DNA of 64,000 nucleotides from the NCBI GenBank assembly GCA_020160935.1, contig JAIUPL010000001.1:62001-126000 (forward strand), written 5' to 3'. The notes under the pieces were generated by a model that ran no database searches, was not told the DNA's origin, and saw only the letters and a program-made list of their open reading frames with translations. The position numbers and the translations under genes are program-made. Positions 1 through 64,000 of this stretch are shown piece by piece (within the stretch, counting starts at the first letter, position 1; every line of letters starts with the position of its first letter). The DNA comes from Bacteroidota bacterium (lineage in GTDB: Bacteria > Bacteroidota > Bacteroidia > Chitinophagales > Saprospiraceae).

Positions 1-199
1 CGCGCTGGTTGACAATGATGCCAGCGTCTTGTAAAAAGGTAACCGACCGCACCACCGTATTCGGATTTACCTGTAGTTCGGCAGCCAGTTCGCGCACCGA
101 AGGAATGCGTTCGCCGGGCGGCCATTCGCCTGCCATGATTCGTGTGGCTACCTGTCGGGCAATTTGCAGCCAGATAGCCGTTTGCGCTTGAAATTCCAT
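1..199 (-). CDS. GntR-family transcriptional regulator, YtrA-like (partial, runs off the left edge)
   Basis: Only the first 66 codons are present. They encode a winged helix-turn-helix of the GntR type: an opening like MEFQAQTAIWLQIARQVATR, then GEWPPGERIPSVRELA and VNPNTVVRSV, which are hallmark residues of the YtrA subfamily (short regulators that sit with ABC transporters). It is the last visible gene of a minus-strand operon, three bases after the permease stop. By analogy with YtrA it should repress its own ABC operon by binding the palindrome at 1829-1852. The effector is unknown and the C-terminal part lies outside the window. Confidence 0.85.
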   Translation of the reverse strand, partial: MEFQAQTAIWLQIARQVATRIMAGEWPPGERIPSVRELAAELQVNPNTVVRSVTFLQDAGIIVNQR

Positions 200-202
200 A
201 TG

Positions 203-973
203 TTACAAGGTGCGTTCGCGGGTGAAAAAATAGGTAGACAACAACAGCAAAAACGAGGGGATGAATACACCGATCATCCAGAAAAGGCGCACCAACACCT
301 GTGTATGGGTGTCTAATTGTGGATCGTAGTACGACATACTAACCTGTTCCAGCAGGGCCGATTTTTCCATACCGAAAGAAAAACCGCCGGTCCCGATAAG
401 TGCAAGTTGAAACAACACAATAAACAGTACCACAAAAAATACCAGGCCCTTCAAGACGCCCAGTCGTTTCCAGGCCAGGCCCGATGCATAGGCAGCAGGC
501 AATGACATATAAAAGATGAAAAGTGAAATTTTTACATCTCCGCTCCCCCAGTCGATGGAACGGTATCGGAATGCCATCCAGTGGAGCGACATCCAGCCAA
601 ACACTTCAAACAACAGGTTGTACGTCAGCCAAATGATGAATGGGAACACAACTCCTACCAACAGGCTTTTAGCCAGCCATTTCTCCAGTGCCGAAGCCGG
701 CAACATCAGGGAACGGGCAGCGCCGCCTGTTTTCCCCAGTTCGCTGTATGCCAGGCCGGCGTGCAACCAGCCACAGGCGCACAAATAGACATTAAACATC
801 AAAAAAGGTGTCTCACTTTGCAGGTTGACATAAGCCCCGTGCGCATCGATGAAAAAAAAGAAAAGCAGCAGCGGAATCATTCCCAGCAGTACGAGATAGG
901 GTAAAATGGGCTGATTTTGCCAACTCAGTCGGAAAACCTGAACGAAGCGGCGAACATCAAATGTGTTGTTCAT
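203..973 (-). CDS. ABC transporter permease subunit
   Basis: A 256-residue membrane protein with about six hydrophobic segments, for example the runs around PYLVLLGMIPLLLFFFF, LLVGVVFPFIIWLTYNLLF and GLVFFVVLFIVLFQLALIG, ending in a basic tail (FFTRERTL). The start chosen is the ATG at 971-973 (MNNTFDVRRF), because the longer reading would lie mostly inside the ATPase gene. It overlaps that gene by 17 bases, a common coupling in operons. It should form the membrane part of a YtrBC-like exporter of unknown substrate; no substrate-specific motif is visible. Confidence 0.85.
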   Translation of the reverse strand: MNNTFDVRRFVQVFRLSWQNQPILPYLVLLGMIPLLLFFFFIDAHGAYVNLQSETPFLMFNVYLCACGWLHAGLAYSELGKTGGAARSLMLPASALEKWLAKSLLVGVVFPFIIWLTYNLLFEVFGWMSLHWMAFRYRSIDWGSGDVKISLFIFYMSLPAAYASGLAWKRLGVLKGLVFFVVLFIVLFQLALIGTGGFSFGMEKSALLEQVSMSYYDPQLDTHTQVLVRLFWMIGVFIPSFLLLLSTYFFTRERTL

Positions 974-1805
974 ACGGCAAGGAATTTTGAATGATTTCAG
1001 GATGTGATTGAAGCGCTTTGAACAGCAGTTCCAGGTCGAGTGGGCCTTCCTGTCCCTGCGTATTGCGCAACAGGCAATGGTGGCCGCCCGGTATTCGTTC
1101 GGAATACAACAGTTCGTCGGCATCGGGCAGTTGCACGGTTGTAACCGTGCGCAAATGCGTTGTCAACTGTTCCAAAGAGGATTCCAGCAATACGTGCTGC
1201 GCTTTCAGGACGATCAGGTGATCGAGCAGCATGGCTACGTCGTGTACATGATGCGTGGCAATGATAGCCAGGCGCTGCTCGTCGATGCGGGCACTCAACA
1301 GCCGCCGAAAACTGTCTTTGGAGGGAATATCCAGCCCATCCGTGGGTTCGTCGAAGAGCAGGATTTGACACCCACTGGCAATGGCAAAACTGAGTATCAC
1401 TTTCTTTTTCTGGCCAAACGAGAGGTCGGAAAGTGACGCATCGGCAGCAAGCCTAAATGTTTCCAGTGCATGCAACCAGGAGGTAATACTGAAATGAGGA
1501 TAAAAGGGCGCGTACCGTTTTTGATATGCCTGCACTGTCACACGAGGCAGGTCAAATTCGACCGGCACATAGTACACCTGCTCCAGAAAGGACGGCTGGC
1601 GCAACATCGGCTTCTTCCCGTCTACCGAAATATTTCCGGCTGTTGGAAACAGCAACCCGCCAAGCAAATGCAGCAAGGTGGTTTTGCCCACGCCATTGGC
1701 TCCCAAGACGCCATACACGCCCCCCGCCTCCATCTGAAGATTGATCCGGTCGAGTACCGGCCTGTTTTTCCGATAACTGAACGACATGCTCTGAACATCA
1801 ATCAT
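957..1805 (-). CDS. ABC transporter ATP-binding protein
   Basis: A 282-residue ABC ATPase, first gene of the operon. Walker A is GANGVGKTT at about residues 35-43, the signature is LSFGQKKKV, Walker B is ILLFDEPTDGLD and the switch histidine is in IIATHH. The C-terminal 70 residues are an accessory region after the nucleotide-binding domain. Together with the downstream permease and GntR regulator it makes a classic regulated exporter of the YtrA/YtrB type. Transcription probably starts at the TATGTTTG box (1854-1861) and is controlled at the adjacent palindrome. Confidence 0.92.
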   Translation of the reverse strand: MIDVQSMSFSYRKNRPVLDRINLQMEAGGVYGVLGANGVGKTTLLHLLGGLLFPTAGNISVDGKKPMLRQPSFLEQVYYVPVEFDLPRVTVQAYQKRYAPFYPHFSITSWLHALETFRLAADASLSDLSFGQKKKVILSFAIASGCQILLFDEPTDGLDIPSKDSFRRLLSARIDEQRLAIIATHHVHDVAMLLDHLIVLKAQHVLLESSLEQLTTHLRTVTTVQLPDADELLYSERIPGGHHCLLRNTQGQEGPLDLELLFKALQSHPEIIQNSLPYEQHI

Positions 1806-1828
1806 AAGGTAGTTTGTTTTAGTGAATT

Positions 1829-1852
1829 AGTGTACTATTTAAATAGTACACT
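1829..1852. promoter_or_regulatory. Palindromic operator for the GntR/ABC operon
   Basis: A perfect 24-bp palindrome with half-site AGTGTACTATTT, so outer hexamers AGTGTA and TACACT are 12 bp apart. The operator known for B. subtilis YtrA is, from memory, AGTGTA/TACACT with a spacer of about 13 bp, so this is a close match. It lies just downstream of the minus-strand TATGTTTG box and 23 bp before the ATPase start, the right place for a repressor. The match to an operon containing a YtrA-like gene makes autoregulation likely. Confidence 0.8.
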
Positions 1853-1853
1853 G

Positions 1854-1861
1854 CAAACATA
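1854..1861 (-). promoter_or_regulatory. Promoter -7 box (TATGTTTG) of the ABC operon
   Basis: Read on the minus strand this is TATGTTTG, matching the Bacteroidota primary-sigma -7 element TAnnTTTG. The operator palindrome begins 2 bp downstream, so a bound repressor would sit on the transcription start. Confidence 0.6.
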
Positions 1862-1962
1862 AACCCCTTTACGCATACAGCGCAAGTGGTAACAGGATAT
1901 TTTTTTTCAAAAATCTTATTAACGCCCCGGATTGCTGCTGCAAGCACTTTCTTTGCACACCT

Positions 1963-3366
1963 ATGAGTGTCCTTTTCAGCCACGGATATTTTCTCTGCGA
2001 AGACCCGAAAGAGCAGCAGATCATGAAGCCCTACCCGCCGCTGGGCCTGCTGTACCTGTCGGCCTGGCTGGATAAACACGGGGTAGAAAATGAAGTGTTT
2101 GACACTACTTTTTCCGAAAAAAAGTATCTGAAAGCCCGCTTGCTCGAAACCCCGCCACGCATCGTGGCCCTGTACGCCAACCTGATGACCAAGCGCAACG
2201 TACTGGAAATTGCGGCGTTTATCCGCAAAGAGGAAAGTCTTCGAAACACCCTCGTGGTAATGGGCGGGCCCGATGTGACGCACAATGCTGCCGACTACCT
2301 GGCACATGGCGCCGACCTGATCGTGATTGGGGAAGGCGAGCAAACCATGCTCGACATTTGCCTTAGCGCGGAACACGGTGGGCGGGAAAACCTGCAACGA
2401 TTCGCACACATACCCGGACTCGCTTTTTTACAACCCGACGGACTGCTTTTCAAAACACCTCCGCGGGAAAAATTGCGCGACATCGACGCACTCCCATTTC
2501 CCAATCGCCACAAAATCGACCTTCAGCAATACCTCTCTGCATGGAAAAAAGCACATGGTCACAGTGCCGTCAGCATCAGCACGCAACGCGGTTGCCCATA
2601 TACCTGCCGCTGGTGTAGCACGGCAGTGTACGGACAGAGTTACCGGCGGCGCAGCCCCGAAAAATTGGTCGATGAAATCGTCTTTTTGCAGGAAAACTAC
2701 GATTTCGACCTGATCTGGTTTGTCGATGATGTGTTCACGGTGAGTCATAAATGGCTGGGTGAATTTTGCAGCGAACTGCGCAGCCGCAACGTTCAAATTC
2801 AATTCGAGTGTATTACCCGCGCCGACCGCCTCAATGCTGCTGTCATCGACCTCCTGCGCGAGGCAGGCTGTTTCCGTGTGTGGATTGGCGCCGAAAGTGG
2901 TTCCCAGCGCATTATCGATGCTATGGATCGCCGCGTCGATGTACTGCAAGTGCAACAGATGATTCGCGCCGCTTCCGAAGCAGGCATTCAGACAGGCACT
3001 TTTATCATGCTGGGCTATCCTGGCGAAACAGAACGCGACATTCGGGATACAGTGGCACACTTGCAGGCGTCCAACCCCGACCTGTTTACAATTACCGTTG
3101 CATACCCGATCAAAGGCACAGGCCTGTACGAAGAAGTACAAAACGCCACTACCACGCAACTGCCCTGGGCGGAGAGCACCGACCGCGATCAGGATTTCAA
3201 GCGCACCTATCCAAGGCCATACTACGATTATGCTGTCCGCTGGACGGTAAATGCCGTGCACTTACATAAACTCCGGCTTGCCGGTAAGGCGTACTCCCTC
3301 AAAGGATTCAAACTGGGTGTAAAAACGGCTGCTGCGCGCGCCGGCATGTTGTGGTGGCGCAGGTAG
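1963..3366 (+). CDS. B12-binding-domain radical SAM protein
   Basis: A 467-residue protein with an N-terminal cobalamin-binding-type Rossmann region (residues about 1-140; PYPPLGLLYLSAWLDKHG is typical of the family) and a radical SAM core. The 4Fe-4S motif is C211-xxx-C215-xx-C218 within RGCPYTCRWC, and GGPDVTHNA and IGAESGSQ are family-like segments. The usual DxHxxG cobalamin motif is not evident. Such proteins do methylations or rearrangements on lipids, tetrapyrroles or natural products; the substrate cannot be told from sequence. It is a single gene, divergent from the ABC operon, with a possible TTTG box just before the ATG giving a very short leader. Confidence 0.88.
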   Translation: MSVLFSHGYFLCEDPKEQQIMKPYPPLGLLYLSAWLDKHGVENEVFDTTFSEKKYLKARLLETPPRIVALYANLMTKRNVLEIAAFIRKEESLRNTLVVMGGPDVTHNAADYLAHGADLIVIGEGEQTMLDICLSAEHGGRENLQRFAHIPGLAFLQPDGLLFKTPPREKLRDIDALPFPNRHKIDLQQYLSAWKKAHGHSAVSISTQRGCPYTCRWCSTAVYGQSYRRRSPEKLVDEIVFLQENYDFDLIWFVDDVFTVSHKWLGEFCSELRSRNVQIQFECITRADRLNAAVIDLLREAGCFRVWIGAESGSQRIIDAMDRRVDVLQVQQMIRAASEAGIQTGTFIMLGYPGETERDIRDTVAHLQASNPDLFTITVAYPIKGTGLYEEVQNATTTQLPWAESTDRDQDFKRTYPRPYYDYAVRWTVNAVHLHKLRLAGKAYSLKGFKLGVKTAAARAGMLWWRR

Positions 3367-3379
3367 AGGCAAGTATAAC

Positions 3380-3412
3380 AAACCTCATAGGTTTTGAAAA
3401 CCTATAAGGTTT
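3380..3412. terminator. Hairpin between the radical SAM gene and thrB
   Basis: Arms AAACCTCATAGGTTTT and AAAACCTATAAGGTTT form a 16-bp stem with a single C/T difference around one central G. It begins 13 bp after the radical SAM stop codon and most likely ends that transcript. The TTTTG in its centre could also serve as the -33 element of the thrB promoter. Confidence 0.6.
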
Positions 3413-3419
3413 CGTAGCG

Positions 3420-3427
3420 TATCTTTG
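3420..3427 (+). promoter_or_regulatory. Promoter -7 box (TATCTTTG) of thrB
   Basis: TATCTTTG fits the TAnnTTTG consensus. It lies about 50 bp before the chosen thrB start, with a TTG 23 bp upstream inside the preceding hairpin as a candidate -33 element. Confidence 0.55.
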
Positions 3428-3478
3428 CGCCCCGGTAAAATTACCGTACACCATACCTTCACTATAATATCCAGTACC

Positions 3479-4408
3479 TTGGGAATCAAAGCATTTGCGC
3501 CAGCCAGCATTGGAAACGTCGGCGTAGGATTTGACATCATGGGTTTGTGCCTAGAACGCCCCGGCGACGAAGTGGTGGCGAGCAAAAGCGATACGCCCGG
3601 TTTGCGCATTACCAAAATAACCGGCCATGGCGGCCGCCTTTCCAGCGAAGTAGAGAAAAATACGGCCGGTGTGGCTGCACGCAGTTTGCTCGAATACCTG
3701 GGTGAATCCGGGCACGGTATCGAACTGGAAATCCATAAAAAAATGCCCTTTGGGAGCGGCCTTGGCAGCAGTGCCGCCAGCGCCGTGGCTGCCGTGCTGG
3801 CCGTCAGCGAACTGTTGAGAACGGGCATGAGCAAGCGCGAACTTTTGCATTTTGCCTGCCTGGGCGAACAACTGGCTTCGGGTAGTTACCACGCCGACAA
3901 TGTGGCGCCCTCGCTCATTGGTGGTATCGTGCTTATTCGCGACAATGCCACGCTCGATGTACACCGGCTGCATGTGCCCAAAGGGCTGTATGTAGTGGTC
4001 GTGTACCCGAAAGTGGAAGTACTGACCAAAGAAGCGCGCGCCATCCTGAAACCGGAAGTTTCGATGAAACAATACATTTCGCAAAGTGCCAATGTCGGCG
4101 GGTTTATCGTCGGTTTGTACAACAGCGATATTGGACTCATCGGGCGCAGCCTGCGCGATGATATTATCGAGCCACAACGCGCCGCCCTGATTCCGGGTTT
4201 TTATGATGTGAAATCGGCAGCGCTGGAAACGGAAGGCGTGCTCGGCTGCAGTATTTCCGGCTCCGGGCCCTCGGTTTTTGCGCTTTGTGCCAACAGCCTG
4301 GCTGCCGAAAGCGCCGGACTAGCCATGCAAAAGGTATTTGCCCAACAGAAAATTGAAAGCCAGATATTCCTTTCCCCCATCAACCAGGAAGGCGCCACCA
4401 TCTGTTAA
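3479..4408 (+). CDS. thrB: Homoserine kinase
   Basis: A 309-residue GHMP-family kinase that phosphorylates homoserine in threonine synthesis. The N-terminus IKAFAPASIGNVGVGFDIMG, the ATP-binding loop MPFGSGLGSSAASAVAA and the C-terminal SISGSGPSVFAL are the three GHMP motifs. The start chosen is TTG at 3479 (LGIKAFAP), which gives the usual homoserine kinase N-terminus; no in-frame ATG lies nearby, and the longer TTG frame at 3425 would begin inside the -7 box. Threonine synthase and homoserine dehydrogenase genes are not in the window, so it is a separated member of the thr pathway. Confidence 0.92.
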   Translation: MGIKAFAPASIGNVGVGFDIMGLCLERPGDEVVASKSDTPGLRITKITGHGGRLSSEVEKNTAGVAARSLLEYLGESGHGIELEIHKKMPFGSGLGSSAASAVAAVLAVSELLRTGMSKRELLHFACLGEQLASGSYHADNVAPSLIGGIVLIRDNATLDVHRLHVPKGLYVVVVYPKVEVLTKEARAILKPEVSMKQYISQSANVGGFIVGLYNSDIGLIGRSLRDDIIEPQRAALIPGFYDVKSAALETEGVLGCSISGSGPSVFALCANSLAAESAGLAMQKVFAQQKIESQIFLSPINQEGATIC

Positions 4409-4425
4409 ATCCCTCCCACTCCTCC

Positions 4426-4465
4426 TCTCTCACTTCTCACCTCTCACCTCTCACCTCTCACCTCT
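4426..4465. repeat. One-sided CT-rich 7-mer tract
   Basis: A degenerate tandem repeat of the word ctcacct in the 61-bp gap between thrB and the next gene, ending 4 bp before the ATG. Its complement (agaggtg) is the same word found at 10396-10423 and 28411-28440. Unlike the long elements elsewhere it has no inverted partner nearby, so it looks like a half element. Confidence 0.7.
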
Positions 4466-4469
4466 AAAA

Positions 4470-5879
4470 ATGCGTCGCGTACTAGAAACCGAGCAAAAAG
4501 CACTCGAAATCAACCTCGATGACCGCGTGTACGGCGCTTTTGCCGAGATCGGCGCCGGACAGGAAGTCGCGCGTCATTTTTTTCAGGTGGGAGCCGCCGC
4601 TGGCACCATTGCCAAAACAATGAGTGCCTATGACAAAACGGTGTCGGATGAGATTTATGGGGCCGAGCAAAAAGGCAGCGGGCGTTATGTGTGCGAGTCG
4701 CGCCTCTACAAAATGCTTGGCCACGAATACGACTTGATGGAAAACCGCCTGCGTGTGGTGCGGCCCGAACAGGCGTTTTTTGCATTTGCAGATACCGTGG
4801 CGGCGATCAATTTCCAGAAAACCATCAAAGGGGACGGCTGGCTGGGCTTGCGTTTCCAACTTCGGGCCAATACCCGCCCCAACGACCTGATCGTGCACGT
4901 GCGCCTGCTCGACAACGACAACCGGCTTCAACAACAGGCAGTAGGCATTCTTGGGGTCAATATGATTTATGCCTGCTATCGTTTTTATCACCACCCGGAG
5001 ACACTGATTCAGTCGCTCATGGACAACCTGCACGGTCGTATCGCACTCGATATGATCCGGCTGGAAGGCCCCGATTTCCAGCAACTCGACAATCGCCTCG
5101 TGGCTTTGTGGCTGGTGAAAAACGGATTGAGCAGCGTGGCGATTTTTGGTCCGGATAAAAGAGGGTTACACGCTGGCGAATTCCTGTACAAAAAATCAAT
5201 CCTCATCGCCCGCGGCAGTTACCGCCCCACCACCCTGGTGCAGCAGGATATGATAAAGACCGCTTACGATCAGTTCAGGGCCGAATCGGATGTCGATCCG
5301 AACCAGACCTTCCTGCTCACCGAAATTGCACTCGACAACCTGCGCGCCGAAGGCGAAATAGACGAACAGGATTTTATTGACCGCGTAGACATGCTCTGTG
5401 CCCTGGGCCAAACAGTGATTATTTCCAATTATTCCCAGCACAAAAAACTCATTGCCTATTTCAGCGACTACAAGGTGCAACGCATCGGACTGGTGATGGG
5501 CGTGCGCAAACTCAAACATATCCTGCGCGAAACCTGCGAACAAAACCCGCACAACCTGCTGGGCGCGTTTGGCGAACTATTCCCTCAAAATGTTCGTTTG
5601 TACGTCTATCCGGCCCGCGACAAACAATCGGGCCAGTTGATCAACGCACAAAATGTGACCATCCCCAAAGACATTCATTTCCTGTATCACTACCTGCTTG
5701 AAAACCGCAACATCGTGGATATTCAGCATTTCAACCCCGATATTCTAGGCATTTACCACCGCGAAGTACTGGCCATGATTCAACAAGGCGAACCCGGCTG
5801 GGAAGAAAAAGTACCCGATGAAGTGGCGCATTTGATCAGGGAAAAACGTTTGTTCAAATATCGGGTGAGTAGTGAGTAG
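4470..5879 (+). CDS. Conserved protein of unknown function (469 aa)
   Basis: I do not recognise a function. It begins MRRVLETEQKALEINLDD, followed by a striking glycine-rich stretch (FAEIGAGQEVARHFFQVGAA) at about residues 23-42, and reads as one soluble polypeptide without signal peptide or membrane segments. No nucleotidyltransferase HxGH motif, Walker A or protease motif is visible. The start at 4470 is the first ATG after the repeat tract. The last codons (VSSE and the TAG) are written by a GTGAGTA word tract at 5865-5885. It lies between thrB and the YqeY gene on the same strand. The even composition and good codon usage make it a real gene. Confidence 0.8.
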   Translation: MRRVLETEQKALEINLDDRVYGAFAEIGAGQEVARHFFQVGAAAGTIAKTMSAYDKTVSDEIYGAEQKGSGRYVCESRLYKMLGHEYDLMENRLRVVRPEQAFFAFADTVAAINFQKTIKGDGWLGLRFQLRANTRPNDLIVHVRLLDNDNRLQQQAVGILGVNMIYACYRFYHHPETLIQSLMDNLHGRIALDMIRLEGPDFQQLDNRLVALWLVKNGLSSVAIFGPDKRGLHAGEFLYKKSILIARGSYRPTTLVQQDMIKTAYDQFRAESDVDPNQTFLLTEIALDNLRAEGEIDEQDFIDRVDMLCALGQTVIISNYSQHKKLIAYFSDYKVQRIGLVMGVRKLKHILRETCEQNPHNLLGAFGELFPQNVRLYVYPARDKQSGQLINAQNVTIPKDIHFLYHYLLENRNIVDIQHFNPDILGIYHREVLAMIQQGEPGWEEKVPDEVAHLIREKRLFKYRVSSE

Positions 5880-5885
5880 TGAGTG
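5865..5885. repeat. GTGAGTA word tract at a gene 3' end
   Basis: Three tandem copies of GTGAGTA/GTGAGTG, the same word that makes the arms of the 6366-6526 element. The tract encodes the last residues and the TAG stop of the upstream gene. Confidence 0.65.
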
Positions 5886-5916
5886 GATTGTTTTCAATGA
5901 AGAAAAAATTCAAGTT

Positions 5917-6363
5917 ATGTCATTAGAAGAAAAAATAAACGAAGACCTGAAAACCGCCATGCGCGCCAAGGACGATGTGGCCCTGCGCGGTATCCGTGCC
6001 ATAAAAAGCGCCATTTTGCTGGCTAAAACAGACGGCAGCGGCCAGGCAATCGACGAAGCCAAAGAAGTGCAGATGTTGCAAAAACTCGTCAAAACCCGCC
6101 AGGAATCGCTTGATATTTATATCAAAAACAGCCGCGAAGAACTGGCTCAGAAAGAACGCGAAGAAATTGACGTCATTAAACGTTACCTCCCGGCCATGAT
6201 CGAAGGGACCGAACTGGAAGCCATTCTCCAGCAAATTATCGCTGAAACCGGCGCCACCAGCGCCAAAGACATGGGCAAGGTAATGGGCGCTGCCAACAAA
6301 CAACTGGCTGGCAAAGCCGATGGACGGGCAATTTCGGAGATTGTGAAAAAAATCTTGCAGTAA
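5917..6363 (+). CDS. GatB/YqeY domain protein
   Basis: A 148-residue YqeY-family protein, the normal length for the family. It starts MSLEEKINEDLKTAMRAKD and carries family segments LRGIRAIKSAI, REEIDVIKRYLPAMI and AKDMGKVMGAAN. The fold resembles the C-terminal tRNA-binding domains of GatB, and a role near tRNA or aminoacylation is usually inferred, without a proven reaction. The ATG at 5917 was chosen over a longer frame that starts in the repeat tract. The stop codon is followed at once by the long inverted repeat at 6366. Confidence 0.9.
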   Translation: MSLEEKINEDLKTAMRAKDDVALRGIRAIKSAILLAKTDGSGQAIDEAKEVQMLQKLVKTRQESLDIYIKNSREELAQKEREEIDVIKRYLPAMIEGTELEAILQQIIAETGATSAKDMGKVMGAANKQLAGKADGRAISEIVKKILQ

Positions 6364-6365
6364 AA

Positions 6366-6526
6366 GTGGTGAGTAGTGAGTGGTGAGTAGTGAGTAGTGA
6401 GTAGTGAGTGGTGAGTAGAGTGTCCGATAAAAGGCTAAGGATAATCTACTCACCACTCACTACTCACTACTCACCACTCACTACTCACTACTCACCACTC
6501 ACTACTCACCACTCACCACTCACCAC
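6366..6526. repeat. Long inverted repeat element 1 (GTGAGTA words)
   Basis: The left arm is a run of GTGAGTAGT/GTGAGTGGT words (6366-6414) and the right arm its reverse complement (6450-6526). Between them lies the core GTAGAGTGTCC (6415-6425) with a decayed partner GGATAATCTAC (6439-6449). The arms start 2 bp after the YqeY stop and end 1 bp before the lptB ATG, so the element fills the whole gap and would be a giant hairpin in any transcript crossing it. Confidence 0.85.
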
Positions 6527-6527
6527 T

Positions 6528-7265
6528 ATGGTACTTAGAGCAGAAAATATCATCAAGGTATACGGCAAACGCACAGTGGTGCGTGGTGTTTCATTTGATG
6601 TGAAACAGGGCGAAATTGTCGGTTTGCTGGGCCCGAACGGCGCCGGCAAAACCACCTCGTTTTACATGACTGTGGGCTTTATTCAGCCTACCAGCGGAAG
6701 CGTTTACCTTGATACAGAGGAAATTACCACCTTGCCCATGTACCGCCGCGCCCAGAAAGGTATCGGTTACCTGCCGCAGGAGCCCAGCGTATTCCGCAAA
6801 CTCAGCGTAGAAGATAATATCAAGGCAGTGCTGGAAATGACCAAACTCAGCAAAGCCGAACAGGCCGAAAAACTGGAGTCGCTCATCGACGAATTTAACC
6901 TGCACAAAGTGCGAAAAGGCAATGGCGACACCCTTTCAGGCGGAGAGCGGCGCCGCACGGAAATTGCCCGCGCCCTGGCCTCCGACCCACGGTTTATCCT
7001 GCTCGATGAGCCCTTTGCAGGTATCGACCCGATCGCTGTGGAAGATATTCAGTCGATTGTCGCCAAATTGAAAACCAAGAACATCGGTATTCTCATTACC
7101 GACCACAATGTGCAGGAAACGTTGAGCATCACCGACCGCGCCTACCTCATGTTTGAGGGGAATATCCTGAAGGCCGGTACAGCCGAAGAACTGGCCGAAG
7201 ACGAAATGGTGCGCAAGGTGTATCTGGGCAAGCATTTTGTGCTGAAACGGAAGGTGATGGACTAA
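6528..7265 (+). CDS. lptB: LPS export ABC transporter ATP-binding protein
   Basis: A 245-residue ABC ATPase matching LptB, which powers extraction of lipopolysaccharide from the inner membrane with LptF/LptG. Walker A is GPNGAGKTT (about residues 35-43), the signature LSGGERRR (136-143), Walker [16 protein letters not shown] (156-170), and the switch histidine lies in ITDHNVQ (about 193). The run [16 protein letters not shown] is diagnostic for LptB. The start at 6528 is the first ATG after the repeat; upstream in-frame codons are repeat sequence. Other lpt genes are not in the window. Confidence 0.93.
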
Positions 7266-7267
7266 GA

Positions 7268-7317
7268 ATTTACGATTGTAGATTACATCGTAAATCATGT
7301 AATCTACAATCGTAAAT
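7268..7317. terminator. Bidirectional hairpin between lptB and the acyltransferase
   Basis: Two perfect 21-bp arms (left 7268-7288, right 7297-7317, arm ATTTACGATTGTAGATTACA plus T) around an 8-nt loop. It lies between two convergent stop codons (TAA ends 7265, the opposite TGA covers 7317-7319), so it probably ends transcripts from both sides. The octamer CGTAAATC recurs in loop and arm, giving it the same word-built look as the larger elements. Confidence 0.75.
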
Positions 7318-7865
7318 CATAGAATCCCCTGTTCCGGATTCCGCCCCTTTATCCCCTTAAAATAGTTCCAGATATAGGCGATATCGGCGTCCTCATTGCT
7401 GGTAGGCCAGAACAATTTCGGGTCAAAAAACACCTCTTTGGTTTCCCAATTGAATGTACAAAGGCAAATAGGCACTTCTGCCAGTCGGGCGATGTGGTAA
7501 AACCCCGTTTTGAAACGCTCCACTTTGGTTCGGGTGCCTTCCGGCGCTATGACCAGGTGCATGCGTTTTTCGCGGTGAAATGCCTCGACGGTAGCCGATA
7601 CGAAATTGTGGTTTTTGCTGCGGTCGACAGGTATGCCACCCAGCCAGCGGAAAAAAATGCCGAAAGGCCAGCGAAAAATGGTGTGTTTACCCACATAATT
7701 GGCCCTGTACTTACCCGCGCTATTGACCAGCACCCCTACCGGAAAATCCCAGTTGGACGTATGTGGAGCCACCGCAATCACCAGTTTGTCCACTTCCGAA
7801 GGATAGTGTCCTGTAATTTTCCAGCCCCATAAACGGAGCAAACCTTTGCTGATCCAACTGAACAT
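7317..7865 (-). CDS. 1-acyl-sn-glycerol-3-phosphate acyltransferase family protein
   Basis: A 182-residue PlsC-type acyltransferase. The catalytic HxxxxD motif is in APHTSNWDFPVG, the second block is FFRWLGGIPVDRSK and the third is APEGTRTKVERFKTGFYHIA, which together form the active site and glycerophosphate pocket. The start chosen is 7865 (MFSWISKGLLRLWGW), the usual family N-terminus; a longer frame to 7916 adds a basic extension. The exact acyl acceptor (lysophosphatidate or another lipid) cannot be told. It is a single gene, convergent with lptB. Confidence 0.85.
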   Translation of the reverse strand: MFSWISKGLLRLWGWKITGHYPSEVDKLVIAVAPHTSNWDFPVGVLVNSAGKYRANYVGKHTIFRWPFGIFFRWLGGIPVDRSKNHNFVSATVEAFHREKRMHLVIAPEGTRTKVERFKTGFYHIARLAEVPICLCTFNWETKEVFFDPKLFWPTSNEDADIAYIWNYFKGIKGRNPEQGIL

Positions 7866-7924
7866 ATCAGGTCTTTTTTTGGTCGTAAAAGTAATAGACC
7901 TGCGTTCCTTTTGCAATTGGCCTT

Positions 7925-8533
7925 TTACAATTTCAGCAGAGCCAGTTGTGCTACTTCCTTGGCTTTGGGCAGGTTATCATGCGGATTATCCATGGCATCG
8001 AGCGTGATACTCAGCACGGAGTCGCCTTTTTTCACCAGCAGGGTTACGATCGTAGTGCCCCAGAGCGCATCATCGCCCAGGCCGCTCACCGATTCTTCGT
8101 AGGTGTCGCGGCGGTCGCGCTTAAGGTTTTCAAATTGCTGGCTGGAATGCACGCCGGTTCCGTAGTGAAATACCTGTACGACCAGACTGTTGCGGGTAGG
8201 CAGGAAGTTGTTGGCATCTTTTTCATTGTGCGCTTCACGCTCTTTCCAGTCGGGGCGATTCCAGGTGTGCAGGCAAAATGCCTGATTGGGCAACGGGCGG
8301 CTGTTGAGGCTCAGGGCCTTGCCGTCTATATTGAAGATTTTCTGAATTTCTTCCTGTGTGATCAGGTCGCAACCGTGGTCTTTCCAATGGTTTTTACGAA
8401 ATTCCCGTATGGCAACGGTATCGATGCCCCATGCATCGGTCTGTGAGACAGCGGCCGGCTTGTCTTGTTTGCAATTTCCAAAAATGAAGGCCATGAAAAC
8501 GAGGGCTGTCGTAAAAAGCGCAGATCGTAGCAT
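7925..8533 (-). CDS. Hypothetical lipoprotein
   Basis: A 202-residue protein with a type II signal peptide: MLRSALFTTALVFMAFIFGN followed by the lipobox cysteine (GNCKQD), so probably anchored in a membrane facing the periplasm. The mature part has several Trp/His-rich segments (KNHWKDHGCDLI, CLHTWNRPDW) and a C-terminal part resembling small periplasmic sensor-like domains, but I recognise no family. The start at 8533 was chosen for the signal peptide. A minus-strand TATCTTTG box lies at 8585-8592. Confidence 0.75.
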   Translation of the reverse strand: MLRSALFTTALVFMAFIFGNCKQDKPAAVSQTDAWGIDTVAIREFRKNHWKDHGCDLITQEEIQKIFNIDGKALSLNSRPLPNQAFCLHTWNRPDWKEREAHNEKDANNFLPTRNSLVVQVFHYGTGVHSSQQFENLKRDRRDTYEESVSGLGDDALWGTTIVTLLVKKGDSVLSITLDAMDNPHDNLPKAKEVAQLALLKL

Positions 8534-8584
8534 AAAAAGTGTTGTATTGAAAGATTTCGGATGCCTTTTGCGTAAAAAAGCGCG

Positions 8585-8592
8585 CAAAGATA
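8585..8592 (-). promoter_or_regulatory. Promoter -7 box (TATCTTTG) of the lipoprotein gene
   Basis: On the minus strand TATCTTTG matches TAnnTTTG, 52 bp upstream of the lipoprotein start. Confidence 0.55.
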
Positions 8593-8818
8593 CGCCGATC
8601 TAGTGTTTAAAAAAAGGAACACCAAGTGGTAAAAAGGAAGTGATTAAAGCCAATTTTATGCCGAAAAGGCGAAAAAAAGGCCCAAAGTGAAATTGTCCGA
8701 CATTTTGTTCCGAACATTGTGCCGCCTGTCGGGCGCGATTGCCGATATAAAATCGCACATTTGCCCCGACAACTCAAATCATTATCTAACCACCACAAGT
8801 TACAGACAGGATAAAATT

Positions 8819-10393
8819 ATGGCTGAAACCCTCGACACGTCCAAAACCCAACCGAATGCAAAATTTCCGTCCGGCATTCCCTATATTATAGGCAATGAGG
8901 CGGCAGAGCGATTCAACTATTACGGGCTCCGTGCGATTCTGACCACTTTTATGGTGGCGCAGTTTTACAACCCGACAGGCTCCACCGATCCGGCCGTAGT
9001 ACAGGTAGCAGAGGCGACTGCCAATGCTAAAACCCACGATTTCGTGGCCATGACATATCTGTTGCCGATGTTTGGGGGCATGGTAGCCGACTGGTTTTGG
9101 GGCAAATACAAAACCATCCTGTGGCTCTCGCTGGTATATGCACTGGGCAGCACCATGGTGGCACTTTCCGTCAATAGCGAAGTGATGTTTACCACCAGCC
9201 TGATGCTGATCGCACTCGGCGCCGGGGGTATCAAGCCTTGTGTATCGGCCAACGTAGGCGACCAGTTCGATGAGAGCAACTCCAGCCTGATTTCAAAAGC
9301 CTTCGATGCATTTTATGCATCCATCAATGCAGGTTCTGTACTGTCGATCCTGCTGATTCCGTACCTGAAAAAACACTACGGCCCGACGGTAGCATTTGGC
9401 GTGCCTGCTATTGCCATGCTGATTGCGGTGTTGTTTTTCTGGATGGGCCGCAACAAATACCGCCGCGTACCACCTGCCAAAACCGACCCGAATCGTATTG
9501 TGGTGCTGGCAACGGCGTTTCTTTCCCTGTTGGCCAGTTACATCTACTTCGATAAAATACAACACCAGGGCATTGGTTCCGTACTGGGCGCCTGGTTGGT
9601 GCTGGTTATTGTGCTGGCATTCGTATTCAAAAAACAATGGTTTGCCAAACCGGGCAACTTTGTAGGAATCAACCTCTATGCCCTTACCAATGGAGGTTTT
9701 GCCGCCGCTGCCAAAGAGTATGGCGAAGAAACACTGGAAGGTATCAAATCGGTTTGGCGGGTGTTGTCGGTTTTTGCCTTCATCCCGGTTTTCTGGGCGT
9801 TGTGGGATCAAAGTCAGTCGGAATGGGTAGTTCAGGCTTCTAAAATGGACCTCAACTGGCTGGGCATCACCTGGGAGGCTGAGCAAATTTCTTTTGTGAA
9901 TGCCGCCTTTATCCTGGCCTTTATTCCGCTTTTCTCCTTCGTACTTTTCCCGGCGCTCAACAAAGCCGGACTGCGCGTTACACCACTCCGTAAAATTGGC
10001 GCGGGATTCATCCTGACAGCCCTTTCATTCGTGATTATTGCCATCATTCAGGGCTGGATCGACGCTGGTGAGCGCCCCAATATCAGTTGGCAGATTCTGG
10101 CGTTCGTCGTGCTCACTGCAGGGGAGGTACTTATCTCCATCACAGGTCTGGAATACGCCTACACGCAATCGCCTCCATCCATGAAATCAACCATCATGGC
10201 TTGCTGGCTTATTACCGTTACCCTGGGTAACGTGCTTGTATCCGTCATTCAAAACAATATCAAAGACGGCGGCTTTTTTGCACAGTTTCATGGCGCCGGC
10301 TTCTTCTGGTTGTTTACAGGTATTTGCTTCGCAACGGCCATTTTGTTCATGATTATTTCTCCGCGTATCAAGGAACGCAGTTATATTGTTTAG
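8819..10393 (+). CDS. POT-family proton-dependent oligopeptide transporter
   Basis: A 524-residue MFS transporter of the POT/PTR type, importing di- and tripeptides with protons. The N-terminal ExxER-type motif is seen in GNEAAERFNYYGLRAILTTF, the second family signature in LIALGAGGIKPCVSANVGDQ, and about 12-14 hydrophobic helices follow. The start at 8819 (MAETLDTSKTQ) follows an untranslated leader; the longer frame to 8687 has no matching N-terminus. The gene ends at the TAG directly before a GAGAGGT word tract and a strong hairpin. It stands alone. Confidence 0.92.
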   Translation: MAETLDTSKTQPNAKFPSGIPYIIGNEAAERFNYYGLRAILTTFMVAQFYNPTGSTDPAVVQVAEATANAKTHDFVAMTYLLPMFGGMVADWFWGKYKTILWLSLVYALGSTMVALSVNSEVMFTTSLMLIALGAGGIKPCVSANVGDQFDESNSSLISKAFDAFYASINAGSVLSILLIPYLKKHYGPTVAFGVPAIAMLIAVLFFWMGRNKYRRVPPAKTDPNRIVVLATAFLSLLASYIYFDKIQHQGIGSVLGAWLVLVIVLAFVFKKQWFAKPGNFVGINLYALTNGGFAAAAKEYGEETLEGIKSVWRVLSVFAFIPVFWALWDQSQSEWVVQASKMDLNWLGITWEAEQISFVNAAFILAFIPLFSFVLFPALNKAGLRVTPLRKIGAGFILTALSFVIIAIIQGWIDAGERPNISWQILAFVVLTAGEVLISITGLEYAYTQSPPSMKSTIMACWLITVTLGNVLVSVIQNNIKDGGFFAQFHGAGFFWLFTGICFATAILFMIISPRIKERSYIV

Positions 10394-10395
10394 AT

Positions 10396-10470
10396 GTGAG
10401 AGGTGAGAAGTGAGAGGTGAGAGAAGGGCTGCCCGGTGAAGAGCGAAATGTCGGCTACCGGGCAGCCCTT
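10396..10470. terminator. GAGAGGT word tract plus terminator hairpin
   Basis: Right after the POT stop comes a one-sided tract of gtgagaggtgagaag words (10396-10423), then a hairpin with 14-bp arms AAGGGCTGCCCGGT (10424-10437) and ACCGGGCAGCCCTT (10457-10470). The hairpin probably ends the transporter transcript; the word tract is of the kind that forms the arms of the large elements. Confidence 0.7.
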
Positions 10471-10543
10471 CGTATGTAACGCGTATTTTTTTGCTAAAAT
10501 CTGCTGAATTGGTTCAAGGCTATTACATTTTCCTGTGAAGGCT

Positions 10544-10551
10544 TACCTTTG
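10544..10551 (+). promoter_or_regulatory. Promoter -7 box (TACCTTTG)
   Basis: TACCTTTG matches TAnnTTTG, 70 bp upstream of the chosen start of the large secreted protein. Confidence 0.5.
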
Positions 10552-10620
10552 AAGCGTGGCAGCCTGTCCTTCGGCCGGCTGGTGAAAATTTATTTTTACT
10601 ATTCAACAACAAGGCTACTC

Positions 10621-13485
10621 ATGAATTTCAAACTTCTACGCCTCTTTGCTTTTACCTTACTCTTAATGGCTGCCCGAAGCGGGAGTGCCCAGTGTGAGTA
10701 CACCCTCTACATGGAGGACTCTTTTGGCGATGGCTGGAATGGCGGCGTACTCTCGATAACGACCGGCACAGATACCTACGACTTTATGATCGACTCCCCG
10801 TTTTTGGGTACAGGCGATGGTGAAGATAGCACCGTGGTATTTTTGGTAAATGCCAATGTTCCTCTGCTGCTTACCTGGTCGGCCGGTTTTTATGATGAAG
10901 AAGTTTCCTTTACACTGGTCGACAACAACGGCAATGTGGTGTATACCTCCGGTTTTCTGGAAGACGGATTGCTTTTCATCGGTCAGGGCGTATGCCCCAG
11001 TTGCCTGAAACCCGTCGAACTGAAAACAGAAAATGTGTACGATACCCGTGCAAAACTCCGCTGGACGCCCGTAGGCGCCAGCCCAACCGTAGGTTGGTGG
11101 GTTATATATGGCCCTGAAGGCTTTGTTCCCGGCCCTGGTGTAGGCGACACGGTGTATGTGACGCTGCCCAAAGTGACACTTTTGGGCTTGCAGAAAAAAA
11201 CAAAATACGACGTATATGTCATTCAGGATTGTGGCGGTGGTGATGCCAGCCAGATTGTAGGTCCTCTCAGTTTTGAAACCTACTGGACCAACGACGTGGG
11301 CGTTTCGGGTGTACTGACACCTACCAGCGGATGCGATCTGGGCGTTGAAACCCTTACCATTTTGATGAACAACTACGGGTCGGCGCCACAATCGCTTATA
11401 CCGTTCAATTTCACCGTAAATGGCCAGGAGGCCGGTGTTCCTCAACCGCAGGATGGATTCTACACAGGCGTGCTCGGCAAGGATAGCACAGAGGTGATCG
11501 AATTCGAAACGACGTACGATTTCTCTGCACCAGGCGAATACGTCATTCAGGTGTTTACACAAATGGGTGGCGACGAAGATTTCAGCAACGACACCACTAC
11601 CTATTACCTCGTAGGGCGTCAGGTTGTTCCCTATTTCCAGGATTTTGAAAACTGGTCGGGCGGCTGGAAAGTAGAAGAAACCAGCCAAAACCCTTCCTGG
11701 GAATTCGGTACGCCTAATAAACTCCTGCTCAACAGCGCCGCCAGCGGACAAAATGCCTGGGTAACCAAACTCGCAGGTTCTTACAATGCCAGCGAACGCT
11801 CTTACCTCAACTCTCCATGTTTCGACTTTTCGAACCTTACAGACGATCCGGTTATCGAGTTTTCTGTATTCTACAACACAGAAACCAGTTATGATGGCAT
11901 GTTCCTGGAATTGTCGGTAGACGGCGGCGATACCTGGGAAAAAGTTGGCGCTATCGGAGAAGGCCAAAACTGGTACAATTTCAACAATACAATACTCTCT
12001 CTTGGCGATGTATGGGCCGGCCTTGCCCCGACCGGATGGCTGGTTGCCCGCCATGGCCTGCCCGGTACTGCCGGCGAAAGCGATGTGCGCCTGCGCTTCG
12101 GTTTTGCTTCCGACGGTTCTGTTCAGTACGAAGGCGTTGGTATCGATGACATCCACATCTTTGTGCCACTGGCCAACGACCTGGGGGCTTCCGCTATTCA
12201 GACCAGCGGTTTTGATAACGAATGCGGTGTAGCAGAAGATGAAGTGACCCTCACTATTACCAATGCCGGAACCGACCCACAAAGTTTCTATCAAGTGGGT
12301 TATTCTGTGAATGGTGGTGCTCCTGTAATTGAAAATGTCGGCGCAGTGGTGATCGGCCCGGATGAATCCTACAACTACACGTTTACGGTTCCTTTCGATA
12401 GCCGCAATGGCGAATTCAATATCACCGCCTGGACGCTGCTGCTCGACGAGCAAAACCTTTCAAATGATACTCTGACGTACAGTATTGCTCACTTACCCCC
12501 GGCTCCGAATCCGCTGCCGTTTACAGAAGATTTTGAAGCAGGACCATCCGCCATCAATGACTGGACCATCACTACAGGCTTTGCAACGGTGACCAATGCA
12601 CACAACAACGTGTCGCAGGTACTTGCCATGAATATGTGGAGCAGCAGCCCTACGCTGGATTACAATACTCCACGTCTGGGCTATGTAGGCGCTTCTGATA
12701 CACTCCGCTTTGATTACCGTATAACCAACTACACAGGCGGTGGTACTGTTGCTACGCCTATTGCCGATAACACCATTGAAGTACAGGTGTCTACCGACTG
12801 CGGTTATACCTATACTACCATTTACACCATCGACAATAATACGCACGTAGAACAAGTGACGCTGCAAAATGTAAAAGTGCCTCTGACGGCATTTGAAGGC
12901 CAGGCCATCGTACTGCGTTTCCTCGGCACCTGGGCAGCAGGCGACTTCTGGTTCGACCTCGACAATATCAATATCGGCAACTGTGCATACGATATGCAAC
13001 TCAGCGCAGAGGTAGAACCCTCTACTACAGGCAACAACGGTTCGGTAAAAGTAACAGTAGGCGCAACGGACAATCCGCCCTACCAGTTCCTGTGGAACAA
13101 TGGCGTCACGGCCGACTCGATCGCCAATGTGGCAGCAGGCACCTACAATGTGACCGTAACCGACGCCAACGGATGCTCGGATGCTTTACAGGTGATTGTA
13201 GGCAGTGTTTCGACCAATGATATCGAAGGCCTTTCGTCTCTTGCCCTGCAACCCAACCCAACTTCCGGTAGCGCACAAATCGTGGCCATATTCGACCACG
13301 CAGTAGATGCACAGGTAGAAGTGGTGAATGTGCTGGGACAGCGTGTATGGGAAACAAACGTATCGAGATCTACCAGTGTTTCTGAAACCCTCGACCTGAA
13401 CAATGTTCCTGACGGGGTTTATCTCGTGAGACTCACCGTTGACAGGCAAACAGCGACCAGAAAACTGGTGAAAAGCAGCAAGTAA
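10621..13485 (+). CDS. Secreted multidomain protein with T9SS type A sorting domain
   Basis: A 954-residue exported protein. After the signal peptide (MNFKLLRLFAFTLLLMAARS, cleaved near GSAQC) come a short domain with FGDGWNGG, a fibronectin type III-like segment (TENVYDTRAKLRWTPVG), CARDB-like domains (NDVGVSGVLTPTSGCDLG; NDLGASAIQTSGFDNECG), a MAM/jelly-roll-like region and one SprB-type repeat (NPPYQFLWNNGVT to VTVTDANGCS). The last 75 residues (ALQPNPTSG to RKLVKSSK) are a type A sorting domain, so it should cross the outer membrane by the T9SS. The start at 10621 gives the signal peptide; an upstream frame from 10549 does not. Binding or adhesion is likely, but the ligand is unknown. Confidence 0.9.
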   Translation: MNFKLLRLFAFTLLLMAARSGSAQCEYTLYMEDSFGDGWNGGVLSITTGTDTYDFMIDSPFLGTGDGEDSTVVFLVNANVPLLLTWSAGFYDEEVSFTLVDNNGNVVYTSGFLEDGLLFIGQGVCPSCLKPVELKTENVYDTRAKLRWTPVGASPTVGWWVIYGPEGFVPGPGVGDTVYVTLPKVTLLGLQKKTKYDVYVIQDCGGGDASQIVGPLSFETYWTNDVGVSGVLTPTSGCDLGVETLTILMNNYGSAPQSLIPFNFTVNGQEAGVPQPQDGFYTGVLGKDSTEVIEFETTYDFSAPGEYVIQVFTQMGGDEDFSNDTTTYYLVGRQVVPYFQDFENWSGGWKVEETSQNPSWEFGTPNKLLLNSAASGQNAWVTKLAGSYNASERSYLNSPCFDFSNLTDDPVIEFSVFYNTETSYDGMFLELSVDGGDTWEKVGAIGEGQNWYNFNNTILSLGDVWAGLAPTGWLVARHGLPGTAGESDVRLRFGFASDGSVQYEGVGIDDIHIFVPLANDLGASAIQTSGFDNECGVAEDEVTLTITNAGTDPQSFYQVGYSVNGGAPVIENVGAVVIGPDESYNYTFTVPFDSRNGEFNITAWTLLLDEQNLSNDTLTYSIAHLPPAPNPLPFTEDFEAGPSAINDWTITTGFATVTNAHNNVSQVLAMNMWSSSPTLDYNTPRLGYVGASDTLRFDYRITNYTGGGTVATPIADNTIEVQVSTDCGYTYTTIYTIDNNTHVEQVTLQNVKVPLTAFEGQAIVLRFLGTWAAGDFWFDLDNINIGNCAYDMQLSAEVEPSTTGNNGSVKVTVGATDNPPYQFLWNNGVTADSIANVAAGTYNVTVTDANGCSDALQVIVGSVSTNDIEGLSSLALQPNPTSGSAQIVAIFDHAVDAQVEVVNVLGQRVWETNVSRSTSVSETLDLNNVPDGVYLVRLTVDRQTATRKLVKSSK

Positions 13486-13521
13486 ATGCCTCGCTGAATA
13501 TTCAGTTGCGATTAAAACTAA

Positions 13522-13555
13522 ACAAGAGCCATCCCGGATTCGGGGTGGCTCTTGT
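13522..13555 (+). terminator. Terminator of the T9SS protein gene
   Basis: Stem ACAAGAGCCATCCCG / CGGGGTGGCTCTTGT (15 bp, one G-T pair, 4-nt loop) followed by cgtttt, 36 bp after the stop codon. Confidence 0.75.
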
Positions 13556-13579
13556 CGTTTTCAGGAGGTATATCTTAGC

Positions 13580-13724
13580 CAAGCGTTGTTCAGGTGGTAG
13601 AATGGACTTTAGTCCGTCGGGATAGCGCCATTTATGGCGCTCACAACAAAAATAATAATTACAGCGCCATAAATGGCGCTATCCCGACGGACTAAAGTCC
13701 ATTCTACCACCTGAACAACGCTTG
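13580..13724. repeat. Long inverted repeat element 9 (62-bp perfect arms)
   Basis: Left arm 13580-13641 and right arm 13663-13724 are exact reverse complements over 62 bp, with a 21-nt A-rich loop. Within the arm are nested small palindromes (GGACTTTAGTCC; AGCGCCATTTATGGCGCT) and the motif GTAGAATGGAC, which resembles the GTAGAGT core of the other elements. It lies between convergent genes, flanked by a terminator on each side, so termination alone hardly explains it. Confidence 0.9.
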
Positions 13725-13779
13725 CATATCCCTCACCATGAGGCGAAGCCCAAAGGAGTGCCTCAATCCAAAATAAAAA

Positions 13780-13813
13780 CCCCGTTTTCGAGCATTTCGC
13801 TACAAAAACGGGG
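13780..13813 (-). terminator. Terminator of the parvulin foldase gene
   Basis: On the minus strand CCCCGTTTT pairs with AAAACGGGG and is followed by a T-rich run, 25 bp after the stop of the peptidyl-prolyl isomerase gene. Confidence 0.75.
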
Positions 13814-13838
13814 CTAAAAATTCAAAACGCAGGTCTTT

Positions 13839-15827
13839 TTACTTCTTCACCATGGTTTTGAATGCATCCTCATTGATCTGCACCGGATAAGCCTGGCGGA
13901 GGTCGTCGATCCAGCGCTTCTCCAGATAATCCTGGTAGTCGGCAACGGCATAGCCGCGTGCTTCCGAGAGGTTTTTGGAGGTAGGTGGAACAATTTCCTC
14001 AATTTTCAGGAAGTACGAAGTTTTGGTACCTGCATCTGTTTTGACGCTGGTAACCGCGCCAGCCGACCAAAAGGCGCCCAGGTCTTTGTTCTTGCCTTTT
14101 TCGAAGAGTTTTTCCATCACTGTTACCACCTCTTCTTTTTTGTTGATCTTTTTCAACACCTCGGCCGACGGCTTTTTGGAAGCCAGTGCACGCACTTTTT
14201 CTGCCATTTTCGCATCGTCGGTTTTCAAGGTATAGATCGATACGCGAGCGCGCTCTTCCCACTTGTATTTATCGGCCAGGTTGGCTTTAAAATACTGGCT
14301 GAGGCCTGTAGAGTCGTTGTTGGCCTTGTCCCAAACATTGATTTTCAGCGCTTCAAAAAGCAGGATGCCTTCCTCATATTCACGCATAAGCGAGTGAAAA
14401 TCAGGATATTTGGTATCGAGTTGGCTCTCTTCAAACTGCATAGTCACTTCGTCCGACCAGTTTTTGTACAGGCGCTGAATAGTTTCGTCCATTGGAAGTC
14501 CCACACCGCGCATGCGGTCGCGGCCGGTTTTCAGGCAGTAATCTTCAAAATCAGACACAGTGAACACCTTGTTGTCGTTGTAGCGCAGCAGCACATCCTG
14601 CGGCTTGGCAGGGTCTGTTTTCCATTTGAATGTAAGGAAAACGGTATCCAGTTGTTTGGCAGCCCATTTACTCAGCACCATCGGATATTCCTGAAAGCGG
14701 CTTTCTTTTTTGATGCGGGCGATCATGCTTTGCTTGGAAATTTCGCTGCGGCTGTCGCGTTTGATGCGGTCGCCCAGGCCACGTTTGATGCTTTCAAAGG
14801 TGCCGATGGGTCGGCGGCTGATGCGTTTGATGATGTGCCAGCCCAGGCTTGTTTCAACCGGCGCTGTGAAGTCGCCATCTTTTTCCAGTCCAAAAGCGGC
14901 ATCCTCGAAACTGCGCTGATAGCGATTGATGCCAAAGAAGCCGATATAACCGCCTTTGGATGCTGTTACCTTGTCTTCCGAATACCGACCGGCGACATCG
15001 TCCCAACTGGCGCCACTTTTCAGCAAGGCATAAACGCTATCGATGCGCATGCGCTGCATGCTGTTCTTTTCCGGCGCTTTGTCTTTTCTCACAAGGATTT
15101 GTGCCACTTCCACTTCACCGCGGGCAGGTCTGAAATCATTTACCTGCACGATATGGTAGCCGGAATTTGAACGGATCGGGCCAACAATCGCGCCTTTTTG
15201 AGCCGCATAAATGGCTTTTTCCATCTCATAGTAGCCGTCGGGGAGCATGGCCGTCACAAAACCCAGGTTGCCGCGGTTTTCCTTGGCCGATTTGTCGTCA
15301 GAACTGTCGGCGGCTACTTTTTCAAAAGCAACACCGCCTTTGACGAGTTTCAGGATATTCATCGCCCGATTGTAGGCGCGCAAGGAATCGGCAGCCTTTG
15401 CATTGCGGTCGCAGGCAATAAAGATGTGGCTGATATTCACATCCTGCTGCATACGGTCGTACGTTTCGTGGATGAGTTTTTCATTCACTTCTTTGTCTAC
15501 CAGATAGGAATTGGCCAGTTGCCTGCGATATCCTTCCAGTTCGCTTTTCAACGAACCGACGGTATCCAGTTTCATGTCGCGTGCTTTCTGCACCTTCAGT
15601 TTGAACTTGACGTACAGATCCAGGTAATCGCGCAGGGATGCTTCCGAAAAATCGGCCTTATCCTGGTTGGTTTTGGTGTAGATGTACCTGAACTCGGAGA
15701 CGGTTACGGGTTTGCCGTTTACCGTAAACAAAACAGGGTCGGATGATTGGGCTGCCAAAGGGGCAACGAACCACAGGATAAGGCAGGCCGAAGCCAGCAA
15801 ATGTTTAAACATAATGAATGGAGACAT
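13839..15827 (-). CDS. Periplasmic peptidylprolyl isomerase with two parvulin domains (SurA/PrsA type)
   Basis: A 662-residue exported foldase. The signal peptide is MFKHLLASACLILWFVAPLA with cleavage after AQS; an N-terminal SurA-like helical region (YIYTKTNQDKADFSEASLRD) follows. Two rotamase domains can be seen: ISHIFIACDRNA to GPIRSNSGYHIVQVND (about residues 130-240) and AQILVRKDKAPEKN to TSLGWHIIKRISRRPIGTFE (about 255-355). The C-terminal 300 residues are a long helical extension usual in Bacteroidota homologues. It should help outer-membrane or exported proteins to fold. The start may be 15827 or, equally plausible, ATG at 15812 (MFKHLL). Confidence 0.88.
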   Translation of the reverse strand: MSPFIMFKHLLASACLILWFVAPLAAQSSDPVLFTVNGKPVTVSEFRYIYTKTNQDKADFSEASLRDYLDLYVKFKLKVQKARDMKLDTVGSLKSELEGYRRQLANSYLVDKEVNEKLIHETYDRMQQDVNISHIFIACDRNAKAADSLRAYNRAMNILKLVKGGVAFEKVAADSSDDKSAKENRGNLGFVTAMLPDGYYEMEKAIYAAQKGAIVGPIRSNSGYHIVQVNDFRPARGEVEVAQILVRKDKAPEKNSMQRMRIDSVYALLKSGASWDDVAGRYSEDKVTASKGGYIGFFGINRYQRSFEDAAFGLEKDGDFTAPVETSLGWHIIKRISRRPIGTFESIKRGLGDRIKRDSRSEISKQSMIARIKKESRFQEYPMVLSKWAAKQLDTVFLTFKWKTDPAKPQDVLLRYNDNKVFTVSDFEDYCLKTGRDRMRGVGLPMDETIQRLYKNWSDEVTMQFEESQLDTKYPDFHSLMREYEEGILLFEALKINVWDKANNDSTGLSQYFKANLADKYKWEERARVSIYTLKTDDAKMAEKVRALASKKPSAEVLKKINKKEEVVTVMEKLFEKGKNKDLGAFWSAGAVTSVKTDAGTKTSYFLKIEEIVPPTSKNLSEARGYAVADYQDYLEKRWIDDLRQAYPVQINEDAFKTMVKK

Positions 15828-15944
15828 GATTGTAGTCGGTTCCTGTTCCGGGATTCCTGTCCGGTACCAAAAGTCAGGAAGAAACTTGGTGAGAGTCATG
15901 CTGGATAGTGCAGTTTTTTACATGGAAATGCGAAAAAACGGGTG

Positions 15945-15952
15945 CAAAATTA
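15945..15952 (-). promoter_or_regulatory. Promoter -7 box (TAATTTTG) of the foldase gene
   Basis: Minus-strand TAATTTTG matches TAnnTTTG, about 120 bp upstream of the foldase start. Confidence 0.5.
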
Positions 15953-16056
15953 GAAAAGGGTGATAAAAACGCCCGAAAGCCTTTTGTGTTTTCTCTTTAT
16001 TAACAGGAATTTGATGAAAACGGACGGTGGAGCAGGGTTTGCAGGCCATAAAACAA

Positions 16057-16090
16057 ATGACCGCCCGGAGTATTTCGTCCGGGCGGTCAT
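16057..16090 (-). terminator. Terminator of the SprB-repeat protein gene
   Basis: Perfect 13-bp stem ATGACCGCCCGGA / TCCGGGCGGTCAT with an 8-nt loop; on the minus strand it is followed by TTGTTTTATGG. It lies 32 bp after the stop of the large SprB-repeat gene. Confidence 0.8.
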
Positions 16091-16121
16091 TATGAAATGC
16101 AATCGGAAAGGAGGTTATTGC

Positions 16122-19100
16122 TTAAAATTTGGCAATTTTCACTGTTTTCACTTCTCCATTTCCAATTTGTATACGAACCATGTAAATGCCGGAGGGCAAA
16201 TCTGTCATCGGAACCTCTTCCTGCAGGATAGCGCCTTTCGGAATGGTAAGTGCATGTACCAGATCGCCCTGGGTAGTAGTAATGGTCACTACCACGTCGG
16301 CGTCGTATTCCATGGCATTTTTAATGGTCATTTTATCCGTTACAGGATTCGGGTACACCGACACGGCTGTTGCTTCAGAAAGATCGAGTTTTACTTCCAC
16401 GCTTTCCGAGAACGCATTTACGCCGTTTGCATTGGAGCGTTTGATGCGGTAGTAACTGGTACCTGCCAGCGGAGTCTGGTCGACAGCAGTATATACATTT
16501 TCGCTTGTGGTGTTGTGCAGGCCCATTACCGTGGTTACAACATCCCAGGTAATGCGATTGGCCGAACGTTGAACGGAGTAGATATAGGCATCTCCTTCTG
16601 CATTGGTTGTCCAGTCAACCTGTACCGTGTGGTTAGGTTGTACAAGGGCCTGCAGGTGATTGGTAAAATCGGGACAGTTGTTGCCGCCTGCCGGATTTAC
16701 AGTAATCACGATGATATTCGATTCCAGGTAGTTGTTGCAACCGGCACGGCGCGCGCAGCGCATGAAACGGGACGTTTCGAACAGCGGACCAGGCTGGTAA
16801 CTCGGGCCATTGGCGCCCGGGATAGGCTGCCATGCCGGCAGGCCGTTCACCAGTACCAACTGCAGCCACTGGAATTCCAGCGCGCCACTGCCACCCGTAG
16901 GAGCATTTACCTCCGTAATGGCAGCAGGTACTTGTCCTTCACAGATGATCTGTTCGCAACAGATAAAGCCCGGGTAGGTCACGTTGGCACATGGTATGTG
17001 GATGCCCGCGTCGAAGCAGAAATTGTCAGGTTGGCCGGCAATGATTGTAAATGACGAGGTTTTGCCATTCGAGCCTGCATCGCTGTCGTTGCAATCGGTG
17101 GATGCGTCTTTAGGTGAGAACACATATCCACTTGGGATACCGCTGAACATGATGACATATGTGCCTGGTGTAACACAGGTAAATTGATACAGACCACTGC
17201 TATTGGTCGTCGTCGTAGCCACGATCACGTCGTCGGAAGTGCCAAAAAGGTTGTCCGTACCTGCTTTGATCAGCATAACGGTCACGCCAGATACGCCTAA
17301 ACCGAGTTCATTGGTGTTCTGGAAACCGTCCTGATTGTTGTCATACCAAACAAAATCGCCGATGGTAATACCATTAGCCGTTGTGCCAATGGTAACGCTG
17401 GCAGTAGCCGTACAGCCTGCAGCATCTGTTACCGTAACCGTGTGGGTGCCTGCGGTCAGGTTGGAAGCGACGGCGGTATTTTCGTTGTTGTCCCAGTGGT
17501 AGGAGTATGGTCCTGTACCAGCAGAGGCACTTGCTGTTGCACTACCCGGCTGATCGCAACGGGCATTGGAAGAGGCCACGATGACTACGTTTGGCGGGAT
17601 GGAAGCCGCAACGCTCACCTGGCCGGTTGATGTGCAACCGGCTGCATCCGTTACTGTTACCGTGTAAGTACCTGCATTCAGGTTGCTCACATTTTGTGTA
17701 TTGGCGCCGGTGCTCCAGTGGAAAGAATAAGGCGCTGTGCCGCCAGTGGCGCCTGCCGTAGCAGAACCGCCTCCAGAGATACAGTTGGCTGGAGAACCAG
17801 GAGAAACGAGCACCGTTGGAGCGCCCGGCTGGGTAATAGTTACCATTGCGCTGGCCGAACAGCCTGCTGCATCGGTAGCAGTTACATGGTGTACGCCTAC
17901 GCTCAGGTTGGTTGCAGTTGCAGTATTCTGGCCATTATCCCAGAGGAAAACATAACTGCCAGCGCCGCCAGAAGCGGTTGCGGTAGCGCTGCCGCCCGTC
18001 ACACAGGTAGCGTTGCTGTTGACAACAGCCGTTACTGTCGGGCCTTGCGTTTGGCCGATAATAACGATGGCTGTAGCGACACAACCTGCAGCGTCCGTTA
18101 CCGTTACGCTGTGCGGGCCAGCGCCGAGGTTGGTAGCCGTCTGAGTAGTCTGGTTGTTATCCCATTTATATGTGTAAGGAGGTGTACCGCCTGTGGCCGT
18201 AGCCGTGGCGCTGCCGCCCGTCAGGCAGGTAGCATTGGTAACTACCTGAGCCGTAACGGAAAGGGTAGATGCCGTTGGAATGTTCACCGTGCCCACACCT
18301 GTGCAACCGGTGGTAATATCGGTTACCGTAACGTTGTGGTTACCGGCTGTGAGGTTGGTAGCCATAGCCGTGTTCTGGCCATTGTCCCAACTGAATGCAT
18401 AGTTGCCCGAGCCGCCGCTGGCCGAAGCCGTTGCTTTGCCGCCAACCGTACATCCTGCATTGGCATTTACAGTGGTATTGACTGTCAGGGTAGTATTGGT
18501 ACCACCGATGGTTACAGAAAACTGTTTGGTACAGCCATGCGCATCGGTAATGGTGCCCGTGTAGGTGCCAGGCAATGCCGTAATGGTGAAACTGGTAGAT
18601 CCGGTGCTCCAGACTACCGTATAAGGTGGCGTGCCACCACTGGGAATAACCGTAGCGCTTCCAGGCAATCCGCATGCGGCATTTACCGTGGTGGAAGTGC
18701 AGCCCAGGGCGGTGGGTTGCGTAATCGTAATATTCGTGAAATTGGAACAGCCGTTAGCGTCGGTGACGGTGACGGAGTAGTTGCCGGGAGCAAGTCCTGT
18801 AACGGTAGAAGTGGTCGCGTTGTTGCTCCAGTGGTAAGTGTATGGAGGTGTGCCCGACATGCCCATGACGGAAGCCGTACCATTGTTGAGCCCGAAGCAG
18901 GTAACATTGGTACTGGTATCCATGATCCAGATACCCTCGTTCCAGAAATACACCGTTCCGCTGCCGGCAGTGGTGCATCCGTTGGCATCCGTAACCGTTA
19001 CGGTATAGGTGCCTTGAGCGAGGCCCGAAATCTGGGCGGTGGTGGCGCCGGTACTCCAGTGGTACGTGTAAGGCTGCGTGCCACCATAAGGTACGGCGGT

Positions 19101-19493
19101 CACCTTGCCATCAGGCACAATGCCACAAATCTGGCTTTCGCCGTACACCTGAACGCCCAGTTGAGGAGGCTGTGTAATCACAACCGTGCCAACGGCATAG
19201 CCCTGGTCAACGTCGGTAGCCGTCACGTAGTAGGTGCCGGCAGGCAGCCCTGTTACAGTGGCAGTGGTGGCGCCGGTGCTCCAGTGGTACGTGTAGGGAG
19301 ACCAGCCGCCGCCGCCGGTAGCCGTGGCAGTGCCGTTACTCAAACCATAACACGTAACATTGGTGCTGGTAACAGAAACTGTTACCTGCGCCAGGAGTGT
19401 GCTTGCGCTTAATAAACAAAAAGAAACCAGCAGTGCAGCCAGGCGCGGTAGACTGCCGATCCGGAATCCGGAAAGTGTAGAGTTCTGTCCCAT
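16122..19493 (-). CDS. Large cell-surface protein with nine SprB repeats, SdrD-like B domain and T9SS sorting domain
   Basis: A 1123-residue exported protein. A signal peptide (LAALLVSFCLLSASTLLAQ) is followed by nine repeats of about 70 residues with the SprB pattern: TNVTC near the start, GGxxPYTYHWSTGATT, then AGTYTVTVTDANGC. They occupy about residues 36-690. A SdrD-like B domain follows (GDFVWYDNNQDGFQNTNELG), then a Cys-rich region (CCEQIICEG), an Ig-like stretch, a fibronectin-like module and a C-terminal type A sorting domain (SVYPNPVTDKMTIKN to VKTVKIAKF). SprB itself is the large gliding adhesin of Flavobacterium; this shorter relative may be an adhesin but that is inference. The repeats vary enough that recombination has not homogenised them. 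Confidence 0.92.
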   Translation of the reverse strand: MGQNSTLSGFRIGSLPRLAALLVSFCLLSASTLLAQVTVSVTSTNVTCYGLSNGTATATGGGGWSPYTYHWSTGATTATVTGLPAGTYYVTATDVDQGYAVGTVVITQPPQLGVQVYGESQICGIVPDGKVTAVPYGGTQPYTYHWSTGATTAQISGLAQGTYTVTVTDANGCTTAGSGTVYFWNEGIWIMDTSTNVTCFGLNNGTASVMGMSGTPPYTYHWSNNATTSTVTGLAPGNYSVTVTDANGCSNFTNITITQPTALGCTSTTVNAACGLPGSATVIPSGGTPPYTVVWSTGSTSFTITALPGTYTGTITDAHGCTKQFSVTIGGTNTTLTVNTTVNANAGCTVGGKATASASGGSGNYAFSWDNGQNTAMATNLTAGNHNVTVTDITTGCTGVGTVNIPTASTLSVTAQVVTNATCLTGGSATATATGGTPPYTYKWDNNQTTQTATNLGAGPHSVTVTDAAGCVATAIVIIGQTQGPTVTAVVNSNATCVTGGSATATASGGAGSYVFLWDNGQNTATATNLSVGVHHVTATDAAGCSASAMVTITQPGAPTVLVSPGSPANCISGGGSATAGATGGTAPYSFHWSTGANTQNVSNLNAGTYTVTVTDAAGCTSTGQVSVAASIPPNVVIVASSNARCDQPGSATASASAGTGPYSYHWDNNENTAVASNLTAGTHTVTVTDAAGCTATASVTIGTTANGITIGDFVWYDNNQDGFQNTNELGLGVSGVTVMLIKAGTDNLFGTSDDVIVATTTTNSSGLYQFTCVTPGTYVIMFSGIPSGYVFSPKDASTDCNDSDAGSNGKTSSFTIIAGQPDNFCFDAGIHIPCANVTYPGFICCEQIICEGQVPAAITEVNAPTGGSGALEFQWLQLVLVNGLPAWQPIPGANGPSYQPGPLFETSRFMRCARRAGCNNYLESNIIVITVNPAGGNNCPDFTNHLQALVQPNHTVQVDWTTNAEGDAYIYSVQRSANRITWDVVTTVMGLHNTTSENVYTAVDQTPLAGTSYYRIKRSNANGVNAFSESVEVKLDLSEATAVSVYPNPVTDKMTIKNAMEYDADVVVTITTTQGDLVHALTIPKGAILQEEVPMTDLPSGIYMVRIQIGNGEVKTVKIAKF

Positions 19494-19652
19494 GGGAAGG
19501 ATTTTTAATTAAAGTAAATAGCGGTAAAGTGGTTAATAGCCAGATTAAAGCACAAGAAAGACGCTGTTACCTGCAAAAGGTAACCGTCGATGCCGGGTGT
19601 GTAAGTGAGGAGTAAAAGAGAAAAAATGGCGAGAATGCTGACTTATGCGTGA

Positions 19653-19660
19653 CAAAAATA
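19653..19660 (-). promoter_or_regulatory. Promoter -7 box (TATTTTTG), candidate for the SprB-repeat gene
   Basis: Minus-strand TATTTTTG matches TAnnTTTG. It is 160 bp upstream of the start codon, which would imply a long leader; no closer box was seen. Confidence 0.4.
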
Positions 19661-19730
19661 GGCATTCTTCCTTGATACGCAGGGGCTAAGTTGTTAATTT
19701 TTGCAATTATATAACGCTCTGTCGGCTAAA

Positions 19731-20438
19731 TTACCCTTTTGGTGGTACCTGATGTGACGCGGGATTTCGCTTTGCCGACAAACGAATGGAGAGCATGATA
19801 TTATCTTCAATCAATTTGTCTTTGAGGGTACCCAACAAACCCGAACGGAAATTGATACCCCATTTCGTGCGGTTAATGGAAAAAACGGGCGAAAGCGCAG
19901 TGAGATCATTGCCCTCTATTTTCAATTGCACGGGTACATTCACCCCGTGTGTTTTTTGTTTTATGGTCAGATCCCCTACAATAATCTCGTTAAAATGATC
20001 CATATCGCTGGGTAGCGCCTCATTGAATACAAAGGTGGCTTCGGGGAATTTGTTGACTTCGAAAAAATCGACGTCTTTCAGGTGCGATTCCAGGTCGCGT
20101 TTTTCGCCGCCGTCTTTTATACTCGTTACCGTCAAAGTATTCATATTCACCTGAATACGACCGCTTTGCAATTTGCCATCCACTACTTTAAGGGCGCCCG
20201 ATTCAATGCTGAGGGTGCCTTCATGCGAATCGCCGTTCGCTTTTTTCCCCGACCAGTTTACTGTGCCGTTGGTTACGGTATAGGTAAAAGTACCTTTTTC
20301 CACCACATGCGTCGTACCGGAGGCGGTATCTTGCCGGGCAGTGTCTACTTCTGCACCCTGCAAGGCGGTTGGGGCGTTTTTACAGGACAAAAAGAGGCTG
20401 AAAACGAGGATTAAAGCAATATAAGAAAGACGCAGCAT
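19731..20438 (-). CDS. YceI-family lipoprotein
   Basis: A 235-residue protein with a lipoprotein signal (MLRLSYIALILVFSLFLSCK) and a YceI lipocalin-like domain over about residues 50-225: GTVNWSGKKANGDSHEGTL, the SGRIQVNMNTLTV strand, ESHLKDVDFFEVNKFPEATF and the GDLTIKQKTHGVNVPVQL strand are family hallmarks. YceI proteins bind isoprenoid or other hydrophobic molecules in the periplasm. It is a single gene, with a promoter box at 20482-20489, divergent from the next lipoprotein. Confidence 0.9.
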   Translation of the reverse strand: MLRLSYIALILVFSLFLSCKNAPTALQGAEVDTARQDTASGTTHVVEKGTFTYTVTNGTVNWSGKKANGDSHEGTLSIESGALKVVDGKLQSGRIQVNMNTLTVTSIKDGGEKRDLESHLKDVDFFEVNKFPEATFVFNEALPSDMDHFNEIIVGDLTIKQKTHGVNVPVQLKIEGNDLTALSPVFSINRTKWGINFRSGLLGTLKDKLIEDNIMLSIRLSAKRNPASHQVPPKG

Positions 20439-20481
20439 GTGGGTTTGTTTGAACGTTTGAACCGGCTATTGCAAGAGCCTG

Positions 20482-20489
20482 CAAAAATA
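20482..20489 (-). promoter_or_regulatory. Promoter -7 box (TATTTTTG) of the YceI gene
   Basis: Minus-strand TATTTTTG matches TAnnTTTG, 44 bp upstream of the YceI start. Confidence 0.55.
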
Positions 20490-20599
20490 AGGTAATGCGA
20501 TTACTTATGAGAAAAATGGCAAATTTTCCTGTAATAAGTTGTTTGCATGGCAGCATTTGCAGGTTCTGTTCGTTAGATGAAAGGTTAGTTTTTTGCCAC

Positions 20600-21394
20600 A
20601 TGATCCGTATTTATCACTGGAGCCTTTTGTTGCTGGGCATTTTGCCTTTCTTGCCGTCTTGTCAGACCGCCAAAGACGAGGACGTTGTGATTGTCACAAC
20701 CGCCCCGGAGTTTCAGGTCGACCTCTTCGAACAACGAGACGCGGTGGATGGCCACCCGGAGTTCGGGTTGTGGATACAAAGCCTGGAGAAATATCCCTGC
20801 AATAATTATGTGATCGAGTATTCCGTGCAAATGACGGACGGGAAAATCGAGGTTCACCTCAACGATGTCACATCGCCCGACACGTGTCACGGCAGTGTAG
20901 CGTCGGCACGCGCATTTATCCCCATCGGCAATCTTTCGCCCGGAACCTATTCATTCGCACTGGCGCTGGGCAACGCTATCAACAATGAAGGTACGCTGTC
21001 TGTATTCGAAGATCGATATGAGATGTCGCTCCCGTCTCCACAAGGAATTGATTTCCAAAATCTGGTGGTCAGAAAAATGAAACCCGGACTGCTATGGGGG
21101 CATATCGCCACGCCCGATGCGGCCACCTCGGGCCGTGCCATCGATTTTCTGAATGAATTAAAATCCATTACTTCGGAGCCTGCGCTGGCGCCGGGTTACT
21201 ACAGTTACTTCACTGTAAGCGGAACCGGCCTCATCGTGCCGCATACGGCATCTGCTCCCGGAGGCCCTACACAGTTTTTTCTTCGGAAACTGGAAGGTGC
21301 GCCCGCCCCGCTGCAAAACCTTCTGCTGCAATACCGCAACGCGCAGCAAAATGCCCTGCAAATCACCTGCCTCAGTACATTTGGCGCCTTCTGA
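20600..21394 (+). CDS. Hypothetical lipoprotein
   Basis: A 264-residue protein with a clear lipoprotein signal peptide (MIRIYHWSLLLLGILPFLPS followed by the lipobox Cys, SCQTAKDED). The mature part is rich in beta-type segments (YVIEYSVQMTDGKIEVHL; LSPGTYSFALALGNAINNEG), suggesting a small beta-sandwich. I recognise no family. The start at 20600 is set by the signal peptide. It precedes tsaB by 54 bp but tsaB has its own -7 box. Confidence 0.75.
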   Translation: MIRIYHWSLLLLGILPFLPSCQTAKDEDVVIVTTAPEFQVDLFEQRDAVDGHPEFGLWIQSLEKYPCNNYVIEYSVQMTDGKIEVHLNDVTSPDTCHGSVASARAFIPIGNLSPGTYSFALALGNAINNEGTLSVFEDRYEMSLPSPQGIDFQNLVVRKMKPGLLWGHIATPDAATSGRAIDFLNELKSITSEPALAPGYYSYFTVSGTGLIVPHTASAPGGPTQFFLRKLEGAPAPLQNLLLQYRNAQQNALQITCLSTFGAF

Positions 21395-21422
21395 TTCTCC
21401 CGTGTAAATACGCAAGGCTCCC

Positions 21423-21430
21423 TATCTTTG
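21423..21430 (+). promoter_or_regulatory. Promoter -7 box (TATCTTTG) of tsaB
   Basis: TATCTTTG matches TAnnTTTG, 18 bp before the tsaB start codon, giving a short leader. Confidence 0.6.
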
Positions 21431-21448
21431 CGCCTCTTTACCGGAAGC

Positions 21449-22183
21449 ATGATGACCAAAATACTACTCATAGATACTGCCACCGAAGTATGTTCTGCCG
21501 CAATCGCCGTCAATGGTGAAGTGAAAGCGCTGGTGGAAGCGCCGGATTCGCTCCAACACGCCGCCCTGCTCACCTCGCAGGTGGAAGCGTGTGTGCGAAC
21601 TTCGGGCATTTCCCTCGCCGACCTCGACGCCGTAGCCGTGAGCCGCGGCCCCGGTTCCTACACCTCGCTTCGGGTAGGCGTTTCTGTAGCCAAAGGCATT
21701 TGTTATGCCTTGAACAAGCCGCTTGTCGCCGTAGACACCCTGCAAGCCCTCGCGCTGGCAAGCCAAACCGCAGTATCCGTTCCGGGCGATGCGCCGGTTT
21801 ATTATGTACCCATGCTGGATGCCCGCCGGCAGGAGGTGTGGACATGCCTGTATGATGCCGACATGAATCCGCTGCATGTGCCGCAACCGCTCATTTTGGA
21901 AAACAATTCGTTTATTGAATATCTTTCCGCCTTGTTGGAGCAACCGGAGAAAGCGGTGTTTGTTGTGTCAGGGAACGGCGCCAAAAAGTTGGATAACGTG
22001 ACAATTTTTGAGAATACGGTTATAAGTGAAATAAAAAAATGTTCGGCTGCACATATTTCCACGTCCGCTTTTTTTTCTTTTCAATCCCTTGATTTTCAAG
22101 ATGTTGCCTATTTTGAGCCTATGTACATGAAACCGCCGAACATCACGGTTTCGAACAAAAATTTGTGGCATGAAAAACAATAA
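21449..22183 (+). CDS. tsaB: tRNA threonylcarbamoyladenosine biosynthesis protein TsaB
   Basis: A 244-residue ASKHA-fold protein, partner of TsaD in making the t6A37 modification of ANN-decoding tRNAs. The N-terminus KILLIDTATEVCSAAIAVNG, the QHAALLTSQVE segment, and VSRGPGSYTSLRVGVSVAKG (about residues 68-87) are typical. The start is ATG at 21449, with a second ATG at 21452 equally possible. The C-terminal third is AT-richer, as is usual for this gene. tsaD and tsaE are not in the window. Confidence 0.92.
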   Translation: MMTKILLIDTATEVCSAAIAVNGEVKALVEAPDSLQHAALLTSQVEACVRTSGISLADLDAVAVSRGPGSYTSLRVGVSVAKGICYALNKPLVAVDTLQALALASQTAVSVPGDAPVYYVPMLDARRQEVWTCLYDADMNPLHVPQPLILENNSFIEYLSALLEQPEKAVFVVSGNGAKKLDNVTIFENTVISEIKKCSAAHISTSAFFSFQSLDFQDVAYFEPMYMKPPNITVSNKNLWHEKQ

Positions 22184-22348
22184 AAACTACTCATTTGTTA
22201 ATTTAATGCATTATTGATGCCTGTAAATCACTTTTTTTTACATTGCATTTTTATTTCATTTTAATCGGGCTGTTTCAAGAAATGGCACAGTTTTGGAATA
22301 TGTAAAAGCACGTTAGGATGAGTTAATTCATTTTTCAAAACAAATCGT

Positions 22349-22690
22349 ATGAGAAAAGCAAAAGGGGAAGCAGCGGCTGTCTTAAAGAAGGGACAACAAG
22401 ACATCCTGCTGGACTACAATGAACTGCGTAAGGCCGTACTTGTATTGCGCGCCGTAAACCACAAACTTCGCCAGCGCATGATCGATCTGCTGGAGGAAAA
22501 TCAGCGCATGACGGTTACTGACCTGTATGTAAAACTACGCCTGGAGCAAAGCGTTGCCAGCCAACACCTTGCGATCCTGCGCAAGGCAGGCGTTGTGATC
22601 ACCGAACGCGATGGCAAGTTTATTTACTACTCGCTCAACAAAAATCGGATTGGTCAGATTTCACACATGGTGGAGGAGTTGGTAGCCTGA
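22349..22690 (+). CDS. ArsR-type winged-helix regulator (no cysteines)
   Basis: A 113-residue winged helix-turn-helix protein. The recognition helix lies in LEQSVASQHLAILRKAG (about residues 70-86) and the wing in VVITERDGKFIYYSLN. Family members often sense metals, but this protein has no cysteine, so a thiolate metal site is excluded. An N-terminal basic stretch (MRKAKGEAAAVLKKG) precedes the domain. It is a tandem paralogue of the next gene; a strong terminator separates the two, so they are transcribed apart. Confidence 0.85.
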   Translation: MRKAKGEAAAVLKKGQQDILLDYNELRKAVLVLRAVNHKLRQRMIDLLEENQRMTVTDLYVKLRLEQSVASQHLAILRKAGVVITERDGKFIYYSLNKNRIGQISHMVEELVA

Positions 22691-22715
22691 ACATTTATAC
22701 CACGTCGGCCTCCAG

Positions 22716-22766
22716 AAAAGAGCCATGATTGTTTTGCCGTTGCAAAACAGGATGGCTCTTTTTTTT
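22716..22766 (+). terminator. Terminator of the first ArsR gene
   Basis: Outer stem AAAAGAGCCA / TGGCTCTTTT with an inner TGTTTTG / CAAAACA stem, followed by a run of T. A textbook intrinsic terminator 26 bp after the stop. Confidence 0.85.
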
Positions 22767-22849
22767 GCTAAAAAATGACAGTAAAAGATAAAATGTGCAT
22801 ATTTGCCGTTCCGGTAACAATACTTTAACCGGGTAACAAAACGAAAAAC

Positions 22850-23152
22850 ATGAGCACATCACCCCTTCTTTCTACCGCCAACAGGCAGCGGTTGAAGGCC
22901 TCCACGTCTATCATGCGTGCGTTGGCCCATCCGTTGCGAATTCAAATGCTTCTCTACATCGACGGATGCGAATCTGCATGTGTGAATGACATTTTTCAGG
23001 CCCTTAAAATCAAACAGGCAGTGGCCTCCCAGCATTTACGCGTTTTGCGCCAGGCCGATCTGGTGTATACGCAACGCCAGGGAAAATTCATCTTTTATGC
23101 GCTTCAATACGATAAAATCGGCCGGGCGTCTCTGATTGCCCGCGAGATTTAA
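22850..23152 (+). CDS. ArsR-type winged-helix regulator (CxxxC)
   Basis: A 100-residue protein with the ArsR fold: ALAHPLRIQMLLYIDG, the recognition helix IKQAVASQHLRVLRQAD (about residues 65-81) and the wing YTQRQGKFIFYALQ. It shares the VASQHL core and GKFI(F/Y)Y wing with the gene upstream. Two cysteines (GCESACVN, about residues 44 and 48) sit near the place of the ELCVCD site of ArsR/SmtB, but the spacing is CxxxC instead of CxC, so metal or redox sensing is possible but unproven. It ends in a strong terminator. Confidence 0.85.
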   Translation: MSTSPLLSTANRQRLKASTSIMRALAHPLRIQMLLYIDGCESACVNDIFQALKIKQAVASQHLRVLRQADLVYTQRQGKFIFYALQYDKIGRASLIAREI

Positions 23153-23252
23153 GGCGTTTCTCTCCAACTTGCATGTGCTCCAATCCTGATTTCTCCGGTA
23201 CCACCGGAAATCTCCCAAACTGAAGATTTTTAATACGACAAAAAATAAAAAA

Positions 23253-23286
23253 CCCGGATGTATGCACGTTGCTGCATATATCCGGG
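23253..23286 (+). terminator. Terminator of the second ArsR gene
   Basis: Stem CCCGGATGTATGCA / TGCATATATCCGGG (14 bp, one mismatch) with a short loop, followed by cctttg, 100 bp after the stop. Confidence 0.7.
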
Positions 23287-23350
23287 CCTTTGTATTGGTG
23301 AAATGAACTTTTAAGCCATCGGCTTCTTTCTTCGTATCAAGAACGGGCCA

Positions 23351-23463
23351 TTGTACACTCTACGCTTTGTGCCCTTTGTGAAACCTTGGTGGCCTTTGTG
23401 GTAAGATTTTTTAACCACAAAGGGCACCAAGGTTTCACAAAGGGCACAAAGCGTAGAGTACAC
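23351..23463. repeat. Long inverted repeat element 2 (everted, CTTTGTG words)
   Basis: Arms of about 50 bp, 23353-23402 and 23413-23463, built of the words CTTTGTG and CCTTGGTG. The GTAGAGTACACC core is present but at the outside ends (GTACACTCTAC on the left, GTAGAGTACACC on the right), with the word tracts inside, the reverse of the order in the other elements. It lies between an ArsR gene and a convergent porin gene. The remaining bases 23464-23564 show nothing recognisable. Confidence 0.85.
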
Positions 23464-23564
23464 CGGCGGATGTTTGCATTTCAGCAGCCGACAGGCTGAA
23501 AATCCGTTGTAATCTGCCTACATCCGTTTTCCCATCTCGTCAAAGCGAGGGGAAAGCCGTTACT

Positions 23565-24302
23565 TTAGAAAAAGACACCCACCCGCACAGAAAACATGCC
23601 GAGCGTGCCCTTGGAATCCTCTTTCACATAAGCGCCGTCCTTCAGCACTGTACCGCTATCAGAAGTGATGTCAGTGAACAGTTTCTGGTAGGCAACGCCC
23701 GCCACCAGTGTAGCGCTGGTAGCAATTTCGTATTCGATGCCGCCGCCAAGTCCCCAGGAGAGAGAAAGTCCGTTTACATCCGAACGAATGTCTTCATCTT
23801 CGGTATTCTGGTTGTTGGTAGCGCGAATATCGCCCAGGCTTTTGGTCACAAAACCAATGGTAAATACCGGCAACTCGGCGTAAAACTTGAGCGGAGAATC
23901 CTCGTTGGAGCCGCCACGCATGCGCAGGCCGATCGGAATTTCCACGTAATTGATGCGGTAATGTAGTTTTGCATTCTGAGGCAAGGTGTCGAATTTCGGG
24001 GCACTCAGGTCAGATTTTGGCCAGAAAACGCCTTTTTGAAACCCGTTCTGGATCGTTCCGCCCTGGTTGAGTCCGAAACCCAGGCCTGTGGTGATGGCGT
24101 AGTTCGGTGCAAAGTAGTATTCGCCCAGCATGCCGAACTTTAATCCCCAGTTGGAGCCGACGCCTTCAATGAGTTTGTCGTTGGTGCGCATCCACGACCA
24201 GGTAGGTGATGCCTGGAAGCCGAAACGCAGGCTTTGGGCTTCCTGCGCGAACAGTTGCAGCGTCAGCAGATAAAAGACAGAAATTGCAGCAATTTTTTTC
24301 AT
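23565..24302 (-). CDS. Outer-membrane beta-barrel protein (porin family)
   Basis: A 245-residue exported protein: signal peptide MKKIAAISVFYLLTLQLFAQ, then alternating strands typical of small Bacteroidota barrels (SLRFGFQASPTWSWMRTND; YYFAPNYAITTGLGFGLNQGG; RINYVEIPIGLRMRG; LSWGLGGGIEYEIATSATLV) and a C-terminal aromatic ending (FSVRVGVFF), the usual signal for outer-membrane insertion. The function is unknown. The start at 24302 is set by the signal peptide. Confidence 0.87.
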   Translation of the reverse strand: MKKIAAISVFYLLTLQLFAQEAQSLRFGFQASPTWSWMRTNDKLIEGVGSNWGLKFGMLGEYYFAPNYAITTGLGFGLNQGGTIQNGFQKGVFWPKSDLSAPKFDTLPQNAKLHYRINYVEIPIGLRMRGGSNEDSPLKFYAELPVFTIGFVTKSLGDIRATNNQNTEDEDIRSDVNGLSLSWGLGGGIEYEIATSATLVAGVAYQKLFTDITSDSGTVLKDGAYVKEDSKGTLGMFSVRVGVFF

Positions 24303-24409
24303 AATCAGCAGTTTTTTTGCAGTTTTAAATACGTGCACTTCAATAGACTCTTGGATGCATGCAGCGTCACTCAGACGGCTGGATGCCGGAGCAAAAATCG
24401 CAGTTTTTT

Positions 24410-25456
24410 ATGAGTAGAAGATCAAAATTATCAAATGGCTTTTGGGCCGTTTTGTTGTGTTGTATGGCTGTGTGGATCATGTCTGGTTGCGGCGATCCCG
24501 ATGGCCGGAATACGCCGGATGTATCCAGCATTCAGGTGCCTGTAAAAATACAGCGCTTTGAAACCGATCTGTTTGCATTAGATACGAATAATGTGGCGGC
24601 AGGGATGGCGGCGCTTCAACAAAAGTATCCGGTTTTTATGCCCTTTTTTCTGTCGCAGGTAGTTCAAGACCCTACCCACCCCGGAGAAACGCCTGAACAA
24701 GCGCTGACGGGTTTTCTGAAAGCCGCGCAAGTGCGGCGTTTGTACGATTCGTGCCGCACGAAATACGCCGATCTGGCATGGCTGACGCCCGAACTCGACC
24801 GCATGTTTCGGTATTACAAATATTATTTCCCGGAAAAAACCACGCCCACGGTGGTGACAACGATCACGGAACTCGTAGGCGACGCCTATCCGGTGAACGA
24901 TACCCTGCTGATGCTGAGCCTCGATTATTTTATGGGAGAAAATTTTTCGGCCTACAACCCCGACTATTTTCCGGAATACCTGCGCCGGCAATTCAAGCAG
25001 GAATATATCCCCGTGAAATTGGCCACCGCCCTCGCCAACGGCGTGGTAGGGCCGCCCAAAGGTGATAAAGTCGCCGATTTTATGCTCAACAACGGTAAAA
25101 TCCTCTACATCGTGGATTGCTTGCTGCCCACCCTGCCCGACAGCATGAAGATGGGCTATACCCGCGAACAAATGGAAGGCTGCTACGCCAACGAAGCGGA
25201 AGTGTGGGCGCGTTTGCTCGACTTGCAGGTGTTGTACACCCCTGTGAACGACAAAAACCAGAAAATCGTGATGCCCAGCCCTTCCGCGGAAATCGTTTTT
25301 CCGCAGGCGCCGGGCGAAATCGGCAACTGGGTGGGCTGGCAAATTGTTAAAGCCTACATGAAACGACACCCGGATACCACGATGGAACAACTCCTGAAAC
25401 AAACCGACCCGCAGAAGTTTCTGGAACAGGCGAAATACAAACCAAAACGTAGCTAG
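24410..25456 (+). CDS. gldB: Gliding motility lipoprotein GldB-like
   Basis: A 348-residue lipoprotein. Signal peptide FWAVLLCCMAVWIM is followed by the lipobox (MSGCGD). The mature part shows GldB features: VKIQRFETDLFALD near the start, the YPVFMPFF motif, LSLDYFMGENF and the C-terminal GNWVGWQIVKAYMKRHPDTT segment. In Flavobacterium GldB is needed for gliding and for stability of T9SS components. This agrees with the T9SS cargo proteins in the window. The start at 24410 was chosen for the signal peptide. It may be cotranscribed with batD, 48 bp downstream. Confidence 0.85.
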   Translation: MSRRSKLSNGFWAVLLCCMAVWIMSGCGDPDGRNTPDVSSIQVPVKIQRFETDLFALDTNNVAAGMAALQQKYPVFMPFFLSQVVQDPTHPGETPEQALTGFLKAAQVRRLYDSCRTKYADLAWLTPELDRMFRYYKYYFPEKTTPTVVTTITELVGDAYPVNDTLLMLSLDYFMGENFSAYNPDYFPEYLRRQFKQEYIPVKLATALANGVVGPPKGDKVADFMLNNGKILYIVDCLLPTLPDSMKMGYTREQMEGCYANEAEVWARLLDLQVLYTPVNDKNQKIVMPSPSAEIVFPQAPGEIGNWVGWQIVKAYMKRHPDTTMEQLLKQTDPQKFLEQAKYKPKRS

Positions 25457-25504
25457 AGAACCCGGAAAAGTGTAGAAATTCGCCGATCAAATTACGATGC
25501 TCCG

Positions 25505-27289
25505 ATGACGTTCAAACTGCTGTTTCCCGGATCACTTCGGCAGGTTATTCCTGTGTGGCCTGCACTTGTGTTGCTGCTGTCGGCGCCGACCTGGCTTGGC
25601 GCGCAGGGCGCCGTGCGTTTTGAAGCCGCTACGGATTCGCGCGAGGTAGTGGAAGGCAGCATTTTTGAGGTCACGTTTTCACTGAAAAATGCACAGGGAA
25701 GCAGGTTCGTACTGCCCGATTTCAAAGGACTCAAGGTGGTGAGCGGCCCTTCGGAAATGCGTGGTATGAGTATCGTCAACGGCCAGTCTTCGTCTCACCA
25801 GAGTTGGTCGTTTGTACTGGAAGCCACCCGCACGGGCACTTTTACCATCAGCCCGCCCAGTGTGACCGCCAATGGCAAAACCCTGACGAGCCAGCCGCTT
25901 GTTATTCAGGTAGTTGCTTCGCGGGCAGGCAAGGGCACGGCTACGCCGCCGCCCGGCTCCGACGATCAGATATTTATTTCCAGCGAACTCGACCGCGAAA
26001 TGGCCTACACTGGTCAGCAGGTCACCTGGCGCGTCAGATTGTACACACAATTGTCCGTAGAAGGTGCCGATCTGATCGAACTGCCCGGACTCGAAGGCTT
26101 TTTCTCCCGGGAAAAGCGGCGTTTTGATACCCATGTGCAATACCAAACGGTGCGCGGGAAGAAATACGCTGTCAAAACCCTGCATGAGGAAGCGCTTTTC
26201 CCGCAGGAAGCCAAGGAGTACACCATCGGCACGGCCAAAGTGCGCGCAGCGGTGGAATCGTCCAATGGTGGCGGCCTGGGTATGCTGCTGGGCTCGCGGC
26301 CCGTTCTGCTGCAAACCCAGGCTGTGCGGCTAAAGGTAAAACCCTTGCCGACGCCCGCTCCGTCTTCTTTTACCGGCGCCGTCGGAAAATATGAGTGGAC
26401 CATTTCTGCCGATAAAACCAACCTGACAACGGATGATGCGCTGACCCTCACCATTTCTGTGGAAGGCAATGGCGACGCCAACCGCGTGGCAGCGCCCGTC
26501 ATTGCCGGGTCGGACAGCCTGGAGGTGTTCGAACCCAAAATTACCGCCGAGGAGTGGTATGAAAACATGGAGCAGTTCGTGCACTCCAAAACCCTGGAAT
26601 ACGTGCTGCTGCCCAAAGAGCCGGGTTCCTACACCATTCAGCCCTCTTTTTCCTTTTTCGATCCCGACAGCAACCGCTTTGTGCTGCGCACGGCGCAAAA
26701 AATCGAGTTTCAGGTGACGGCCGGCAAAAACTACCAGCCCCGCTCGGCGCAATCAGACACCTTGTTCGTGCCGGCGCCGATAGAACCTGCTCCGTCCCAA
26801 GCCTGGTTTGAGTCGCCCGTGTTGTGGTGGTCTGCTGGTGGCTTGCTCGTACTGGTATTGCTATGGCTTGTTTTCCGGAAAAAACGCCAGAAAGATGCTC
26901 CGGCCACAACAACTGAAAACATTGTGCAGCCGATGGTTTTTCCAGCACAAAAAAACTTCCACGAATATTTTGGGGCCATTCCAGCACTGCTGCGATCGGG
27001 CGATTCCAGGGCGTTTTACGACACGCTGTTAAAATCTGTGCAGCATTATCTTACTGAAAACGCTCAATTGCCGCCTTCCCGGATGAATATCGAAGCGGCC
27101 CGACAGCGGCTACAGGAATACCGGACGCCGGAACTACTCATCAATACCGTTTTGGAAATCTGGGACATTTGTGAAAAATCCATTTATGCCGGTCAGGACA
27201 ATACATCCGCCATGGGCGCCGTGTGGAACCGGGCAGAACTGGCGTTTCGCGAACTGGATCAGGTGCTGCGGCGTGGCGGGAAGCATTAG
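25505..27289 (+). CDS. BatD family protein
   Basis: A 594-residue membrane-anchored protein. A signal peptide (PALVLLLSAPTWLGAQ) is followed by beta-sandwich repeats typical of BatD (VRFEAATDSREVVEGSIFEVTF; QVTWRVRLYTQLSVEGADLI; TNLTTDDALTLTISVEGNGD), one transmembrane helix (WWSAGGLLVLVLLWLVF, about residue 440-456) and a cytoplasmic helical tail. BatD belongs to the Bat (aerotolerance) proteins, usually found with MoxR and VWA proteins; none of these is nearby, so this copy is isolated. Confidence 0.88.
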   Translation: MTFKLLFPGSLRQVIPVWPALVLLLSAPTWLGAQGAVRFEAATDSREVVEGSIFEVTFSLKNAQGSRFVLPDFKGLKVVSGPSEMRGMSIVNGQSSSHQSWSFVLEATRTGTFTISPPSVTANGKTLTSQPLVIQVVASRAGKGTATPPPGSDDQIFISSELDREMAYTGQQVTWRVRLYTQLSVEGADLIELPGLEGFFSREKRRFDTHVQYQTVRGKKYAVKTLHEEALFPQEAKEYTIGTAKVRAAVESSNGGGLGMLLGSRPVLLQTQAVRLKVKPLPTPAPSSFTGAVGKYEWTISADKTNLTTDDALTLTISVEGNGDANRVAAPVIAGSDSLEVFEPKITAEEWYENMEQFVHSKTLEYVLLPKEPGSYTIQPSFSFFDPDSNRFVLRTAQKIEFQVTAGKNYQPRSAQSDTLFVPAPIEPAPSQAWFESPVLWWSAGGLLVLVLLWLVFRKKRQKDAPATTTENIVQPMVFPAQKNFHEYFGAIPALLRSGDSRAFYDTLLKSVQHYLTENAQLPPSRMNIEAARQRLQEYRTPELLINTVLEIWDICEKSIYAGQDNTSAMGAVWNRAELAFRELDQVLRRGGKH

Positions 27290-27318
27290 AGCGTGTTTTC
27301 CCAGACAAATAACAACAC

Positions 27319-28428
27319 ATGGAACCACTTAAAAACATGTTCTCGCGCGAACTGGTGTCGCGTTTTGCTGCCGACGTAGCGGCCATTCACCCCGATTTTC
27401 CCGTCGATCCTTTTCTCCGCCAGGTGTTCGATGCCCATTGGGAATCGCTCGAACTCAAACAACGCGTCCGCCACATCAGTGTGTGCTTGCGCAAAACCCT
27501 GCCGCCCGATTACCGCGAAGCCTTGCAGGTGTTGACGGCTGTGGCACAAGGGTACATCGACCGGCATGGCGAAAAAATGACCTTCGAATACACTTTTTTG
27601 CCCGATTTCGTGGAAATGCACGGCCCCGACGACCCTGATGCTTCCCTGCCTGCCCTCGAAACGATGACGCGCTGGAGCAGCGCCGAATTTGCCGTGCGGC
27701 CTTTTCTGCTGCGCTATCCCGAACGCATGTACGCTCAAATGCTAGCCTGGTCGGGCCACCCCAGCGCACTGGTGCGCCGCCTGAGCAGCGAAGGCATACG
27801 GCCCCGCCTGCCCTGGGGCATGGGCGTGCCGGTGCTGAAACGCGACCCTTCGCCCATTTTGCCCATTCTGGAAGCCCTGAAAAACGACCCTGCTGAAACG
27901 GTACGCCGCTCGGTGGCCAACAACCTCAACGATATTTCCAAAGACCACCCCAACCTGCTGCTCGACATTGCTGCTCGCTGGAAAGGCCTTTCTGCCGAAA
28001 CCGACTGGGTCATCCGCCATGCCTCCCGCGGTTTGCTTAAAAAAGGCAATACCCGGGCGCTGGCGCATTTTGGTTTTCAAAATGAGGTAGAAGGCATCGA
28101 AATCCTGCACTTCCGCCACGACGACCGGGTGCGCATCGGCGAGCGGCTGGATTTTTCGTTCGAGGTGCGAAACACAGGCGCTCAATCCGCCGCTATTCGC
28201 CTCGAATATGGCATTGACTATCAAACCCTGTCGGGTAAAACCTCGGTAAAAGTGTTCAAAATCAAGGAGTTCCAACTGGCGCCGGGACAGTCGGAGCAGA
28301 TCGTCAAATACCAGCGTTTTCAGGATTTTACCACCCGAAAGCACTTTGCCGGCCCGCATACGCTGCGGATTCTGGTGAATGGAAAGGCGCTGGCGGAAGG
28401 AAGATTTGAAGTGAGAGGTGAGAGGTGA
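27319..28428 (+). CDS. DNA alkylation repair protein, AlkC/AlkD-like HEAT protein
   Basis: A 369-residue protein with an alpha-helical HEAT-type region (about residues 1-255; VRRLSSEGIRPRLPWG, AETVRRSVANNLNDISKDHP and WVIRHASRGLLKKGN are typical of the AlkC group) and a C-terminal Ig-like domain (VRIGERLDFSFEVRNTGAQ to HTLRILVNGK). AlkC/AlkD proteins are DNA glycosylases acting on alkylated purines. The order of a HEAT domain followed by an Ig-like domain matches AlkC. The last residues (EVRGER) and the TGA come from a gtgagaggtgag word tract. Confidence 0.85.
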   Translation: MEPLKNMFSRELVSRFAADVAAIHPDFPVDPFLRQVFDAHWESLELKQRVRHISVCLRKTLPPDYREALQVLTAVAQGYIDRHGEKMTFEYTFLPDFVEMHGPDDPDASLPALETMTRWSSAEFAVRPFLLRYPERMYAQMLAWSGHPSALVRRLSSEGIRPRLPWGMGVPVLKRDPSPILPILEALKNDPAETVRRSVANNLNDISKDHPNLLLDIAARWKGLSAETDWVIRHASRGLLKKGNTRALAHFGFQNEVEGIEILHFRHDDRVRIGERLDFSFEVRNTGAQSAAIRLEYGIDYQTLSGKTSVKVFKIKEFQLAPGQSEQIVKYQRFQDFTTRKHFAGPHTLRILVNGKALAEGRFEVRGER

Positions 28429-28440
28429 GAAGCGAGAGGT
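28411..28440. repeat. GAGAGGT word tract across a gene end
   Basis: Tandem gtgagaggtgagaggtgag words overlapping the last codons and stop of the AlkC-like gene. Same word family as 10396-10423 and (complementary) 4426-4465. One-sided. Confidence 0.65.
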
Positions 28441-28444
28441 GGCG

Positions 28445-29971
28445 TTAATTGGCGCCCATGACCAACTTCGCGGTCTTCATTTGTCCGTTTTCCAGAACTG
28501 CTTTCAGGAAATAAAGCCCCGCGGGCGCATCCACTTGCCATTCCCGTACGGTGTTTTCGAGCCGCTCCGCGCTGGTTTGCAGCAATTGCCCGTTCAGGTT
28601 GAACAATTCCATAGAAATGACGGGCTCCCCTTTTGCCTCGATGAAAAAACGCCCGGAGGAAGGGTTGGGGTAGATCGCCAGGCCTTCCGACTCGGTGGCG
28701 TTTGAGGTAGAAGTCACGCAGGTCGCCAAATCCACCTGCTGCACCAATGCCGCACGCCGGTTGCTGATGAATGATTTCAAACCCGCCATCACGAACTGTC
28801 CTTGCGGGCTGGGCAGGCTGACATCCTGCGAAAGGTTCTGCTCGAACTGTAGGTTGGAAAAGGTCTTTTTCGTGTCTTCGTACACATGCGGCCGAATCAG
28901 ATCGGCCAGCGAATCGATGCGGGCATCGAAGGCCTCGTTGCTGAAATAGGGCAGCAGCGAACAGTAACGGTCGATGTAGGCCTGTTTCAGGCTCGCATCC
29001 TGCAACAGACGGTTCATCAGCGGGCGCTGGCTGAACGGCTGCGGGATGTGCGTGTACGGCAACGTGACGATTTGCTGCTCGGTGAGGTTCATTTTGAAAT
29101 TGCCAAATGCCTCGTTTTCATCCCAGGCGATGAACTCGAATTGATCCGTGTCCTCGTTGTGGTAGAGGTAATAATTGTGCCCGGAGCCCACATAACTGTC
29201 GAGGTTGACAAACATGCTGTGCACGACCCAGTAGCCATACCACCCGTCGAGGTGGAGGCGGCTTCCGAGAGCCGTGGGTAAATCGGCCCCCGCCGAATTG
29301 TTCAGCGCATCGAGCAGGGCGATCAGGTCGCTCCAATCGTTCAGGCCTTCATTGGTTTTGAGTTCGTAGTCGCCTGCGTAGTTGCTTTGCTGGTCGCCCT
29401 TCCAGGTGAGCGAGCCGTGCGGATCGCCTTTGAAGAGGTTTCCGTCGTTGTTATCGAAGCGCTGTTTGAGGAAGGTTTTGCCAATGTCTTCCACGGCCGT
29501 GTACAGCCCCCAGTATTCATTGTTCAGATAAAGCCTTGTAAATGTGCATCTTGGCGCAGCGATACCGTGCTGGTTCATAAAATCGAGCACGAGTTTTTCC
29601 CGCAGAAAACTGGGGTCTTTGAAGCCGTTGTTGAGCGACAGTTGCTTGAGGCCGTCGTGCGTCTGCTCGTCCACGTACTCTTCCAGATCGATTTTGAAAG
29701 GTTTTTTCTGGCCAGGGCCGTTGTACGACGAGTTGCCTTTGAAGCGCACCCCGGCGTCGGGATACAACGTGTCGTCGATGGTCACGTTGCAGCGCATGTA
29801 CGTTTCGCTGGGTTTGTTGGCCACAAGGCTATCCCAGTAGCCCGTTTGCAAAAAATCGAGGCGGATTTCGTGGACGAGGCCTTCGGCAAAAAACTGGTCG
29901 CCTTCATTTTGGGCAAAACCTGTTTCGATATAAGTGAAGCAAAAAATCAGGGCAAGGGCGAGGTGTTTCAT
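28445..29971 (-). CDS. CotH kinase family protein with T9SS sorting domain
   Basis: A 508-residue exported protein. Signal peptide MKHLALALIFCFTYIETGFA; the CotH kinase-like domain spans about residues 30-400 with GVRFKGNSSYNGPGQKKPFK, FLREKLVLDFMNQHGI, LYLNNEYWGLYTAVEDIGK, GNLFKGD and the DENEAFG motif; CotH proteins are atypical kinases that phosphorylate secreted proteins. A type A sorting domain (LAIYPNPSSGRFFIEA to MKTAKLVMGAN) ends it, so it should be secreted to the surface. It is convergent with the AlkC-like gene, separated by a few bases of word tract. Confidence 0.92.
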   Translation of the reverse strand: MKHLALALIFCFTYIETGFAQNEGDQFFAEGLVHEIRLDFLQTGYWDSLVANKPSETYMRCNVTIDDTLYPDAGVRFKGNSSYNGPGQKKPFKIDLEEYVDEQTHDGLKQLSLNNGFKDPSFLREKLVLDFMNQHGIAAPRCTFTRLYLNNEYWGLYTAVEDIGKTFLKQRFDNNDGNLFKGDPHGSLTWKGDQQSNYAGDYELKTNEGLNDWSDLIALLDALNNSAGADLPTALGSRLHLDGWYGYWVVHSMFVNLDSYVGSGHNYYLYHNEDTDQFEFIAWDENEAFGNFKMNLTEQQIVTLPYTHIPQPFSQRPLMNRLLQDASLKQAYIDRYCSLLPYFSNEAFDARIDSLADLIRPHVYEDTKKTFSNLQFEQNLSQDVSLPSPQGQFVMAGLKSFISNRRAALVQQVDLATCVTSTSNATESEGLAIYPNPSSGRFFIEAKGEPVISMELFNLNGQLLQTSAERLENTVREWQVDAPAGLYFLKAVLENGQMKTAKLVMGAN

Positions 29972-30021
29972 ACAGGAAAGGGTTGGTGTGAGGGGTTTGA
30001 CGGGGAGAGGAGGGAGGAGGT

Positions 30022-30546
30022 TTAACCCGGCATATCATTAATTTTGTTTCGTACTTCTTTTGTTAAAACCAGATAGTCATCTGCCGCTACAGACTTTTGG
30101 GGGATTAGATAAATATCGTTGCCGTACAGCAAAATTCCATCTTCCGAAATGTCTATTTTCTTAAAGTTAGACCAGTGTTCAATGGTTTCTTTATCGTCGT
30201 GTACAAATGAAAAAGTGCTTTCAGAAAGAAGCAACCTGCAATTCTTATAACCTGCAATACTATCCAGGTGGAGGTTCACCTTTTTTCTCCACCTCAATAT
30301 GGGTACAACCTTTCTTCGGAGGTTCAGGCATTGAACTACAAATATTAACAGGAAGAAAAAAAATGCATACCAGTACTTATCGGTAGAAATAGCAAGCATC
30401 AGAAGCGCTGAACAAATTATGCCGAACACTATTGACAATATGGTATCCTCTTTCGTAATGGGCGAGAAAAAAATCTTCTCGTTGTCGCCTTTGAAATAAA
30501 AATCTTCAAAATATTTCCTGTTGTAATTCAGTTTGATTTCTATCAT
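30022..30546 (-). CDS. Hypothetical membrane protein, YcxB-like
   Basis: A 174-residue protein with two adjacent transmembrane helices (ILSIVFGIICSALLMLAIS and YWYAFFFFLLIFVVQ, about residues 37-70) and a cytoplasmic C-terminal part with the order typical of YcxB-like domains (TIEHWSNFKKIDISEDGILL then IYLIPQKS). The function is unknown. The gene is clearly AT-richer than its neighbours, which suggests recent acquisition. It overlaps a small upstream frame by 4 bases. Confidence 0.7.
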   Translation of the reverse strand: MIEIKLNYNRKYFEDFYFKGDNEKIFFSPITKEDTILSIVFGIICSALLMLAISTDKYWYAFFFFLLIFVVQCLNLRRKVVPILRWRKKVNLHLDSIAGYKNCRLLLSESTFSFVHDDKETIEHWSNFKKIDISEDGILLYGNDIYLIPQKSVAADDYLVLTKEVRNKINDMPG

Positions 30547-30737
30547 ATATAATTGATTGTTTTAGATTTAGTTAATTGTACTATTCCACCAGTATTGGTT
30601 GATTTACGCCTCTCATCTACTACTAAGTCGAGCGCCATTTCTGTGTCTCCGACTTGCAGCAAAAATACAGCACGATCTTTCAACCAGTAGTGTAAACCAG
30701 CAGAAAAGGTAAGGCATGATTGTGGGGTACTTTGCAT
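30543..30737 (-). CDS. Small hypothetical protein (64 aa), uncertain
   Basis: A 64-residue open frame (MQSTPQSCLTFSAGLHYW at the start) whose stop overlaps the start of the next gene (ATGA), which would suit translational coupling. Composition looks protein-like but there is no recognisable domain. It could be a remnant or noncoding. Confidence 0.3.
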   Translation of the reverse strand: MQSTPQSCLTFSAGLHYWLKDRAVFLLQVGDTEMALDLVVDERRKSTNTGGIVQLTKSKTINYI

Positions 30738-30908
30738 AAGGTAGGAGACGCTGATGCGGCGTTGCGCGCTCAGGCGGGACGAGGGTGGGTAAGATATGAC
30801 AAGGCAGTAATTGAAAAGTAGCGCGGCGAAATCTGTGTTCCGGCTGCCTGGGGGACGAGGCGCTGGTAAGCGTACATAGGGTTTTCATTAGATTGTGTTT
30901 GAAAAATC
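30738..30908. other. Intergenic stretch without recognisable features
   Basis: Between the small frame and the tandem repeats of the AbiE pair. Open frames here overlap one another on both strands and read like noise; I see no RNA gene or hairpin. Confidence 0.4.
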
Positions 30909-30951
30909 AAAAATTGTCGTATTTTTGCAGTTAAAAATTGTCGTATTTTTG
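30909..30951 (+). promoter_or_regulatory. Tandem direct repeats forming the AbiE promoter/operator
   Basis: The 19-mer AAAAATTGTCGTATTTTTG occurs twice, at 30909-30927 and 30933-30951, 24 bp apart. Each copy ends in TATTTTTG, a match to the -7 box TAnnTTTG, and the second lies 27 bp before the antitoxin ATG. The repeats could be twin promoters or binding sites for the AbiEi antitoxin, which in known systems represses its own operon. Confidence 0.65.
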
Positions 30952-30978
30952 TTAAAAAAATAAGCCCACAATAGTTTG

Positions 30979-31389
30979 ATGGCCAATACATTAGAAAAAA
31001 GAATTGCAACACGTATCGCTCGAAGAAAATCGGCGATTTTTATTCGGGAGGATTTTTCTGATTTAGCCGGGTATGACCAGGTAGGTCGTGCCCTGCGGTC
31101 GCTTGCTCTTCAGGGTAAACTTATTAAAATCGCCTATGGCATATATGCCAAAACTCGAAGGTCGTTGATTACCGGGGAAGTTATTCCTGAAAAGTCACTG
31201 CCAAGTCTTGCCAAAGAGGCCTTGCAGCGGCTTGGTGTTGAAACAGCTCCATCCACCATGGAAAAAGATTACAATGCAGGCAGAACCACTCAGGTGCCTA
31301 CCGGTCGGATGATTGCAGTGAAAGGGCGTATTCAGCGCAAGATTGGTTATAATGGTGCTTATGTTAGTTTTGAAAGAATTACCAAGTAG
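30979..31389 (+). CDS. AbiEi-like antitoxin / DUF6088 family protein
   Basis: A 136-residue protein with a winged-helix N-terminus (TLEKRIATRIARRKSAIFIR; DLAGYDQVGRALRSLALQGKLIKIAYGIYAK) that matches the type IV antitoxin group found with AbiEii toxins. The start is ATG at 30979; a TTG lies just before. The end overlaps the toxin start by 29 bases, a common feature of toxin-antitoxin pairs. It should bind the tandem repeats upstream and so control its own operon. Confidence 0.82.
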   Translation: MANTLEKRIATRIARRKSAIFIREDFSDLAGYDQVGRALRSLALQGKLIKIAYGIYAKTRRSLITGEVIPEKSLPSLAKEALQRLGVETAPSTMEKDYNAGRTTQVPTGRMIAVKGRIQRKIGYNGAYVSFERITK

Positions 31390-32293
31390 GGAACTGTTTG
31401 AACAGGCTGCGATAGAATTGGCCATCGATCCTGCGATGGTTGAAAAGGATTGGTATATAACTCAGGTACTGACTTTAATGGCCAATTTGAATTCACCTGG
31501 TTATAAAATTATATTCTCTGGCGGAACATCTCTTTCAAAAGCATTTGGACTTATCAAAAGGTTCTCGGAAGATGTTGATTTCAAAGTCATTTCATATTCT
31601 CAGCCGCAAAACAGAAAAGCACTATCCTTTTTAAAAAATACAGTTGTAACAGCCTTGAAGGATGCAGGGATTTCTATCAATCCTGAAAACATAAAGGCGA
31701 GGGATGGAAATAAATTCTTTTCAATAGAGATCAACTACCTTTCCCGTTTCGATCAAATGTCAGGATTGAGGCCGCATATTCAACTGGAAATATCTGTGCA
31801 TTCCCTCGAACTTCCCCCTATTCACCGACAGGTACAATCGCTTTTAGGTTCTCTAAAAAAAGAAGCGGCAGAGGTAGAAAGTATCGCCTGTGTCGATCCA
31901 TTGGAAACTGCCGCCGATAAACTGAGTGCCCTTGTATGGCGCCTTCCCAGGCAATATTTCGAAGTGCCTAATCAAGATCGGTCCCTTGTACGCCACATAC
32001 ATGATCTTGCAGCGCTGGAAGCCAGAGTAGGAAAAGATGCTAAATTTCGTGAACTTGTTGTTGTTGCTTTGCAACGTGATGATCATCGTAACAAGGAGAT
32101 ATCCGGGTATTCCGATGAAGCCAAATTTAACCGGTTACTTGAATCCCTTTCAAAAGATTACAAAAGGTATCATGCGGAATATAACACTTTCGTGAGAAGC
32201 GTTTCCTATGGTATGGATGATACAGTGCCGGATTTTGATGACGCCCTGGGATATCTGAGGCGATTAATAGAATTTGTTCTTGATACCACGTAG
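31361..32293 (+). CDS. AbiEii-like nucleotidyltransferase toxin
   Basis: A 310-residue toxin of the AbiEii type. The nucleotidyltransferase motif is IIFSGGTSLSKAFGLIKRFS followed by EDVDF (about residues 50-73), with the catalytic acidic residues in the SEDVDF part; a further motif is DPLETAADKLSALVWR. AbiEii toxins stop growth, probably by adding nucleotides to tRNA, and give abortive infection against phages. The start at 31361 (MLVLKELPSR) was chosen for the usual coupling with the antitoxin; longer frames only add repeat-like residues. Confidence 0.88.
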   Translation: MLVLKELPSRELFEQAAIELAIDPAMVEKDWYITQVLTLMANLNSPGYKIIFSGGTSLSKAFGLIKRFSEDVDFKVISYSQPQNRKALSFLKNTVVTALKDAGISINPENIKARDGNKFFSIEINYLSRFDQMSGLRPHIQLEISVHSLELPPIHRQVQSLLGSLKKEAAEVESIACVDPLETAADKLSALVWRLPRQYFEVPNQDRSLVRHIHDLAALEARVGKDAKFRELVVVALQRDDHRNKEISGYSDEAKFNRLLESLSKDYKRYHAEYNTFVRSVSYGMDDTVPDFDDALGYLRRLIEFVLDTT

Positions 32294-32491
32294 AGCAAAT
32301 AGAAAAAAACGCTTCACGTGTCATTCTCGAACATAACAACGGTACGCTGCACAGCCAATGCGCCAAATGCGCCCGCGAATCTTCAAAAACCTCATTTTAC
32401 ACTTCCGTTACATTCTTTTACAGGTAAAAACTGCGCATTACAGCCCTCTCCCTGCACCTTTGATGCACACTGTTCATCAAATCAATATATT

Positions 32492-33493
32492 ATGCGTAGT
32501 CTTCCTGCTGCTATACTTTTCCTGCTTCCATGTGCGATGTCCTGCCAACAGGCGTATGAACCATTTTTTGCCCATTCCTCCCAGACTATGGGTCAGGATA
32601 GTGTTAGATCCCAATCGCCGGCGGCGTATGCCATTTATCAATCCGCTGATGCAGGACAAACCTGGCAGGACATCAGCGAAGGGCTGCCAAAGGGCTGCAT
32701 CCCGAACCTGTTTTTTGCTGATAAAGGCGAGGTGTTTTTAAGCGCCGTACAGGGTATTTATCGAAAAACGCACGATCCCAATCACATCCGTTGGGAAAAA
32801 GAAATGTTCCTGGAAGCGCCGATCAACGCTTTTTCCGCAGGGCCGGCAGACATGATCGCTTACGATACCAATGGCCGCTTTTTCAAAAAAGTGAACGGTA
32901 AGGATGTCTGGATGCCTGTTTTTAAGGATTTCCAGGGCTCATCGGTGCGCACTGTATTTTCAGCCCGGGATGGAAGCGTTTTCATTGGCTGCGATAACGG
33001 CATTTTCAAATCAGCCGATCAGGGGAACACCTGGAAACAGGTCATGCCGAATGGCTGGGCGATCCATATGGCGGAGGCGAACGGCGTGCTTCTTTGCACC
33101 AACACAAGGGGTATTTTGCGTTCGACGGATGGCGGCGAGCATTGGGACGTGGTACTGAGCGAAGGCGGCGTCGGCATTGCCGTAGAGGCCATCCAGGGCG
33201 GTTTTGCGGCCATTACGTATAACACCCAGTCGGAATCCCGGCGTATTCGTATCTCTACGGACGGCGGAAAGACCTGGCAAGCAATCGATGCGGGCATTCC
33301 ACCTTCCCAACTCATTTCCTCCATCAAACAAGTGGGAAATTCCTTCTATTGCGGCCACCCCAAGGGTGTTTACCGCTCCGATGATGGGGGCAAGACCTGG
33401 AAACTGATACTTCCCGGCGTGGAGGGTAAGGTATTCAATTTGTCTGTATGCGGTGGAGTGGTGTATGCGGTATTGAGGGATGGGGGGTGTTGA
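32492..33493 (+). CDS. Secreted BNR-repeat (sialidase-like propeller) lipoprotein
   Basis: A 333-residue protein with a lipoprotein-like signal (MRSLPAAILFLLPCAMSC) and five Asp-box motifs of the SxDxGxTW type: SADAGQTWQDI, SADQGNTWKQV, STDGGEHWDVV, STDGGKTWQAI and SDDGGKTWKLI. These form a beta-propeller as in sialidases and photosynthesis assembly factors; catalytic residues of a sialidase are not evident. The ligand is unknown. The start at 32492 is set by the signal peptide. Confidence 0.78.
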   Translation: MRSLPAAILFLLPCAMSCQQAYEPFFAHSSQTMGQDSVRSQSPAAYAIYQSADAGQTWQDISEGLPKGCIPNLFFADKGEVFLSAVQGIYRKTHDPNHIRWEKEMFLEAPINAFSAGPADMIAYDTNGRFFKKVNGKDVWMPVFKDFQGSSVRTVFSARDGSVFIGCDNGIFKSADQGNTWKQVMPNGWAIHMAEANGVLLCTNTRGILRSTDGGEHWDVVLSEGGVGIAVEAIQGGFAAITYNTQSESRRIRISTDGGKTWQAIDAGIPPSQLISSIKQVGNSFYCGHPKGVYRSDDGGKTWKLILPGVEGKVFNLSVCGGVVYAVLRDGGC

Positions 33494-33528
33494 GGGGGAA
33501 GATTTGGGTCATGCAGGCCAAATTCCTG

Positions 33529-34374
33529 CTAATAATACACCATTTCATAGAAATAAATCCTACCTGTATTCGCCACCATATCATACACGTATTGCTTGAC
33601 GACATTGCCCATTGCATCCTTAAATGACACCGTTTTTAGCCATTCCATGATATTGCCAGCGGCGTCAAAAAACTGCATTTGCTCTGTATCAGGCTCAATT
33701 TGTGTGAATACTGTCCTGGAAATCAGGTTACCCTTATCGTCTATCGATCGAACTGCCTGGCGGCGGCCCTGTGCATCGAAATCCTGAAAAAACGTATTTA
33801 TTTCCCCACCAAAAGCGTGGTTTTCGCCCATGATGAGGTTGGAGTTGTTGTCGTAGTGCAATTGTGTTGATCGAATGACTTGATCTGCGCTGTTCAGGTA
33901 TTCTATTTCAACGACTCGGCCTGCTTCATCCAGCCTGTACACCTTTTTCGAGTAGGATTTTTTGATGATATCTGTTGGGCCTAACGTAGTTTTTTCTACA
34001 ATGATGTGCTGCTCCGGAAGGTAAAAAAATGAATCCTGCTGGATGATGTCTGTACCTGTTTGTTTTTTGGAAATTGTACGGATTCTGCCGTCGTCGCCAT
34101 GCACATAGGTCGTCTCGGCTTTTCCGCGCTCATGGAAATAAGTTGTATGAAGGAGCAAACCGTCTTCACTATACAATTTAACCGATTGGATGCTGCCTTT
34201 TTGAAGGAAAATGGTATCCAGCCTGCTACTCTGTGTTTCTATGGCGTATATGGTCACGCATTTTACGTTGCCATAAAGTCCTTCTTTTTGGGCCGAGTAT
34301 GTAAAAAGAGGGCTTTGGGTGTAGCAGTGCGTTACAAGTAGAGAGAGGGTTAGTATAGGGATGTATGGGAACAT
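33529..34374 (-). CDS. Hypothetical exported protein with YD-like repeats
   Basis: A 281-residue protein with a signal peptide (MFPYIPILTLSLLVTHCYTQ). The rest has short recurring segments of the YD/RHS kind (LDEAGRVVEIEYLNSADQVI; FDAQGRRQAVRSIDDKGNLI; FDAAGNIMEWLKTV), so a small RHS-like beta structure is likely. I recognise no family or function. The start at 34374 was chosen for the signal; the longer frame reads through the tRNA terminator. Confidence 0.7.
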   Translation of the reverse strand: MFPYIPILTLSLLVTHCYTQSPLFTYSAQKEGLYGNVKCVTIYAIETQSSRLDTIFLQKGSIQSVKLYSEDGLLLHTTYFHERGKAETTYVHGDDGRIRTISKKQTGTDIIQQDSFFYLPEQHIIVEKTTLGPTDIIKKSYSKKVYRLDEAGRVVEIEYLNSADQVIRSTQLHYDNNSNLIMGENHAFGGEINTFFQDFDAQGRRQAVRSIDDKGNLISRTVFTQIEPDTEQMQFFDAAGNIMEWLKTVSFKDAMGNVVKQYVYDMVANTGRIYFYEMVYY

Positions 34375-34440
34375 AGTTGTAACAAAAATAAATACGAATC
34401 CTCTTACGTCCAAATGGCGCCTAATACACTCGAAAACGCA

Positions 34441-34476
34441 AAAAGCGCTGACGATCTTTCGATCATCAGCGCTTTT
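34441..34476 (-). terminator. Terminator of tRNA-Phe
   Basis: A hairpin with 16-bp arms starting AAAAGCGCTGACGATC, one mismatch and a 4-nt loop, with T-rich ends on both strands. It lies 10 bp past the tRNA 3' end. Confidence 0.8.
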
Positions 34477-34486
34477 TTGTGTTTTG

Positions 34487-34559
34487 TGGTACCTCCAGGA
34501 ATCGAACCAGGGACACATGGATTTTCAGTCCATTGCTCTACCATCTGAGCTAAGGCACC
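34487..34559 (-). tRNA. tRNA-Phe (anticodon GAA)
   Basis: On the minus strand a full cloverleaf of 73 nt can be folded. The acceptor stem is GGTGCCT/AGGTACC (one G-T pair), the D arm contains GCTCAGATGGTAGAGC, the anticodon loop is CTGAAAA in the stem TGGA/TCCA (anticodon GAA, Phe), and the T arm contains GGTTCGATTCC. The discriminator base is A and the CCA end is not encoded. A promoter box lies at 34581-34588 and a terminator follows. Confidence 0.95.
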
Positions 34560-34580
34560 TGCCTGCTTGTTAAAGCGGGG

Positions 34581-34588
34581 CAAAGATA
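34581..34588 (-). promoter_or_regulatory. Promoter -7 box (TATCTTTG) of tRNA-Phe
   Basis: Minus-strand TATCTTTG matches TAnnTTTG, 22 bp upstream of the tRNA 5' end. Confidence 0.6.
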
Positions 34589-34689
34589 AGGTCATCTGTA
34601 GCAGAATGAAAAGCGTGGACTGCATTTTTTTTGAAAAACTTGAAAAATAGCGTTCGAACCGGCACCTTTGGCTTTGAAAACCACTGTAT

Positions 34690-35514
34690 ATGTTTGCCAA
34701 TCTCGTTGCCACGCCTTTTGTAGCCCTTTCGCTGGTGTTTTTGTACATGGCCTGGGAGGTCGATTCCGATTATGCCATCTGGATACTGCCCTTTGTACTG
34801 CTGAGCGCGGCGGTGTACATTTTCAGCCCCCAGATCAACTGGTGGTGGTACAGCCGGCATCCGAAAGACCTGTCGGCCGGACTGCGGGCCATGATGGAGC
34901 GCTCGGGCGGACTGTACAGTCGACTGAGCGCGGCGGAAAAACTGCGTTTCCGGCAGCGCGTGGTGCTGTTTACCATGGGCGCCGACTGGGAGCCTATGGG
35001 CTGGCCCGATGAAGAAATTCCGCCCGATGTGCAAACGGCGATTGCGGCGCAGGCTGTGTCGCTCACGTTTGGGCGGCAGCAGTTTCTGTTCGATAAATTT
35101 GAAAAAGTGATTGTGTATCCGGCGCCCTTTTCCACGCCGGAATATCCATTCGACCATGCTTCCGAACTGTTTGCGGCCGACGGCTGCCTCCTGTTTTCGG
35201 CGCGGCAGGTGATGGAGGCATTTATGAATCCTGCGGCCTGGTACAATGTGGCGCTGCACGAATACGCCCGGGTTTTTCACCTCACTTACCCCGACGAGCC
35301 CTGGCCGGCGCTCACGCAGGAAAATATCTGGGAACAACTCGAAGCCGTCAGCGGCATGCCCCGCGGCCATGTGGAATCGGTGATCGGGCTGGCCGGCGTG
35401 GATCCGTTGCCGGTGGCCGTGCACCATTATTTTGTGTTTCAGAAGGCTTTTCAGGAAATACTGCCAGAAGAAACATTAATTTTTGACAAAATATTTTCAA
35501 GTCCTGAGTCGTAA
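34690..35514 (+). CDS. MtfA-like zinc-peptidase family protein with an altered active site
   Basis: A 274-residue protein of the MtfA (Mlc titration factor A) type: an N-terminal membrane stretch (FVALSLVFLYMAWEV and ILPFVLLSAAVYIFS), then the MtfA-like domain with LSAAEKLRFRQRVVLF, QTAIAAQAVSLTFG and EKVIVYP. The family zinc motif HExxH reads ALHEYARVFHL here, so the second histidine is arginine. The region that normally supplies the glutamate ligand (AVATEYFF-like) reads PVAVHHYFVF. A peptidase is therefore doubtful. The last codons (SSPES) and the TAA lie inside the repeat element at 35500. Confidence 0.82.
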   Translation: MFANLVATPFVALSLVFLYMAWEVDSDYAIWILPFVLLSAAVYIFSPQINWWWYSRHPKDLSAGLRAMMERSGGLYSRLSAAEKLRFRQRVVLFTMGADWEPMGWPDEEIPPDVQTAIAAQAVSLTFGRQQFLFDKFEKVIVYPAPFSTPEYPFDHASELFAADGCLLFSARQVMEAFMNPAAWYNVALHEYARVFHLTYPDEPWPALTQENIWEQLEAVSGMPRGHVESVIGLAGVDPLPVAVHHYFVFQKAFQEILPEETLIFDKIFSSPES

Positions 35515-35640
35515 GTCCTGAGTCCTAAGTCTGTAGAGTACACCTATGTATCATTGGTGTCATCAATAATGAATGCCAAAAGTAGATAGGTGTACTCTAC
35601 AGACTTAGGACTCGGGACTTACGACTCAGGACTTACGACT
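35500..35640. repeat. Long inverted repeat element 3 (AGTCCTG words)
   Basis: Left arm 35500-35547, right arm 35586-35640; over the 48 bp they share there is a single difference, and the right arm has one more 7-nt word. Words are AGTCCTG, AGTCGTA and AGTCCTA, followed by the core TCTGTAGAGTACACCTAT. The 38-nt loop holds remnants (ATTGGTGTC, GAATGCCAAAAG) of the loop seen in elements 4-6. It overlaps the end of the MtfA-like gene. Confidence 0.9.
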
Positions 35641-35651
35641 GCCCAAAGGGC

Positions 35652-36278
35652 CTACTTTCTTCCAAAATCCGCCGGTATCTCTCCCCAATCCTCCGTTTCC
35701 CATTTCAAAATCGGATTGGTGATTTTGTTAACGGCCAGCCATTTTTCGGCGCGGTCGATGAGTTCGAAAATTTTGTCGTTGCGGCCCGTGTGTTCCAGTT
35801 TGGTATTGCAATGCCCTTTTTTGACCCAGCCTTGCGCGGTTTTGGAGTCCGAGTAAATGGGCATGTGCGGTTTACCCTGTTGTTTGAGCATGGCGAGGGC
35901 GTGTACGATGGCGAGAAATTCGCCGATGTTGTTGGTGCCTTCTTCCAGCGGGCCGACGTGAAACAGGCGCTGCCCGCTGGCCGTCCACACGCCCTGGTAT
36001 TCCATGTCGCCGGGGTTGCCGCTGCAGGCAGCGTCGACGGCGATACTTTCGCGGATGATGGCCGAGCGCGGCACCTTGCCCACCGGTTTGGCGGGTTCGG
36101 TCTTTTTGGTAAATTTCCAGTAGTTGCTTTTCAGCGCGGCATCGGCTTCGGCACGGGTGTCGAAACTTTTGTATTTGGCGCCAGCAAAGCCATCTACCTG
36201 CTTTTTACAGGCATCCCAGGAGGCGTACACGCCGGGTTGGTGGCCTTCCCAGACCACGTAAAATTTTTGTTTGGCCAT
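35652..36278 (-). CDS. Ribonuclease H with N-terminal viroplasmin domain
   Basis: A 208-residue protein: a small N-terminal caulimovirus viroplasmin (hybrid-binding) domain (KFYVVWEGHQPGVYASWDAC to KSFDTRAEADAAL, residues 5-49), a linker, and an RNase H domain with the acidic residues D82 (AVDAACSGNPG), E120 (NNIGEFLAIVHAL) and D144 (IYSDSKTAQGW). It cleaves RNA in RNA-DNA hybrids. The start at 36278 overlaps the upstream stop (TAATG), which implies translational coupling to the barrel gene. Confidence 0.92.
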   Translation of the reverse strand: MAKQKFYVVWEGHQPGVYASWDACKKQVDGFAGAKYKSFDTRAEADAALKSNYWKFTKKTEPAKPVGKVPRSAIIRESIAVDAACSGNPGDMEYQGVWTASGQRLFHVGPLEEGTNNIGEFLAIVHALAMLKQQGKPHMPIYSDSKTAQGWVKKGHCNTKLEHTGRNDKIFELIDRAEKWLAVNKITNPILKWETEDWGEIPADFGRK

Positions 36279-37417
36279 TACAATTTCAGCAGGTTCACAC
36301 TGTAGTAGGCCGTAGCGCCCAGGAAACCGATGCGGCCGTTGCACAGCGATGGCGTGGGGCAGTTGCGGTCGTACAGGTTGTCGATGTTCGACAGGCCGAG
36401 GTTGGCACGGATGCCGAGGATGCCGCCGATGTCTTTTTTCCCGAAATTGAGTTTGTATTGCAGGCCGCTGGTGAGGCCGATGTCGGTCTTTTTAAAATCG
36501 TTGTTGGTGTCGAACAATTGGTCGTTGCCGGCAGGAGCCACGAGGCCTTTGGCGCGGTTGCCCACCAGCACACCGAGGTAAGGGCCTGCCATAATGGAGA
36601 GGCGGCCGTCGCGGCGGAAGGTGATTTCGGGCACTACGGCCAGCGTGAGCCAGATGCTGTTGTAGGTCACGTCGCGTTCGTACAGTGTATCGGCCACGAA
36701 CTTGGAAGTGGCCGTGGCGTAACGGCCCAAAAGGCCCAGTTCACCGTTGATGGTGATAAATCCGCCGCGGCCTTTGAAAGATACCTGCGTTCCGATGTCC
36801 CAGCCGGGTTTACCGCCGAAGACGGGTTTATCGGCTTCGCTGACGGCGCGGAAATACCCTGTTTTGCGGATGGTGTTGTAGTTGACGCCCAGTTTCAGAC
36901 GGAACTCCACGGCGCCGGGCGTGAATTCTCGCTCAAACACATATTCCTGTGTCACAGTGCGGCCGTTGCGTTTGCCTTCGGTGTACACCTGCATTTCGCG
37001 TTTGCCGAGCAGGCGGTAGCGTATTTTCTGCGGGTCGTCGTGCGTCGGATTTTCAAACAAATAACCGTCGTAGTCGGCGGTGGTCATGCGAAACGGCACG
37101 GGTTTGTTCTGGTTTTGTCCGCGTACTACGGCGTAGTAGGTAATAGTGGTATCGCGAAGTTCGAGGCGCAGGGTTTCCAGGGTCACGGTATCGCCGTTTT
37201 CCGGTTTGATGCGCATACCGCGGCCTACGTAGGTGCTGTCATCCAGGATTTCCCAGGCTTCCAGGCGATCGCCGCGGTCGGTCGGCATAAACCAGGTACC
37301 ATCGAGGTCGCGCAATTCACGGAAAATTCCGCGTACTTCATCGGCAAAAATCTGGGAGAAAGCCTGAACAGGCAGGAGCAAAAGCAGGAAGGCAGAGAGC
37401 CGCAAGGCGTATTTCAT
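36278..37417 (-). CDS. Exported protein with outer-membrane barrel C-terminus
   Basis: A 379-residue protein with a signal peptide (MKYALRLSAFLLLLLPVQAF). The first part after it (about residues 25-160) looks like a lipocalin-type domain (ELRDLDGTWFMPTDRGDRLE; EAWEILDDSTYVGRG), and the second half is a beta-barrel (FRLKLGVNYNTIRKTGYF; FITINGELGLLGRYATA; LSIMAGPYLGVLVGN) with a C-terminal strand (AYYSVNLLKL). The function is unknown. Its stop overlaps the RNase H start. The upstream gap is filled by the inverted repeat at 37471. Confidence 0.78.
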   Translation of the reverse strand: MKYALRLSAFLLLLLPVQAFSQIFADEVRGIFRELRDLDGTWFMPTDRGDRLEAWEILDDSTYVGRGMRIKPENGDTVTLETLRLELRDTTITYYAVVRGQNQNKPVPFRMTTADYDGYLFENPTHDDPQKIRYRLLGKREMQVYTEGKRNGRTVTQEYVFEREFTPGAVEFRLKLGVNYNTIRKTGYFRAVSEADKPVFGGKPGWDIGTQVSFKGRGGFITINGELGLLGRYATATSKFVADTLYERDVTYNSIWLTLAVVPEITFRRDGRLSIMAGPYLGVLVGNRAKGLVAPAGNDQLFDTNNDFKKTDIGLTSGLQYKLNFGKKDIGGILGIRANLGLSNIDNLYDRNCPTPSLCNGRIGFLGATAYYSVNLLKL

Positions 37418-37470
37418 GTGCAGTATTTTTCCGGCAAAAAAACGAAGAAAGGATGATTTTTGGGGTGGGG

Positions 37471-37830
37471 ATTTTTTGGGGGATATTGGGTTCGGCTTCG
37501 CCTCACCCATATGGGGGGAAAAGGATAGGGCGGATGACGCGGATAGAGCGGATTTTTTGTGGCCTGACGGCCACTTTTGATTTTTTGATTTTGATTTGAT
37601 TTTTCACCTTCGACGGCAATATCTCCCATCATTTTTTGGGAAGGTGTAAACAAATAATTTGTCAGAGATACCCTCCCATTTTTTGTTTAAACCCATAAAA
37701 ATCAAAAAAAGTGGCCGTCAGGCCACAAAAATCCGCATTATCCGCGTCATCCGCCCTATCCTTTTCCCAAAATATGGGTGAGGCGAAGCCGAACCCAATA
37801 TCCTTCAAACCCAATATCCCCAAAAAAAAT
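37471..37830. repeat. Long inverted repeat element 10 (GCGGATGACGCGGAT words)
   Basis: A very long imperfect inverted repeat. The left arm (about 37471-37592) contains GATATTGGGTTCGGCTTCGC, the CTCACCCATAT segment, AAAAGGATAGGGCGGATGAC and GTGGCCTGACGGCCAC. The right arm (about 37690-37830) has the reverse complement of each, in reverse order, plus a duplicated CCAATATCC. The roughly 100-nt centre has smaller hairpins (CACCTT/AAGGTG). Together they occupy nearly all of the 414-bp gap 37418-37831. I see no gene in it. Confidence 0.85.
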
Positions 37831-37831
37831 C

Positions 37832-39640
37832 TCACTGCATTTTATCCCCTCGCAGCGCCCGATACCGTTTCCGGGCATCCACGGCGTACACGCTCCCGGA
37901 ATAATCGATAAACACCTTTTCGTACAGTGTTTGCGCTTTTTCCAGGTCGCTTAGTCGGGTTTCATACAATTGAGCCATGGCAAACAGGGCGTTATCGGCC
38001 CGAATTTCCTGCGGGTATTTGTCCACAATTTCCTGATAGAGGGTGGCCGCCTTCACGTAGTCGCGCTTTTTCTCATAAATCTGCGCTTCGAGGTACAGGA
38101 TATCATCCTGGAGGGAGTGCTCGGGGAAATCGCGGCGCAGGGTATCGAGTTTGGCGAATGCCTCGTCGAAACGGTTCTGGAACACCATCATTTCGGCGCC
38201 CGAATACAGGGAAATAGCCGCCGAGGTGGTATCCAGATTGAGGTTGTCCATGATAAACACCGAGAGGTCGAGCGCGTCGTTAGCGATGAGTTTGGACGTA
38301 GAGGCTTTCAGCACGTCGAATTGCGCCTGCGCCCACTGGAAATCGCCGTTGAAATAGGAGAGTCGTGCATTTTTGAAACGCGCTTCCTGCCCGATCTGTT
38401 CTTCCTTGAAATCCTTGTCGACCTGGCTGTACAGGAGCGTACTTTCCCAGATGTCGCCGCTCATCAGGTAAAAATCGGCGAGGTTGATTTTGGTGCGGGC
38501 GAGGGTGTACCGTTCGAGCCCGGGCATCACTTTCAGTTCCTCGAGCAGCGCGATGGCTTTCGGCAGGTTGTTCACGTAATAAGCCTCCAGATCGGCCAAC
38601 TGAATGATGATCGAAGAAGTTTGGCGGCTTTTGCCGTATTGCGTGAGGAAACCTTCGTATTCCGATTCCAGGATTTGCAAGTCGGTCGGCGTGTAGGCAA
38701 AACCTTCCGTGATTTTCCGGCGGCGGCATTCCATGGCGGCCTGTTTGGAATCGAAGAAGAAAGGATTCATGGGGCCTTTTTCCGTTACGATGTAGTCGTA
38801 GGCAGAAATGGCCACGTCGAAATCGCGGGCGTCGGCGGCTTCTTCAGCCAGTTTGAAGAGTCGCTGACCGTTTTCGCCGAGCCGCTGATCGAGGGCTTTG
38901 TACTGGCGGAAAGCGCTTTTGTAATCCTTGCGCTGCACGAATGACCAGGCCAGCAGTTCGACAAAATCGGGGTTTTCCTGCTGCTGAATTTTCTCGTACA
39001 ATTGGGTTTGCAGTTCCGTATAGTCTGAAGGACTCAGAAAACGGGCCATACGCGTTTGCACGGCGGCCAGTTTGCCGGGGTCGGCAGCCAGGGCGTTGAG
39101 GTAGCAAGCGATCATTTTATTGGATTCGCCCTTGCGCTGGTAGAGGTCGCCGAGGTTGTAGGCAAATCGATTGGGGTCTTTCATGAGCACAGCGCCCCGC
39201 TCGAATGTTTGCACTGCCAGGTCGAACTTGGAATTGTTGATGAATGTTTGCGCCAGCCGCGTCACCGCCGCATAGTCGCCCGACATTTTACTGATGGCCT
39301 TTTCGTATTGGAGTTTGGCCTCTTCCGGTTTTTCCTGCCGCTCGTAAAAATTGCCATAGGTAACGTACAACATGACGTTATCCGGGCTCTTTTTCAGGCG
39401 TTTTTTCAGCACTTTTTCCCCTTCCTCGTATTTTTCGAGGTTGAGCAGGCTTTCCATGTAGCGGTTGAAAAAGTATTCATTGTCCTCCTCCTGATCGGAC
39501 AATTGCCCGTACAGGGTTGCGGCTTTTTCATATTCACCATCCATAAAATACTGATTGGCCAGGTTGGGATCCTGGGCCATGGCTCCTGTAGCGCAGAGGG
39601 TGGAGAGGAGCAAGGTGCAAAACAAAACGCGAAATCTCAT
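37832..39640 (-). CDS. TPR-repeat protein
   Basis: A 602-residue exported protein. Signal peptide MRFRVLFCTLLLSTLCATGA (cleaved near MAQ). It then consists of tetratricopeptide repeats, e.g. ANQYFMDGEYEKAATLYGQL, YGNFYERQEKPEEAKLQYEK, SKFDLAVQTFERG, and near the C-terminus YVKAATLYQEIVDKYPQEI and SDLEKAQTLYEKVFIDYSG. It probably serves as a periplasmic scaffold; the partner is unknown. The start at 39640 excludes a longer frame that reads repeat sequence as MGIQVYSTDSGLRT. Confidence 0.85.
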   Translation of the reverse strand: MRFRVLFCTLLLSTLCATGAMAQDPNLANQYFMDGEYEKAATLYGQLSDQEEDNEYFFNRYMESLLNLEKYEEGEKVLKKRLKKSPDNVMLYVTYGNFYERQEKPEEAKLQYEKAISKMSGDYAAVTRLAQTFINNSKFDLAVQTFERGAVLMKDPNRFAYNLGDLYQRKGESNKMIACYLNALAADPGKLAAVQTRMARFLSPSDYTELQTQLYEKIQQQENPDFVELLAWSFVQRKDYKSAFRQYKALDQRLGENGQRLFKLAEEAADARDFDVAISAYDYIVTEKGPMNPFFFDSKQAAMECRRRKITEGFAYTPTDLQILESEYEGFLTQYGKSRQTSSIIIQLADLEAYYVNNLPKAIALLEELKVMPGLERYTLARTKINLADFYLMSGDIWESTLLYSQVDKDFKEEQIGQEARFKNARLSYFNGDFQWAQAQFDVLKASTSKLIANDALDLSVFIMDNLNLDTTSAAISLYSGAEMMVFQNRFDEAFAKLDTLRRDFPEHSLQDDILYLEAQIYEKKRDYVKAATLYQEIVDKYPQEIRADNALFAMAQLYETRLSDLEKAQTLYEKVFIDYSGSVYAVDARKRYRALRGDKMQ

Positions 39641-39655
39641 GAATAACAAAGTTGG

Positions 39656-39796
39656 AGTCCTGAGTCGTAAGTCCTGAGTCCTGAGTCCTGAGTCTGTAGA
39701 GTACACCTGAATACCCATGGCGTTCCTATTTGATAAAGTAGTTGGTATTCAGGTGTACTCTACAGACTCAGGACTCAGGACTTACGACTCAGGACT
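39656..39796. repeat. Long inverted repeat element 4 (AGTCCTG words)
   Basis: Left arm 39656-39715, right arm 39744-39796. They agree perfectly except that the left arm has one extra 7-nt word. Core TCTGTAGAGTACACCTGAAT. The loop starts CCATGGCGTTCC, similar to elements 5 and 6. It fills the gap between the WG-repeat stop and the TPR start. Confidence 0.92.
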
Positions 39797-39798
39797 TA

Positions 39799-40821
39799 TT
39801 AGGTTTCTTTCCAAACAATTCCCCCAAACCGATCAATATACTGCCATTTTCCTTCCGACACAACGCGTGCCAAACCATTGGAAAACGGCCACACTTCTTC
39901 GAACAGTGCAGGAATAACGATTTTTCCTTCCGTATCGATATATCCCCAGCGGCCATTGACGCGTACTTGCGCCAGTCCTTCGGAGAAAACACCGGCATCT
40001 TCAAACTTGGGCATGATGACCAGTTTGCCCGATTTGTCGATATAACCGTAAGCGCCATTGATCTCTACCAGGGCCAATCCTTCTCCGTAGTCTCCCGCCA
40101 AGTCGAACATGGGTTCAACGGCAATGTCGCCCTGCTGGTTCACAAAACCATATTTACCGTCGCGGTATGCGAGTGCCATTCCGTCGAAAAACTCGCCGTG
40201 GGCATGGCCCTTCACAAAAGAAAACTGTGGTGCAATTTTTTCCCGGCCACTGCGGTCGGCAAGGCCCCAGCGCTCGCCGCGAATCACGACGGCCACGTCG
40301 CCCTGAAATGGAAAGGCGCGGTCCCATTGCGGAGCAATCGCGAAAACGCCCGATTTATCTACAAATCCCCATTGTCCGTCGGTACATGCCGGCGCCAGTC
40401 CGTGTTGGAAACTACCTGTTTCGGAAAAAACGGGTCGAATGGCAAACTTCCCATCGGTTTGGATAAATCCTGCATGCCCGTCTACGGCCACCGCCGCCAG
40501 GCCTTCCGAAAAATCGTGGGCGATATCGTAAAACGGCCGGATCACTTCATCGCCCTGTTGGTTGATATATCCCCAGCGGCGCACCACCTGCACGCGGGCC
40601 AGTCCCTGTTCGAAAGGGCCGATGTAGCGGTAAAATTTTTTCAGCAGCAAACGCCCCAGGGTATCCGCGGGCACCCATTGTCCGTTGAGTTGCACCGGCA
40701 CAAAACCATTGTGGAATGCGCCTGCATCCAGGTATTGCGGTGCAATAACAACTTCTCCCCGGCTGTCCATGAAGCCGAAGTAGCCATTTTCACGAATTTT
40801 GAAAAGGGATGGGTGGCGCAT
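39799..40821 (-). CDS. WG-repeat protein
   Basis: A 340-residue protein of about seven to eight WG repeats (GYFGFMDSRGEVVIAPQY, RWGYINQQGDEVIRPFY, QWGFVDKSGVFAIAPQW, KYGFVNQQGDIAVEPMF, AYGYIDKSGKLVIMPKF, RWGYIDTEGKIVIPALF and others). Such repeats fold into beta-sheet scaffolds of unknown role. There is no signal peptide, so it seems cytoplasmic. A TACTTTTG box ends only 6 bp before the ATG, so the mRNA may be leaderless. Confidence 0.88.
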   Translation of the reverse strand: MRHPSLFKIRENGYFGFMDSRGEVVIAPQYLDAGAFHNGFVPVQLNGQWVPADTLGRLLLKKFYRYIGPFEQGLARVQVVRRWGYINQQGDEVIRPFYDIAHDFSEGLAAVAVDGHAGFIQTDGKFAIRPVFSETGSFQHGLAPACTDGQWGFVDKSGVFAIAPQWDRAFPFQGDVAVVIRGERWGLADRSGREKIAPQFSFVKGHAHGEFFDGMALAYRDGKYGFVNQQGDIAVEPMFDLAGDYGEGLALVEINGAYGYIDKSGKLVIMPKFEDAGVFSEGLAQVRVNGRWGYIDTEGKIVIPALFEEVWPFSNGLARVVSEGKWQYIDRFGGIVWKET

Positions 40822-40826
40822 GCGCG

Positions 40827-40834
40827 CAAAAGTA
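40827..40834 (-). promoter_or_regulatory. Promoter -7 box (TACTTTTG) of the WG-repeat gene
   Basis: Minus-strand TACTTTTG matches TAnnTTTG and ends 6 bp from the ATG at 40819-40821, placing the transcription start on or next to the start codon. Confidence 0.5.
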
Positions 40835-40841
40835 GTAATTA

Positions 40842-41014
40842 AAGTCCTGAGTCGTACTAAAGTCCTGAGTCGTAAGTCCTGAGTCCTGAGTCCGTAGAGT
40901 ACACCTGATTACCTTTGGCTTTTACTAATGACTAAAGCCAAAGGTAATCAGGTGTACTCTACGGACTCAGGACTCAGGACTTACGACTCAGGACTTTAGT
41001 ACGACTCAGGACTT
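40842..41014. repeat. Long inverted repeat element 5 (81-bp perfect arms)
   Basis: Left arm 40842-40922 and right arm 40934-41014 are exact reverse complements over 81 bp with an 11-nt loop. The arm reads inward as AGTCCTG/AGTCGTA words, then the core GTCCGTAGAGTACACC, then TGATTACCTTTGGCTTT. It fills the gap between the thiolase stop and the WG-repeat promoter. Confidence 0.95.
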
Positions 41015-41016
41015 CT

Positions 41017-42192
41017 TCAGTTGAGCCTCTCATATATCCCCGCAATCCCCTGTCCGCCGCCGACGCAGGCAGTTACCATGCCGTATGTCTGGTTGCTGCG
41101 GCGCATTTCGTTGAACAGTTGAACGGAAAGTTTGGCGCCGGTGCAGCCGAGCGGGTGGCCGAGTGCGATAGCACCGCCATTGACATTGACGATGTCGGGG
41201 TTGAGGCCGGCTTCCTTGATGACGGCCAGTGCCTGCGCACCGAAGGCTTCATTGAGTTCAATGGCTTCGATTTGGGAAAGCGACATACCGGCCTGTTTCA
41301 GGGCTTTTGGAATGGCAGCGCAGGGGCCTATGCCCATATAGAGCGGTTCCACGCCCGCTACGGCGCAGGCTGCGAGGCGCGCAACGGGTTGCAGGCCAAG
41401 CGATTTTACCATATTTTCCGACATCACCAGTACAAATGCGGCGCCGTCGGAGGTTTGGGAGGCATTGCCGGCGGTCACGACGCCACCATTGGCAAAGGCG
41501 GGGCGGAGTTTGCTCAGGCCCTCCAGGGTGGTGTCGCGGCGCACACCTTCGTCGGTATCGACGGTGAAGTCGCGTTCCTTGCGCTTGTCATTTTCTACCC
41601 ATACTTCTTTTACCTGAACAGGTACGATTTCGTCCTTGAATTTTCCGGCGTCGATAGCGGCTCCGGCGAGTCGGTGGCTGCGCACGGAAAATTCGTCGGC
41701 TTCTTCGCGGCTCACGTGGTATTTGCTGGAAACGGCTTCGGCAGTGAGGCCCATACCCACGAGGTAATCGGGGGTGTCGGAGGCGATGTGGTAATTGGGC
41801 GCCAGTTTGTAGCCTGTCATCGGGATGGCCGACATGCTTTCCGCGCCACCGGCAATGTAGCACTCGCCCATGCCTGCGCGGATTTTGGCAACGGCAATGC
41901 TGATGGTTTCGAGGCCGGAAGCGCAATAGCGATTGACTGTCATGCCCGGCACTTCCTTGCCCAGCGCGCGAACAGCGATGAGGCGGCCGATTTGCAGGCC
42001 TTGTTCACCTTCCGGATTGGCGCAGCCTACGATGAGGTCGTCGACCATTTTCGGGTCGAGTTCGGGAGTTTGTTCCAGCAGGTGACGGATAACGTCGACC
42101 GCCAGATCGTCGGAACGATAACCTTTAAAAGCGCCACGGCCGGCTTTGCCAACGGCTGTACGAAAACCTTTTACAATATATGCTTCAGGCAT
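41017..42192 (-). CDS. Acetyl-CoA C-acyltransferase (thiolase)
   Basis: A 391-residue thiolase of usual length. The active-site cysteine is in VNRYCASGLETI (about residue 89), the second block is GGAESMSAIPM, the histidine block is NVNGGAIALGHPLGCTGAKL and the second cysteine block is ACVGGGQGIAGIYERLN. It cleaves 3-ketoacyl-CoA in beta-oxidation or makes acetoacetyl-CoA; the family (FadA/FadI or AtoB) cannot be fixed from neighbours because no other fatty-acid gene is adjacent. Confidence 0.92.
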   Translation of the reverse strand: MPEAYIVKGFRTAVGKAGRGAFKGYRSDDLAVDVIRHLLEQTPELDPKMVDDLIVGCANPEGEQGLQIGRLIAVRALGKEVPGMTVNRYCASGLETISIAVAKIRAGMGECYIAGGAESMSAIPMTGYKLAPNYHIASDTPDYLVGMGLTAEAVSSKYHVSREEADEFSVRSHRLAGAAIDAGKFKDEIVPVQVKEVWVENDKRKERDFTVDTDEGVRRDTTLEGLSKLRPAFANGGVVTAGNASQTSDGAAFVLVMSENMVKSLGLQPVARLAACAVAGVEPLYMGIGPCAAIPKALKQAGMSLSQIEAIELNEAFGAQALAVIKEAGLNPDIVNVNGGAIALGHPLGCTGAKLSVQLFNEMRRSNQTYGMVTACVGGGQGIAGIYERLN

Positions 42193-42363
42193 GATGCGGA
42201 ATGATTCTATTGAATTAGAGACAATCGGATAGCGATTTTTCGCTGCACGAAGTTAGAGACTTTTATGAAACAAACGGATAAATTTTATGTTCGTTAGCAG
42301 CCGATGCATCATCACTGCTGTGTAAAAAGACATTGCATGCGCGCCGAAACTTCGCACTTCTGT

Positions 42364-42371
42364 TACCTTTG
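42364..42371 (+). promoter_or_regulatory. Promoter -7 box (TACCTTTG)
   Basis: TACCTTTG matches TAnnTTTG, 27 bp before the start of the small membrane protein. Confidence 0.6.
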
Positions 42372-42398
42372 CTCATTGTCAATAATTTACGAACCACT

Positions 42399-42860
42399 AT
42401 GTATTCGATACTCAACACACTCCACTCTTACAACCGCTACCTCTTGCTGGTGGCCATTTTGTTCCTCTTGTACCGCAGTATTACCGGTTGGCTGGGTAAA
42501 AAACCTTATGAAAAAGCCGACAACGCCGTAGGCGCAGCCACGCTCGGACTCACACACCTGCAATTGCTGCTGGGCCTGCTGCTTTACGTAACCAGCCCGC
42601 GCACCCAGGCTGCATTTGCCGACATGGGCGCTGCCATGAAAGATTCCATTCTTCGTTATTTTGCCGTGGAGCACATGGCTGCCATGCTGATCGCTGTGGT
42701 GCTGATTCAAATGGGCCGTACGCTGTCCAAAAAAGCAGTCGACGACAACAGCAAACACCGCAAGGTGGCTATCTATACAGGTGTTGCCCTGCTGATTATC
42801 CTGATTTCCCTGGCGCCCAAAGGTCTTTTGTTTGGTACCGCCGCCACTATGGCCGGATAA
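42399..42860 (+). CDS. Small integral membrane protein (cytochrome b-like)
   Basis: A 153-residue protein with four hydrophobic helices (YNRYLLLVAILFLLYRSITG; LGLTHLQLLLGLLLYVTS; AVEHMAAMLIAVVLIQMG; VAIYTGVALLIILISLA). Histidines in helix starts (HSYNRYLL, THLQLLLG, EHMAAML) resemble heme-ligand positions in small cytochrome b-like proteins of Bacteroidota, but I see no proof of heme binding. The start at 42399 follows the promoter box. Confidence 0.75.
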   Translation: MYSILNTLHSYNRYLLLVAILFLLYRSITGWLGKKPYEKADNAVGAATLGLTHLQLLLGLLLYVTSPRTQAAFADMGAAMKDSILRYFAVEHMAAMLIAVVLIQMGRTLSKKAVDDNSKHRKVAIYTGVALLIILISLAPKGLLFGTAATMAG

Positions 42861-43019
42861 GCAGCATTTCAGTACAAAAATGCCGCCTGAACGTTCATCC
42901 GTCAGAAAGCGCCGTTCATCGCCAAAATAGCATCCAACGTCCCTGAACCCGGTTCCATTTTTTCCGTTCCGAACAGGACGTCCCAAAAGTTGTTACACTT
43001 GCCTCAAAATTGCACAATT

Positions 43020-43715
43020 ATGTTTGATAAAAATGAATTTCAGAAGTATGCCGTCAAGCACCACGGCATGAGCAGCATGCACCTCCAGAAATACATGGAT
43101 GCATCTGTTCCAAATATCAAAGGGTTTACGCCCTACGTTATTGAAGAGCGCCTGATGAATATCCAGCCTTTCGACGTATTCAGCCGTTTGATGATGGACC
43201 GCATTATTTTCATGGGCGTACCTGTTACCGAGTATGTGTCCAATGTCATTCAGGCACAGTTGCTGTTCCTGGAAAGTACCGATCCGAAGCGCGACGTTCA
43301 GTTGTTCATCAACAGCCCGGGCGGCTCGGTGATCGATGGCCTCGGCATTTACGACACTATGCAATACGTGTCGCCCGATGTAGCCACCATCTGCACCGGC
43401 CTGGCTGCTTCCATGGGCGCCGTACTGCTTGCAGCAGGTGCAAAAGGCAAACGCAGCGCTTTGTTCCACAGCCATGTGATGATTCACCAGCCCATGGGCG
43501 GCGCACAGGGCCAGGTGTCGGACATCGAAATTTCGTACAAACTGATCAAAAAAATGCAGAAGTCGCTCTACGACATTCTCGTTCATCACACAGGTCAGCC
43601 GTACGAAAGAATCGAGGAAGATTGCGACCGCGACAACTGGATGAGTGCACAGGAAGCCACCGAATATGGTTTGGTGGATGAAGTGCTGGATCGGAACAAT
43701 CCGAAGAAATCCTGA
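43020..43715 (+). CDS. clpP: ATP-dependent Clp protease proteolytic subunit
   Basis: A 231-residue serine protease subunit. The triad can be seen: Ser131 in [10 protein letters not shown], His156 in [12 protein letters not shown] and an Asp at about 203-205 in [33 protein letters not shown] is the oxyanion region. ClpP forms a 14-mer that degrades substrates unfolded by ClpX. The N-terminal 30 residues are longer than in E. coli, as usual in Bacteroidota. The start is ATG at 43020. clpX follows but a repeat element and a new promoter lie between. Confidence 0.95.
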
Positions 43716-43730
43716 GTTTGAAGTCGTAAG

Positions 43731-43855
43731 TCCTGAGTCCTAAGTCCTGAGTCTGTAGAGTACACCTTTTTACCCTTGGCTTTACTGAATATCGATGCCA
43801 AGGGTAAAAGGTGTACTCTACAGACTCAGGACTTAGGACTCAGGACTTACGACTT
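43731..43855. repeat. Long inverted repeat element 6 (AGTCCTG words)
   Basis: Left arm 43731-43780, right arm 43797-43855, identical as reverse complements except for one T in a T-run on the left and the longer outer end on the right. Core TCTGTAGAGTACACC, then a TTTTACCCTTGGC inner part nearly the same as element 5. It sits between clpP and clpX and ends 9 bp before the clpX promoter box. Confidence 0.92.
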
Positions 43856-43863
43856 TTATATAC

Positions 43864-43871
43864 TATCTTTG
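43864..43871 (+). promoter_or_regulatory. Promoter -7 box (TATCTTTG) of clpX
   Basis: TATCTTTG matches TAnnTTTG. It lies 114 bp before the clpX start and just past the repeat element, so clpX seems to be transcribed independently of clpP. Confidence 0.6.
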
Positions 43872-43984
43872 CACCGTTTTTGATCCTTGTACGATCCCCA
43901 ATACATCGATCCTCCACCATTCAAGCGCTTCAACTACTCAACTTTCTCAACTTTTCCACCCAAAAACCACTCTTTTTCTACCCT

Positions 43985-45283
43985 ATGATCAAGCGCGGTA
44001 AACCTACCCAACATCGCTGCTCTTTTTGCGGCCGCAGCGAACAGGAAGTCATGATACTGGTATCCGGAATGGACGGCCAGATATGCGAGTTATGCACCGA
44101 AAAAGCCCAGGAAATCATCGATCAGGAGTTGCGCAAGGCAGGTGTTCAGCCGGAACGCAACGAGGAAGGTTCGCCCAAGAGCCAGAAATACAGTGGCCCG
44201 ATCCACCTGATTCCGCCGCGCGAACTCAAAACCTTTCTGGATCAGTATGTGATCGGGCAGGATTCTGCCAAAAAAGTATTGTCGGTGGCGGTGTACAACC
44301 ACTACAAACGCCTGCAACAGGGCGCGCGGGTCACTTCCGACGATGTGGAAATTGAAAAATCCAATGTATTGTTCGTAGGCCAAACGGGCACCGGCAAAAC
44401 GCTGATGGCCAAAAGCATCGCCAAACTGCTCAATGTGCCGTTTACCATCGTCGATGCCACCGTATTTACAGAAGCCGGATATGTAGGCGAAGATGTGGAA
44501 AGCATCCTCTCGCGCCTGCTGCAAGTATGCGACTACGATGTGGAAGCGGCGGAGCGCGGCATCGTGTACATCGATGAAATTGATAAAATTGCCCGCAAAC
44601 AGGACAATCCCTCCATCACCCGCGATGTATCGGGCGAAGGCGTGCAGCAAGGCATGCTGAAAATGCTGGAAGGCGCAGAGGTGCAGGTGCCACCGCAGGG
44701 CGGGCGCAAGCACCCGGAGCAGAAACTGGTGAAAGTCAACACGCAGAATATCCTGTTCATCTGCGGCGGCGCTTTCGACGGTATCGAAAAAATCATCGCT
44801 CGCCGGGTCAATACCCAGGTGATCGGGTACAATAAAAAAGAAATTGAACGGGTCGACAAAGAAAACCTGTTGCAATACATCACGCACCAGGACGTCAAAA
44901 ATTTCGGACTCATCCCTGAACTCGTAGGCCGCCTGCCGGTGGTCGTGCACCTCGAACCGCTGGATACCGAGGCGCTGCGCCGCATCCTCACCGAGCCACG
45001 CAACGCCCTGCTGCGCCAGTATGAAAAACTGTTTGCGTATGAAGGCATCGAACTGGTCATGGAACCTGATGCAGTAGAATTGATTGCCGAAAAAGCGCTC
45101 GACTACAAACTCGGCGCCCGTGGACTGCGCTCACTTTGCGAAGCAATCCTGACAGATGCCATGTTCGAATTGCCTACAGGTGTAAAAGGCGGAAAGGAGA
45201 GTAAACGCAAATTTGTGGTCGACCGGGCCTATGCGCAGGAAAAATTGAACCGCTCGCAGTTGGGCAGACTAAAAGCCGCGTGA
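43985..45283 (+). CDS. clpX: ATP-dependent Clp protease ATP-binding subunit ClpX
   Basis: A 432-residue AAA+ unfoldase. The N-terminal zinc finger has Cys12, Cys15, Cys34 and Cys37 (RCSFCG; CELCTEK). Walker A is GQTGTGKT (132-139), the pore loop GYVGED is near 165-170 and Walker B is IVYIDEIDKIA. The sensor segment GGAFDGIEKIIARRV and the C-terminal domain are present. It feeds substrates to ClpP. The start at 43985 was chosen; the upstream frame (MYSTDSGLRTQD) is only repeat sequence. The TGA stop is the first part of the next repeat element. Confidence 0.96.
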   Translation: MIKRGKPTQHRCSFCGRSEQEVMILVSGMDGQICELCTEKAQEIIDQELRKAGVQPERNEEGSPKSQKYSGPIHLIPPRELKTFLDQYVIGQDSAKKVLSVAVYNHYKRLQQGARVTSDDVEIEKSNVLFVGQTGTGKTLMAKSIAKLLNVPFTIVDATVFTEAGYVGEDVESILSRLLQVCDYDVEAAERGIVYIDEIDKIARKQDNPSITRDVSGEGVQQGMLKMLEGAEVQVPPQGGRKHPEQKLVKVNTQNILFICGGAFDGIEKIIARRVNTQVIGYNKKEIERVDKENLLQYITHQDVKNFGLIPELVGRLPVVVHLEPLDTEALRRILTEPRNALLRQYEKLFAYEGIELVMEPDAVELIAEKALDYKLGARGLRSLCEAILTDAMFELPTGVKGGKESKRKFVVDRAYAQEKLNRSQLGRLKAA

Positions 45284-45448
45284 GAGGGTGAGAGCGCGAG
45301 AAAAGTGAGAGGGCGAGAGCGTGAGAATCCGTAGAGTGTGCCGCTCCGATCTAAAAAATAACATGATCGGAGCGGCACACTCTACGGATTCTCACGCTCT
45401 CACGCTCTCGCCCTCTCACTTTTCTCACGCTCTCACCCTCTCACCCTC
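45280..45448. repeat. Long inverted repeat element 7 (GTGAGAGC/G words)
   Basis: Left arm 45280-45351, right arm 45365-45448, differing by one extra word in the right arm and a few changes. Words GTGAGAGGGTGAGAGCG, then the core CCGTAGAGTGTGCCGCTCCG. Loop TAAAAAATAACAT. It contains the clpX stop codon on one side and ends 7 bp before the methyltransferase ATG on the other. Confidence 0.9.
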
Positions 45449-45455
45449 TATTTAG

Positions 45456-46286
45456 ATGTTGGACGTCAAAACCTACTACCAAAACACCCGTTTCGACTAT
45501 CGCATAGTGTGGGGACACCCCGAAAACCTGGCCATGCACTTCGGCTATTACGACGAACATGCCGACAAACACCGCGCTGCGCTCAGCAACATGAACCGCG
45601 CCATGGCCGATCTTGTCGACATCAAACCGGGCGAGCAAGTGCTCGATGCGGGATGCGGGATAGGAAGCGCCTGTTTTTGGCTGGAGGAAAACCGAAATGC
45701 CCAAGTGACAGGAATCAGCATCGTACCTGCCCACATTGAAGACTGCCAAAAAAATGCCCGAAAACGCGGCGCACAAAATACCACCTTCCTGGAAGCAGAT
45801 TTTTGCAAAACCCCCTTCCCCGACGCCACGTTCGACGTGGTGTGGGCCTGCGAAAGCCAGTGCCATGCCGAACGGAAAATCGATTTTTACCGCGAAGCAT
45901 ATCGCATACTCAAGCCGGGCGGCAGATTGATTGTGGCCGACTATATTCGGACAGGCCGACCATTGCCTGCACACAGCGAAACCCTGCTACACGGCTGGCT
46001 GCATCCACAGGCCATTTCCGATATAGATACTCGGGAAGAGCATTTAGCCAATCTCCAATCCGCTGGTTTTCAATCTTTTGAAATAAAAGACGTAACGCCG
46101 AATGTACGCGTATCACTCCGCAACCTGCACGACTTGTGCCGGAAATGGCTCACGATCGGTAAAGTATTGCGATTCCTCGGCATCGTCAGTCAGGTGCGTA
46201 TGAACAACGTGTACGCCAGCATGACCCAGTACAAGGCCCTCCAGGAAAACGCGTGGATGTATGTGATGATCGTTGGCAAAAAATAA
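45456..46286 (+). CDS. SAM-dependent methyltransferase
   Basis: A 276-residue class I methyltransferase of the sterol/tocopherol C-methyltransferase type. SAM motif I is QVLDAGCGIGSACFWL (about residues 61-76), motif II contains FPDATFDVVWACESQCH (about 116-132) and motif III LKPGGRLIVADY. The N-terminus (NTRFDYRIVWGHPENLAMHFGYY) is typical of enzymes that methylate small lipophilic or quinone-like substrates. The substrate is unknown. The start at 45456 is the first ATG after the repeat element. Confidence 0.85.
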   Translation: MLDVKTYYQNTRFDYRIVWGHPENLAMHFGYYDEHADKHRAALSNMNRAMADLVDIKPGEQVLDAGCGIGSACFWLEENRNAQVTGISIVPAHIEDCQKNARKRGAQNTTFLEADFCKTPFPDATFDVVWACESQCHAERKIDFYREAYRILKPGGRLIVADYIRTGRPLPAHSETLLHGWLHPQAISDIDTREEHLANLQSAGFQSFEIKDVTPNVRVSLRNLHDLCRKWLTIGKVLRFLGIVSQVRMNNVYASMTQYKALQENAWMYVMIVGKK

Positions 46287-46289
46287 TAC

Positions 46290-47951
46290 TTACCAACTGC
46301 CGCCACCGCCACCGCCGCTACCACCGCCACTGCTACCACCGCCGCCACTTCCAGACGAACTGCTGCTGGGCGCCGAGTTGAACACCGAGCCAATATTGTC
46401 TACTTCATCCGGGAAGGAAGTGGAAAAACTGTTCCAGCCATCGTGCATATTGCTGCTGGTATACCCACGCCCCTGGTACCAGTTGGGCGGTTCCGTCAGC
46501 AAGCCGTCGAACTGTTTATTCCATTTTTCCAGATAGCCGAATGCCAGTGCAAAGGGCATCGTTTTGTCGTAGTACGAGGGGTCATCTTTCAACAGGCGTT
46601 CGATCACTGGCCGCTCTGCTTTTTTCACAAACTGGCGAAATCCTTCGAGTTTTTGGTAGGTTTCGTTGCCGCTGGCTGTGCGTTTGTTGAAACGACTGGC
46701 GAGGTAAAACATCACAAACCCTGCTACCAGCAACGCGATGCCATCCAGATTTTCCTGTCCAAACAACGCGTAGCCACCCCACGCCAGCGCTGCAAGTCCT
46801 GCGATAGATACCGTGCATCCCAGCGTTCTCTGATCGGGCTCGTACCAGCCTTGGCTCTGAATCCATGCTTTTACGCTGCTGCGAATAGTGGCCATGTGCA
46901 CATAGAACTTATTTTTCAAATCGGACAGTTCTACCTCGTCGCCAGTGGAGAAGAGGGCATCGAAAAACTGTTTTTCAAATGACATGATCTCACTGCCCGC
47001 CTCTTTCAGTTTGAAAAACCGGATCTTGTCCTTGGCAAACAAGCCGCTTTTTTTCTCCATTTCTACCCTTAAATAACCTTTGTTGGCCAGGTGTGGAATC
47101 AGACAGAGCACGTCGTTGTTGTCGACGCTGTGGTCGACAAAGCCACCTGCCACTGCCGGTGAGATACCTTCCGGCGGGAAATACTCGGTCATCACAGGTT
47201 GTTTGCGGTTGCGGGCCATAAACACCGCCAGAATACCCGTTAGCAGAAACAGAATGGGCGCCAGCAGCAGTCCGTGTTGCTCGCGCAGGTACTCCCAGTC
47301 GGTCATGGGCTGGAACGCCTGATCGGGCAGCCGCACCGCCACCGTGACGCCTTCTTCGGGCATCAGTTTTTGGGTGCTTCTACCGCGAAGGCCATGTGGC
47401 GCCACTTGTAATTCCGCATCCTGGGCAGTAGATCCCCGCGGCCCGGTATAGCAGCGCACATCATTGGTTGTGAGCGCAATACGTGCCGGATAATTCACCT
47501 CGAATTCGAACGTTTCGGTGAGCACAGGCCAGGATGTGCCCAGCAAATCCCAGTAGAATTCGCTGTGATCCTCGAAAAAATTTAGGGGATTCAGTACTCG
47601 ATACGAGATGCGATACACCTGCCGGCCGTTTACATACACATCCGGATCGCCGATTTTTAGCATCAGGTTGTTGCCTTCTTTCGACTGGCTGAAATCAAAA
47701 CCTTCCACCTTGATATCGCGGATGATACGCGTGACCGTTTTTCCATTCACTTCGCTTTTCAGGGGAATAGCGCGGAAAATACCATGCCTTTGTTCCGAAA
47801 ATTCCACTTCAATGGTTTCGGTAAAATCCGCATAACCCTCTTCGGTAAAATCAACCTGTACGAAGTAGTGGGTAATGGTAAAATATTCGGCCCGCAGCGG
47901 CATCGCCGTCAGCCAGCAAAACAGCAATAAAAGCAAAGCGCGTGCTTGCAT
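46290..47951 (-). CDS. DUF2207 domain membrane protein
   Basis: A 553-residue protein of the DUF2207 type. Signal peptide MQARALLLLLFCWLTAMPLRA; an extracytoplasmic beta domain (YADFTETIEVEFSEQRHGIF; VRCYTGPRGSTAQ) up to about residue 230; helices at LLLAPILFLLTGILAVFM and further on; a cytoplasmic part with GYLRVEMEKKSG; and a Gly/Ser-rich tail (GGGSSGGGSGGGGGGSW), characteristic of the family. The partner is LemA, just upstream (5 bp). The role of such pairs is not known; a membrane function is likely. Confidence 0.88.
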   Translation of the reverse strand: MQARALLLLLFCWLTAMPLRAEYFTITHYFVQVDFTEEGYADFTETIEVEFSEQRHGIFRAIPLKSEVNGKTVTRIIRDIKVEGFDFSQSKEGNNLMLKIGDPDVYVNGRQVYRISYRVLNPLNFFEDHSEFYWDLLGTSWPVLTETFEFEVNYPARIALTTNDVRCYTGPRGSTAQDAELQVAPHGLRGRSTQKLMPEEGVTVAVRLPDQAFQPMTDWEYLREQHGLLLAPILFLLTGILAVFMARNRKQPVMTEYFPPEGISPAVAGGFVDHSVDNNDVLCLIPHLANKGYLRVEMEKKSGLFAKDKIRFFKLKEAGSEIMSFEKQFFDALFSTGDEVELSDLKNKFYVHMATIRSSVKAWIQSQGWYEPDQRTLGCTVSIAGLAALAWGGYALFGQENLDGIALLVAGFVMFYLASRFNKRTASGNETYQKLEGFRQFVKKAERPVIERLLKDDPSYYDKTMPFALAFGYLEKWNKQFDGLLTEPPNWYQGRGYTSSNMHDGWNSFSTSFPDEVDNIGSVFNSAPSSSSSGSGGGGSSGGGSGGGGGGSW

Positions 47952-47956
47952 GGCGC

Positions 47957-48505
47957 TCAGAATTGAACTTTTACGTTTTGTGTTTCGGCCTCATCCACCT
48001 GGAGGTAGTCCATGCGGCGGAATCCGAACATACCGGCAAACAGGTTGGCCGGAAACATTTCCACCGCATTGTTCAAGTCGCGCACCGACGCATTGTAGTA
48101 CCGGCGGGCGCGCTGGATGCTTTCTTCCAGGCCGCTGAGCGTTTGTTGCAATTGTAAGAATTCCTGGTTGGCTTTCAGATCGGGGTAGTTTTCAGCCAGG
48201 GCAAAAACAGATTTCAGTGCGCCGGAAAGGGCATTTTCAGCCGCGCCGCCGTCTGCCCCGCCTGCCGACATGGCCTGGCTGCGTAGTTGGACGATTTTTT
48301 CCAGCGTACCACTTTCGTATTGCGTGTAGCCTTTGATCGTGCTGACGAGGTTGGGAATCAGGTCGTAGCGTTGTTTGAGAAAAACGTCGATGGATTTCAG
48401 GGCTTCTTCAGCGCCGTTGCGCAGTCCGACCAGGCGATTGTACAGGCCGGCGACGACAATGCCGATAACGACGAGGAGAATGAGGAAAATAAGACCGCTG
48501 CTCAT
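47957..48505 (-). CDS. LemA family protein
   Basis: A 182-residue LemA protein: one N-terminal transmembrane helix (LIFLILLVVIGIVVAGLYNR) and a long helical domain with RNGAEEALKSIDVFLKQRYD, LIPNLVSTIKGYTQYE and YNASVRDLNNAVEMFPANL, all family signatures. It forms an operon with the DUF2207 gene. LemA/DUF2207 pairs are common in many phyla; the biochemical role is unclear. Confidence 0.92.
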   Translation of the reverse strand: MSSGLIFLILLVVIGIVVAGLYNRLVGLRNGAEEALKSIDVFLKQRYDLIPNLVSTIKGYTQYESGTLEKIVQLRSQAMSAGGADGGAAENALSGALKSVFALAENYPDLKANQEFLQLQQTLSGLEESIQRARRYYNASVRDLNNAVEMFPANLFAGMFGFRRMDYLQVDEAETQNVKVQF

Positions 48506-48514
48506 GTTGTTTAG

Positions 48515-48540
48515 TTATTGGTTATCCGTTATTGGTTATC
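48515..48540. repeat. Short direct repeat (TTATTGGTTATC twice)
   Basis: The 12-mer TTATTGGTTATC occurs at 48515-48526 and 48529-48540, just upstream of lemA. It has the simple-word character of the other intergenic tracts but no inverted partner. Confidence 0.55.
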
Positions 48541-48732
48541 AGGGTGGTTGGGGAAATGGGTAAATGTTTTCTTGTACCACTCAGGGACGCAGCGAAAGTG
48601 CAGGTGAATACGATCGTGCCTTTCCATTTTTCAGATGAACGATAGCAAAACATCTGCGAAAATACCTCAAATGAATCATTTCTTTCCAGGAAAGAAGAAA
48701 AGATATAGAATAGTTATGATGGGGAAAACTTA
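48541..48732. other. Intergenic stretch between lemA and the E2 gene, nothing recognised
   Basis: No open frame, tRNA or convincing hairpin was seen between the direct repeat near lemA and the promoter box at 48733. Regulatory sites for the divergent genes may be here but none stands out. Confidence 0.4.
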
Positions 48733-48740
48733 TAATTTTG
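48733..48740 (+). promoter_or_regulatory. Promoter -7 box (TAATTTTG) of the E2 gene
   Basis: TAATTTTG matches TAnnTTTG. If active, the next inverted repeat would lie in the 5' leader of the E2 mRNA. Confidence 0.45.
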
Positions 48741-48756
48741 CGGCGGGTTTATAGGA

Positions 48757-48918
48757 TTGAAAAGGTTGAGAAGTTGAAAGGTTGAGAGGGTTGAGAAGTT
48801 GAAGTGGAGATTCAGCCACATGTGTGATGCGAAATCTCTCACCTATAAAGTGACTGAATCTCAACTCCTCAACCCACTCAACCCCTCAACCCCTCAACCC
48901 ACTCAACATCTCAACCTC
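48757..48918. repeat. Long inverted repeat element 12 (GGTTGAG words)
   Basis: Left arm (48757-48816) of ggttgagaagttgaa words ending in GAGATTCAG; right arm (48854-48918) begins CTGAATCTCAACTCC and continues with ctcaacccctcaac words. The inner core differs from the GTAGAGT type, but the build is the same: words outside, one short core inside. It ends 7 bp before the E2 start codon. Confidence 0.8.
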
Positions 48919-48925
48919 TCTCACA

Positions 48926-50176
48926 ATGCCCGTTATCGAATTAAAAATCCCGAATCTGGGAGAATCCATATCCAGCGTTACTTTTTCCAAATGGCTGAAG
49001 CCGGATGGCTCTATTGTGTCCATGGACGAACCGCTGTGCGAAATTGAAACAGAAAAAGCCAATCAGGAATTGTCGGCCGATTCGGCAGGCAAACTGACCT
49101 GGGTAGCCAAAGAGGGCGATGACCTTCCGGTAGGCGCTTTGTTTGCAAAAATAGACACCGATGCCAGCGGAAGCGCAGGCAGTAGCACACCTGCCCCGGC
49201 TGCCGAAACGCCCAAAACAGAACCAGCGCCGAAAGCCGCCGAACCCGCTACCCAGCAAGCCAACTATGCCACCGGTACGCCTTCGCCCGCTGCTGCCAAA
49301 ATACTGGCAGAAGGCGGCGTAGAACCCACAGCAGTAGCAGGCACGGGTCGCGACGGCCGCATTACCAAAGACGATGCGCAAAAGGCTGTCGAAAACAAGC
49401 CGGCTGCCCCTGCACCACAGGCGCCAACGCCCGCCACACCTGCCCCCGTTGCGCCTGCGCCACAAATCGCTTTCAGCCGCACCGACAACCGCCAGAAAAT
49501 GACCCGCATGCGCCGCACCATCGCCAAACGCCTGGTGAGCGCCAAAAACAATACCGCCATGCTCACCACCTTCAACGAAGTGGACATGAGCGCTTTGATG
49601 GCCTTGCGGGAAAAATACCAGGACGCTTTTGTAAAAAAATACGGCATCAAACTCGGCTTCATGTCGGTATTCGCCAAAGCCTGCGCCAAAGTGCTGCTGG
49701 AAATGCCCGAAGTAAATGCCTTCATCGATGGCGACGACGTTGTTTACCACGACTATGCCGACATCAGTGTGGCCATTTCCACGCCGACAGGACTGGTAGT
49801 GCCTCCGATTCGCAATGTGGAAAGCCTGAATTTTGCGGAAGTGGAACAAAAACTGAAAGAACTCGCAGCCAAAGCCCGCGACGGAAAACTGTCGCTGGAA
49901 GAAATGAGTGGCGGTACCTTTACCATCACCAATGGCGGCGTTTTCGGCAGCCTGATGAGTACGCCGATCATCAACGAGCCACAAAGCGCGATCCTGGGCA
50001 TGCACGCCATCAAGGAGCGCCCTATAGCCGTAGACGGCCAGGTGGTCATCCGCCCGATGATGTACCTCGCACTGAGTTACGACCACCGGATCATCGACGG
50101 TTCTACCTCGGTGACGTTCCTCGTGAAAGTAAAAAACCTGATCGAAGACCCGATTTCTCTTTTAATGGATTTGTAA
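48926..50176 (+). CDS. Dihydrolipoamide acyltransferase (E2 of a 2-oxo acid dehydrogenase, probably succinyltransferase)
   Basis: A 416-residue E2 subunit. An N-terminal lipoyl domain (lipoylated Lys44 in [10 protein letters not shown]) is followed by an Ala/Pro-rich linker, an E3-binding domain ([20 protein letters not shown] to [11 protein letters not shown], about residues 115-155), another Ala/Pro-rich linker and the catalytic domain with the HRIIDG motif (His in [11 protein letters not shown]). The single lipoyl domain and GNxNTAM-like residues ([17 protein letters not shown]) favour the 2-oxoglutarate dehydrogenase E2 (sucB/odhB). E1 and E3 are not adjacent. trhO follows after 5 bp. Confidence 0.9.
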
Positions 50177-50181
50177 AAACC

Positions 50182-51264
50182 ATGGAAGGTACTACTACCA
50201 AAACGCCGAAACGCCCGCTGCACAACCGGGTTAATCGAAGCGAACTCAAGGAACGCATGCGCCAGAGCGATGAGCAGCGTGTGACCCTTTCCTACTACAA
50301 ATACGCGCGCATCGAAAACCCGCAGGCGTTTCGCGACCAGTTGTTTCGACAGTACAACGACCTCGGTGTGCTGGGTCGCATTTATGTGGCCCAGGAAGGC
50401 GTGAATGCGCAGATTTCGGTGCCGCGGGACCAGTTCGAGGCATTCCGCGATTTGATGAATACCTATGAGATGTTTCGCGACATGCGCCTCAATATCGCTG
50501 TGGAAGCCGATGGTAAATCATTTTTTACCCTGACCATCAAAGTGCGCCACAAAATTGTGGCCGATGGCATCGACGACCCTGATTTCGACCCCGCCCGCAC
50601 CGGCACCCACCTCAACGCCGAGTCCTGGAACCAGTTGTCGGAAGACCCGAATACGGTGATTGTCGACATGCGCAACCACTACGAAAGTGAAGTCGGCCAT
50701 TTTGACAAGGCCATTACACCTGATGTGGCCACTTTCCGCGAAGAACTGCCGTTTGTAGCCGATCTGCTGGCCGATGCCAAAGACAAAAACATTCTGATGT
50801 ATTGCACAGGCGGTATTCGTTGCGAAAAGGCCAGCGCCTACATGAAATACCGCGGTTTCGAAAATGTGTTCCAACTGGAAGGCGGCATCATCGAATACGA
50901 CCGGCAGGTGAAGGCCCGGGGACTGGAAAACAAGTTCGTCGGCAAAAACTTTGTATTCGATGAGCGCCTTGGCGAGCGCATCAGCAACGACATCATTGCC
51001 CAGTGCCACCAGTGTGGTGCTCCGGCCGACACGCATGTCAATTGCGCCAATAAATTTTGCCACATCCTGTTTATCCAGTGTGAAAATTGCGGTGCTCAAT
51101 ACCACGGATGCTGCTCGCAGGAATGCGCCGATTTTGTGCAGTTGCCCGAAGAGGTGCAGAAAGAACGCGCCCCTTCGATGGTATTCAACGGATCGAAGTT
51201 CGGAAAAGGGGCGTATAAGGCGTTTCGGAAATCTGGACAGTCTTTGAGAGAAGTGAGAGGGTGA
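50182..51264 (+). CDS. trhO: tRNA uridine(34) hydroxylase (rhodanese family)
   Basis: A 360-residue TrhO (YceA) protein. An N-terminal ferredoxin-like domain (LSYYKYARIENPQAFRDQLF; RIYVAQEGVNAQISV) is followed by a rhodanese domain with the catalytic loop C208-TGGIRC (residues 208-214), then a C-terminal Cys-rich part (CHQCGAPADTHVNCANKFCH; CENCGAQYHGCCSQEC). TrhO makes 5-hydroxyuridine at tRNA position 34 with oxygen. It is probably cotranscribed with the E2 gene. Its last residues (REVRG) and TGA come from the following repeat element. Confidence 0.92.
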   Translation: MEGTTTKTPKRPLHNRVNRSELKERMRQSDEQRVTLSYYKYARIENPQAFRDQLFRQYNDLGVLGRIYVAQEGVNAQISVPRDQFEAFRDLMNTYEMFRDMRLNIAVEADGKSFFTLTIKVRHKIVADGIDDPDFDPARTGTHLNAESWNQLSEDPNTVIVDMRNHYESEVGHFDKAITPDVATFREELPFVADLLADAKDKNILMYCTGGIRCEKASAYMKYRGFENVFQLEGGIIEYDRQVKARGLENKFVGKNFVFDERLGERISNDIIAQCHQCGAPADTHVNCANKFCHILFIQCENCGAQYHGCCSQECADFVQLPEEVQKERAPSMVFNGSKFGKGAYKAFRKSGQSLREVRG

Positions 51265-51420
51265 GAGAGTGAGAGGGTGAGAGAGTGAGAGGGTGAGAGA
51301 TGTGAGAGTCCGTAGAGTGTACCGCTTTACTTGTACAAACACTGTAGTAAAGCGGCACACTCTACGGACTCTCACATCTCTCACTCTCTCACATCTCTCA
51401 CCCTCTCTCACTCTCTCACT
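51252..51420. repeat. Long inverted repeat element 8 (GTGAGAGG words)
   Basis: Left arm 51252-51330 of gtgagagagtgagaggg words, then the core GTCCGTAGAGTGTACCGCTT; right arm 51347-51420 begins GTAAAGCGGCACACTCTACG and continues with ctctcac words. One base differs within the core pair. Loop of about 16 nt. The core and inner part match element 7 (GTAGAGTGT(A/G)CCGCT), so the two form a sub-family. It contains the trhO stop codon. Confidence 0.9.
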
Positions 51421-51489
51421 TGTATTTAGGTTTATCTTCCATTTTTTTCGTTTTTTCGCGGGTCAAATTTTTAAACCGACTGATTCGGC

Positions 51490-53484
51490 ATGTCCAAACA
51501 GCGTAAACCAGCACCCTCGCGTACAGGCGGCAGTAAGCAAAGCGCTGCTGCAACGCAGTCTCTTGCAGCCCTTCCGGATTTTTTCCGCAACACGCTCCTG
51601 CAAAGCGGGCTCATTTTTGCCTTTTCCTTTTTGTTGTATGCCAATACGTTGACGCACGGTTTTGTGCTCGACGATGCCATTGTCATCACCGACAATATGT
51701 ACACCACAAAAGGTGTGGAAGGCATTCCGGGCATATTGTCAAAAGAAACCTTTTTTGGGTTTTTCAAGGTAGAAGGCAAGGAAACGCTGGTGTCGGGCGG
51801 CCGTTATCGCCCCATGACGCTGGTGCTGTTTGCCATGGTGTATCAGGTGGCCGGAGCCAGCCCTTTTGTGTTCCACCTGCTCACGATTTTGTTGTTTGCG
51901 CTCACTTGTGTGGTGTTGTACCGCACTCTCCTGCTGCTGCTGGCGCCGCGTGGCGACGACTATGCCGCCCTGTTTTCATGGCTGGCGGCTTTGTTGTTCG
52001 CAGCCCACCCCATTCATACCGAGGTGGTAGACAATATCAAGGGCTGCGACGAAATTGTCACTTTGCTGGGAAGCCTGGCCACTTTGTATTTTGTGGTGAA
52101 AGCGCATGATTCCGGGCAACAAAAATGGAGTCTGCTGGCGGGTGTGATCTTCTTTTTGGCCTGCTTGTCCAAGGAAAATGCCGTGACGTTTGTGGCGGTG
52201 ATTCCATTGGCTTTGTGGGTATTCCGCGGGGCTTCCGCTGCTGCTATTTTGAAAAACATGGCGCCCGTAGCAGTTGCATTTCTGGCATTTTTCTTTATCC
52301 GTGGTACGATATTGAACTGGAAATTTGGCGGTGCACCGATGGAACTCATGAACAACCCTTACCTCAAACTTCAGGGTAATCAGTGGGTGGCATTTACAGG
52401 CGCTGAAAAACTGGCAACCATTTTCTACACCCTGCTGAAATACGTGCAACTCTTGTTTGTACCACATCCGCTGACGCATGATTATTACCCGCGTACGATT
52501 GACATCATGACCTTTTCCAATGGGGCCGTGCTGTTGAGTGTGCTGTTGTATGCAGGAATGAGCTACTATGCCATTTCGGGTCTTGGAAAACGCGATCCCT
52601 TGCGTTTTGGCATTTTGTTTTATCTGCTTACCCTGAGTATTGTTTCCAATATTGTTTTCCCTATTGGTACCAATATGGGCGAACGTTTTGCATTTATGCC
52701 ATCCGTTGGTTTTTGCATGGTGCTGGCGTCGCTGTTGTACTGGTTCCGTTCTAAAATGAACAACCTGAATGTATTGCTGGGAGTATTTGGAGCCATCATT
52801 GTGCTGTTTTCTCTGAAAACTATTACGCGCAACCCAGCCTGGGCCTCCAACGAAAAACTGTTTTTCTCGGATGTCTCCGTTTCCCGGAAAAGTGCAAAAA
52901 TCCAGAATGCCTGCGGCGGTATTCTGTTCGACCGGGCTACCAAGGAAACCAATGAAGTGCGTCGCAACGAACTGTGCAACCAGGCCCTCTCGCACCTCAA
53001 CCAGGCCATCGAAATTTACCCCAACTACAGCGACGCCTATGTAAGCCGCGGCGGCGCAAATTATTACCTCAAATTATACGACCAGTCCATCTCTGACTAC
53101 CGGCGGGCGGTAGAACTTGCTTCCAGCGACCCGCGATGGAAAACCTACCTGGCCCTGGCCCTCCGCGATGGCGGCCGATACCGGGGAGAACAAAGAGGGG
53201 ATCTGCGGGGCGCAGCCCAATACCTGAACGAATCGTGGCAACTCAACCCCAACGACGCAGAAACCGCCCGACTCATCGGCGTTTCACACGGCGTTTCCGG
53301 CGATAATGCAGGCGCTATCGAATGGTTCACCAAAGCCGTACAACTGGCGCCTAAAGAAGCCATATACCTGTTCGACCTCGGGCAGGCTTATTCGGCTTCG
53401 GGAGACATGGCCAAAGGCGAAGAAATGCGCCGAAAAGCACTGGAAATGGATCCGAAACTGCTGGAGAACAGAGGAAAAAAATAG
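51490..53484 (+). CDS. TMTC-like multi-membrane-spanning TPR protein
   Basis: A 664-residue protein. About ten or more transmembrane helices (from SGLIFAFSFLLYANTL on) fill the first 440 residues, with the acidic DDAIV motif early (FVLDDAIVITDNMY) and AAHPIHTEVVDNIKGCDEI between helices. Tetratricopeptide repeats follow (LSHLNQAIEIYPNYSDAYVS; AIEWFTKAVQLAPKEAIYLF). The order resembles TMTC-type and related glycosyltransferases of the GT-C fold, so lipid-linked sugar transfer to exported proteins is likely, but not proven. The start at 51490 gives a basic cytoplasmic N-terminus. Confidence 0.8.
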   Translation: MSKQRKPAPSRTGGSKQSAAATQSLAALPDFFRNTLLQSGLIFAFSFLLYANTLTHGFVLDDAIVITDNMYTTKGVEGIPGILSKETFFGFFKVEGKETLVSGGRYRPMTLVLFAMVYQVAGASPFVFHLLTILLFALTCVVLYRTLLLLLAPRGDDYAALFSWLAALLFAAHPIHTEVVDNIKGCDEIVTLLGSLATLYFVVKAHDSGQQKWSLLAGVIFFLACLSKENAVTFVAVIPLALWVFRGASAAAILKNMAPVAVAFLAFFFIRGTILNWKFGGAPMELMNNPYLKLQGNQWVAFTGAEKLATIFYTLLKYVQLLFVPHPLTHDYYPRTIDIMTFSNGAVLLSVLLYAGMSYYAISGLGKRDPLRFGILFYLLTLSIVSNIVFPIGTNMGERFAFMPSVGFCMVLASLLYWFRSKMNNLNVLLGVFGAIIVLFSLKTITRNPAWASNEKLFFSDVSVSRKSAKIQNACGGILFDRATKETNEVRRNELCNQALSHLNQAIEIYPNYSDAYVSRGGANYYLKLYDQSISDYRRAVELASSDPRWKTYLALALRDGGRYRGEQRGDLRGAAQYLNESWQLNPNDAETARLIGVSHGVSGDNAGAIEWFTKAVQLAPKEAIYLFDLGQAYSASGDMAKGEEMRRKALEMDPKLLENRGKK

Positions 53485-53676
53485 AAACACGGATTACACA
53501 GATGGGGGACGGATTTTCACAGATTGGATTATTGGTAAGGAGGTATTGATACTTTCTTCTTTGCCCAATCTGTACAAATCCATTCCTAATCCTCGCCATT
53601 TGGTAAAGAAGAAATGCTTCGTTACCAGCAATCCAATCTGTGAAAATCCGTCTATTATCTGCGAAATCCGTGTTTC
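53484..53676. repeat. Long inverted repeat element 11 (ACGGATT/CACAGATT words)
   Basis: The outer arms pair GAAACACGGATTACACAGAT at 53484-53503 with ATCTGCGAAATCCGTGTTTC at 53657-53676, and GACGGATTTTCACAGATTGG with its complement further in; inner parts (TTTCTTCTTT/AAAGAAGAAA) pair weakly. The element runs from the stop codon of the TMTC-like gene to the stop codon of the convergent transglutaminase-like gene, so it lies exactly between two gene ends. Confidence 0.85.
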
Positions 53677-55561
53677 AAGGTTTGACCAGCACCATCTGCG
53701 CGCCATCCGCTTTGGTTACATCCATGTAAAACCTGCGCACTTCCTCATAACGTGCGGCGGGCACTAATACGGGCAACATTTCGATGTGGCGAATGACGCG
53801 CACGGCCTGATCCTCCTGAATGGCTCGAAGTTCGTACAGGCCGAATTCCGATTCGATGCGCTTGCCGGACGGCAGATTTTCGAGAGAATAACCCGCAGGC
53901 AACTGGAAGTTAAATGTGTCCGTCAGGGCGTACGTTTCCCTCAATTGCAGGTCGAGTATCCGTTTATCATTGGAAGGCAAAGAACGTTTGAAGGGTTTGA
54001 AGCGGCTTACCGGCACAAACATGCGTTTGCCCGAACGGGTGGCAATGCTGTTGGCTTTCAGGGCGTATTGTATGCTTGCCAGCGGCGAGGATTCTGAAGA
54101 CTCAATTTTCAACTGGTTGAGTTGCGCCACCGGGAAGTCAGCATTTTCAATAAAGGTCTTTTCCTGATCTGCCTGTTTCTGTGCCGTTACCAGATCGCGA
54201 TACGGCTCGTGTAATTCGCCTGTATATTGCAATTGCCCCTGTACATCGGCGGCGCCCGTCTCATCAAGCCGGATAGAAAACCGGCCGTTTCTGGCGTTGT
54301 CCGAGCGTGTTAATACGGGCGTTTGCATGATGTGTCCGCCATCAGGCATGAGAACAAGCGCTTTCCGGTTGGAGGTAAAATCGCCCAGGTAACCCGTCGG
54401 CAGGTTGGTGCTGGTGCATTCGAGCCACATTTTTTCCGAAGGAATGTACAGAATGACATGGTTGGCGTATGGCACGGGTGCATCATCGTTCCATTCCGGC
54501 GCGCCATCGGCTCCGGCGTAGATATTGGCCATATACGACTCAATTCCGGCCGATTTCAGCATGGCGTGCATGTAATTGGTAAGCGCCTTGCAGTCGCCGT
54601 ATTTTTTCTTTTCCACAAAACCGGCTTCCAGGGTTTGCCAGCCGCCGATACCAATCTGGATACTGACGTAGCGGTAGTTTTGTTGCAGGTATTTGTAGAG
54701 GGCATCAATTTTTTCCCGGGTAGTTTGTTTCCCTTTAATCAGCGCCTGCACCCGGGCTTCCATGTCGGCGGAGAGAACGTCGCGGTCTTTATTTAGTTCA
54801 TAAAAAAACGCGCCGATTTGATTCCAGTTGCTGAAATTACCCGCATGCCCGTCGATGGTAATTGCTTTGGGCGCAATGGTTATTTTGCAATATTCATTGT
54901 CAAAATAAGGGTGAAATGATTCTTTTGGAACGGCTGGCACATTGGCAAATGTCCATTGCAGCGTTTTCATACCGTCGGCTTCTTTTACAACAGGCTGGGT
55001 ATCCACATGCAAGCCCTTCCAGGTGTATACATACGCAGTCGGCGCCGACACTACGACGGAAGTGCTCAGGACTGAACGCGCCAGTTTTTGCACCACAAAA
55101 TCAGGAACGCGGAAAAAACCTTTCAGCGATTTTTTCACCCGAAATTCTACTGTGTACGGGTACTGGCCGTATTCCAGTTGCAGGGCTTTTACGCGGGTGT
55201 TGCTGTACTCGTTTTCATTGGAGGTGCTTACATCCAGTACATCCTGCTTTTTGCTTTCTTTCACCAGGTTGCCATCCGCATCGTACAAACTGCCTTTCAG
55301 GGATTTGACCTTTTCAAACTCATTTTCCAGTTCGGTCCATACGGCCTCCGATTCGGCTTCCTTGTTCAGCAAAGTCACCACCATCCATTCCTCCATGTCG
55401 GCTTCATCGGGCGCTGTTACAGTGAAGCGCGTTTCGTGTACCCTTACGACGGCATGAGCGCCTGTGAGATATGCGGGTGGAATATCGGCGGCGCGATACA
55501 AGGACTGGGCTGCGAGGGTATGCAGCCACAGCGACACCACACCAAAAAGAACAATACGCAT
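53675..55561 (-). CDS. DUF3857/transglutaminase-like protein (paralogue A)
   Basis: A 628-residue exported protein: signal peptide MRIVLFGVVSLWLHTLAAQ, DUF3857 domain (about 30-200) and a transglutaminase-like domain with Cys in KKKYGDCKALTNYMH (about residue 325), His in PYANHVILYIP, and Glu in MWLECTS at the place of the usual Asp. A C-terminal beta domain follows. Of the three tandem paralogues it keeps the most complete active site. It follows paralogue B after 6 bp and is probably cotranscribed with it. Confidence 0.88.
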   Translation of the reverse strand: MRIVLFGVVSLWLHTLAAQSLYRAADIPPAYLTGAHAVVRVHETRFTVTAPDEADMEEWMVVTLLNKEAESEAVWTELENEFEKVKSLKGSLYDADGNLVKESKKQDVLDVSTSNENEYSNTRVKALQLEYGQYPYTVEFRVKKSLKGFFRVPDFVVQKLARSVLSTSVVVSAPTAYVYTWKGLHVDTQPVVKEADGMKTLQWTFANVPAVPKESFHPYFDNEYCKITIAPKAITIDGHAGNFSNWNQIGAFFYELNKDRDVLSADMEARVQALIKGKQTTREKIDALYKYLQQNYRYVSIQIGIGGWQTLEAGFVEKKKYGDCKALTNYMHAMLKSAGIESYMANIYAGADGAPEWNDDAPVPYANHVILYIPSEKMWLECTSTNLPTGYLGDFTSNRKALVLMPDGGHIMQTPVLTRSDNARNGRFSIRLDETGAADVQGQLQYTGELHEPYRDLVTAQKQADQEKTFIENADFPVAQLNQLKIESSESSPLASIQYALKANSIATRSGKRMFVPVSRFKPFKRSLPSNDKRILDLQLRETYALTDTFNFQLPAGYSLENLPSGKRIESEFGLYELRAIQEDQAVRVIRHIEMLPVLVPAARYEEVRRFYMDVTKADGAQMVLVKP

Positions 55562-55567
55562 GAGGGA

Positions 55568-57517
55568 TCAGATTTTTTTGAGGACGAGTTGAGCCTGCAT
55601 TTTTTCCACTACAATTTCAAAAAACTGCCGGAGCGCGCCGTATTGTTCGGGCGTAAATTCCGTTTTGGCAATATTCATTTTCAGGATAATCTGAACGCCG
55701 CCGGAGGGGCTTTTAGAGCAGTTGAAACTCATTTTTCCGGCGTTTTCCGGCAAATTTACCCTGCCAGCCTGCGGTAATTCTTCCAGTTGATAACCTTGCG
55801 GCAAGGCAAGATCGAGCACGTACTGCGCCTTAAACGGTGTTTCAAACTCCACCGGATAACTTCTGGAAATGGCCTTGAACGGGTTTTGGGAAATAAAGAA
55901 ATCAAGCACCGAAGGGCAATAGATAAAATCGTTGGCTACGGAAGCCGCGCCCGTTACCTGGCAGTTGAATTTTACCGACAGCGGCTGGTCCAGCAATTCC
56001 GTTTTGGAAAAAGCAATGGAATCGAATTTGACCTCCATATCCGATGTCCCGAACTTTCGGCGCAGAAAAACCGAGGCCTTGGCCGTGTCGAGGCTGCCCC
56101 GCCAGTCGCTCGCAACATTTCCTGAAGTCTGAATACTAAAGGTGCCGTTCATAGAGCCGTCTTCCTGCAGTTGCATTTTGCCGTACCAGGTTTGGGAGGC
56201 TTCCGGCGCGCCGATGTCGATCCATTCGGGGGCGCTTTTGTCGACCATCCAGGCGGCGCCGTGATAAAACTCGGTGCGCAGTTGATTCAAGGGCTGATAC
56301 GGGTTGGTGGCATCTATGATGGTAATTTTATCGCCGTCCTGCACGAGCGCCAGCACGGCATTGAATTGCGTCAGGAACGGGTATTGCGGATACATCTGAC
56401 CATTGGAGCGGGTGCTGAGCAGGAGCGGAGTGGCTTTCAGACCGGCTTTGCGAAGCAGCGCTACCACAGACAAGTTGATGTCGGCGCAGGAACCCGATTT
56501 TTTTTCAAACGCATCGTCAAGGTCGTCGTCGGTAGTGATTCGGTACGAATCATTCCATTTGATATTGGAACTGACAAATTTTCGGGCTTTTTCAATTTTT
56601 TTATCCGGCGTATCGTCCGCCGAAAGGGAGGTGCTGTAGGCAGCCCACAGGTTTTCAAAATTGCCTGATTTCTTGTATTGGAGGCCAAAATGCTCCAAAT
56701 CTTCCAGTTCCTTGGCCAGTTCTTTCCAGGTGCTGATGATGGTTTGGGGTGGTTTGTTGGGAATAATGATGGTACGCAGTTGAAACTTGATGGATGTGTA
56801 TTGATCTTCCATACAAGCGATAAAGGGTTCTTCTTTCAGGGCCGGGTTATTGGCAACGCCCCAGCGGTTGGTATAGCAATTATGTCCGTCGGGGTCCATG
56901 CCCTGCGATGTTTCTTCCAGGTCGAAAGGGCCGCCAATGTTGCGCAGAATCACATAATCGTAGTATTCCGGGATGACGGTTTCGAGTTCGCTCCAACGCA
57001 CCGGAATTTCGTCCTGAAAATACCAGTTGTACAGTTCGAGCAAGTCGTCCGATTGTTTCTGGTAGCGGTATTCGATGACGGAGCCTTTTTGCAGGTCGGG
57101 GATGAATATTTTTTTCACGGAGCGCCTGGGCCCCAGTTTCTCGGTAAAAACATTGTCCGACTTGATTTTTCTTTTCACGCCATCGGGCGAAGTGACCTGT
57201 ACGTCGAGGTCGCGGAGTTCGTCTTCGCGCTTGCTGTCGTAGTAGGAAATACGCAGATTGCCCTGGTCGAAGGCGCTGGCATCGAGCACTTTGATGCGGC
57301 GTGAATTGTAAAATGTAACGGCGCCGGTATTGGCGCGCACGACGATTTTACCAACTTCCTGCAACACTACGGCAGAGGCCGTGCTGTCGCCGGGATAAAC
57401 GGTCATTTTTAGATCACTTTCAGGAATATCACCCCATTTCAGGGCGCGTTGCTGGGAAAAAAGCAGGGCAGGGAAAAGGAAAAACAGGATAGGGAAAACG
57501 GTGTTTTGACGATTCAT
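55568..57517 (-). CDS. DUF3857/transglutaminase-like protein (paralogue B)
   Basis: A 649-residue exported protein: signal peptide (TVFPILFFLFPALLFSQ), DUF3857 domain (YNSRRIKVLDASAFDQGNLR; IIEYRY-like segment VIEYRYQKQSDD) and a transglutaminase-like domain. Its Cys is kept in KKSGSCADINLSVVAL (about residue 340), but the usual His position reads QFNAVLALV (Ala), while the Asp remains in IIDATNP. It may be inactive. It has its own TATTTTTG box 30 bp upstream and precedes paralogue A. Confidence 0.88.
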   Translation of the reverse strand: MNRQNTVFPILFFLFPALLFSQQRALKWGDIPESDLKMTVYPGDSTASAVVLQEVGKIVVRANTGAVTFYNSRRIKVLDASAFDQGNLRISYYDSKREDELRDLDVQVTSPDGVKRKIKSDNVFTEKLGPRRSVKKIFIPDLQKGSVIEYRYQKQSDDLLELYNWYFQDEIPVRWSELETVIPEYYDYVILRNIGGPFDLEETSQGMDPDGHNCYTNRWGVANNPALKEEPFIACMEDQYTSIKFQLRTIIIPNKPPQTIISTWKELAKELEDLEHFGLQYKKSGNFENLWAAYSTSLSADDTPDKKIEKARKFVSSNIKWNDSYRITTDDDLDDAFEKKSGSCADINLSVVALLRKAGLKATPLLLSTRSNGQMYPQYPFLTQFNAVLALVQDGDKITIIDATNPYQPLNQLRTEFYHGAAWMVDKSAPEWIDIGAPEASQTWYGKMQLQEDGSMNGTFSIQTSGNVASDWRGSLDTAKASVFLRRKFGTSDMEVKFDSIAFSKTELLDQPLSVKFNCQVTGAASVANDFIYCPSVLDFFISQNPFKAISRSYPVEFETPFKAQYVLDLALPQGYQLEELPQAGRVNLPENAGKMSFNCSKSPSGGVQIILKMNIAKTEFTPEQYGALRQFFEIVVEKMQAQLVLKKI

Positions 57518-57546
57518 TTTTGCGAGGTTCGGTGTGAAGGAATGTT

Positions 57547-57554
57547 CAAAAATA
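57547..57554 (-). promoter_or_regulatory. Promoter -7 box (TATTTTTG) of paralogue B
   Basis: Minus-strand TATTTTTG matches TAnnTTTG, 30 bp upstream of the start codon. Confidence 0.6.
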
Positions 57555-57615
57555 TAGTATTCATGGTTTACGGCTTCGGGTATTAACGTATGGCACTTGT
57601 CTCCAATATGTGTAT

Positions 57616-59565
57616 TCAGCCTTTTTTCAAAACCAGTTGCATCTGCGTTTTTTCAATTACGAGTTCGAAAAACTGCCTTAAGGCGCCGTATTCCGATGGT
57701 TTGAAAGTGGTTTTGGAAATATTCATGCGCAGGTTGATCTGAATGACGCCCAGCGCATTTCTGGAACAGGAAAAACTCATTTTTCCGGCGTTGTCGGGCA
57801 GGTTGATCCGTGCCGGAGACGGCAATTCTTCGACCACATACCCTTCCGGCAAATTCACATCCAGCACATACTGGGCTTTAAACGGCATTACGAACTCCAC
57901 GGGCAATTGGCGTTCGAGCGACTTGAACGGATTTTCCAGGATAAAAAAATCGACCACCGGCTGGAGGTATATAAAATCATTGGCTACCTGGCTTGCACCG
58001 GAAATATTGCATGCAAACCGAATCGACAAGGGCTGGTCGAGGTCGTGCAGGCGGCTGAATTCGATAGAATCGAACACAATATCAGCGTGCTTTACGGCAA
58101 ACTTTTCTCGCAGCAATTCTTCTGTTTTTATCGTATCGAGTTCGGAGCGCCACTCGGCGGCAATATTGCCGGTCACCTGCATCTGGAAACTACCGCTGAG
58201 ATCGCCGTCCTCCCGAAGCGTCAGTTTGCCGTACCAGAAATGAGCCGATTCCGGCGCGGTGATATTAAGCCAAGCAGGTTGTTTGGGATCGAGCATCCAG
58301 CCGGAACCGTGGTAATGCAGCGATCGAAGGTGGTTGACAGGCAAATATGGATCTGTGGCATCGAGCACAAAAGACGTTGTGCTGTCTTTTTTAACGATGG
58401 CTACCAGGGAGTTGAATTGCGGAACAAATGGCTGGCCGCGATACATGGCGCCGTTGTCGCGGGTGCTGAGCAGCAAGGGATAAACTTTTACGCCGCATTT
58501 TCGCAACAGCGCCACGAGGGCGAGGTTGAGTTCGCTGCTGTTGCCCGTTTTTTTCAGAAAAGCGCTGTCGAGGGTCGATTCGGGCAAGACCTGATAAGAT
58601 CCGTCCCATTTCATATTGGAGGCGACGAATTTCAGGGCCTTTTCGGCTTTTTGAAGGGTTGAATCATCCGAAACGAGTTGCGGCGCAAAGGCAGTCCACA
58701 GGCGTTTGAAGTTGAGCGTATCGTTGTATTGTCCGCCAAACTCATCTATTTTTTCCAGATCGCGCGCAATCTGTTTCCAACTTGCCGAAATAGGATATCG
58801 AATGAAACTGGCAATATTGAAGGACCGCAACTGGAACTTGATGAAATTCCGATACTCATCGATGGAGGTAATGTACGGTTCCGAGTGCAGGGCTGGCACA
58901 TTTGCCATTGCCCAGCGCTTGGAGTAGAAGAGATAGTTGCCTTTCTGAATGTTTTCCACCGAGTCTTTCAAGGCAAACAGCCGGTTGGTATTGGCTATTA
59001 CTACAAACTGAAAATTATCGGATGAATACAGGTTCAGTTCGCTCCATCGGATTGGAATTTCTTCCTGAAAATACCATTCGTGCAGAGAAATAAAATCATC
59101 CGAACGCATCTTGTATCGGTATTCGATGATCGAACCTTTTTGCAGGTTCGGAACGAAAATTTTCTTTGCCAGCACATTGCGGGAAAGCCTTTCGGTAAAA
59201 ACATTGTCCGATTTCACTTTCCGGGTGCGGCCATCGGGCGTTGTGATTTGCACATCCAGGTCGCGCAATTCATCGGCCCCTTTTCGTTCGCGGTAAGGAA
59301 TAAACAGGTTGCTCTTCTCAAAAGCATTTTCGTTGAATACTTTGATGCGCCGGTATCGGTTGAATACGACCTTCCCGTAGGGGTCGACATTGATGTTTCC
59401 ATTATCCTGCAATACAACAGCGGAGGCTGTACTATCCAGCGGATAAACAGTCATTTGCAGGTCGTCGTCCGGGATGTCACCCCAATCGTACACAGACTTT
59501 TGCGAAAAAGCCAGGATTGAAGAGCCAAGAAAAAAGAGGGATAGGAGCGTGTTTTTATAAGGCAT
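57616..59565 (-). CDS. DUF3857/transglutaminase-like protein (paralogue C)
   Basis: A 649-residue exported protein, closely similar to paralogue B over its whole length (same YPLDSTASAVVLQ, DELRDLDVQITTPDG and LLSTRDNGAMY segments). In the transglutaminase-like domain the Cys is replaced by Ser (KKTGNSSELNLALVAL) and the His position reads QFNSLVAIV, with the Asp kept (VLDATDP). A peptidase/transglutaminase activity is thus unlikely; it may act as a binding or scaffold protein. Its own promoter box lies 29 bp upstream. Confidence 0.88.
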   Translation of the reverse strand: MPYKNTLLSLFFLGSSILAFSQKSVYDWGDIPDDDLQMTVYPLDSTASAVVLQDNGNINVDPYGKVVFNRYRRIKVFNENAFEKSNLFIPYRERKGADELRDLDVQITTPDGRTRKVKSDNVFTERLSRNVLAKKIFVPNLQKGSIIEYRYKMRSDDFISLHEWYFQEEIPIRWSELNLYSSDNFQFVVIANTNRLFALKDSVENIQKGNYLFYSKRWAMANVPALHSEPYITSIDEYRNFIKFQLRSFNIASFIRYPISASWKQIARDLEKIDEFGGQYNDTLNFKRLWTAFAPQLVSDDSTLQKAEKALKFVASNMKWDGSYQVLPESTLDSAFLKKTGNSSELNLALVALLRKCGVKVYPLLLSTRDNGAMYRGQPFVPQFNSLVAIVKKDSTTSFVLDATDPYLPVNHLRSLHYHGSGWMLDPKQPAWLNITAPESAHFWYGKLTLREDGDLSGSFQMQVTGNIAAEWRSELDTIKTEELLREKFAVKHADIVFDSIEFSRLHDLDQPLSIRFACNISGASQVANDFIYLQPVVDFFILENPFKSLERQLPVEFVMPFKAQYVLDVNLPEGYVVEELPSPARINLPDNAGKMSFSCSRNALGVIQINLRMNISKTTFKPSEYGALRQFFELVIEKTQMQLVLKKG

Positions 59566-59572
59566 GGTTAGA

Positions 59573-59601
59573 GGCTGTGAAAAATAACACAGCCAAAAAT
59601 A
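59573..59601 (-). promoter_or_regulatory. Promoter -7 box and small inverted repeat upstream of paralogue C
   Basis: Minus-strand TATTTTTG (59594-59601) matches TAnnTTTG. Directly downstream GGCTGTG/CACAGCC (59573-59594) forms a 7-bp inverted repeat with an 8-nt AT-rich centre, in operator position near the transcription start. Confidence 0.5.
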
Positions 59602-59642
59602 AATGCCCTGCTGAATTGAAGCGAATATTTAACACGCTTGTG

Positions 59643-60755
59643 TCAGTCGTTTATCCATAAATCATCGACCGGCAGGCTCAGAGCCGGAACGCCGTCGTTC
59701 ATCACACGTTCCTGTTGTGTAATGCCCTCCTGGTGAATCGCTTCCAGAAACAGGTTGATAAAATCGTTGCTCAGTTCGTTTTTTTCGGCACGACGTCGGC
59801 AGGCTTCCACCAGTGCACGCCAGCGCTCGGGCTGGAAAATGGCGATATTTTTATCTTTTTTGACGTAGCCAATCTCGCGCACCATTTGCATACGCTGCGC
59901 AATGAGGTGTATGATTTCCTCGTCGACTTCGTCGATTTGCTGGCGGTAGTTCTCTATCGTTTGCAGGTAATCAGGGTCTTGCGAGGTCATCTGGCGACGT
60001 ATGAGGCCGGCGGTCATCTGGCCAAATTGTTCCGGGGTGATTTGCTGGGAAGCATCGCTCCAGGCGCTGTCGGGCGTCGGATGCACTTCCACCATCAGGC
60101 CGTCGAAGTTGAGATCGTAGGCTTTCTGGGCTGTTTCGGCCAGAATATCGCGGCGTCCGCAAATGTGTGAAATATCGCAGATCACTTCCAGCCCCGGGAA
60201 TTCTTCTATCAGGTCGATGGCCATTTGCCAGCGTGGCACATTGCGGTATTTGGAATCTCCATATGTGGAAAATCCGCGGTGGATGGCCGCAATGCGGCGC
60301 AGCCCGGCTTTATAGAGCCGTTCAATTGCGCCTACCCAGAGTTTGTAGTCGGGATTGACCGGATTTTTGACGATTACCGGGATGTCGGTGCCCGCCATGG
60401 CATCGGCAATTTCCTGCACGGAAAATGGATTGACGGTGGTGCGCGCGCCAATCCAGAATACATCGACGCCGTATTTCAGGCATTCGTACACGTGCTGGCC
60501 CGTGGCGACTTCGGTGGTCGTTTTCATACCAGTTTCTTCCTTTACGCGACGCAGCCAGGCGAGGCCGGGCACACCAATGCCTTCAAAAGCGCCAGGGCGC
60601 GTGCGGGGTTTCCAGATACCGGCGCGAAACAGATCAGGCTGGAATGATTTCAGTCCGTGGGCTGCTGCCAGTACCTGTTCTTCGGTTTCGGCCGAACAGG
60701 GACCGGCAATGAGTACCGGCCGTTTTTGGGTGTTGAAAACAGGTTGAAATTGCAT
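59643..60755 (-). CDS. Bifunctional 3-deoxy-7-phosphoheptulonate synthase / chorismate mutase
   Basis: A 370-residue fusion common in Bacteroidota. The N-terminal DAHP synthase domain (about 1-255) has IAGPCSAETEEQVLAAA, FRAGIWKPRTRPGAFEG, WIGARTTVNPFSVQEIA, PVIVKNPVNPDYKLWVGAIE and MVEVHPTPDSAWSDASQQ. The C-terminal chorismate mutase domain of the AroQ type (about 262-350) has YRQQIDEVDEEIIHLIAQRM and KNIAIFQPERWRALVE. It starts the shikimate pathway and branches to Phe/Tyr. It follows trpA after 96 bp on the same strand, so it may belong to the trp transcript. Confidence 0.94.
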   Translation of the reverse strand: MQFQPVFNTQKRPVLIAGPCSAETEEQVLAAAHGLKSFQPDLFRAGIWKPRTRPGAFEGIGVPGLAWLRRVKEETGMKTTTEVATGQHVYECLKYGVDVFWIGARTTVNPFSVQEIADAMAGTDIPVIVKNPVNPDYKLWVGAIERLYKAGLRRIAAIHRGFSTYGDSKYRNVPRWQMAIDLIEEFPGLEVICDISHICGRRDILAETAQKAYDLNFDGLMVEVHPTPDSAWSDASQQITPEQFGQMTAGLIRRQMTSQDPDYLQTIENYRQQIDEVDEEIIHLIAQRMQMVREIGYVKKDKNIAIFQPERWRALVEACRRRAEKNELSNDFINLFLEAIHQEGITQQERVMNDGVPALSLPVDDLWIND

Positions 60756-60851
60756 GGTGGTCAGGACGTTTGGCTGGTTGTCGGGAAAAATGCGAATGTA
60801 AAACAGATAGCGGAGAAATGGGTTTAAAGGTCGTTTAGCGTCGGCAGCGCT

Positions 60852-61598
60852 TCAAGCACTACCGACGCTTGAAAGATACGTTTCCAGTCCGCCGGCTTCC
60901 TGTGCCCGTATCAGTGCCGAGCCGATGATGGCCACATCGGCAGCAGCGTATACCATTTGCACCTGTTCGGGTGTGGATATGCCGAAACCGATGCCGACAC
61001 GCGCTTCCGGAGCCGTTTGTTTGATCTGCCCGATCACTTTTTGCAAGCGCGGGTGCAGGCTGAAAGTGCTGCCGGTAATTTTGAAATCGGACATCAGGTA
61101 GTAAAAATCGAAACCAGCCGCCAACAGTTTTTCCAGCCGGGCGTCCGTTGCATTGGCGGCCAGCACAGGCACAAGTTTGATATTAGCATGTCGGGTGATG
61201 GCCAGCGCTTGCGCATCATCGACCGGCAAATCCGGGATGATCAGATGCCGGATATTCAGGCGTTCCATGGCTTCCGCAAAGCGCCGGGGGCCAAAGGCAT
61301 ATACCCGATTGACGTACGACATGACCATGATTTCCTGATCGGGGAAGCGCTGCCGAATGGTTTGCAAGGCTTCCAGGCAGTCCTGCATGCTGACGCGCTG
61401 CTGCTCCACAGCCTCGCGGCAGGCCGCCGTGATGACCGGCCCATCGGCAGTAGGGTGCGAAAACGGAATTTGCAATTCCAGGATTTCAACGCCGCCTTCC
61501 ACATATTTTTCGGCTGTTCGGATGCTTTCCTGCAGCGTGGGATATCCGAGTACGAGGTGTCCCATCAGGGCCCCGGCCCCTTTTTTGGTGTGTGTCAT
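60852..61598 (-). CDS. trpA: Tryptophan synthase alpha subunit
   Basis: A 248-residue TIM-barrel protein that splits indole-3-glycerol phosphate to indole for TrpB. The catalytic Glu and Asp are in LELQIPFSHPTADGP (E and the D of ADGP; spacing of 11 as in Salmonella E49/D60); the middle Asp of the usual PFSDP is His. The phosphate-binding part includes GIGFGISTPEQ and IIGSALIRAQ. Loop 6 reads SDFKITGSTFSL instead of the usual GVTG form, so this is a divergent TrpA. The start at 61598 lies 7 bp after the trpB stop; a longer frame overlaps trpB. Confidence 0.93.
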   Translation of the reverse strand: MTHTKKGAGALMGHLVLGYPTLQESIRTAEKYVEGGVEILELQIPFSHPTADGPVITAACREAVEQQRVSMQDCLEALQTIRQRFPDQEIMVMSYVNRVYAFGPRRFAEAMERLNIRHLIIPDLPVDDAQALAITRHANIKLVPVLAANATDARLEKLLAAGFDFYYLMSDFKITGSTFSLHPRLQKVIGQIKQTAPEARVGIGFGISTPEQVQMVYAAADVAIIGSALIRAQEAGGLETYLSSVGSA

Positions 61599-61605
61599 GG
61601 TGCGT

Positions 61606-62850
61606 TTATTTGAGCAAATGTTGTGCGTAGGCCACCAGGCTTTCTTCCTGGAAATGCCGCATGGTGATAAACAGGTCTTTTTCGCCCCTCCCGGAAGCAT
61701 TGATCACGACCACCTGATCTTTGGGCAGCGTGGCCGCCAGTTCGAAGGCATGGGCAAAAGCGTGTGCTGATTCGAGGGCTGGTATCAGACCTTCTACCCG
61801 CGCCAGGCGCTGCACGGCAGCCAGGGCTGCTTCGTCGGAGGCCGTTTCAAATTGAACGCGGCCCTCATCGGCCAGATATGCCAGAATCGGGCTCACCCCG
61901 CAGTAGTCGAGCCCGGCTGAAACGGAGTGGGTGGAGGCAATATTACCGTCGCCATCCTGGAGGAAATAGGAATGGTACCCTTCAAAAATGCCGAGTTGAC
62001 CGTGCAGTACCTTGGCAGCGTGTTCGCCCGGGCGGGTGCCCCGGCCACCGGCTTCTACCCCGATGAGGCGCACGTCTTCGTCGTCGAGAAAGTCGTAAAA
62101 CATGCCCATCGCATTGGACCCGCCGCCTACACAAGCCACACAGTAGTCGGGCAGGCGCCCGGCGGCTTCGAGACACTGGCTGCGAATTTCCTCGCCTACT
62201 ACTTTTTGGAAAAAAGTATTCATGGCCGGGTACGGATGCGGCCCAACGGCCGACCCCAGCAGGTAATAACTTTCCGGATGCTCTACCCAGTCCTTGAAGG
62301 CAGCTATAACCGCGTCGTTGAGCGTTTGAGTGCCGTCTTCCACAGCGACCACTTTGGCGCCGAGTAATTCCATCCAGTACACATTCGGGCGCTGCCGCTC
62401 ATAGTCTTTTTTACCCATGTACACCGTGCAGTCGAGCCCGAAGCGTGCGCACACGGCTGCCGTTGCGTAGCCGTGCTGGCCTGCGCCGGTTTCGGCAATG
62501 ATACGGCGTTTGCCCAGCCGCTGCGCCAGCAAAATCTGGCCGATGCAATGGGTGATCTTGTGCGCACCGGTATGGTTGAGGCCTTCGTTTTTCAAAAACA
62601 AACGCGCGCCGCCAATTTCTTCTGTCAGGCGTGGCAAAGGTGTAAATGCCGTTGGCCGGCCGGAGAAAGTATGCAGGGTATCGTGAAACTGATCCAGAAA
62701 AGACGGATCGGTTTTAGCCTCGTCGAACGCCGCTGCAATTTCCTGCAAACCGGGCAGCAACACCTCCGGCACAAAACAGCCGCCATAAGCGCCGAAATAG
62801 CCTTCAGATTGAAAAATGAGATCTTTATAGGCAGTTTGTGTGGGTGTCAT
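61606..62850 (-). CDS. trpB: Tryptophan synthase beta subunit
   Basis: A 414-residue PLP enzyme that condenses indole and serine. The PLP lysine is K98 in LNHTGAHKITH, the catalytic Glu is at about 120 in AETGAGQHGYATAA, and the phosphate cradle is in VACVGGGSNAMGMF. GSAVGPHPYPAMNTFFQKVVG is characteristic of the family. After the lysine most TrpB proteins have INN; here it is ITH. First gene of the trpB-trpA-aroG/CM cluster, behind a promoter/operator at 62888-62913. Other trp genes are not in the window. Confidence 0.95.
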   Translation of the reverse strand: MTPTQTAYKDLIFQSEGYFGAYGGCFVPEVLLPGLQEIAAAFDEAKTDPSFLDQFHDTLHTFSGRPTAFTPLPRLTEEIGGARLFLKNEGLNHTGAHKITHCIGQILLAQRLGKRRIIAETGAGQHGYATAAVCARFGLDCTVYMGKKDYERQRPNVYWMELLGAKVVAVEDGTQTLNDAVIAAFKDWVEHPESYYLLGSAVGPHPYPAMNTFFQKVVGEEIRSQCLEAAGRLPDYCVACVGGGSNAMGMFYDFLDDEDVRLIGVEAGGRGTRPGEHAAKVLHGQLGIFEGYHSYFLQDGDGNIASTHSVSAGLDYCGVSPILAYLADEGRVQFETASDEAALAAVQRLARVEGLIPALESAHAFAHAFELAATLPKDQVVVINASGRGEKDLFITMRHFQEESLVAYAQHLLK

Positions 62851-62887
62851 GGCTGCAAGGCAGATGGATTTTAATTGTTTGTATTAA

Positions 62888-62907
62888 TGTATCAGTACAA
62901 TGATACA
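62888..62907. promoter_or_regulatory. Inverted-repeat operator candidate of the trpBA cluster
   Basis: TGTATCA and TGATACA (7-bp arms) around a 6-bp centre GTACAA. It overlaps the end of the minus-strand TACCTTTG box and lies 38 bp upstream of the trpB start, so a bound protein would block transcription. A second palindrome, CACTTGCAAGTG, lies at 62929-62940 near the -33 position. The binding protein is unknown. Confidence 0.6.
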
Positions 62908-62913
62908 AAGGTA
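62906..62913 (-). promoter_or_regulatory. Promoter -7 box (TACCTTTG) of trpB
   Basis: Minus-strand TACCTTTG matches TAnnTTTG; a TTG 21 bp further upstream, inside CACTTGCAAGTG, could be the -33 element. Confidence 0.65.
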
Positions 62914-63027
62914 AGTACGTTTCTCCCACACTTGCAAGTGGGGCAGCAAAAAAGCAGGAAAATTTCCGTTGGTTGACAAGGCGGGCCCATTGGTTGAATA
63001 TTCATAGAGTGAAAAAAAAACGCAGGA

Positions 63028-63035
63028 TAGTTTTG
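63028..63035 (+). promoter_or_regulatory. Promoter -7 box (TAGTTTTG) of the Kelch-like gene
   Basis: TAGTTTTG matches TAnnTTTG, 19 bp before the ATG at 63055. Confidence 0.5.
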
Positions 63036-63054
63036 GTGCATAAAATCCTGACTT

Positions 63055-64000
63055 ATGAAGTATTACTGCTTTTTTCTGCTTGTTGTAACCCAATTGTTCA
63101 TCGCTGTTTCTTTAAATGGGCAGTCGCTTGGCAATCCCTCTGAATTACCCTTCGAAATGGAACTGGAAGACGTCACCCAGGATGAGTTGCCGGGCTTGCA
63201 TTCCTGTGCATTCGGGCGCTGGGGCGACTGGTGGATTGCCATTGGTGGGCGTATCGGCGGCCTGCATGGTTTTTTTGCCGTTACGGGTTTTCCGGAAGAC
63301 GAGGCCAACATAAAAATCCGCTTGCTGAACCCCGAAACGGGCGCTGAACTTACCTACGAAGTGGAAAACCTCAGCGGCATTTTCATCGATCCGCTCAAGG
63401 CGACTAACCCGCAGTACGTGCAAGACAGTTCGCATCTGTATATCGTGGGCGGCTATGGAAAGGATGTGTTGCAAAATAAATTTGTCACATTCAGCACGCT
63501 GACCTCTGTTGATCTGCCTTTGCTGGTGGCTAAAATGACGGCCGGGCAAGATCCTTCAGCGGCATTTCATCAAATGGAATCAGAACATTTCCAGGTGTGC
63601 GGCGCTGAAATGGAAAAACTGGGCGACTGGTTTTATCTGGTTGGAGGGCATAATTTTTCGGGCTTGTATTCCGACAATGGCGTACCGACTTTCACACAAG
63701 AATACACCAATGAAATCCGAAAATTTAAAATAACCCTCACACCCAATAATACGCCACAGGTAAGCAATTACAGCGCTTTTGAAAACACCCAGCAATTGCA
63801 TCGCCGCGATTTTTCGATGGCGCCCCTTGTTCGTCCCGATGGCTCCGAAGCCTTGGCGGTGTATGGCGGGGTGTTTCAGTACACCCAAAACCTGCCGTTT
63901 TACAACCCGATCTATATCAGCGAATCGCAGATTTTTACACTGGATGCTTCCTTTCAACAGCAATTCTCACAGTACACTTGTCCGGTGGTGCCCATGTACA
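63055..64000 (+). CDS. Secreted Kelch-like protein (partial, open at the right edge)
   Basis: The frame is open from ATG 63055 to the end of the window (315 complete codons). It encodes a signal peptide (MKYYCFFLLVVTQLFIAVSL, cleaved near NGQS) and Kelch-type blades: DWWIAIGGRIGGLHGF, SHLYIVGGYGKDVL, DWFYLVGGHNFSGLYSD and EALAVYGGVFQYTQN. A beta-propeller on the cell surface or in the periplasm is likely. The C-terminal part, where a T9SS sorting domain might lie, is outside the window. Confidence 0.85.
   Translation, partial: MKYYCFFLLVVTQLFIAVSLNGQSLGNPSELPFEMELEDVTQDELPGLHSCAFGRWGDWWIAIGGRIGGLHGFFAVTGFPEDEANIKIRLLNPETGAELTYEVENLSGIFIDPLKATNPQYVQDSSHLYIVGGYGKDVLQNKFVTFSTLTSVDLPLLVAKMTAGQDPSAAFHQMESEHFQVCGAEMEKLGDWFYLVGGHNFSGLYSDNGVPTFTQEYTNEIRKFKITLTPNNTPQVSNYSAFENTQQLHRRDFSMAPLVRPDGSEALAVYGGVFQYTQNLPFYNPIYISESQIFTLDASFQQQFSQYTCPVVPMY

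Follow-up and report, generated by a model that had tools for sequence, protein, structure and literature searches.

Bacterial intergenic repeats are usually classed as REPs, MITEs or tandem repeats. Passages of the papers drawn on here describe REPINs and GTAG-tagged REPs in Pseudomonas and other bacteria (PMC3116915; PMC3733652), GGGAATC heptamer repeats that make up 70 inverted pairs in one genome of Xanthomonas and 75 in another (PMC4692102), and arrays of the heptamer TAACTGA in Beggiatoaceae, cyanobacteria and five Bacteroidetes (PMC4679880). The window, i.e., the whole 64-kb stretch of DNA analyzed here, carries long intergenic hairpins that are best read as belonging to a lineage-specific mosaic superfamily of long palindromes at gene 3' ends, a reading that forms part of the template-switching explanation discussed below. 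No such hairpin system was found in the literature searched (open-licence PMC papers), searches for the exact words included.

Hairpins of the window and their modules

All eight places listed in a preliminary description of the window are intergenic inverted repeats with arms built of words, and the hairpin finder returned 12 matches in the window vs. 0 in each of 20 dinucleotide shuffles. Three further places had been missed, namely a core hairpin at 23352-23464 (D type, with an outward-pointing GTAGAGT core and CTTTGTG words inside) and two word hairpins without a core, at 37475-37809 (CGGATAGAG and GCGGATGACG words in nested arms) and at 53477-53683 (ACACGGATTACACAGAT words). The core had been assigned to seven of the eight elements, and six of these, at 35499, 39656, 40842, 43721, 45280 and 51252, do have a paired core. 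The exception is the word hairpin at 6365-6527, which occupies the gap between a gene end at 6363 and a gene start at 6528 and is built of GTGAGTA/GTGAGTG words without a paired GTAGAGT core; the supposed core at 6366, GTAGAGTGTCC, is a GTGAGTA word extending into the loop, and because it is unmatched in the opposite arm, the hairpin is not a member of the core group. A-type hairpins with a core lie at 35499-35640 (AGTCCTG words, GTAGAGTACACC core and a paired inner stem, in a convergent gap whose slot holds other word types in the relatives G200, G201 and G202), 39656-39796, 40842-41014 (81-nt arms, 100% paired, with AGTGCGAAGTC or TTGAG words in the relatives' slot) and 43721-43855, while B-type hairpins with GTGAGAG words lie at 45280-45455 (GTAGAGTGTGCC core) and 51252-51420 (GTAGAGTGTACC core). 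The element at 48757-48918 lacks the GTAGAGT core, as had been recognized; its GGTTGAG words form imperfect arms that are just 75% paired, and it is absent from the hairpin-finder list. At the Rfam gathering score, just a tRNA was matched in the window and none of the hairpins.

Throughout the genome of the window (G000), GTAGAGT(A/G)(C/T)(A/G)CC occurs in 328 copies (158 + 170) vs. 0 (0 + 0) for the reversed control, an excess over chance that agrees with the preliminary description. The hairpin search covered 1.25 of the 5.84 Mb of the genome, with gene calls from our own hexamer-based caller and hand-written word-family patterns, and found 181 long hairpins of ~15 word types; slots outside the window were drawn from contigs selected for the core, so that core classes are favoured in the slot sample. 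GTAGAGT lies in the left arm of 62 of the 181 hairpins and anywhere in just 73, and most word families are without it. The shared core, earlier taken as the constant of the design, was therefore dropped as a defining mark, and is only one module of a larger hairpin set, in which the outer arms, made of words of 7-9 nt, the mid-arm core, represented by GTAGAGT in one sub-group, and the apical stem inside are exchangeable layers. In the core variants TGACC, GGACC, AGACC and CGACC, both arms are altered together. Insertion of a core unit alone into older word hairpins is unsupported, given that just 2 of 146 paired cores are without paired outer arms, both with additional bases beside the core. 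TTGGCAT is found in 20 apices vs. 1.3 expected (all classes), and TTGGC outside the A class in 24 of 143 apices vs. about 13 expected; a TTGGC apex common to all classes is thus not general, and as a possible guide for template switching it is only faintly suggested outside the A class, which slightly lowers the odds of the explanation favoured below.

Gene ends and the slots of relatives

None of the 178 merged hairpins across the 1.25 Mb is intragenic by our gene caller, as had been claimed for all copies in the window. Stop codons are frequently located inside a hairpin arm. A hairpin is present in 68 of the 163 convergent gaps, in 86 of the 595 tandem ones and in 18 of the 159 divergent ones; 156 of the 228 stop-facing hairpin ends fall at -30 to +20 nt relative to the stop codon, and in tandem gaps 75 of 87 hairpins are closer to the upstream stop. 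Their location behind stop codons and their surplus in convergent gaps speak for gene-end devices, i.e., bidirectional transcription ends or mRNA 3' caps, in which selection would maintain a hairpin in every slot, with its arms paired, regardless of sequence. The position likewise suits the transcription end device proposed in the preliminary description, but the T-tract that follows the hairpin of an intrinsic terminator is mostly lacking: no run of four T was seen at 337 of 362 hairpin feet, and T4 or longer at 25. By a simple rule, T-tract terminators were counted at 5/136 convergent 3' ends with a hairpin and at 18/104 without, a lower frequency with the hairpin that speaks for gene-end devices. 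Against such devices, terminators in tandem gaps are about equally rare with (5/86) and without (28/374) a hairpin, and 95 of the 163 convergent gaps lack a hairpin of this kind.

Within the genus, the core is in excess in only 6 of 42 genomes, and other genus members have few hairpins (8 in 362 kb from 16 genomes); G199, G200, G201 and G202 were equated with G500, G520, G509 and G516 of this genus-wide count by their equal counts, and in the case of G500 by the same places too. Since the relatives stand at about 72-92% DNA identity, individual steps of the process are readable. Of 33 syntenic slots, compared by matching word patterns on the G000 gap plus 60 nt per side, 29 hold a hairpin in both genomes, and the word family is common in 22, different in 10 and none in 1. 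Paired arms are present in syntenic relatives, as the preliminary description implied, although it had not foreseen that the words often differ: words are species-specific, and slots are conserved while their contents change. In slots #72 and #111 the centre is swapped and the outer words are retained, and locus L070 of G199 has B words around an A centre. The slot at 43721 holds a hairpin in G000 and G199, in the latter still followed by a T-run, and an ordinary T-tract terminator in G200, G201 and G202. Because relatives often have a different hairpin in the same gap, whole hairpins appear to undergo copying, exchange and overwriting in these few Saprospiraceae bacteria, where they lie behind many genes.

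Arm pairing is conserved: Watson-Crick pairs form at 1928 of the 2013 outer and core positions, vs. an average of 1784 and at most 1808 after right arms are reassigned to other elements. Divergence between the arms of one element is 0.090 vs. 0.162 between orthologues, and the within-element value is the smaller in all 16 slots compared (the 22 same-family slots less #16, #18, #111, #116, #127 and #129), a difference that is partly expected because the hairpin finder selects paired arms. A difference in the same direction would also result from selection on pairing, or from insertions made independently once the species had split. Both the conserved pairing and slots that remain occupied while words change are in line with gene-end devices, yet selection alone would not cause the spread of one word family to dozens of sites, and the scarcity of hairpins in the other genus members tells against them as well; selected devices are an unlikely explanation.

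CTTTGTG words were matched in 101 of 296 genomes, with a long hairpin at just 2 of 30 fetched loci, one of which is G000, and were rejected as a sign of phylum-wide word hairpins. A further 20 stretches, near CTTTGTG words or from G125, gave 7 hairpins at the usual score.

Proposed template switching and rival modes of spread

We tentatively favour an explanation by which hairpins at gene ends are copied and overwritten by template switching between hairpins. The replicating strand would fold at a hairpin and switch template; a switch onto its own other arm would keep the arms matched, while a switch onto a distant hairpin, with common words, core or apex as homology, would swap the centre or replace the whole hairpin. 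Ordinary terminator hairpins behind genes may have been the seed sites, and word arrays may grow longer by slippage. In quasi-palindrome correction by template switching, arm-to-arm copying perfects imperfect palindromes; this is a local mutation process and is not known to spread hairpins between sites. For the host, an mRNA 3'-end structure is the most probable role of the hairpin, whether it is in use or just tolerated. Terminator seeding is based on one clear slot (43721), and T-tract terminators are scarce at convergent 3' ends without a hairpin as well (18/104). Template switching leaves the restriction of the core excess to 6 genomes unexplained. No template-switch intermediate or enzyme was seen, and the driver was not found. 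It is possible, if somewhat doubtful, that DNA spreads within the genome here without a transposase, gene-end hairpins being docking points from which replication or repair would jump to a different hairpin and bring back a copy of it. If true, terminators would be converted genome-wide into an interbreeding hairpin population, with words concerted within species and turning over between species. Transposase-free hairpin spread, gene 3' ends as copying hot spots and the keeping of structure while sequence is replaced are all testable.

A rather improbable rival is that the elements are REPIN-like and are moved by a Y1 (IS200/RAYT-type) transposase via single-stranded hairpin DNA, with the GTAG at the start of the core as guide tetranucleotide; Y1 transfer leaves no target duplication. 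In the A type, as in REPINs according to passages of PMC3116915, the inverted ends are conserved, the spacing is nearly fixed (54-57 for 25 of the 46 paired cores in G000), and the spacer varies but stays paired through changes on both sides; this agreement with the REPIN plan refers to class A. Y1 genes number 2-6 in each of five core-rich genomes searched vs. none in the core-poor genus mates G040 and G141, although the Y1-free side of this comparison is only two genomes. The preliminary description had suggested a search for a RAYT-type or other transposase with matching ends. Among the 11 of 15 Y1 genes (five genomes) whose surroundings were read, several adjoin other repeats but none a paired core or a word hairpin of these families; a single one has a lone GTAGAGT at a distance of up to 600 nt, no copies flank a RAYT gene at these loci, and no transposase framed by the hairpins was recognized in the 1.25 Mb searched. 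GTAG REPs were tested for with a criterion from a passage of PMC6006769 (stem 7-20, loop 2-5, 0-2 nt after GTAG). A GTAG-type short hairpin (loops 2-6, both halves) was found in 1 of 122 half-elements at a stem of at least 7 and in 3 of 122 at a stem of at least 6, where the control repeat was detected; a separate test gave 0 of 61 and missed the control repeat as well. The absence of GTAGAGT from most word families also weighs against this rival. As driver, Y1/RAYT tracks the genomes (5/5 vs. 0/2) yet not the loci, and is kept as a rival only.

That the hairpins are classical miniature inverted-repeat transposons, mobilized by a DDE transposase, is very unlikely. The elements are dispersed, palindromic, high-copy and patchy by species, and this much of the earlier suggestion of a miniature mobile element holds. 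However, the ends lie at varying word registers, and the feet listed for seven word families (at most 22 per family, inspected by eye without a counted statistic) show no fixed terminus, no defined terminal inverted repeat and no target site duplication. Genes are enclosed here and there by distant inverted pairs of word arms, but for the eight such pairs in 1.25 Mb none of the four enclosed genes scanned, small genes aside, is a transposase. Word arms frame a lone gene in one case, in which an ABC ATPase gene lies between B-word half-arrays; another repeat frames a GH18 gene, and within a 6-kb pair of GGATT-family arms lie two genes, one for a reverse transcriptase and one for a TIR/FGE-sulfatase. 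Slots are moreover common to unrelated families, and the distribution of IS110-type genes, with a single gene in G199 and in G201 but none in G000, does not follow that of the hairpins. Reverse transcriptase was likewise rejected as driver, being present in only G000 (4) and G141 (1) of 7 genomes, and no match to phage or plasmid carriage was found.

It is most improbable that the hairpins simply accumulated once SbcCD, a hairpin nuclease that clears palindromes from other bacteria, had been lost. Canonical SbcD (above the model's cut-off, about 200 bits) was found in 10 of 20 genomes searched and in 0 of 5 core-rich ones, but the genus mates G040 and G141 are also without it, yet have 0 hairpins in 80 kb, as are G042, G112 and G143, with 0 in 20 kb each, and G199 has a Mre11/Rad50-like pair. 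Loss of SbcCD cannot spread word families and is at most permissive.

Comparison with described repeat systems

Like MITEs, the hairpins are short, non-coding, palindromic and dispersed, but the whole arm is the repeat, and no defined terminal repeat or target duplication was seen. With the TAACTGA arrays, as described in passages of PMC4679880, they share species-patchy intergenic 7-nt words, some across stop codons; those arrays are direct repeats, mostly before start codons, and not hairpins behind genes. The closest known kinds appear to be REPINs and heptamer inverted repeats. The latter, in the passages of PMC4692102, are likewise intergenic arrays of degenerate 7-nt words with some inverted pairs, and the present hairpins belong to such arrays by their intergenic degenerate tandem words (here 7-9 nt), some in inverted pairs; the Xanthomonas heptamers have one G-rich word type, and those passages describe no core or apex layer. 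REPINs, as far as the passages of PMC3116915 and PMC3733652 go, are similar in being intergenic, in hundreds of copies, with GTAG-headed inverted ends, near-fixed spacing and a compensatory paired spacer, mainly downstream of genes. Unlike REPINs, the hairpins have no short GTAG hairpin per half and carry long word arms outside the core, and they show many word families, exchangeable cores, slots overwritten between species and no adjoining RAYT gene among the loci read. The hairpins thus combine features of REPs, MITEs and tandem repeats, with ~15 coexisting word families that exchange outer words, cores and centres.

Word-built hairpins in the window and across the genome

The intergenic inverted repeats of the window have arms made of degenerate 7-9 nt words, and a hairpin finder returned 12 hairpins there but none in any of 20 dinucleotide-shuffled versions. 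The preliminary description gave most of its eight listed elements a shared core, GTAGAGT(A/G)(C/T)(A/G)CC, which was recovered in both arms of six, but not in the element at 6365, where GTAGAGTGTCC is one of the words and extends into the loop, nor in that at 48757, which lacks both the core and closely paired arms. At 23352-23464 the window holds one more hairpin with the core, the seventh, in outward orientation around CTTTGTG words. At 13580-13724 the window also holds a perfect palindrome of 62 nt that encloses smaller ones (GGACTTTAGTCC, AGCGCCATTTATGGCGCT); it is not word-built, resembles C17 111070 (contig C17 of the same genome), and looks like another repeat family.

The expectation that the core recurs far beyond chance was borne out, as 158 + 170 copies were found on the two strands of the 5.84-Mb genome (G000) and 0 + 0 with the reversed control. 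Core-to-core spacings of inward pairs (n = 46) form three classes, namely 34-35 (10 pairs, mostly CGCAGA words), 42-47 (9 pairs, mostly GTGAGAG words) and 54-57 (25 pairs, mostly AGTCCTG words), with two outliers (61, 82), while five of six outward pairs, with CTTTGTG words, are spaced by 101-103. In the 1.25 Mb scanned for long hairpins, 181 were found (~145 per Mb), which sort by eye into ~15 families that differ in their words and, in many cases, in the mid-arm core as well. GTAGAGT occurs in the left arm of 62 of them and anywhere in 73, hence the core-defined family is real but makes up one sub-group within a larger set. The A class (AGTCCTG words plus core) shows TTGGC clearly at the apex; in the other classes the signal is weak (24/143 apices versus ~13 expected). 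A GTGTTTT-word hairpin at L147 4805-4869 (G000 C24 144805; slot #129) is centred on a CTCACCCCCCGGCCCCCTCTCC palindrome whose loop is 3 nt long; its orthologue in the relative G199 has a different centre.

Location at gene ends

None of 178 merged hairpins in the 1.25 Mb is intragenic, and hairpins are held by 68/163 convergent, 86/595 tandem and 18/159 divergent gaps. Among hairpin ends facing a stop codon, 156/228 lie at -30 to +20 nt from it, and 75 of 87 tandem-gap hairpins are closer to the upstream stop than to the downstream start. Just 25/362 feet (outer hairpin ends) have at least four consecutive T. T-tract terminators, counted by a simple rule, were found at 5/136 convergent 3' ends with a hairpin versus 18/104 without, and in 5/86 tandem gaps with a hairpin versus 28/374 without.

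Change of contents at syntenic slots

Four relatives (G199-G202) match the window at 34.5-46.3 kb with 72-87% identity in the main matches, and the flanks of their slots (syntenic gaps) with 74-92%, except for one 100% match. Slot 40842 carries AGTCCTG words in G000, AGTGCGAAGTC in G200 and TTGAG words in G201 and G202, and slot 35499 has four word types across four genomes. Slot 43721 holds an ordinary terminator with a T-tract in G200, G201 and G202, and in G199 a hairpin with the T-run still 3' of it. Among the genomes covered, slots 36278 and 42860 are filled only in G202, and 42192 only in G200. A wider comparison took in 33 slots (30 of G199, 3 of G200), almost all on contigs that had been selected by the core; G000 has a hairpin at 29 of them, and across all 33 the word family is shared at 22, different at 10 and none at 1. 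Several slots (#72, #111) have a new centre within old outer words, slot #18 retains partial remains, and L070 combines B words (GTGAGAG) with an A centre.

Across 61 A-type elements with a spacing of 56, Watson-Crick pairs form at 1928/2013 outer and core positions, compared with 1784 on average and at most 1808 when right arms were reassigned 300 times; for the 17 inner pairs the values are 759/1037 versus 651 and 676. At orthologous slots, arms differ by 0.090 within an element (199/2205, loops included) and by 0.162 between orthologues (339/2088), the former being smaller in 16/16 slots, with an ascertainment that favours paired arms; selection on pairing would also give a low within-element difference. 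We infer that hairpins are copied from one to another by template switching, which would overwrite one hairpin with another, while arm-to-arm copying would keep each palindrome matched and terminators would be the likely seeds. The data fit poorly with a simple transposon, since the word register differs among hairpin ends, the listed feet show no target duplication, no transposase is framed by hairpin ends in the 1.25 Mb searched, and the core lacks paired outer arms in just 2/146 cases.

Candidate drivers, distribution and known systems

The main rival to template switching is a REPIN-type Y1 transposase as driver, as Y1 genes occur in five core-rich genomes and are absent from two core-poor ones; however, among the 11 of 15 Y1 loci that were read, none is accompanied by these hairpins, and the elements fail the GTAG-hairpin test. 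Canonical SbcD is missing from all five core-rich genomes, but also from core-poor genus mates, and G199 has an Mre11/Rad50-like pair, hence SbcD loss is at most permissive. The pair adjoins at L222 5858-9432, in place of canonical SbcCD, and scores best against archaeal models.

A REP-associated Y1 gene at L032 1486-2007 (G000 C29) has GTAGTTGGCGAGGACGCCAACTAC repeats on both sides and is a separate REP system within G000. An IS200-type Y1 gene at L031 1195-1410 (G000 C42) is preceded by a GGGCGTTGCCCT palindrome within ACATACGAAT / AACGATG word arrays, and its orthologues have the same repeat type in G200 and G202, not in G199. Inverted GGATT-family arms 6 kb apart at L109 2874-8936 (G000 C17 182874-188936) have between them genes for a reverse transcriptase and a TIR/FGE-sulfatase, which may form a defence island. 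At L114 12416-14158 (G000 C14), an ABC ATPase gene is closely framed by short inverted B-word arrays, which are not hairpins themselves; a C-type hairpin adjoins.

A core scan of named genomes gave only Saprospiraceae or Bacteroidota MAGs among the at least 67 matches listed. G000 ranks first, with 328 cores, in a sample of 199 family genomes, and the second-highest count is 13; six of 42 genus members stand out (328, 328, 125, 83, 35 and 22), the other 36 having at most 10. When hairpins were counted whatever their words, two genus mates had none in 80 kb, and the set of 14 family genomes that includes both had 3 in 400 kb. Another 16 genus members, one being the genome with the 22 cores, yielded 8 in 362 kb, several of which have words unseen in G000. 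G506 (L295, L296), a genus member without core excess, carries word hairpins of its own (GGTTGACGGGTTAGCGGG, GGTGGACGGTGGACGG), with 4 found in 40 kb; they may represent an independent outbreak. No core pair was found in viral contigs, and no DNA similar to the hairpins in phages or plasmids.

Among known repeats, REPINs resemble these hairpins in having conserved ends headed by GTAG, a fixed spacing and compensatory changes in the spacer (PMC3116915), inverted heptamer pairs of Xanthomonas share the word-built arms (PMC4692102), and TAACTGA arrays, which some Bacteroidetes have, likewise consist of words (PMC4679880); GTAG and CGTC REPs are described in PMC3733652 and Y1 classes in PMC6006769. 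In the literature searched, neither exchangeable layers nor the overwriting of slots was found described.
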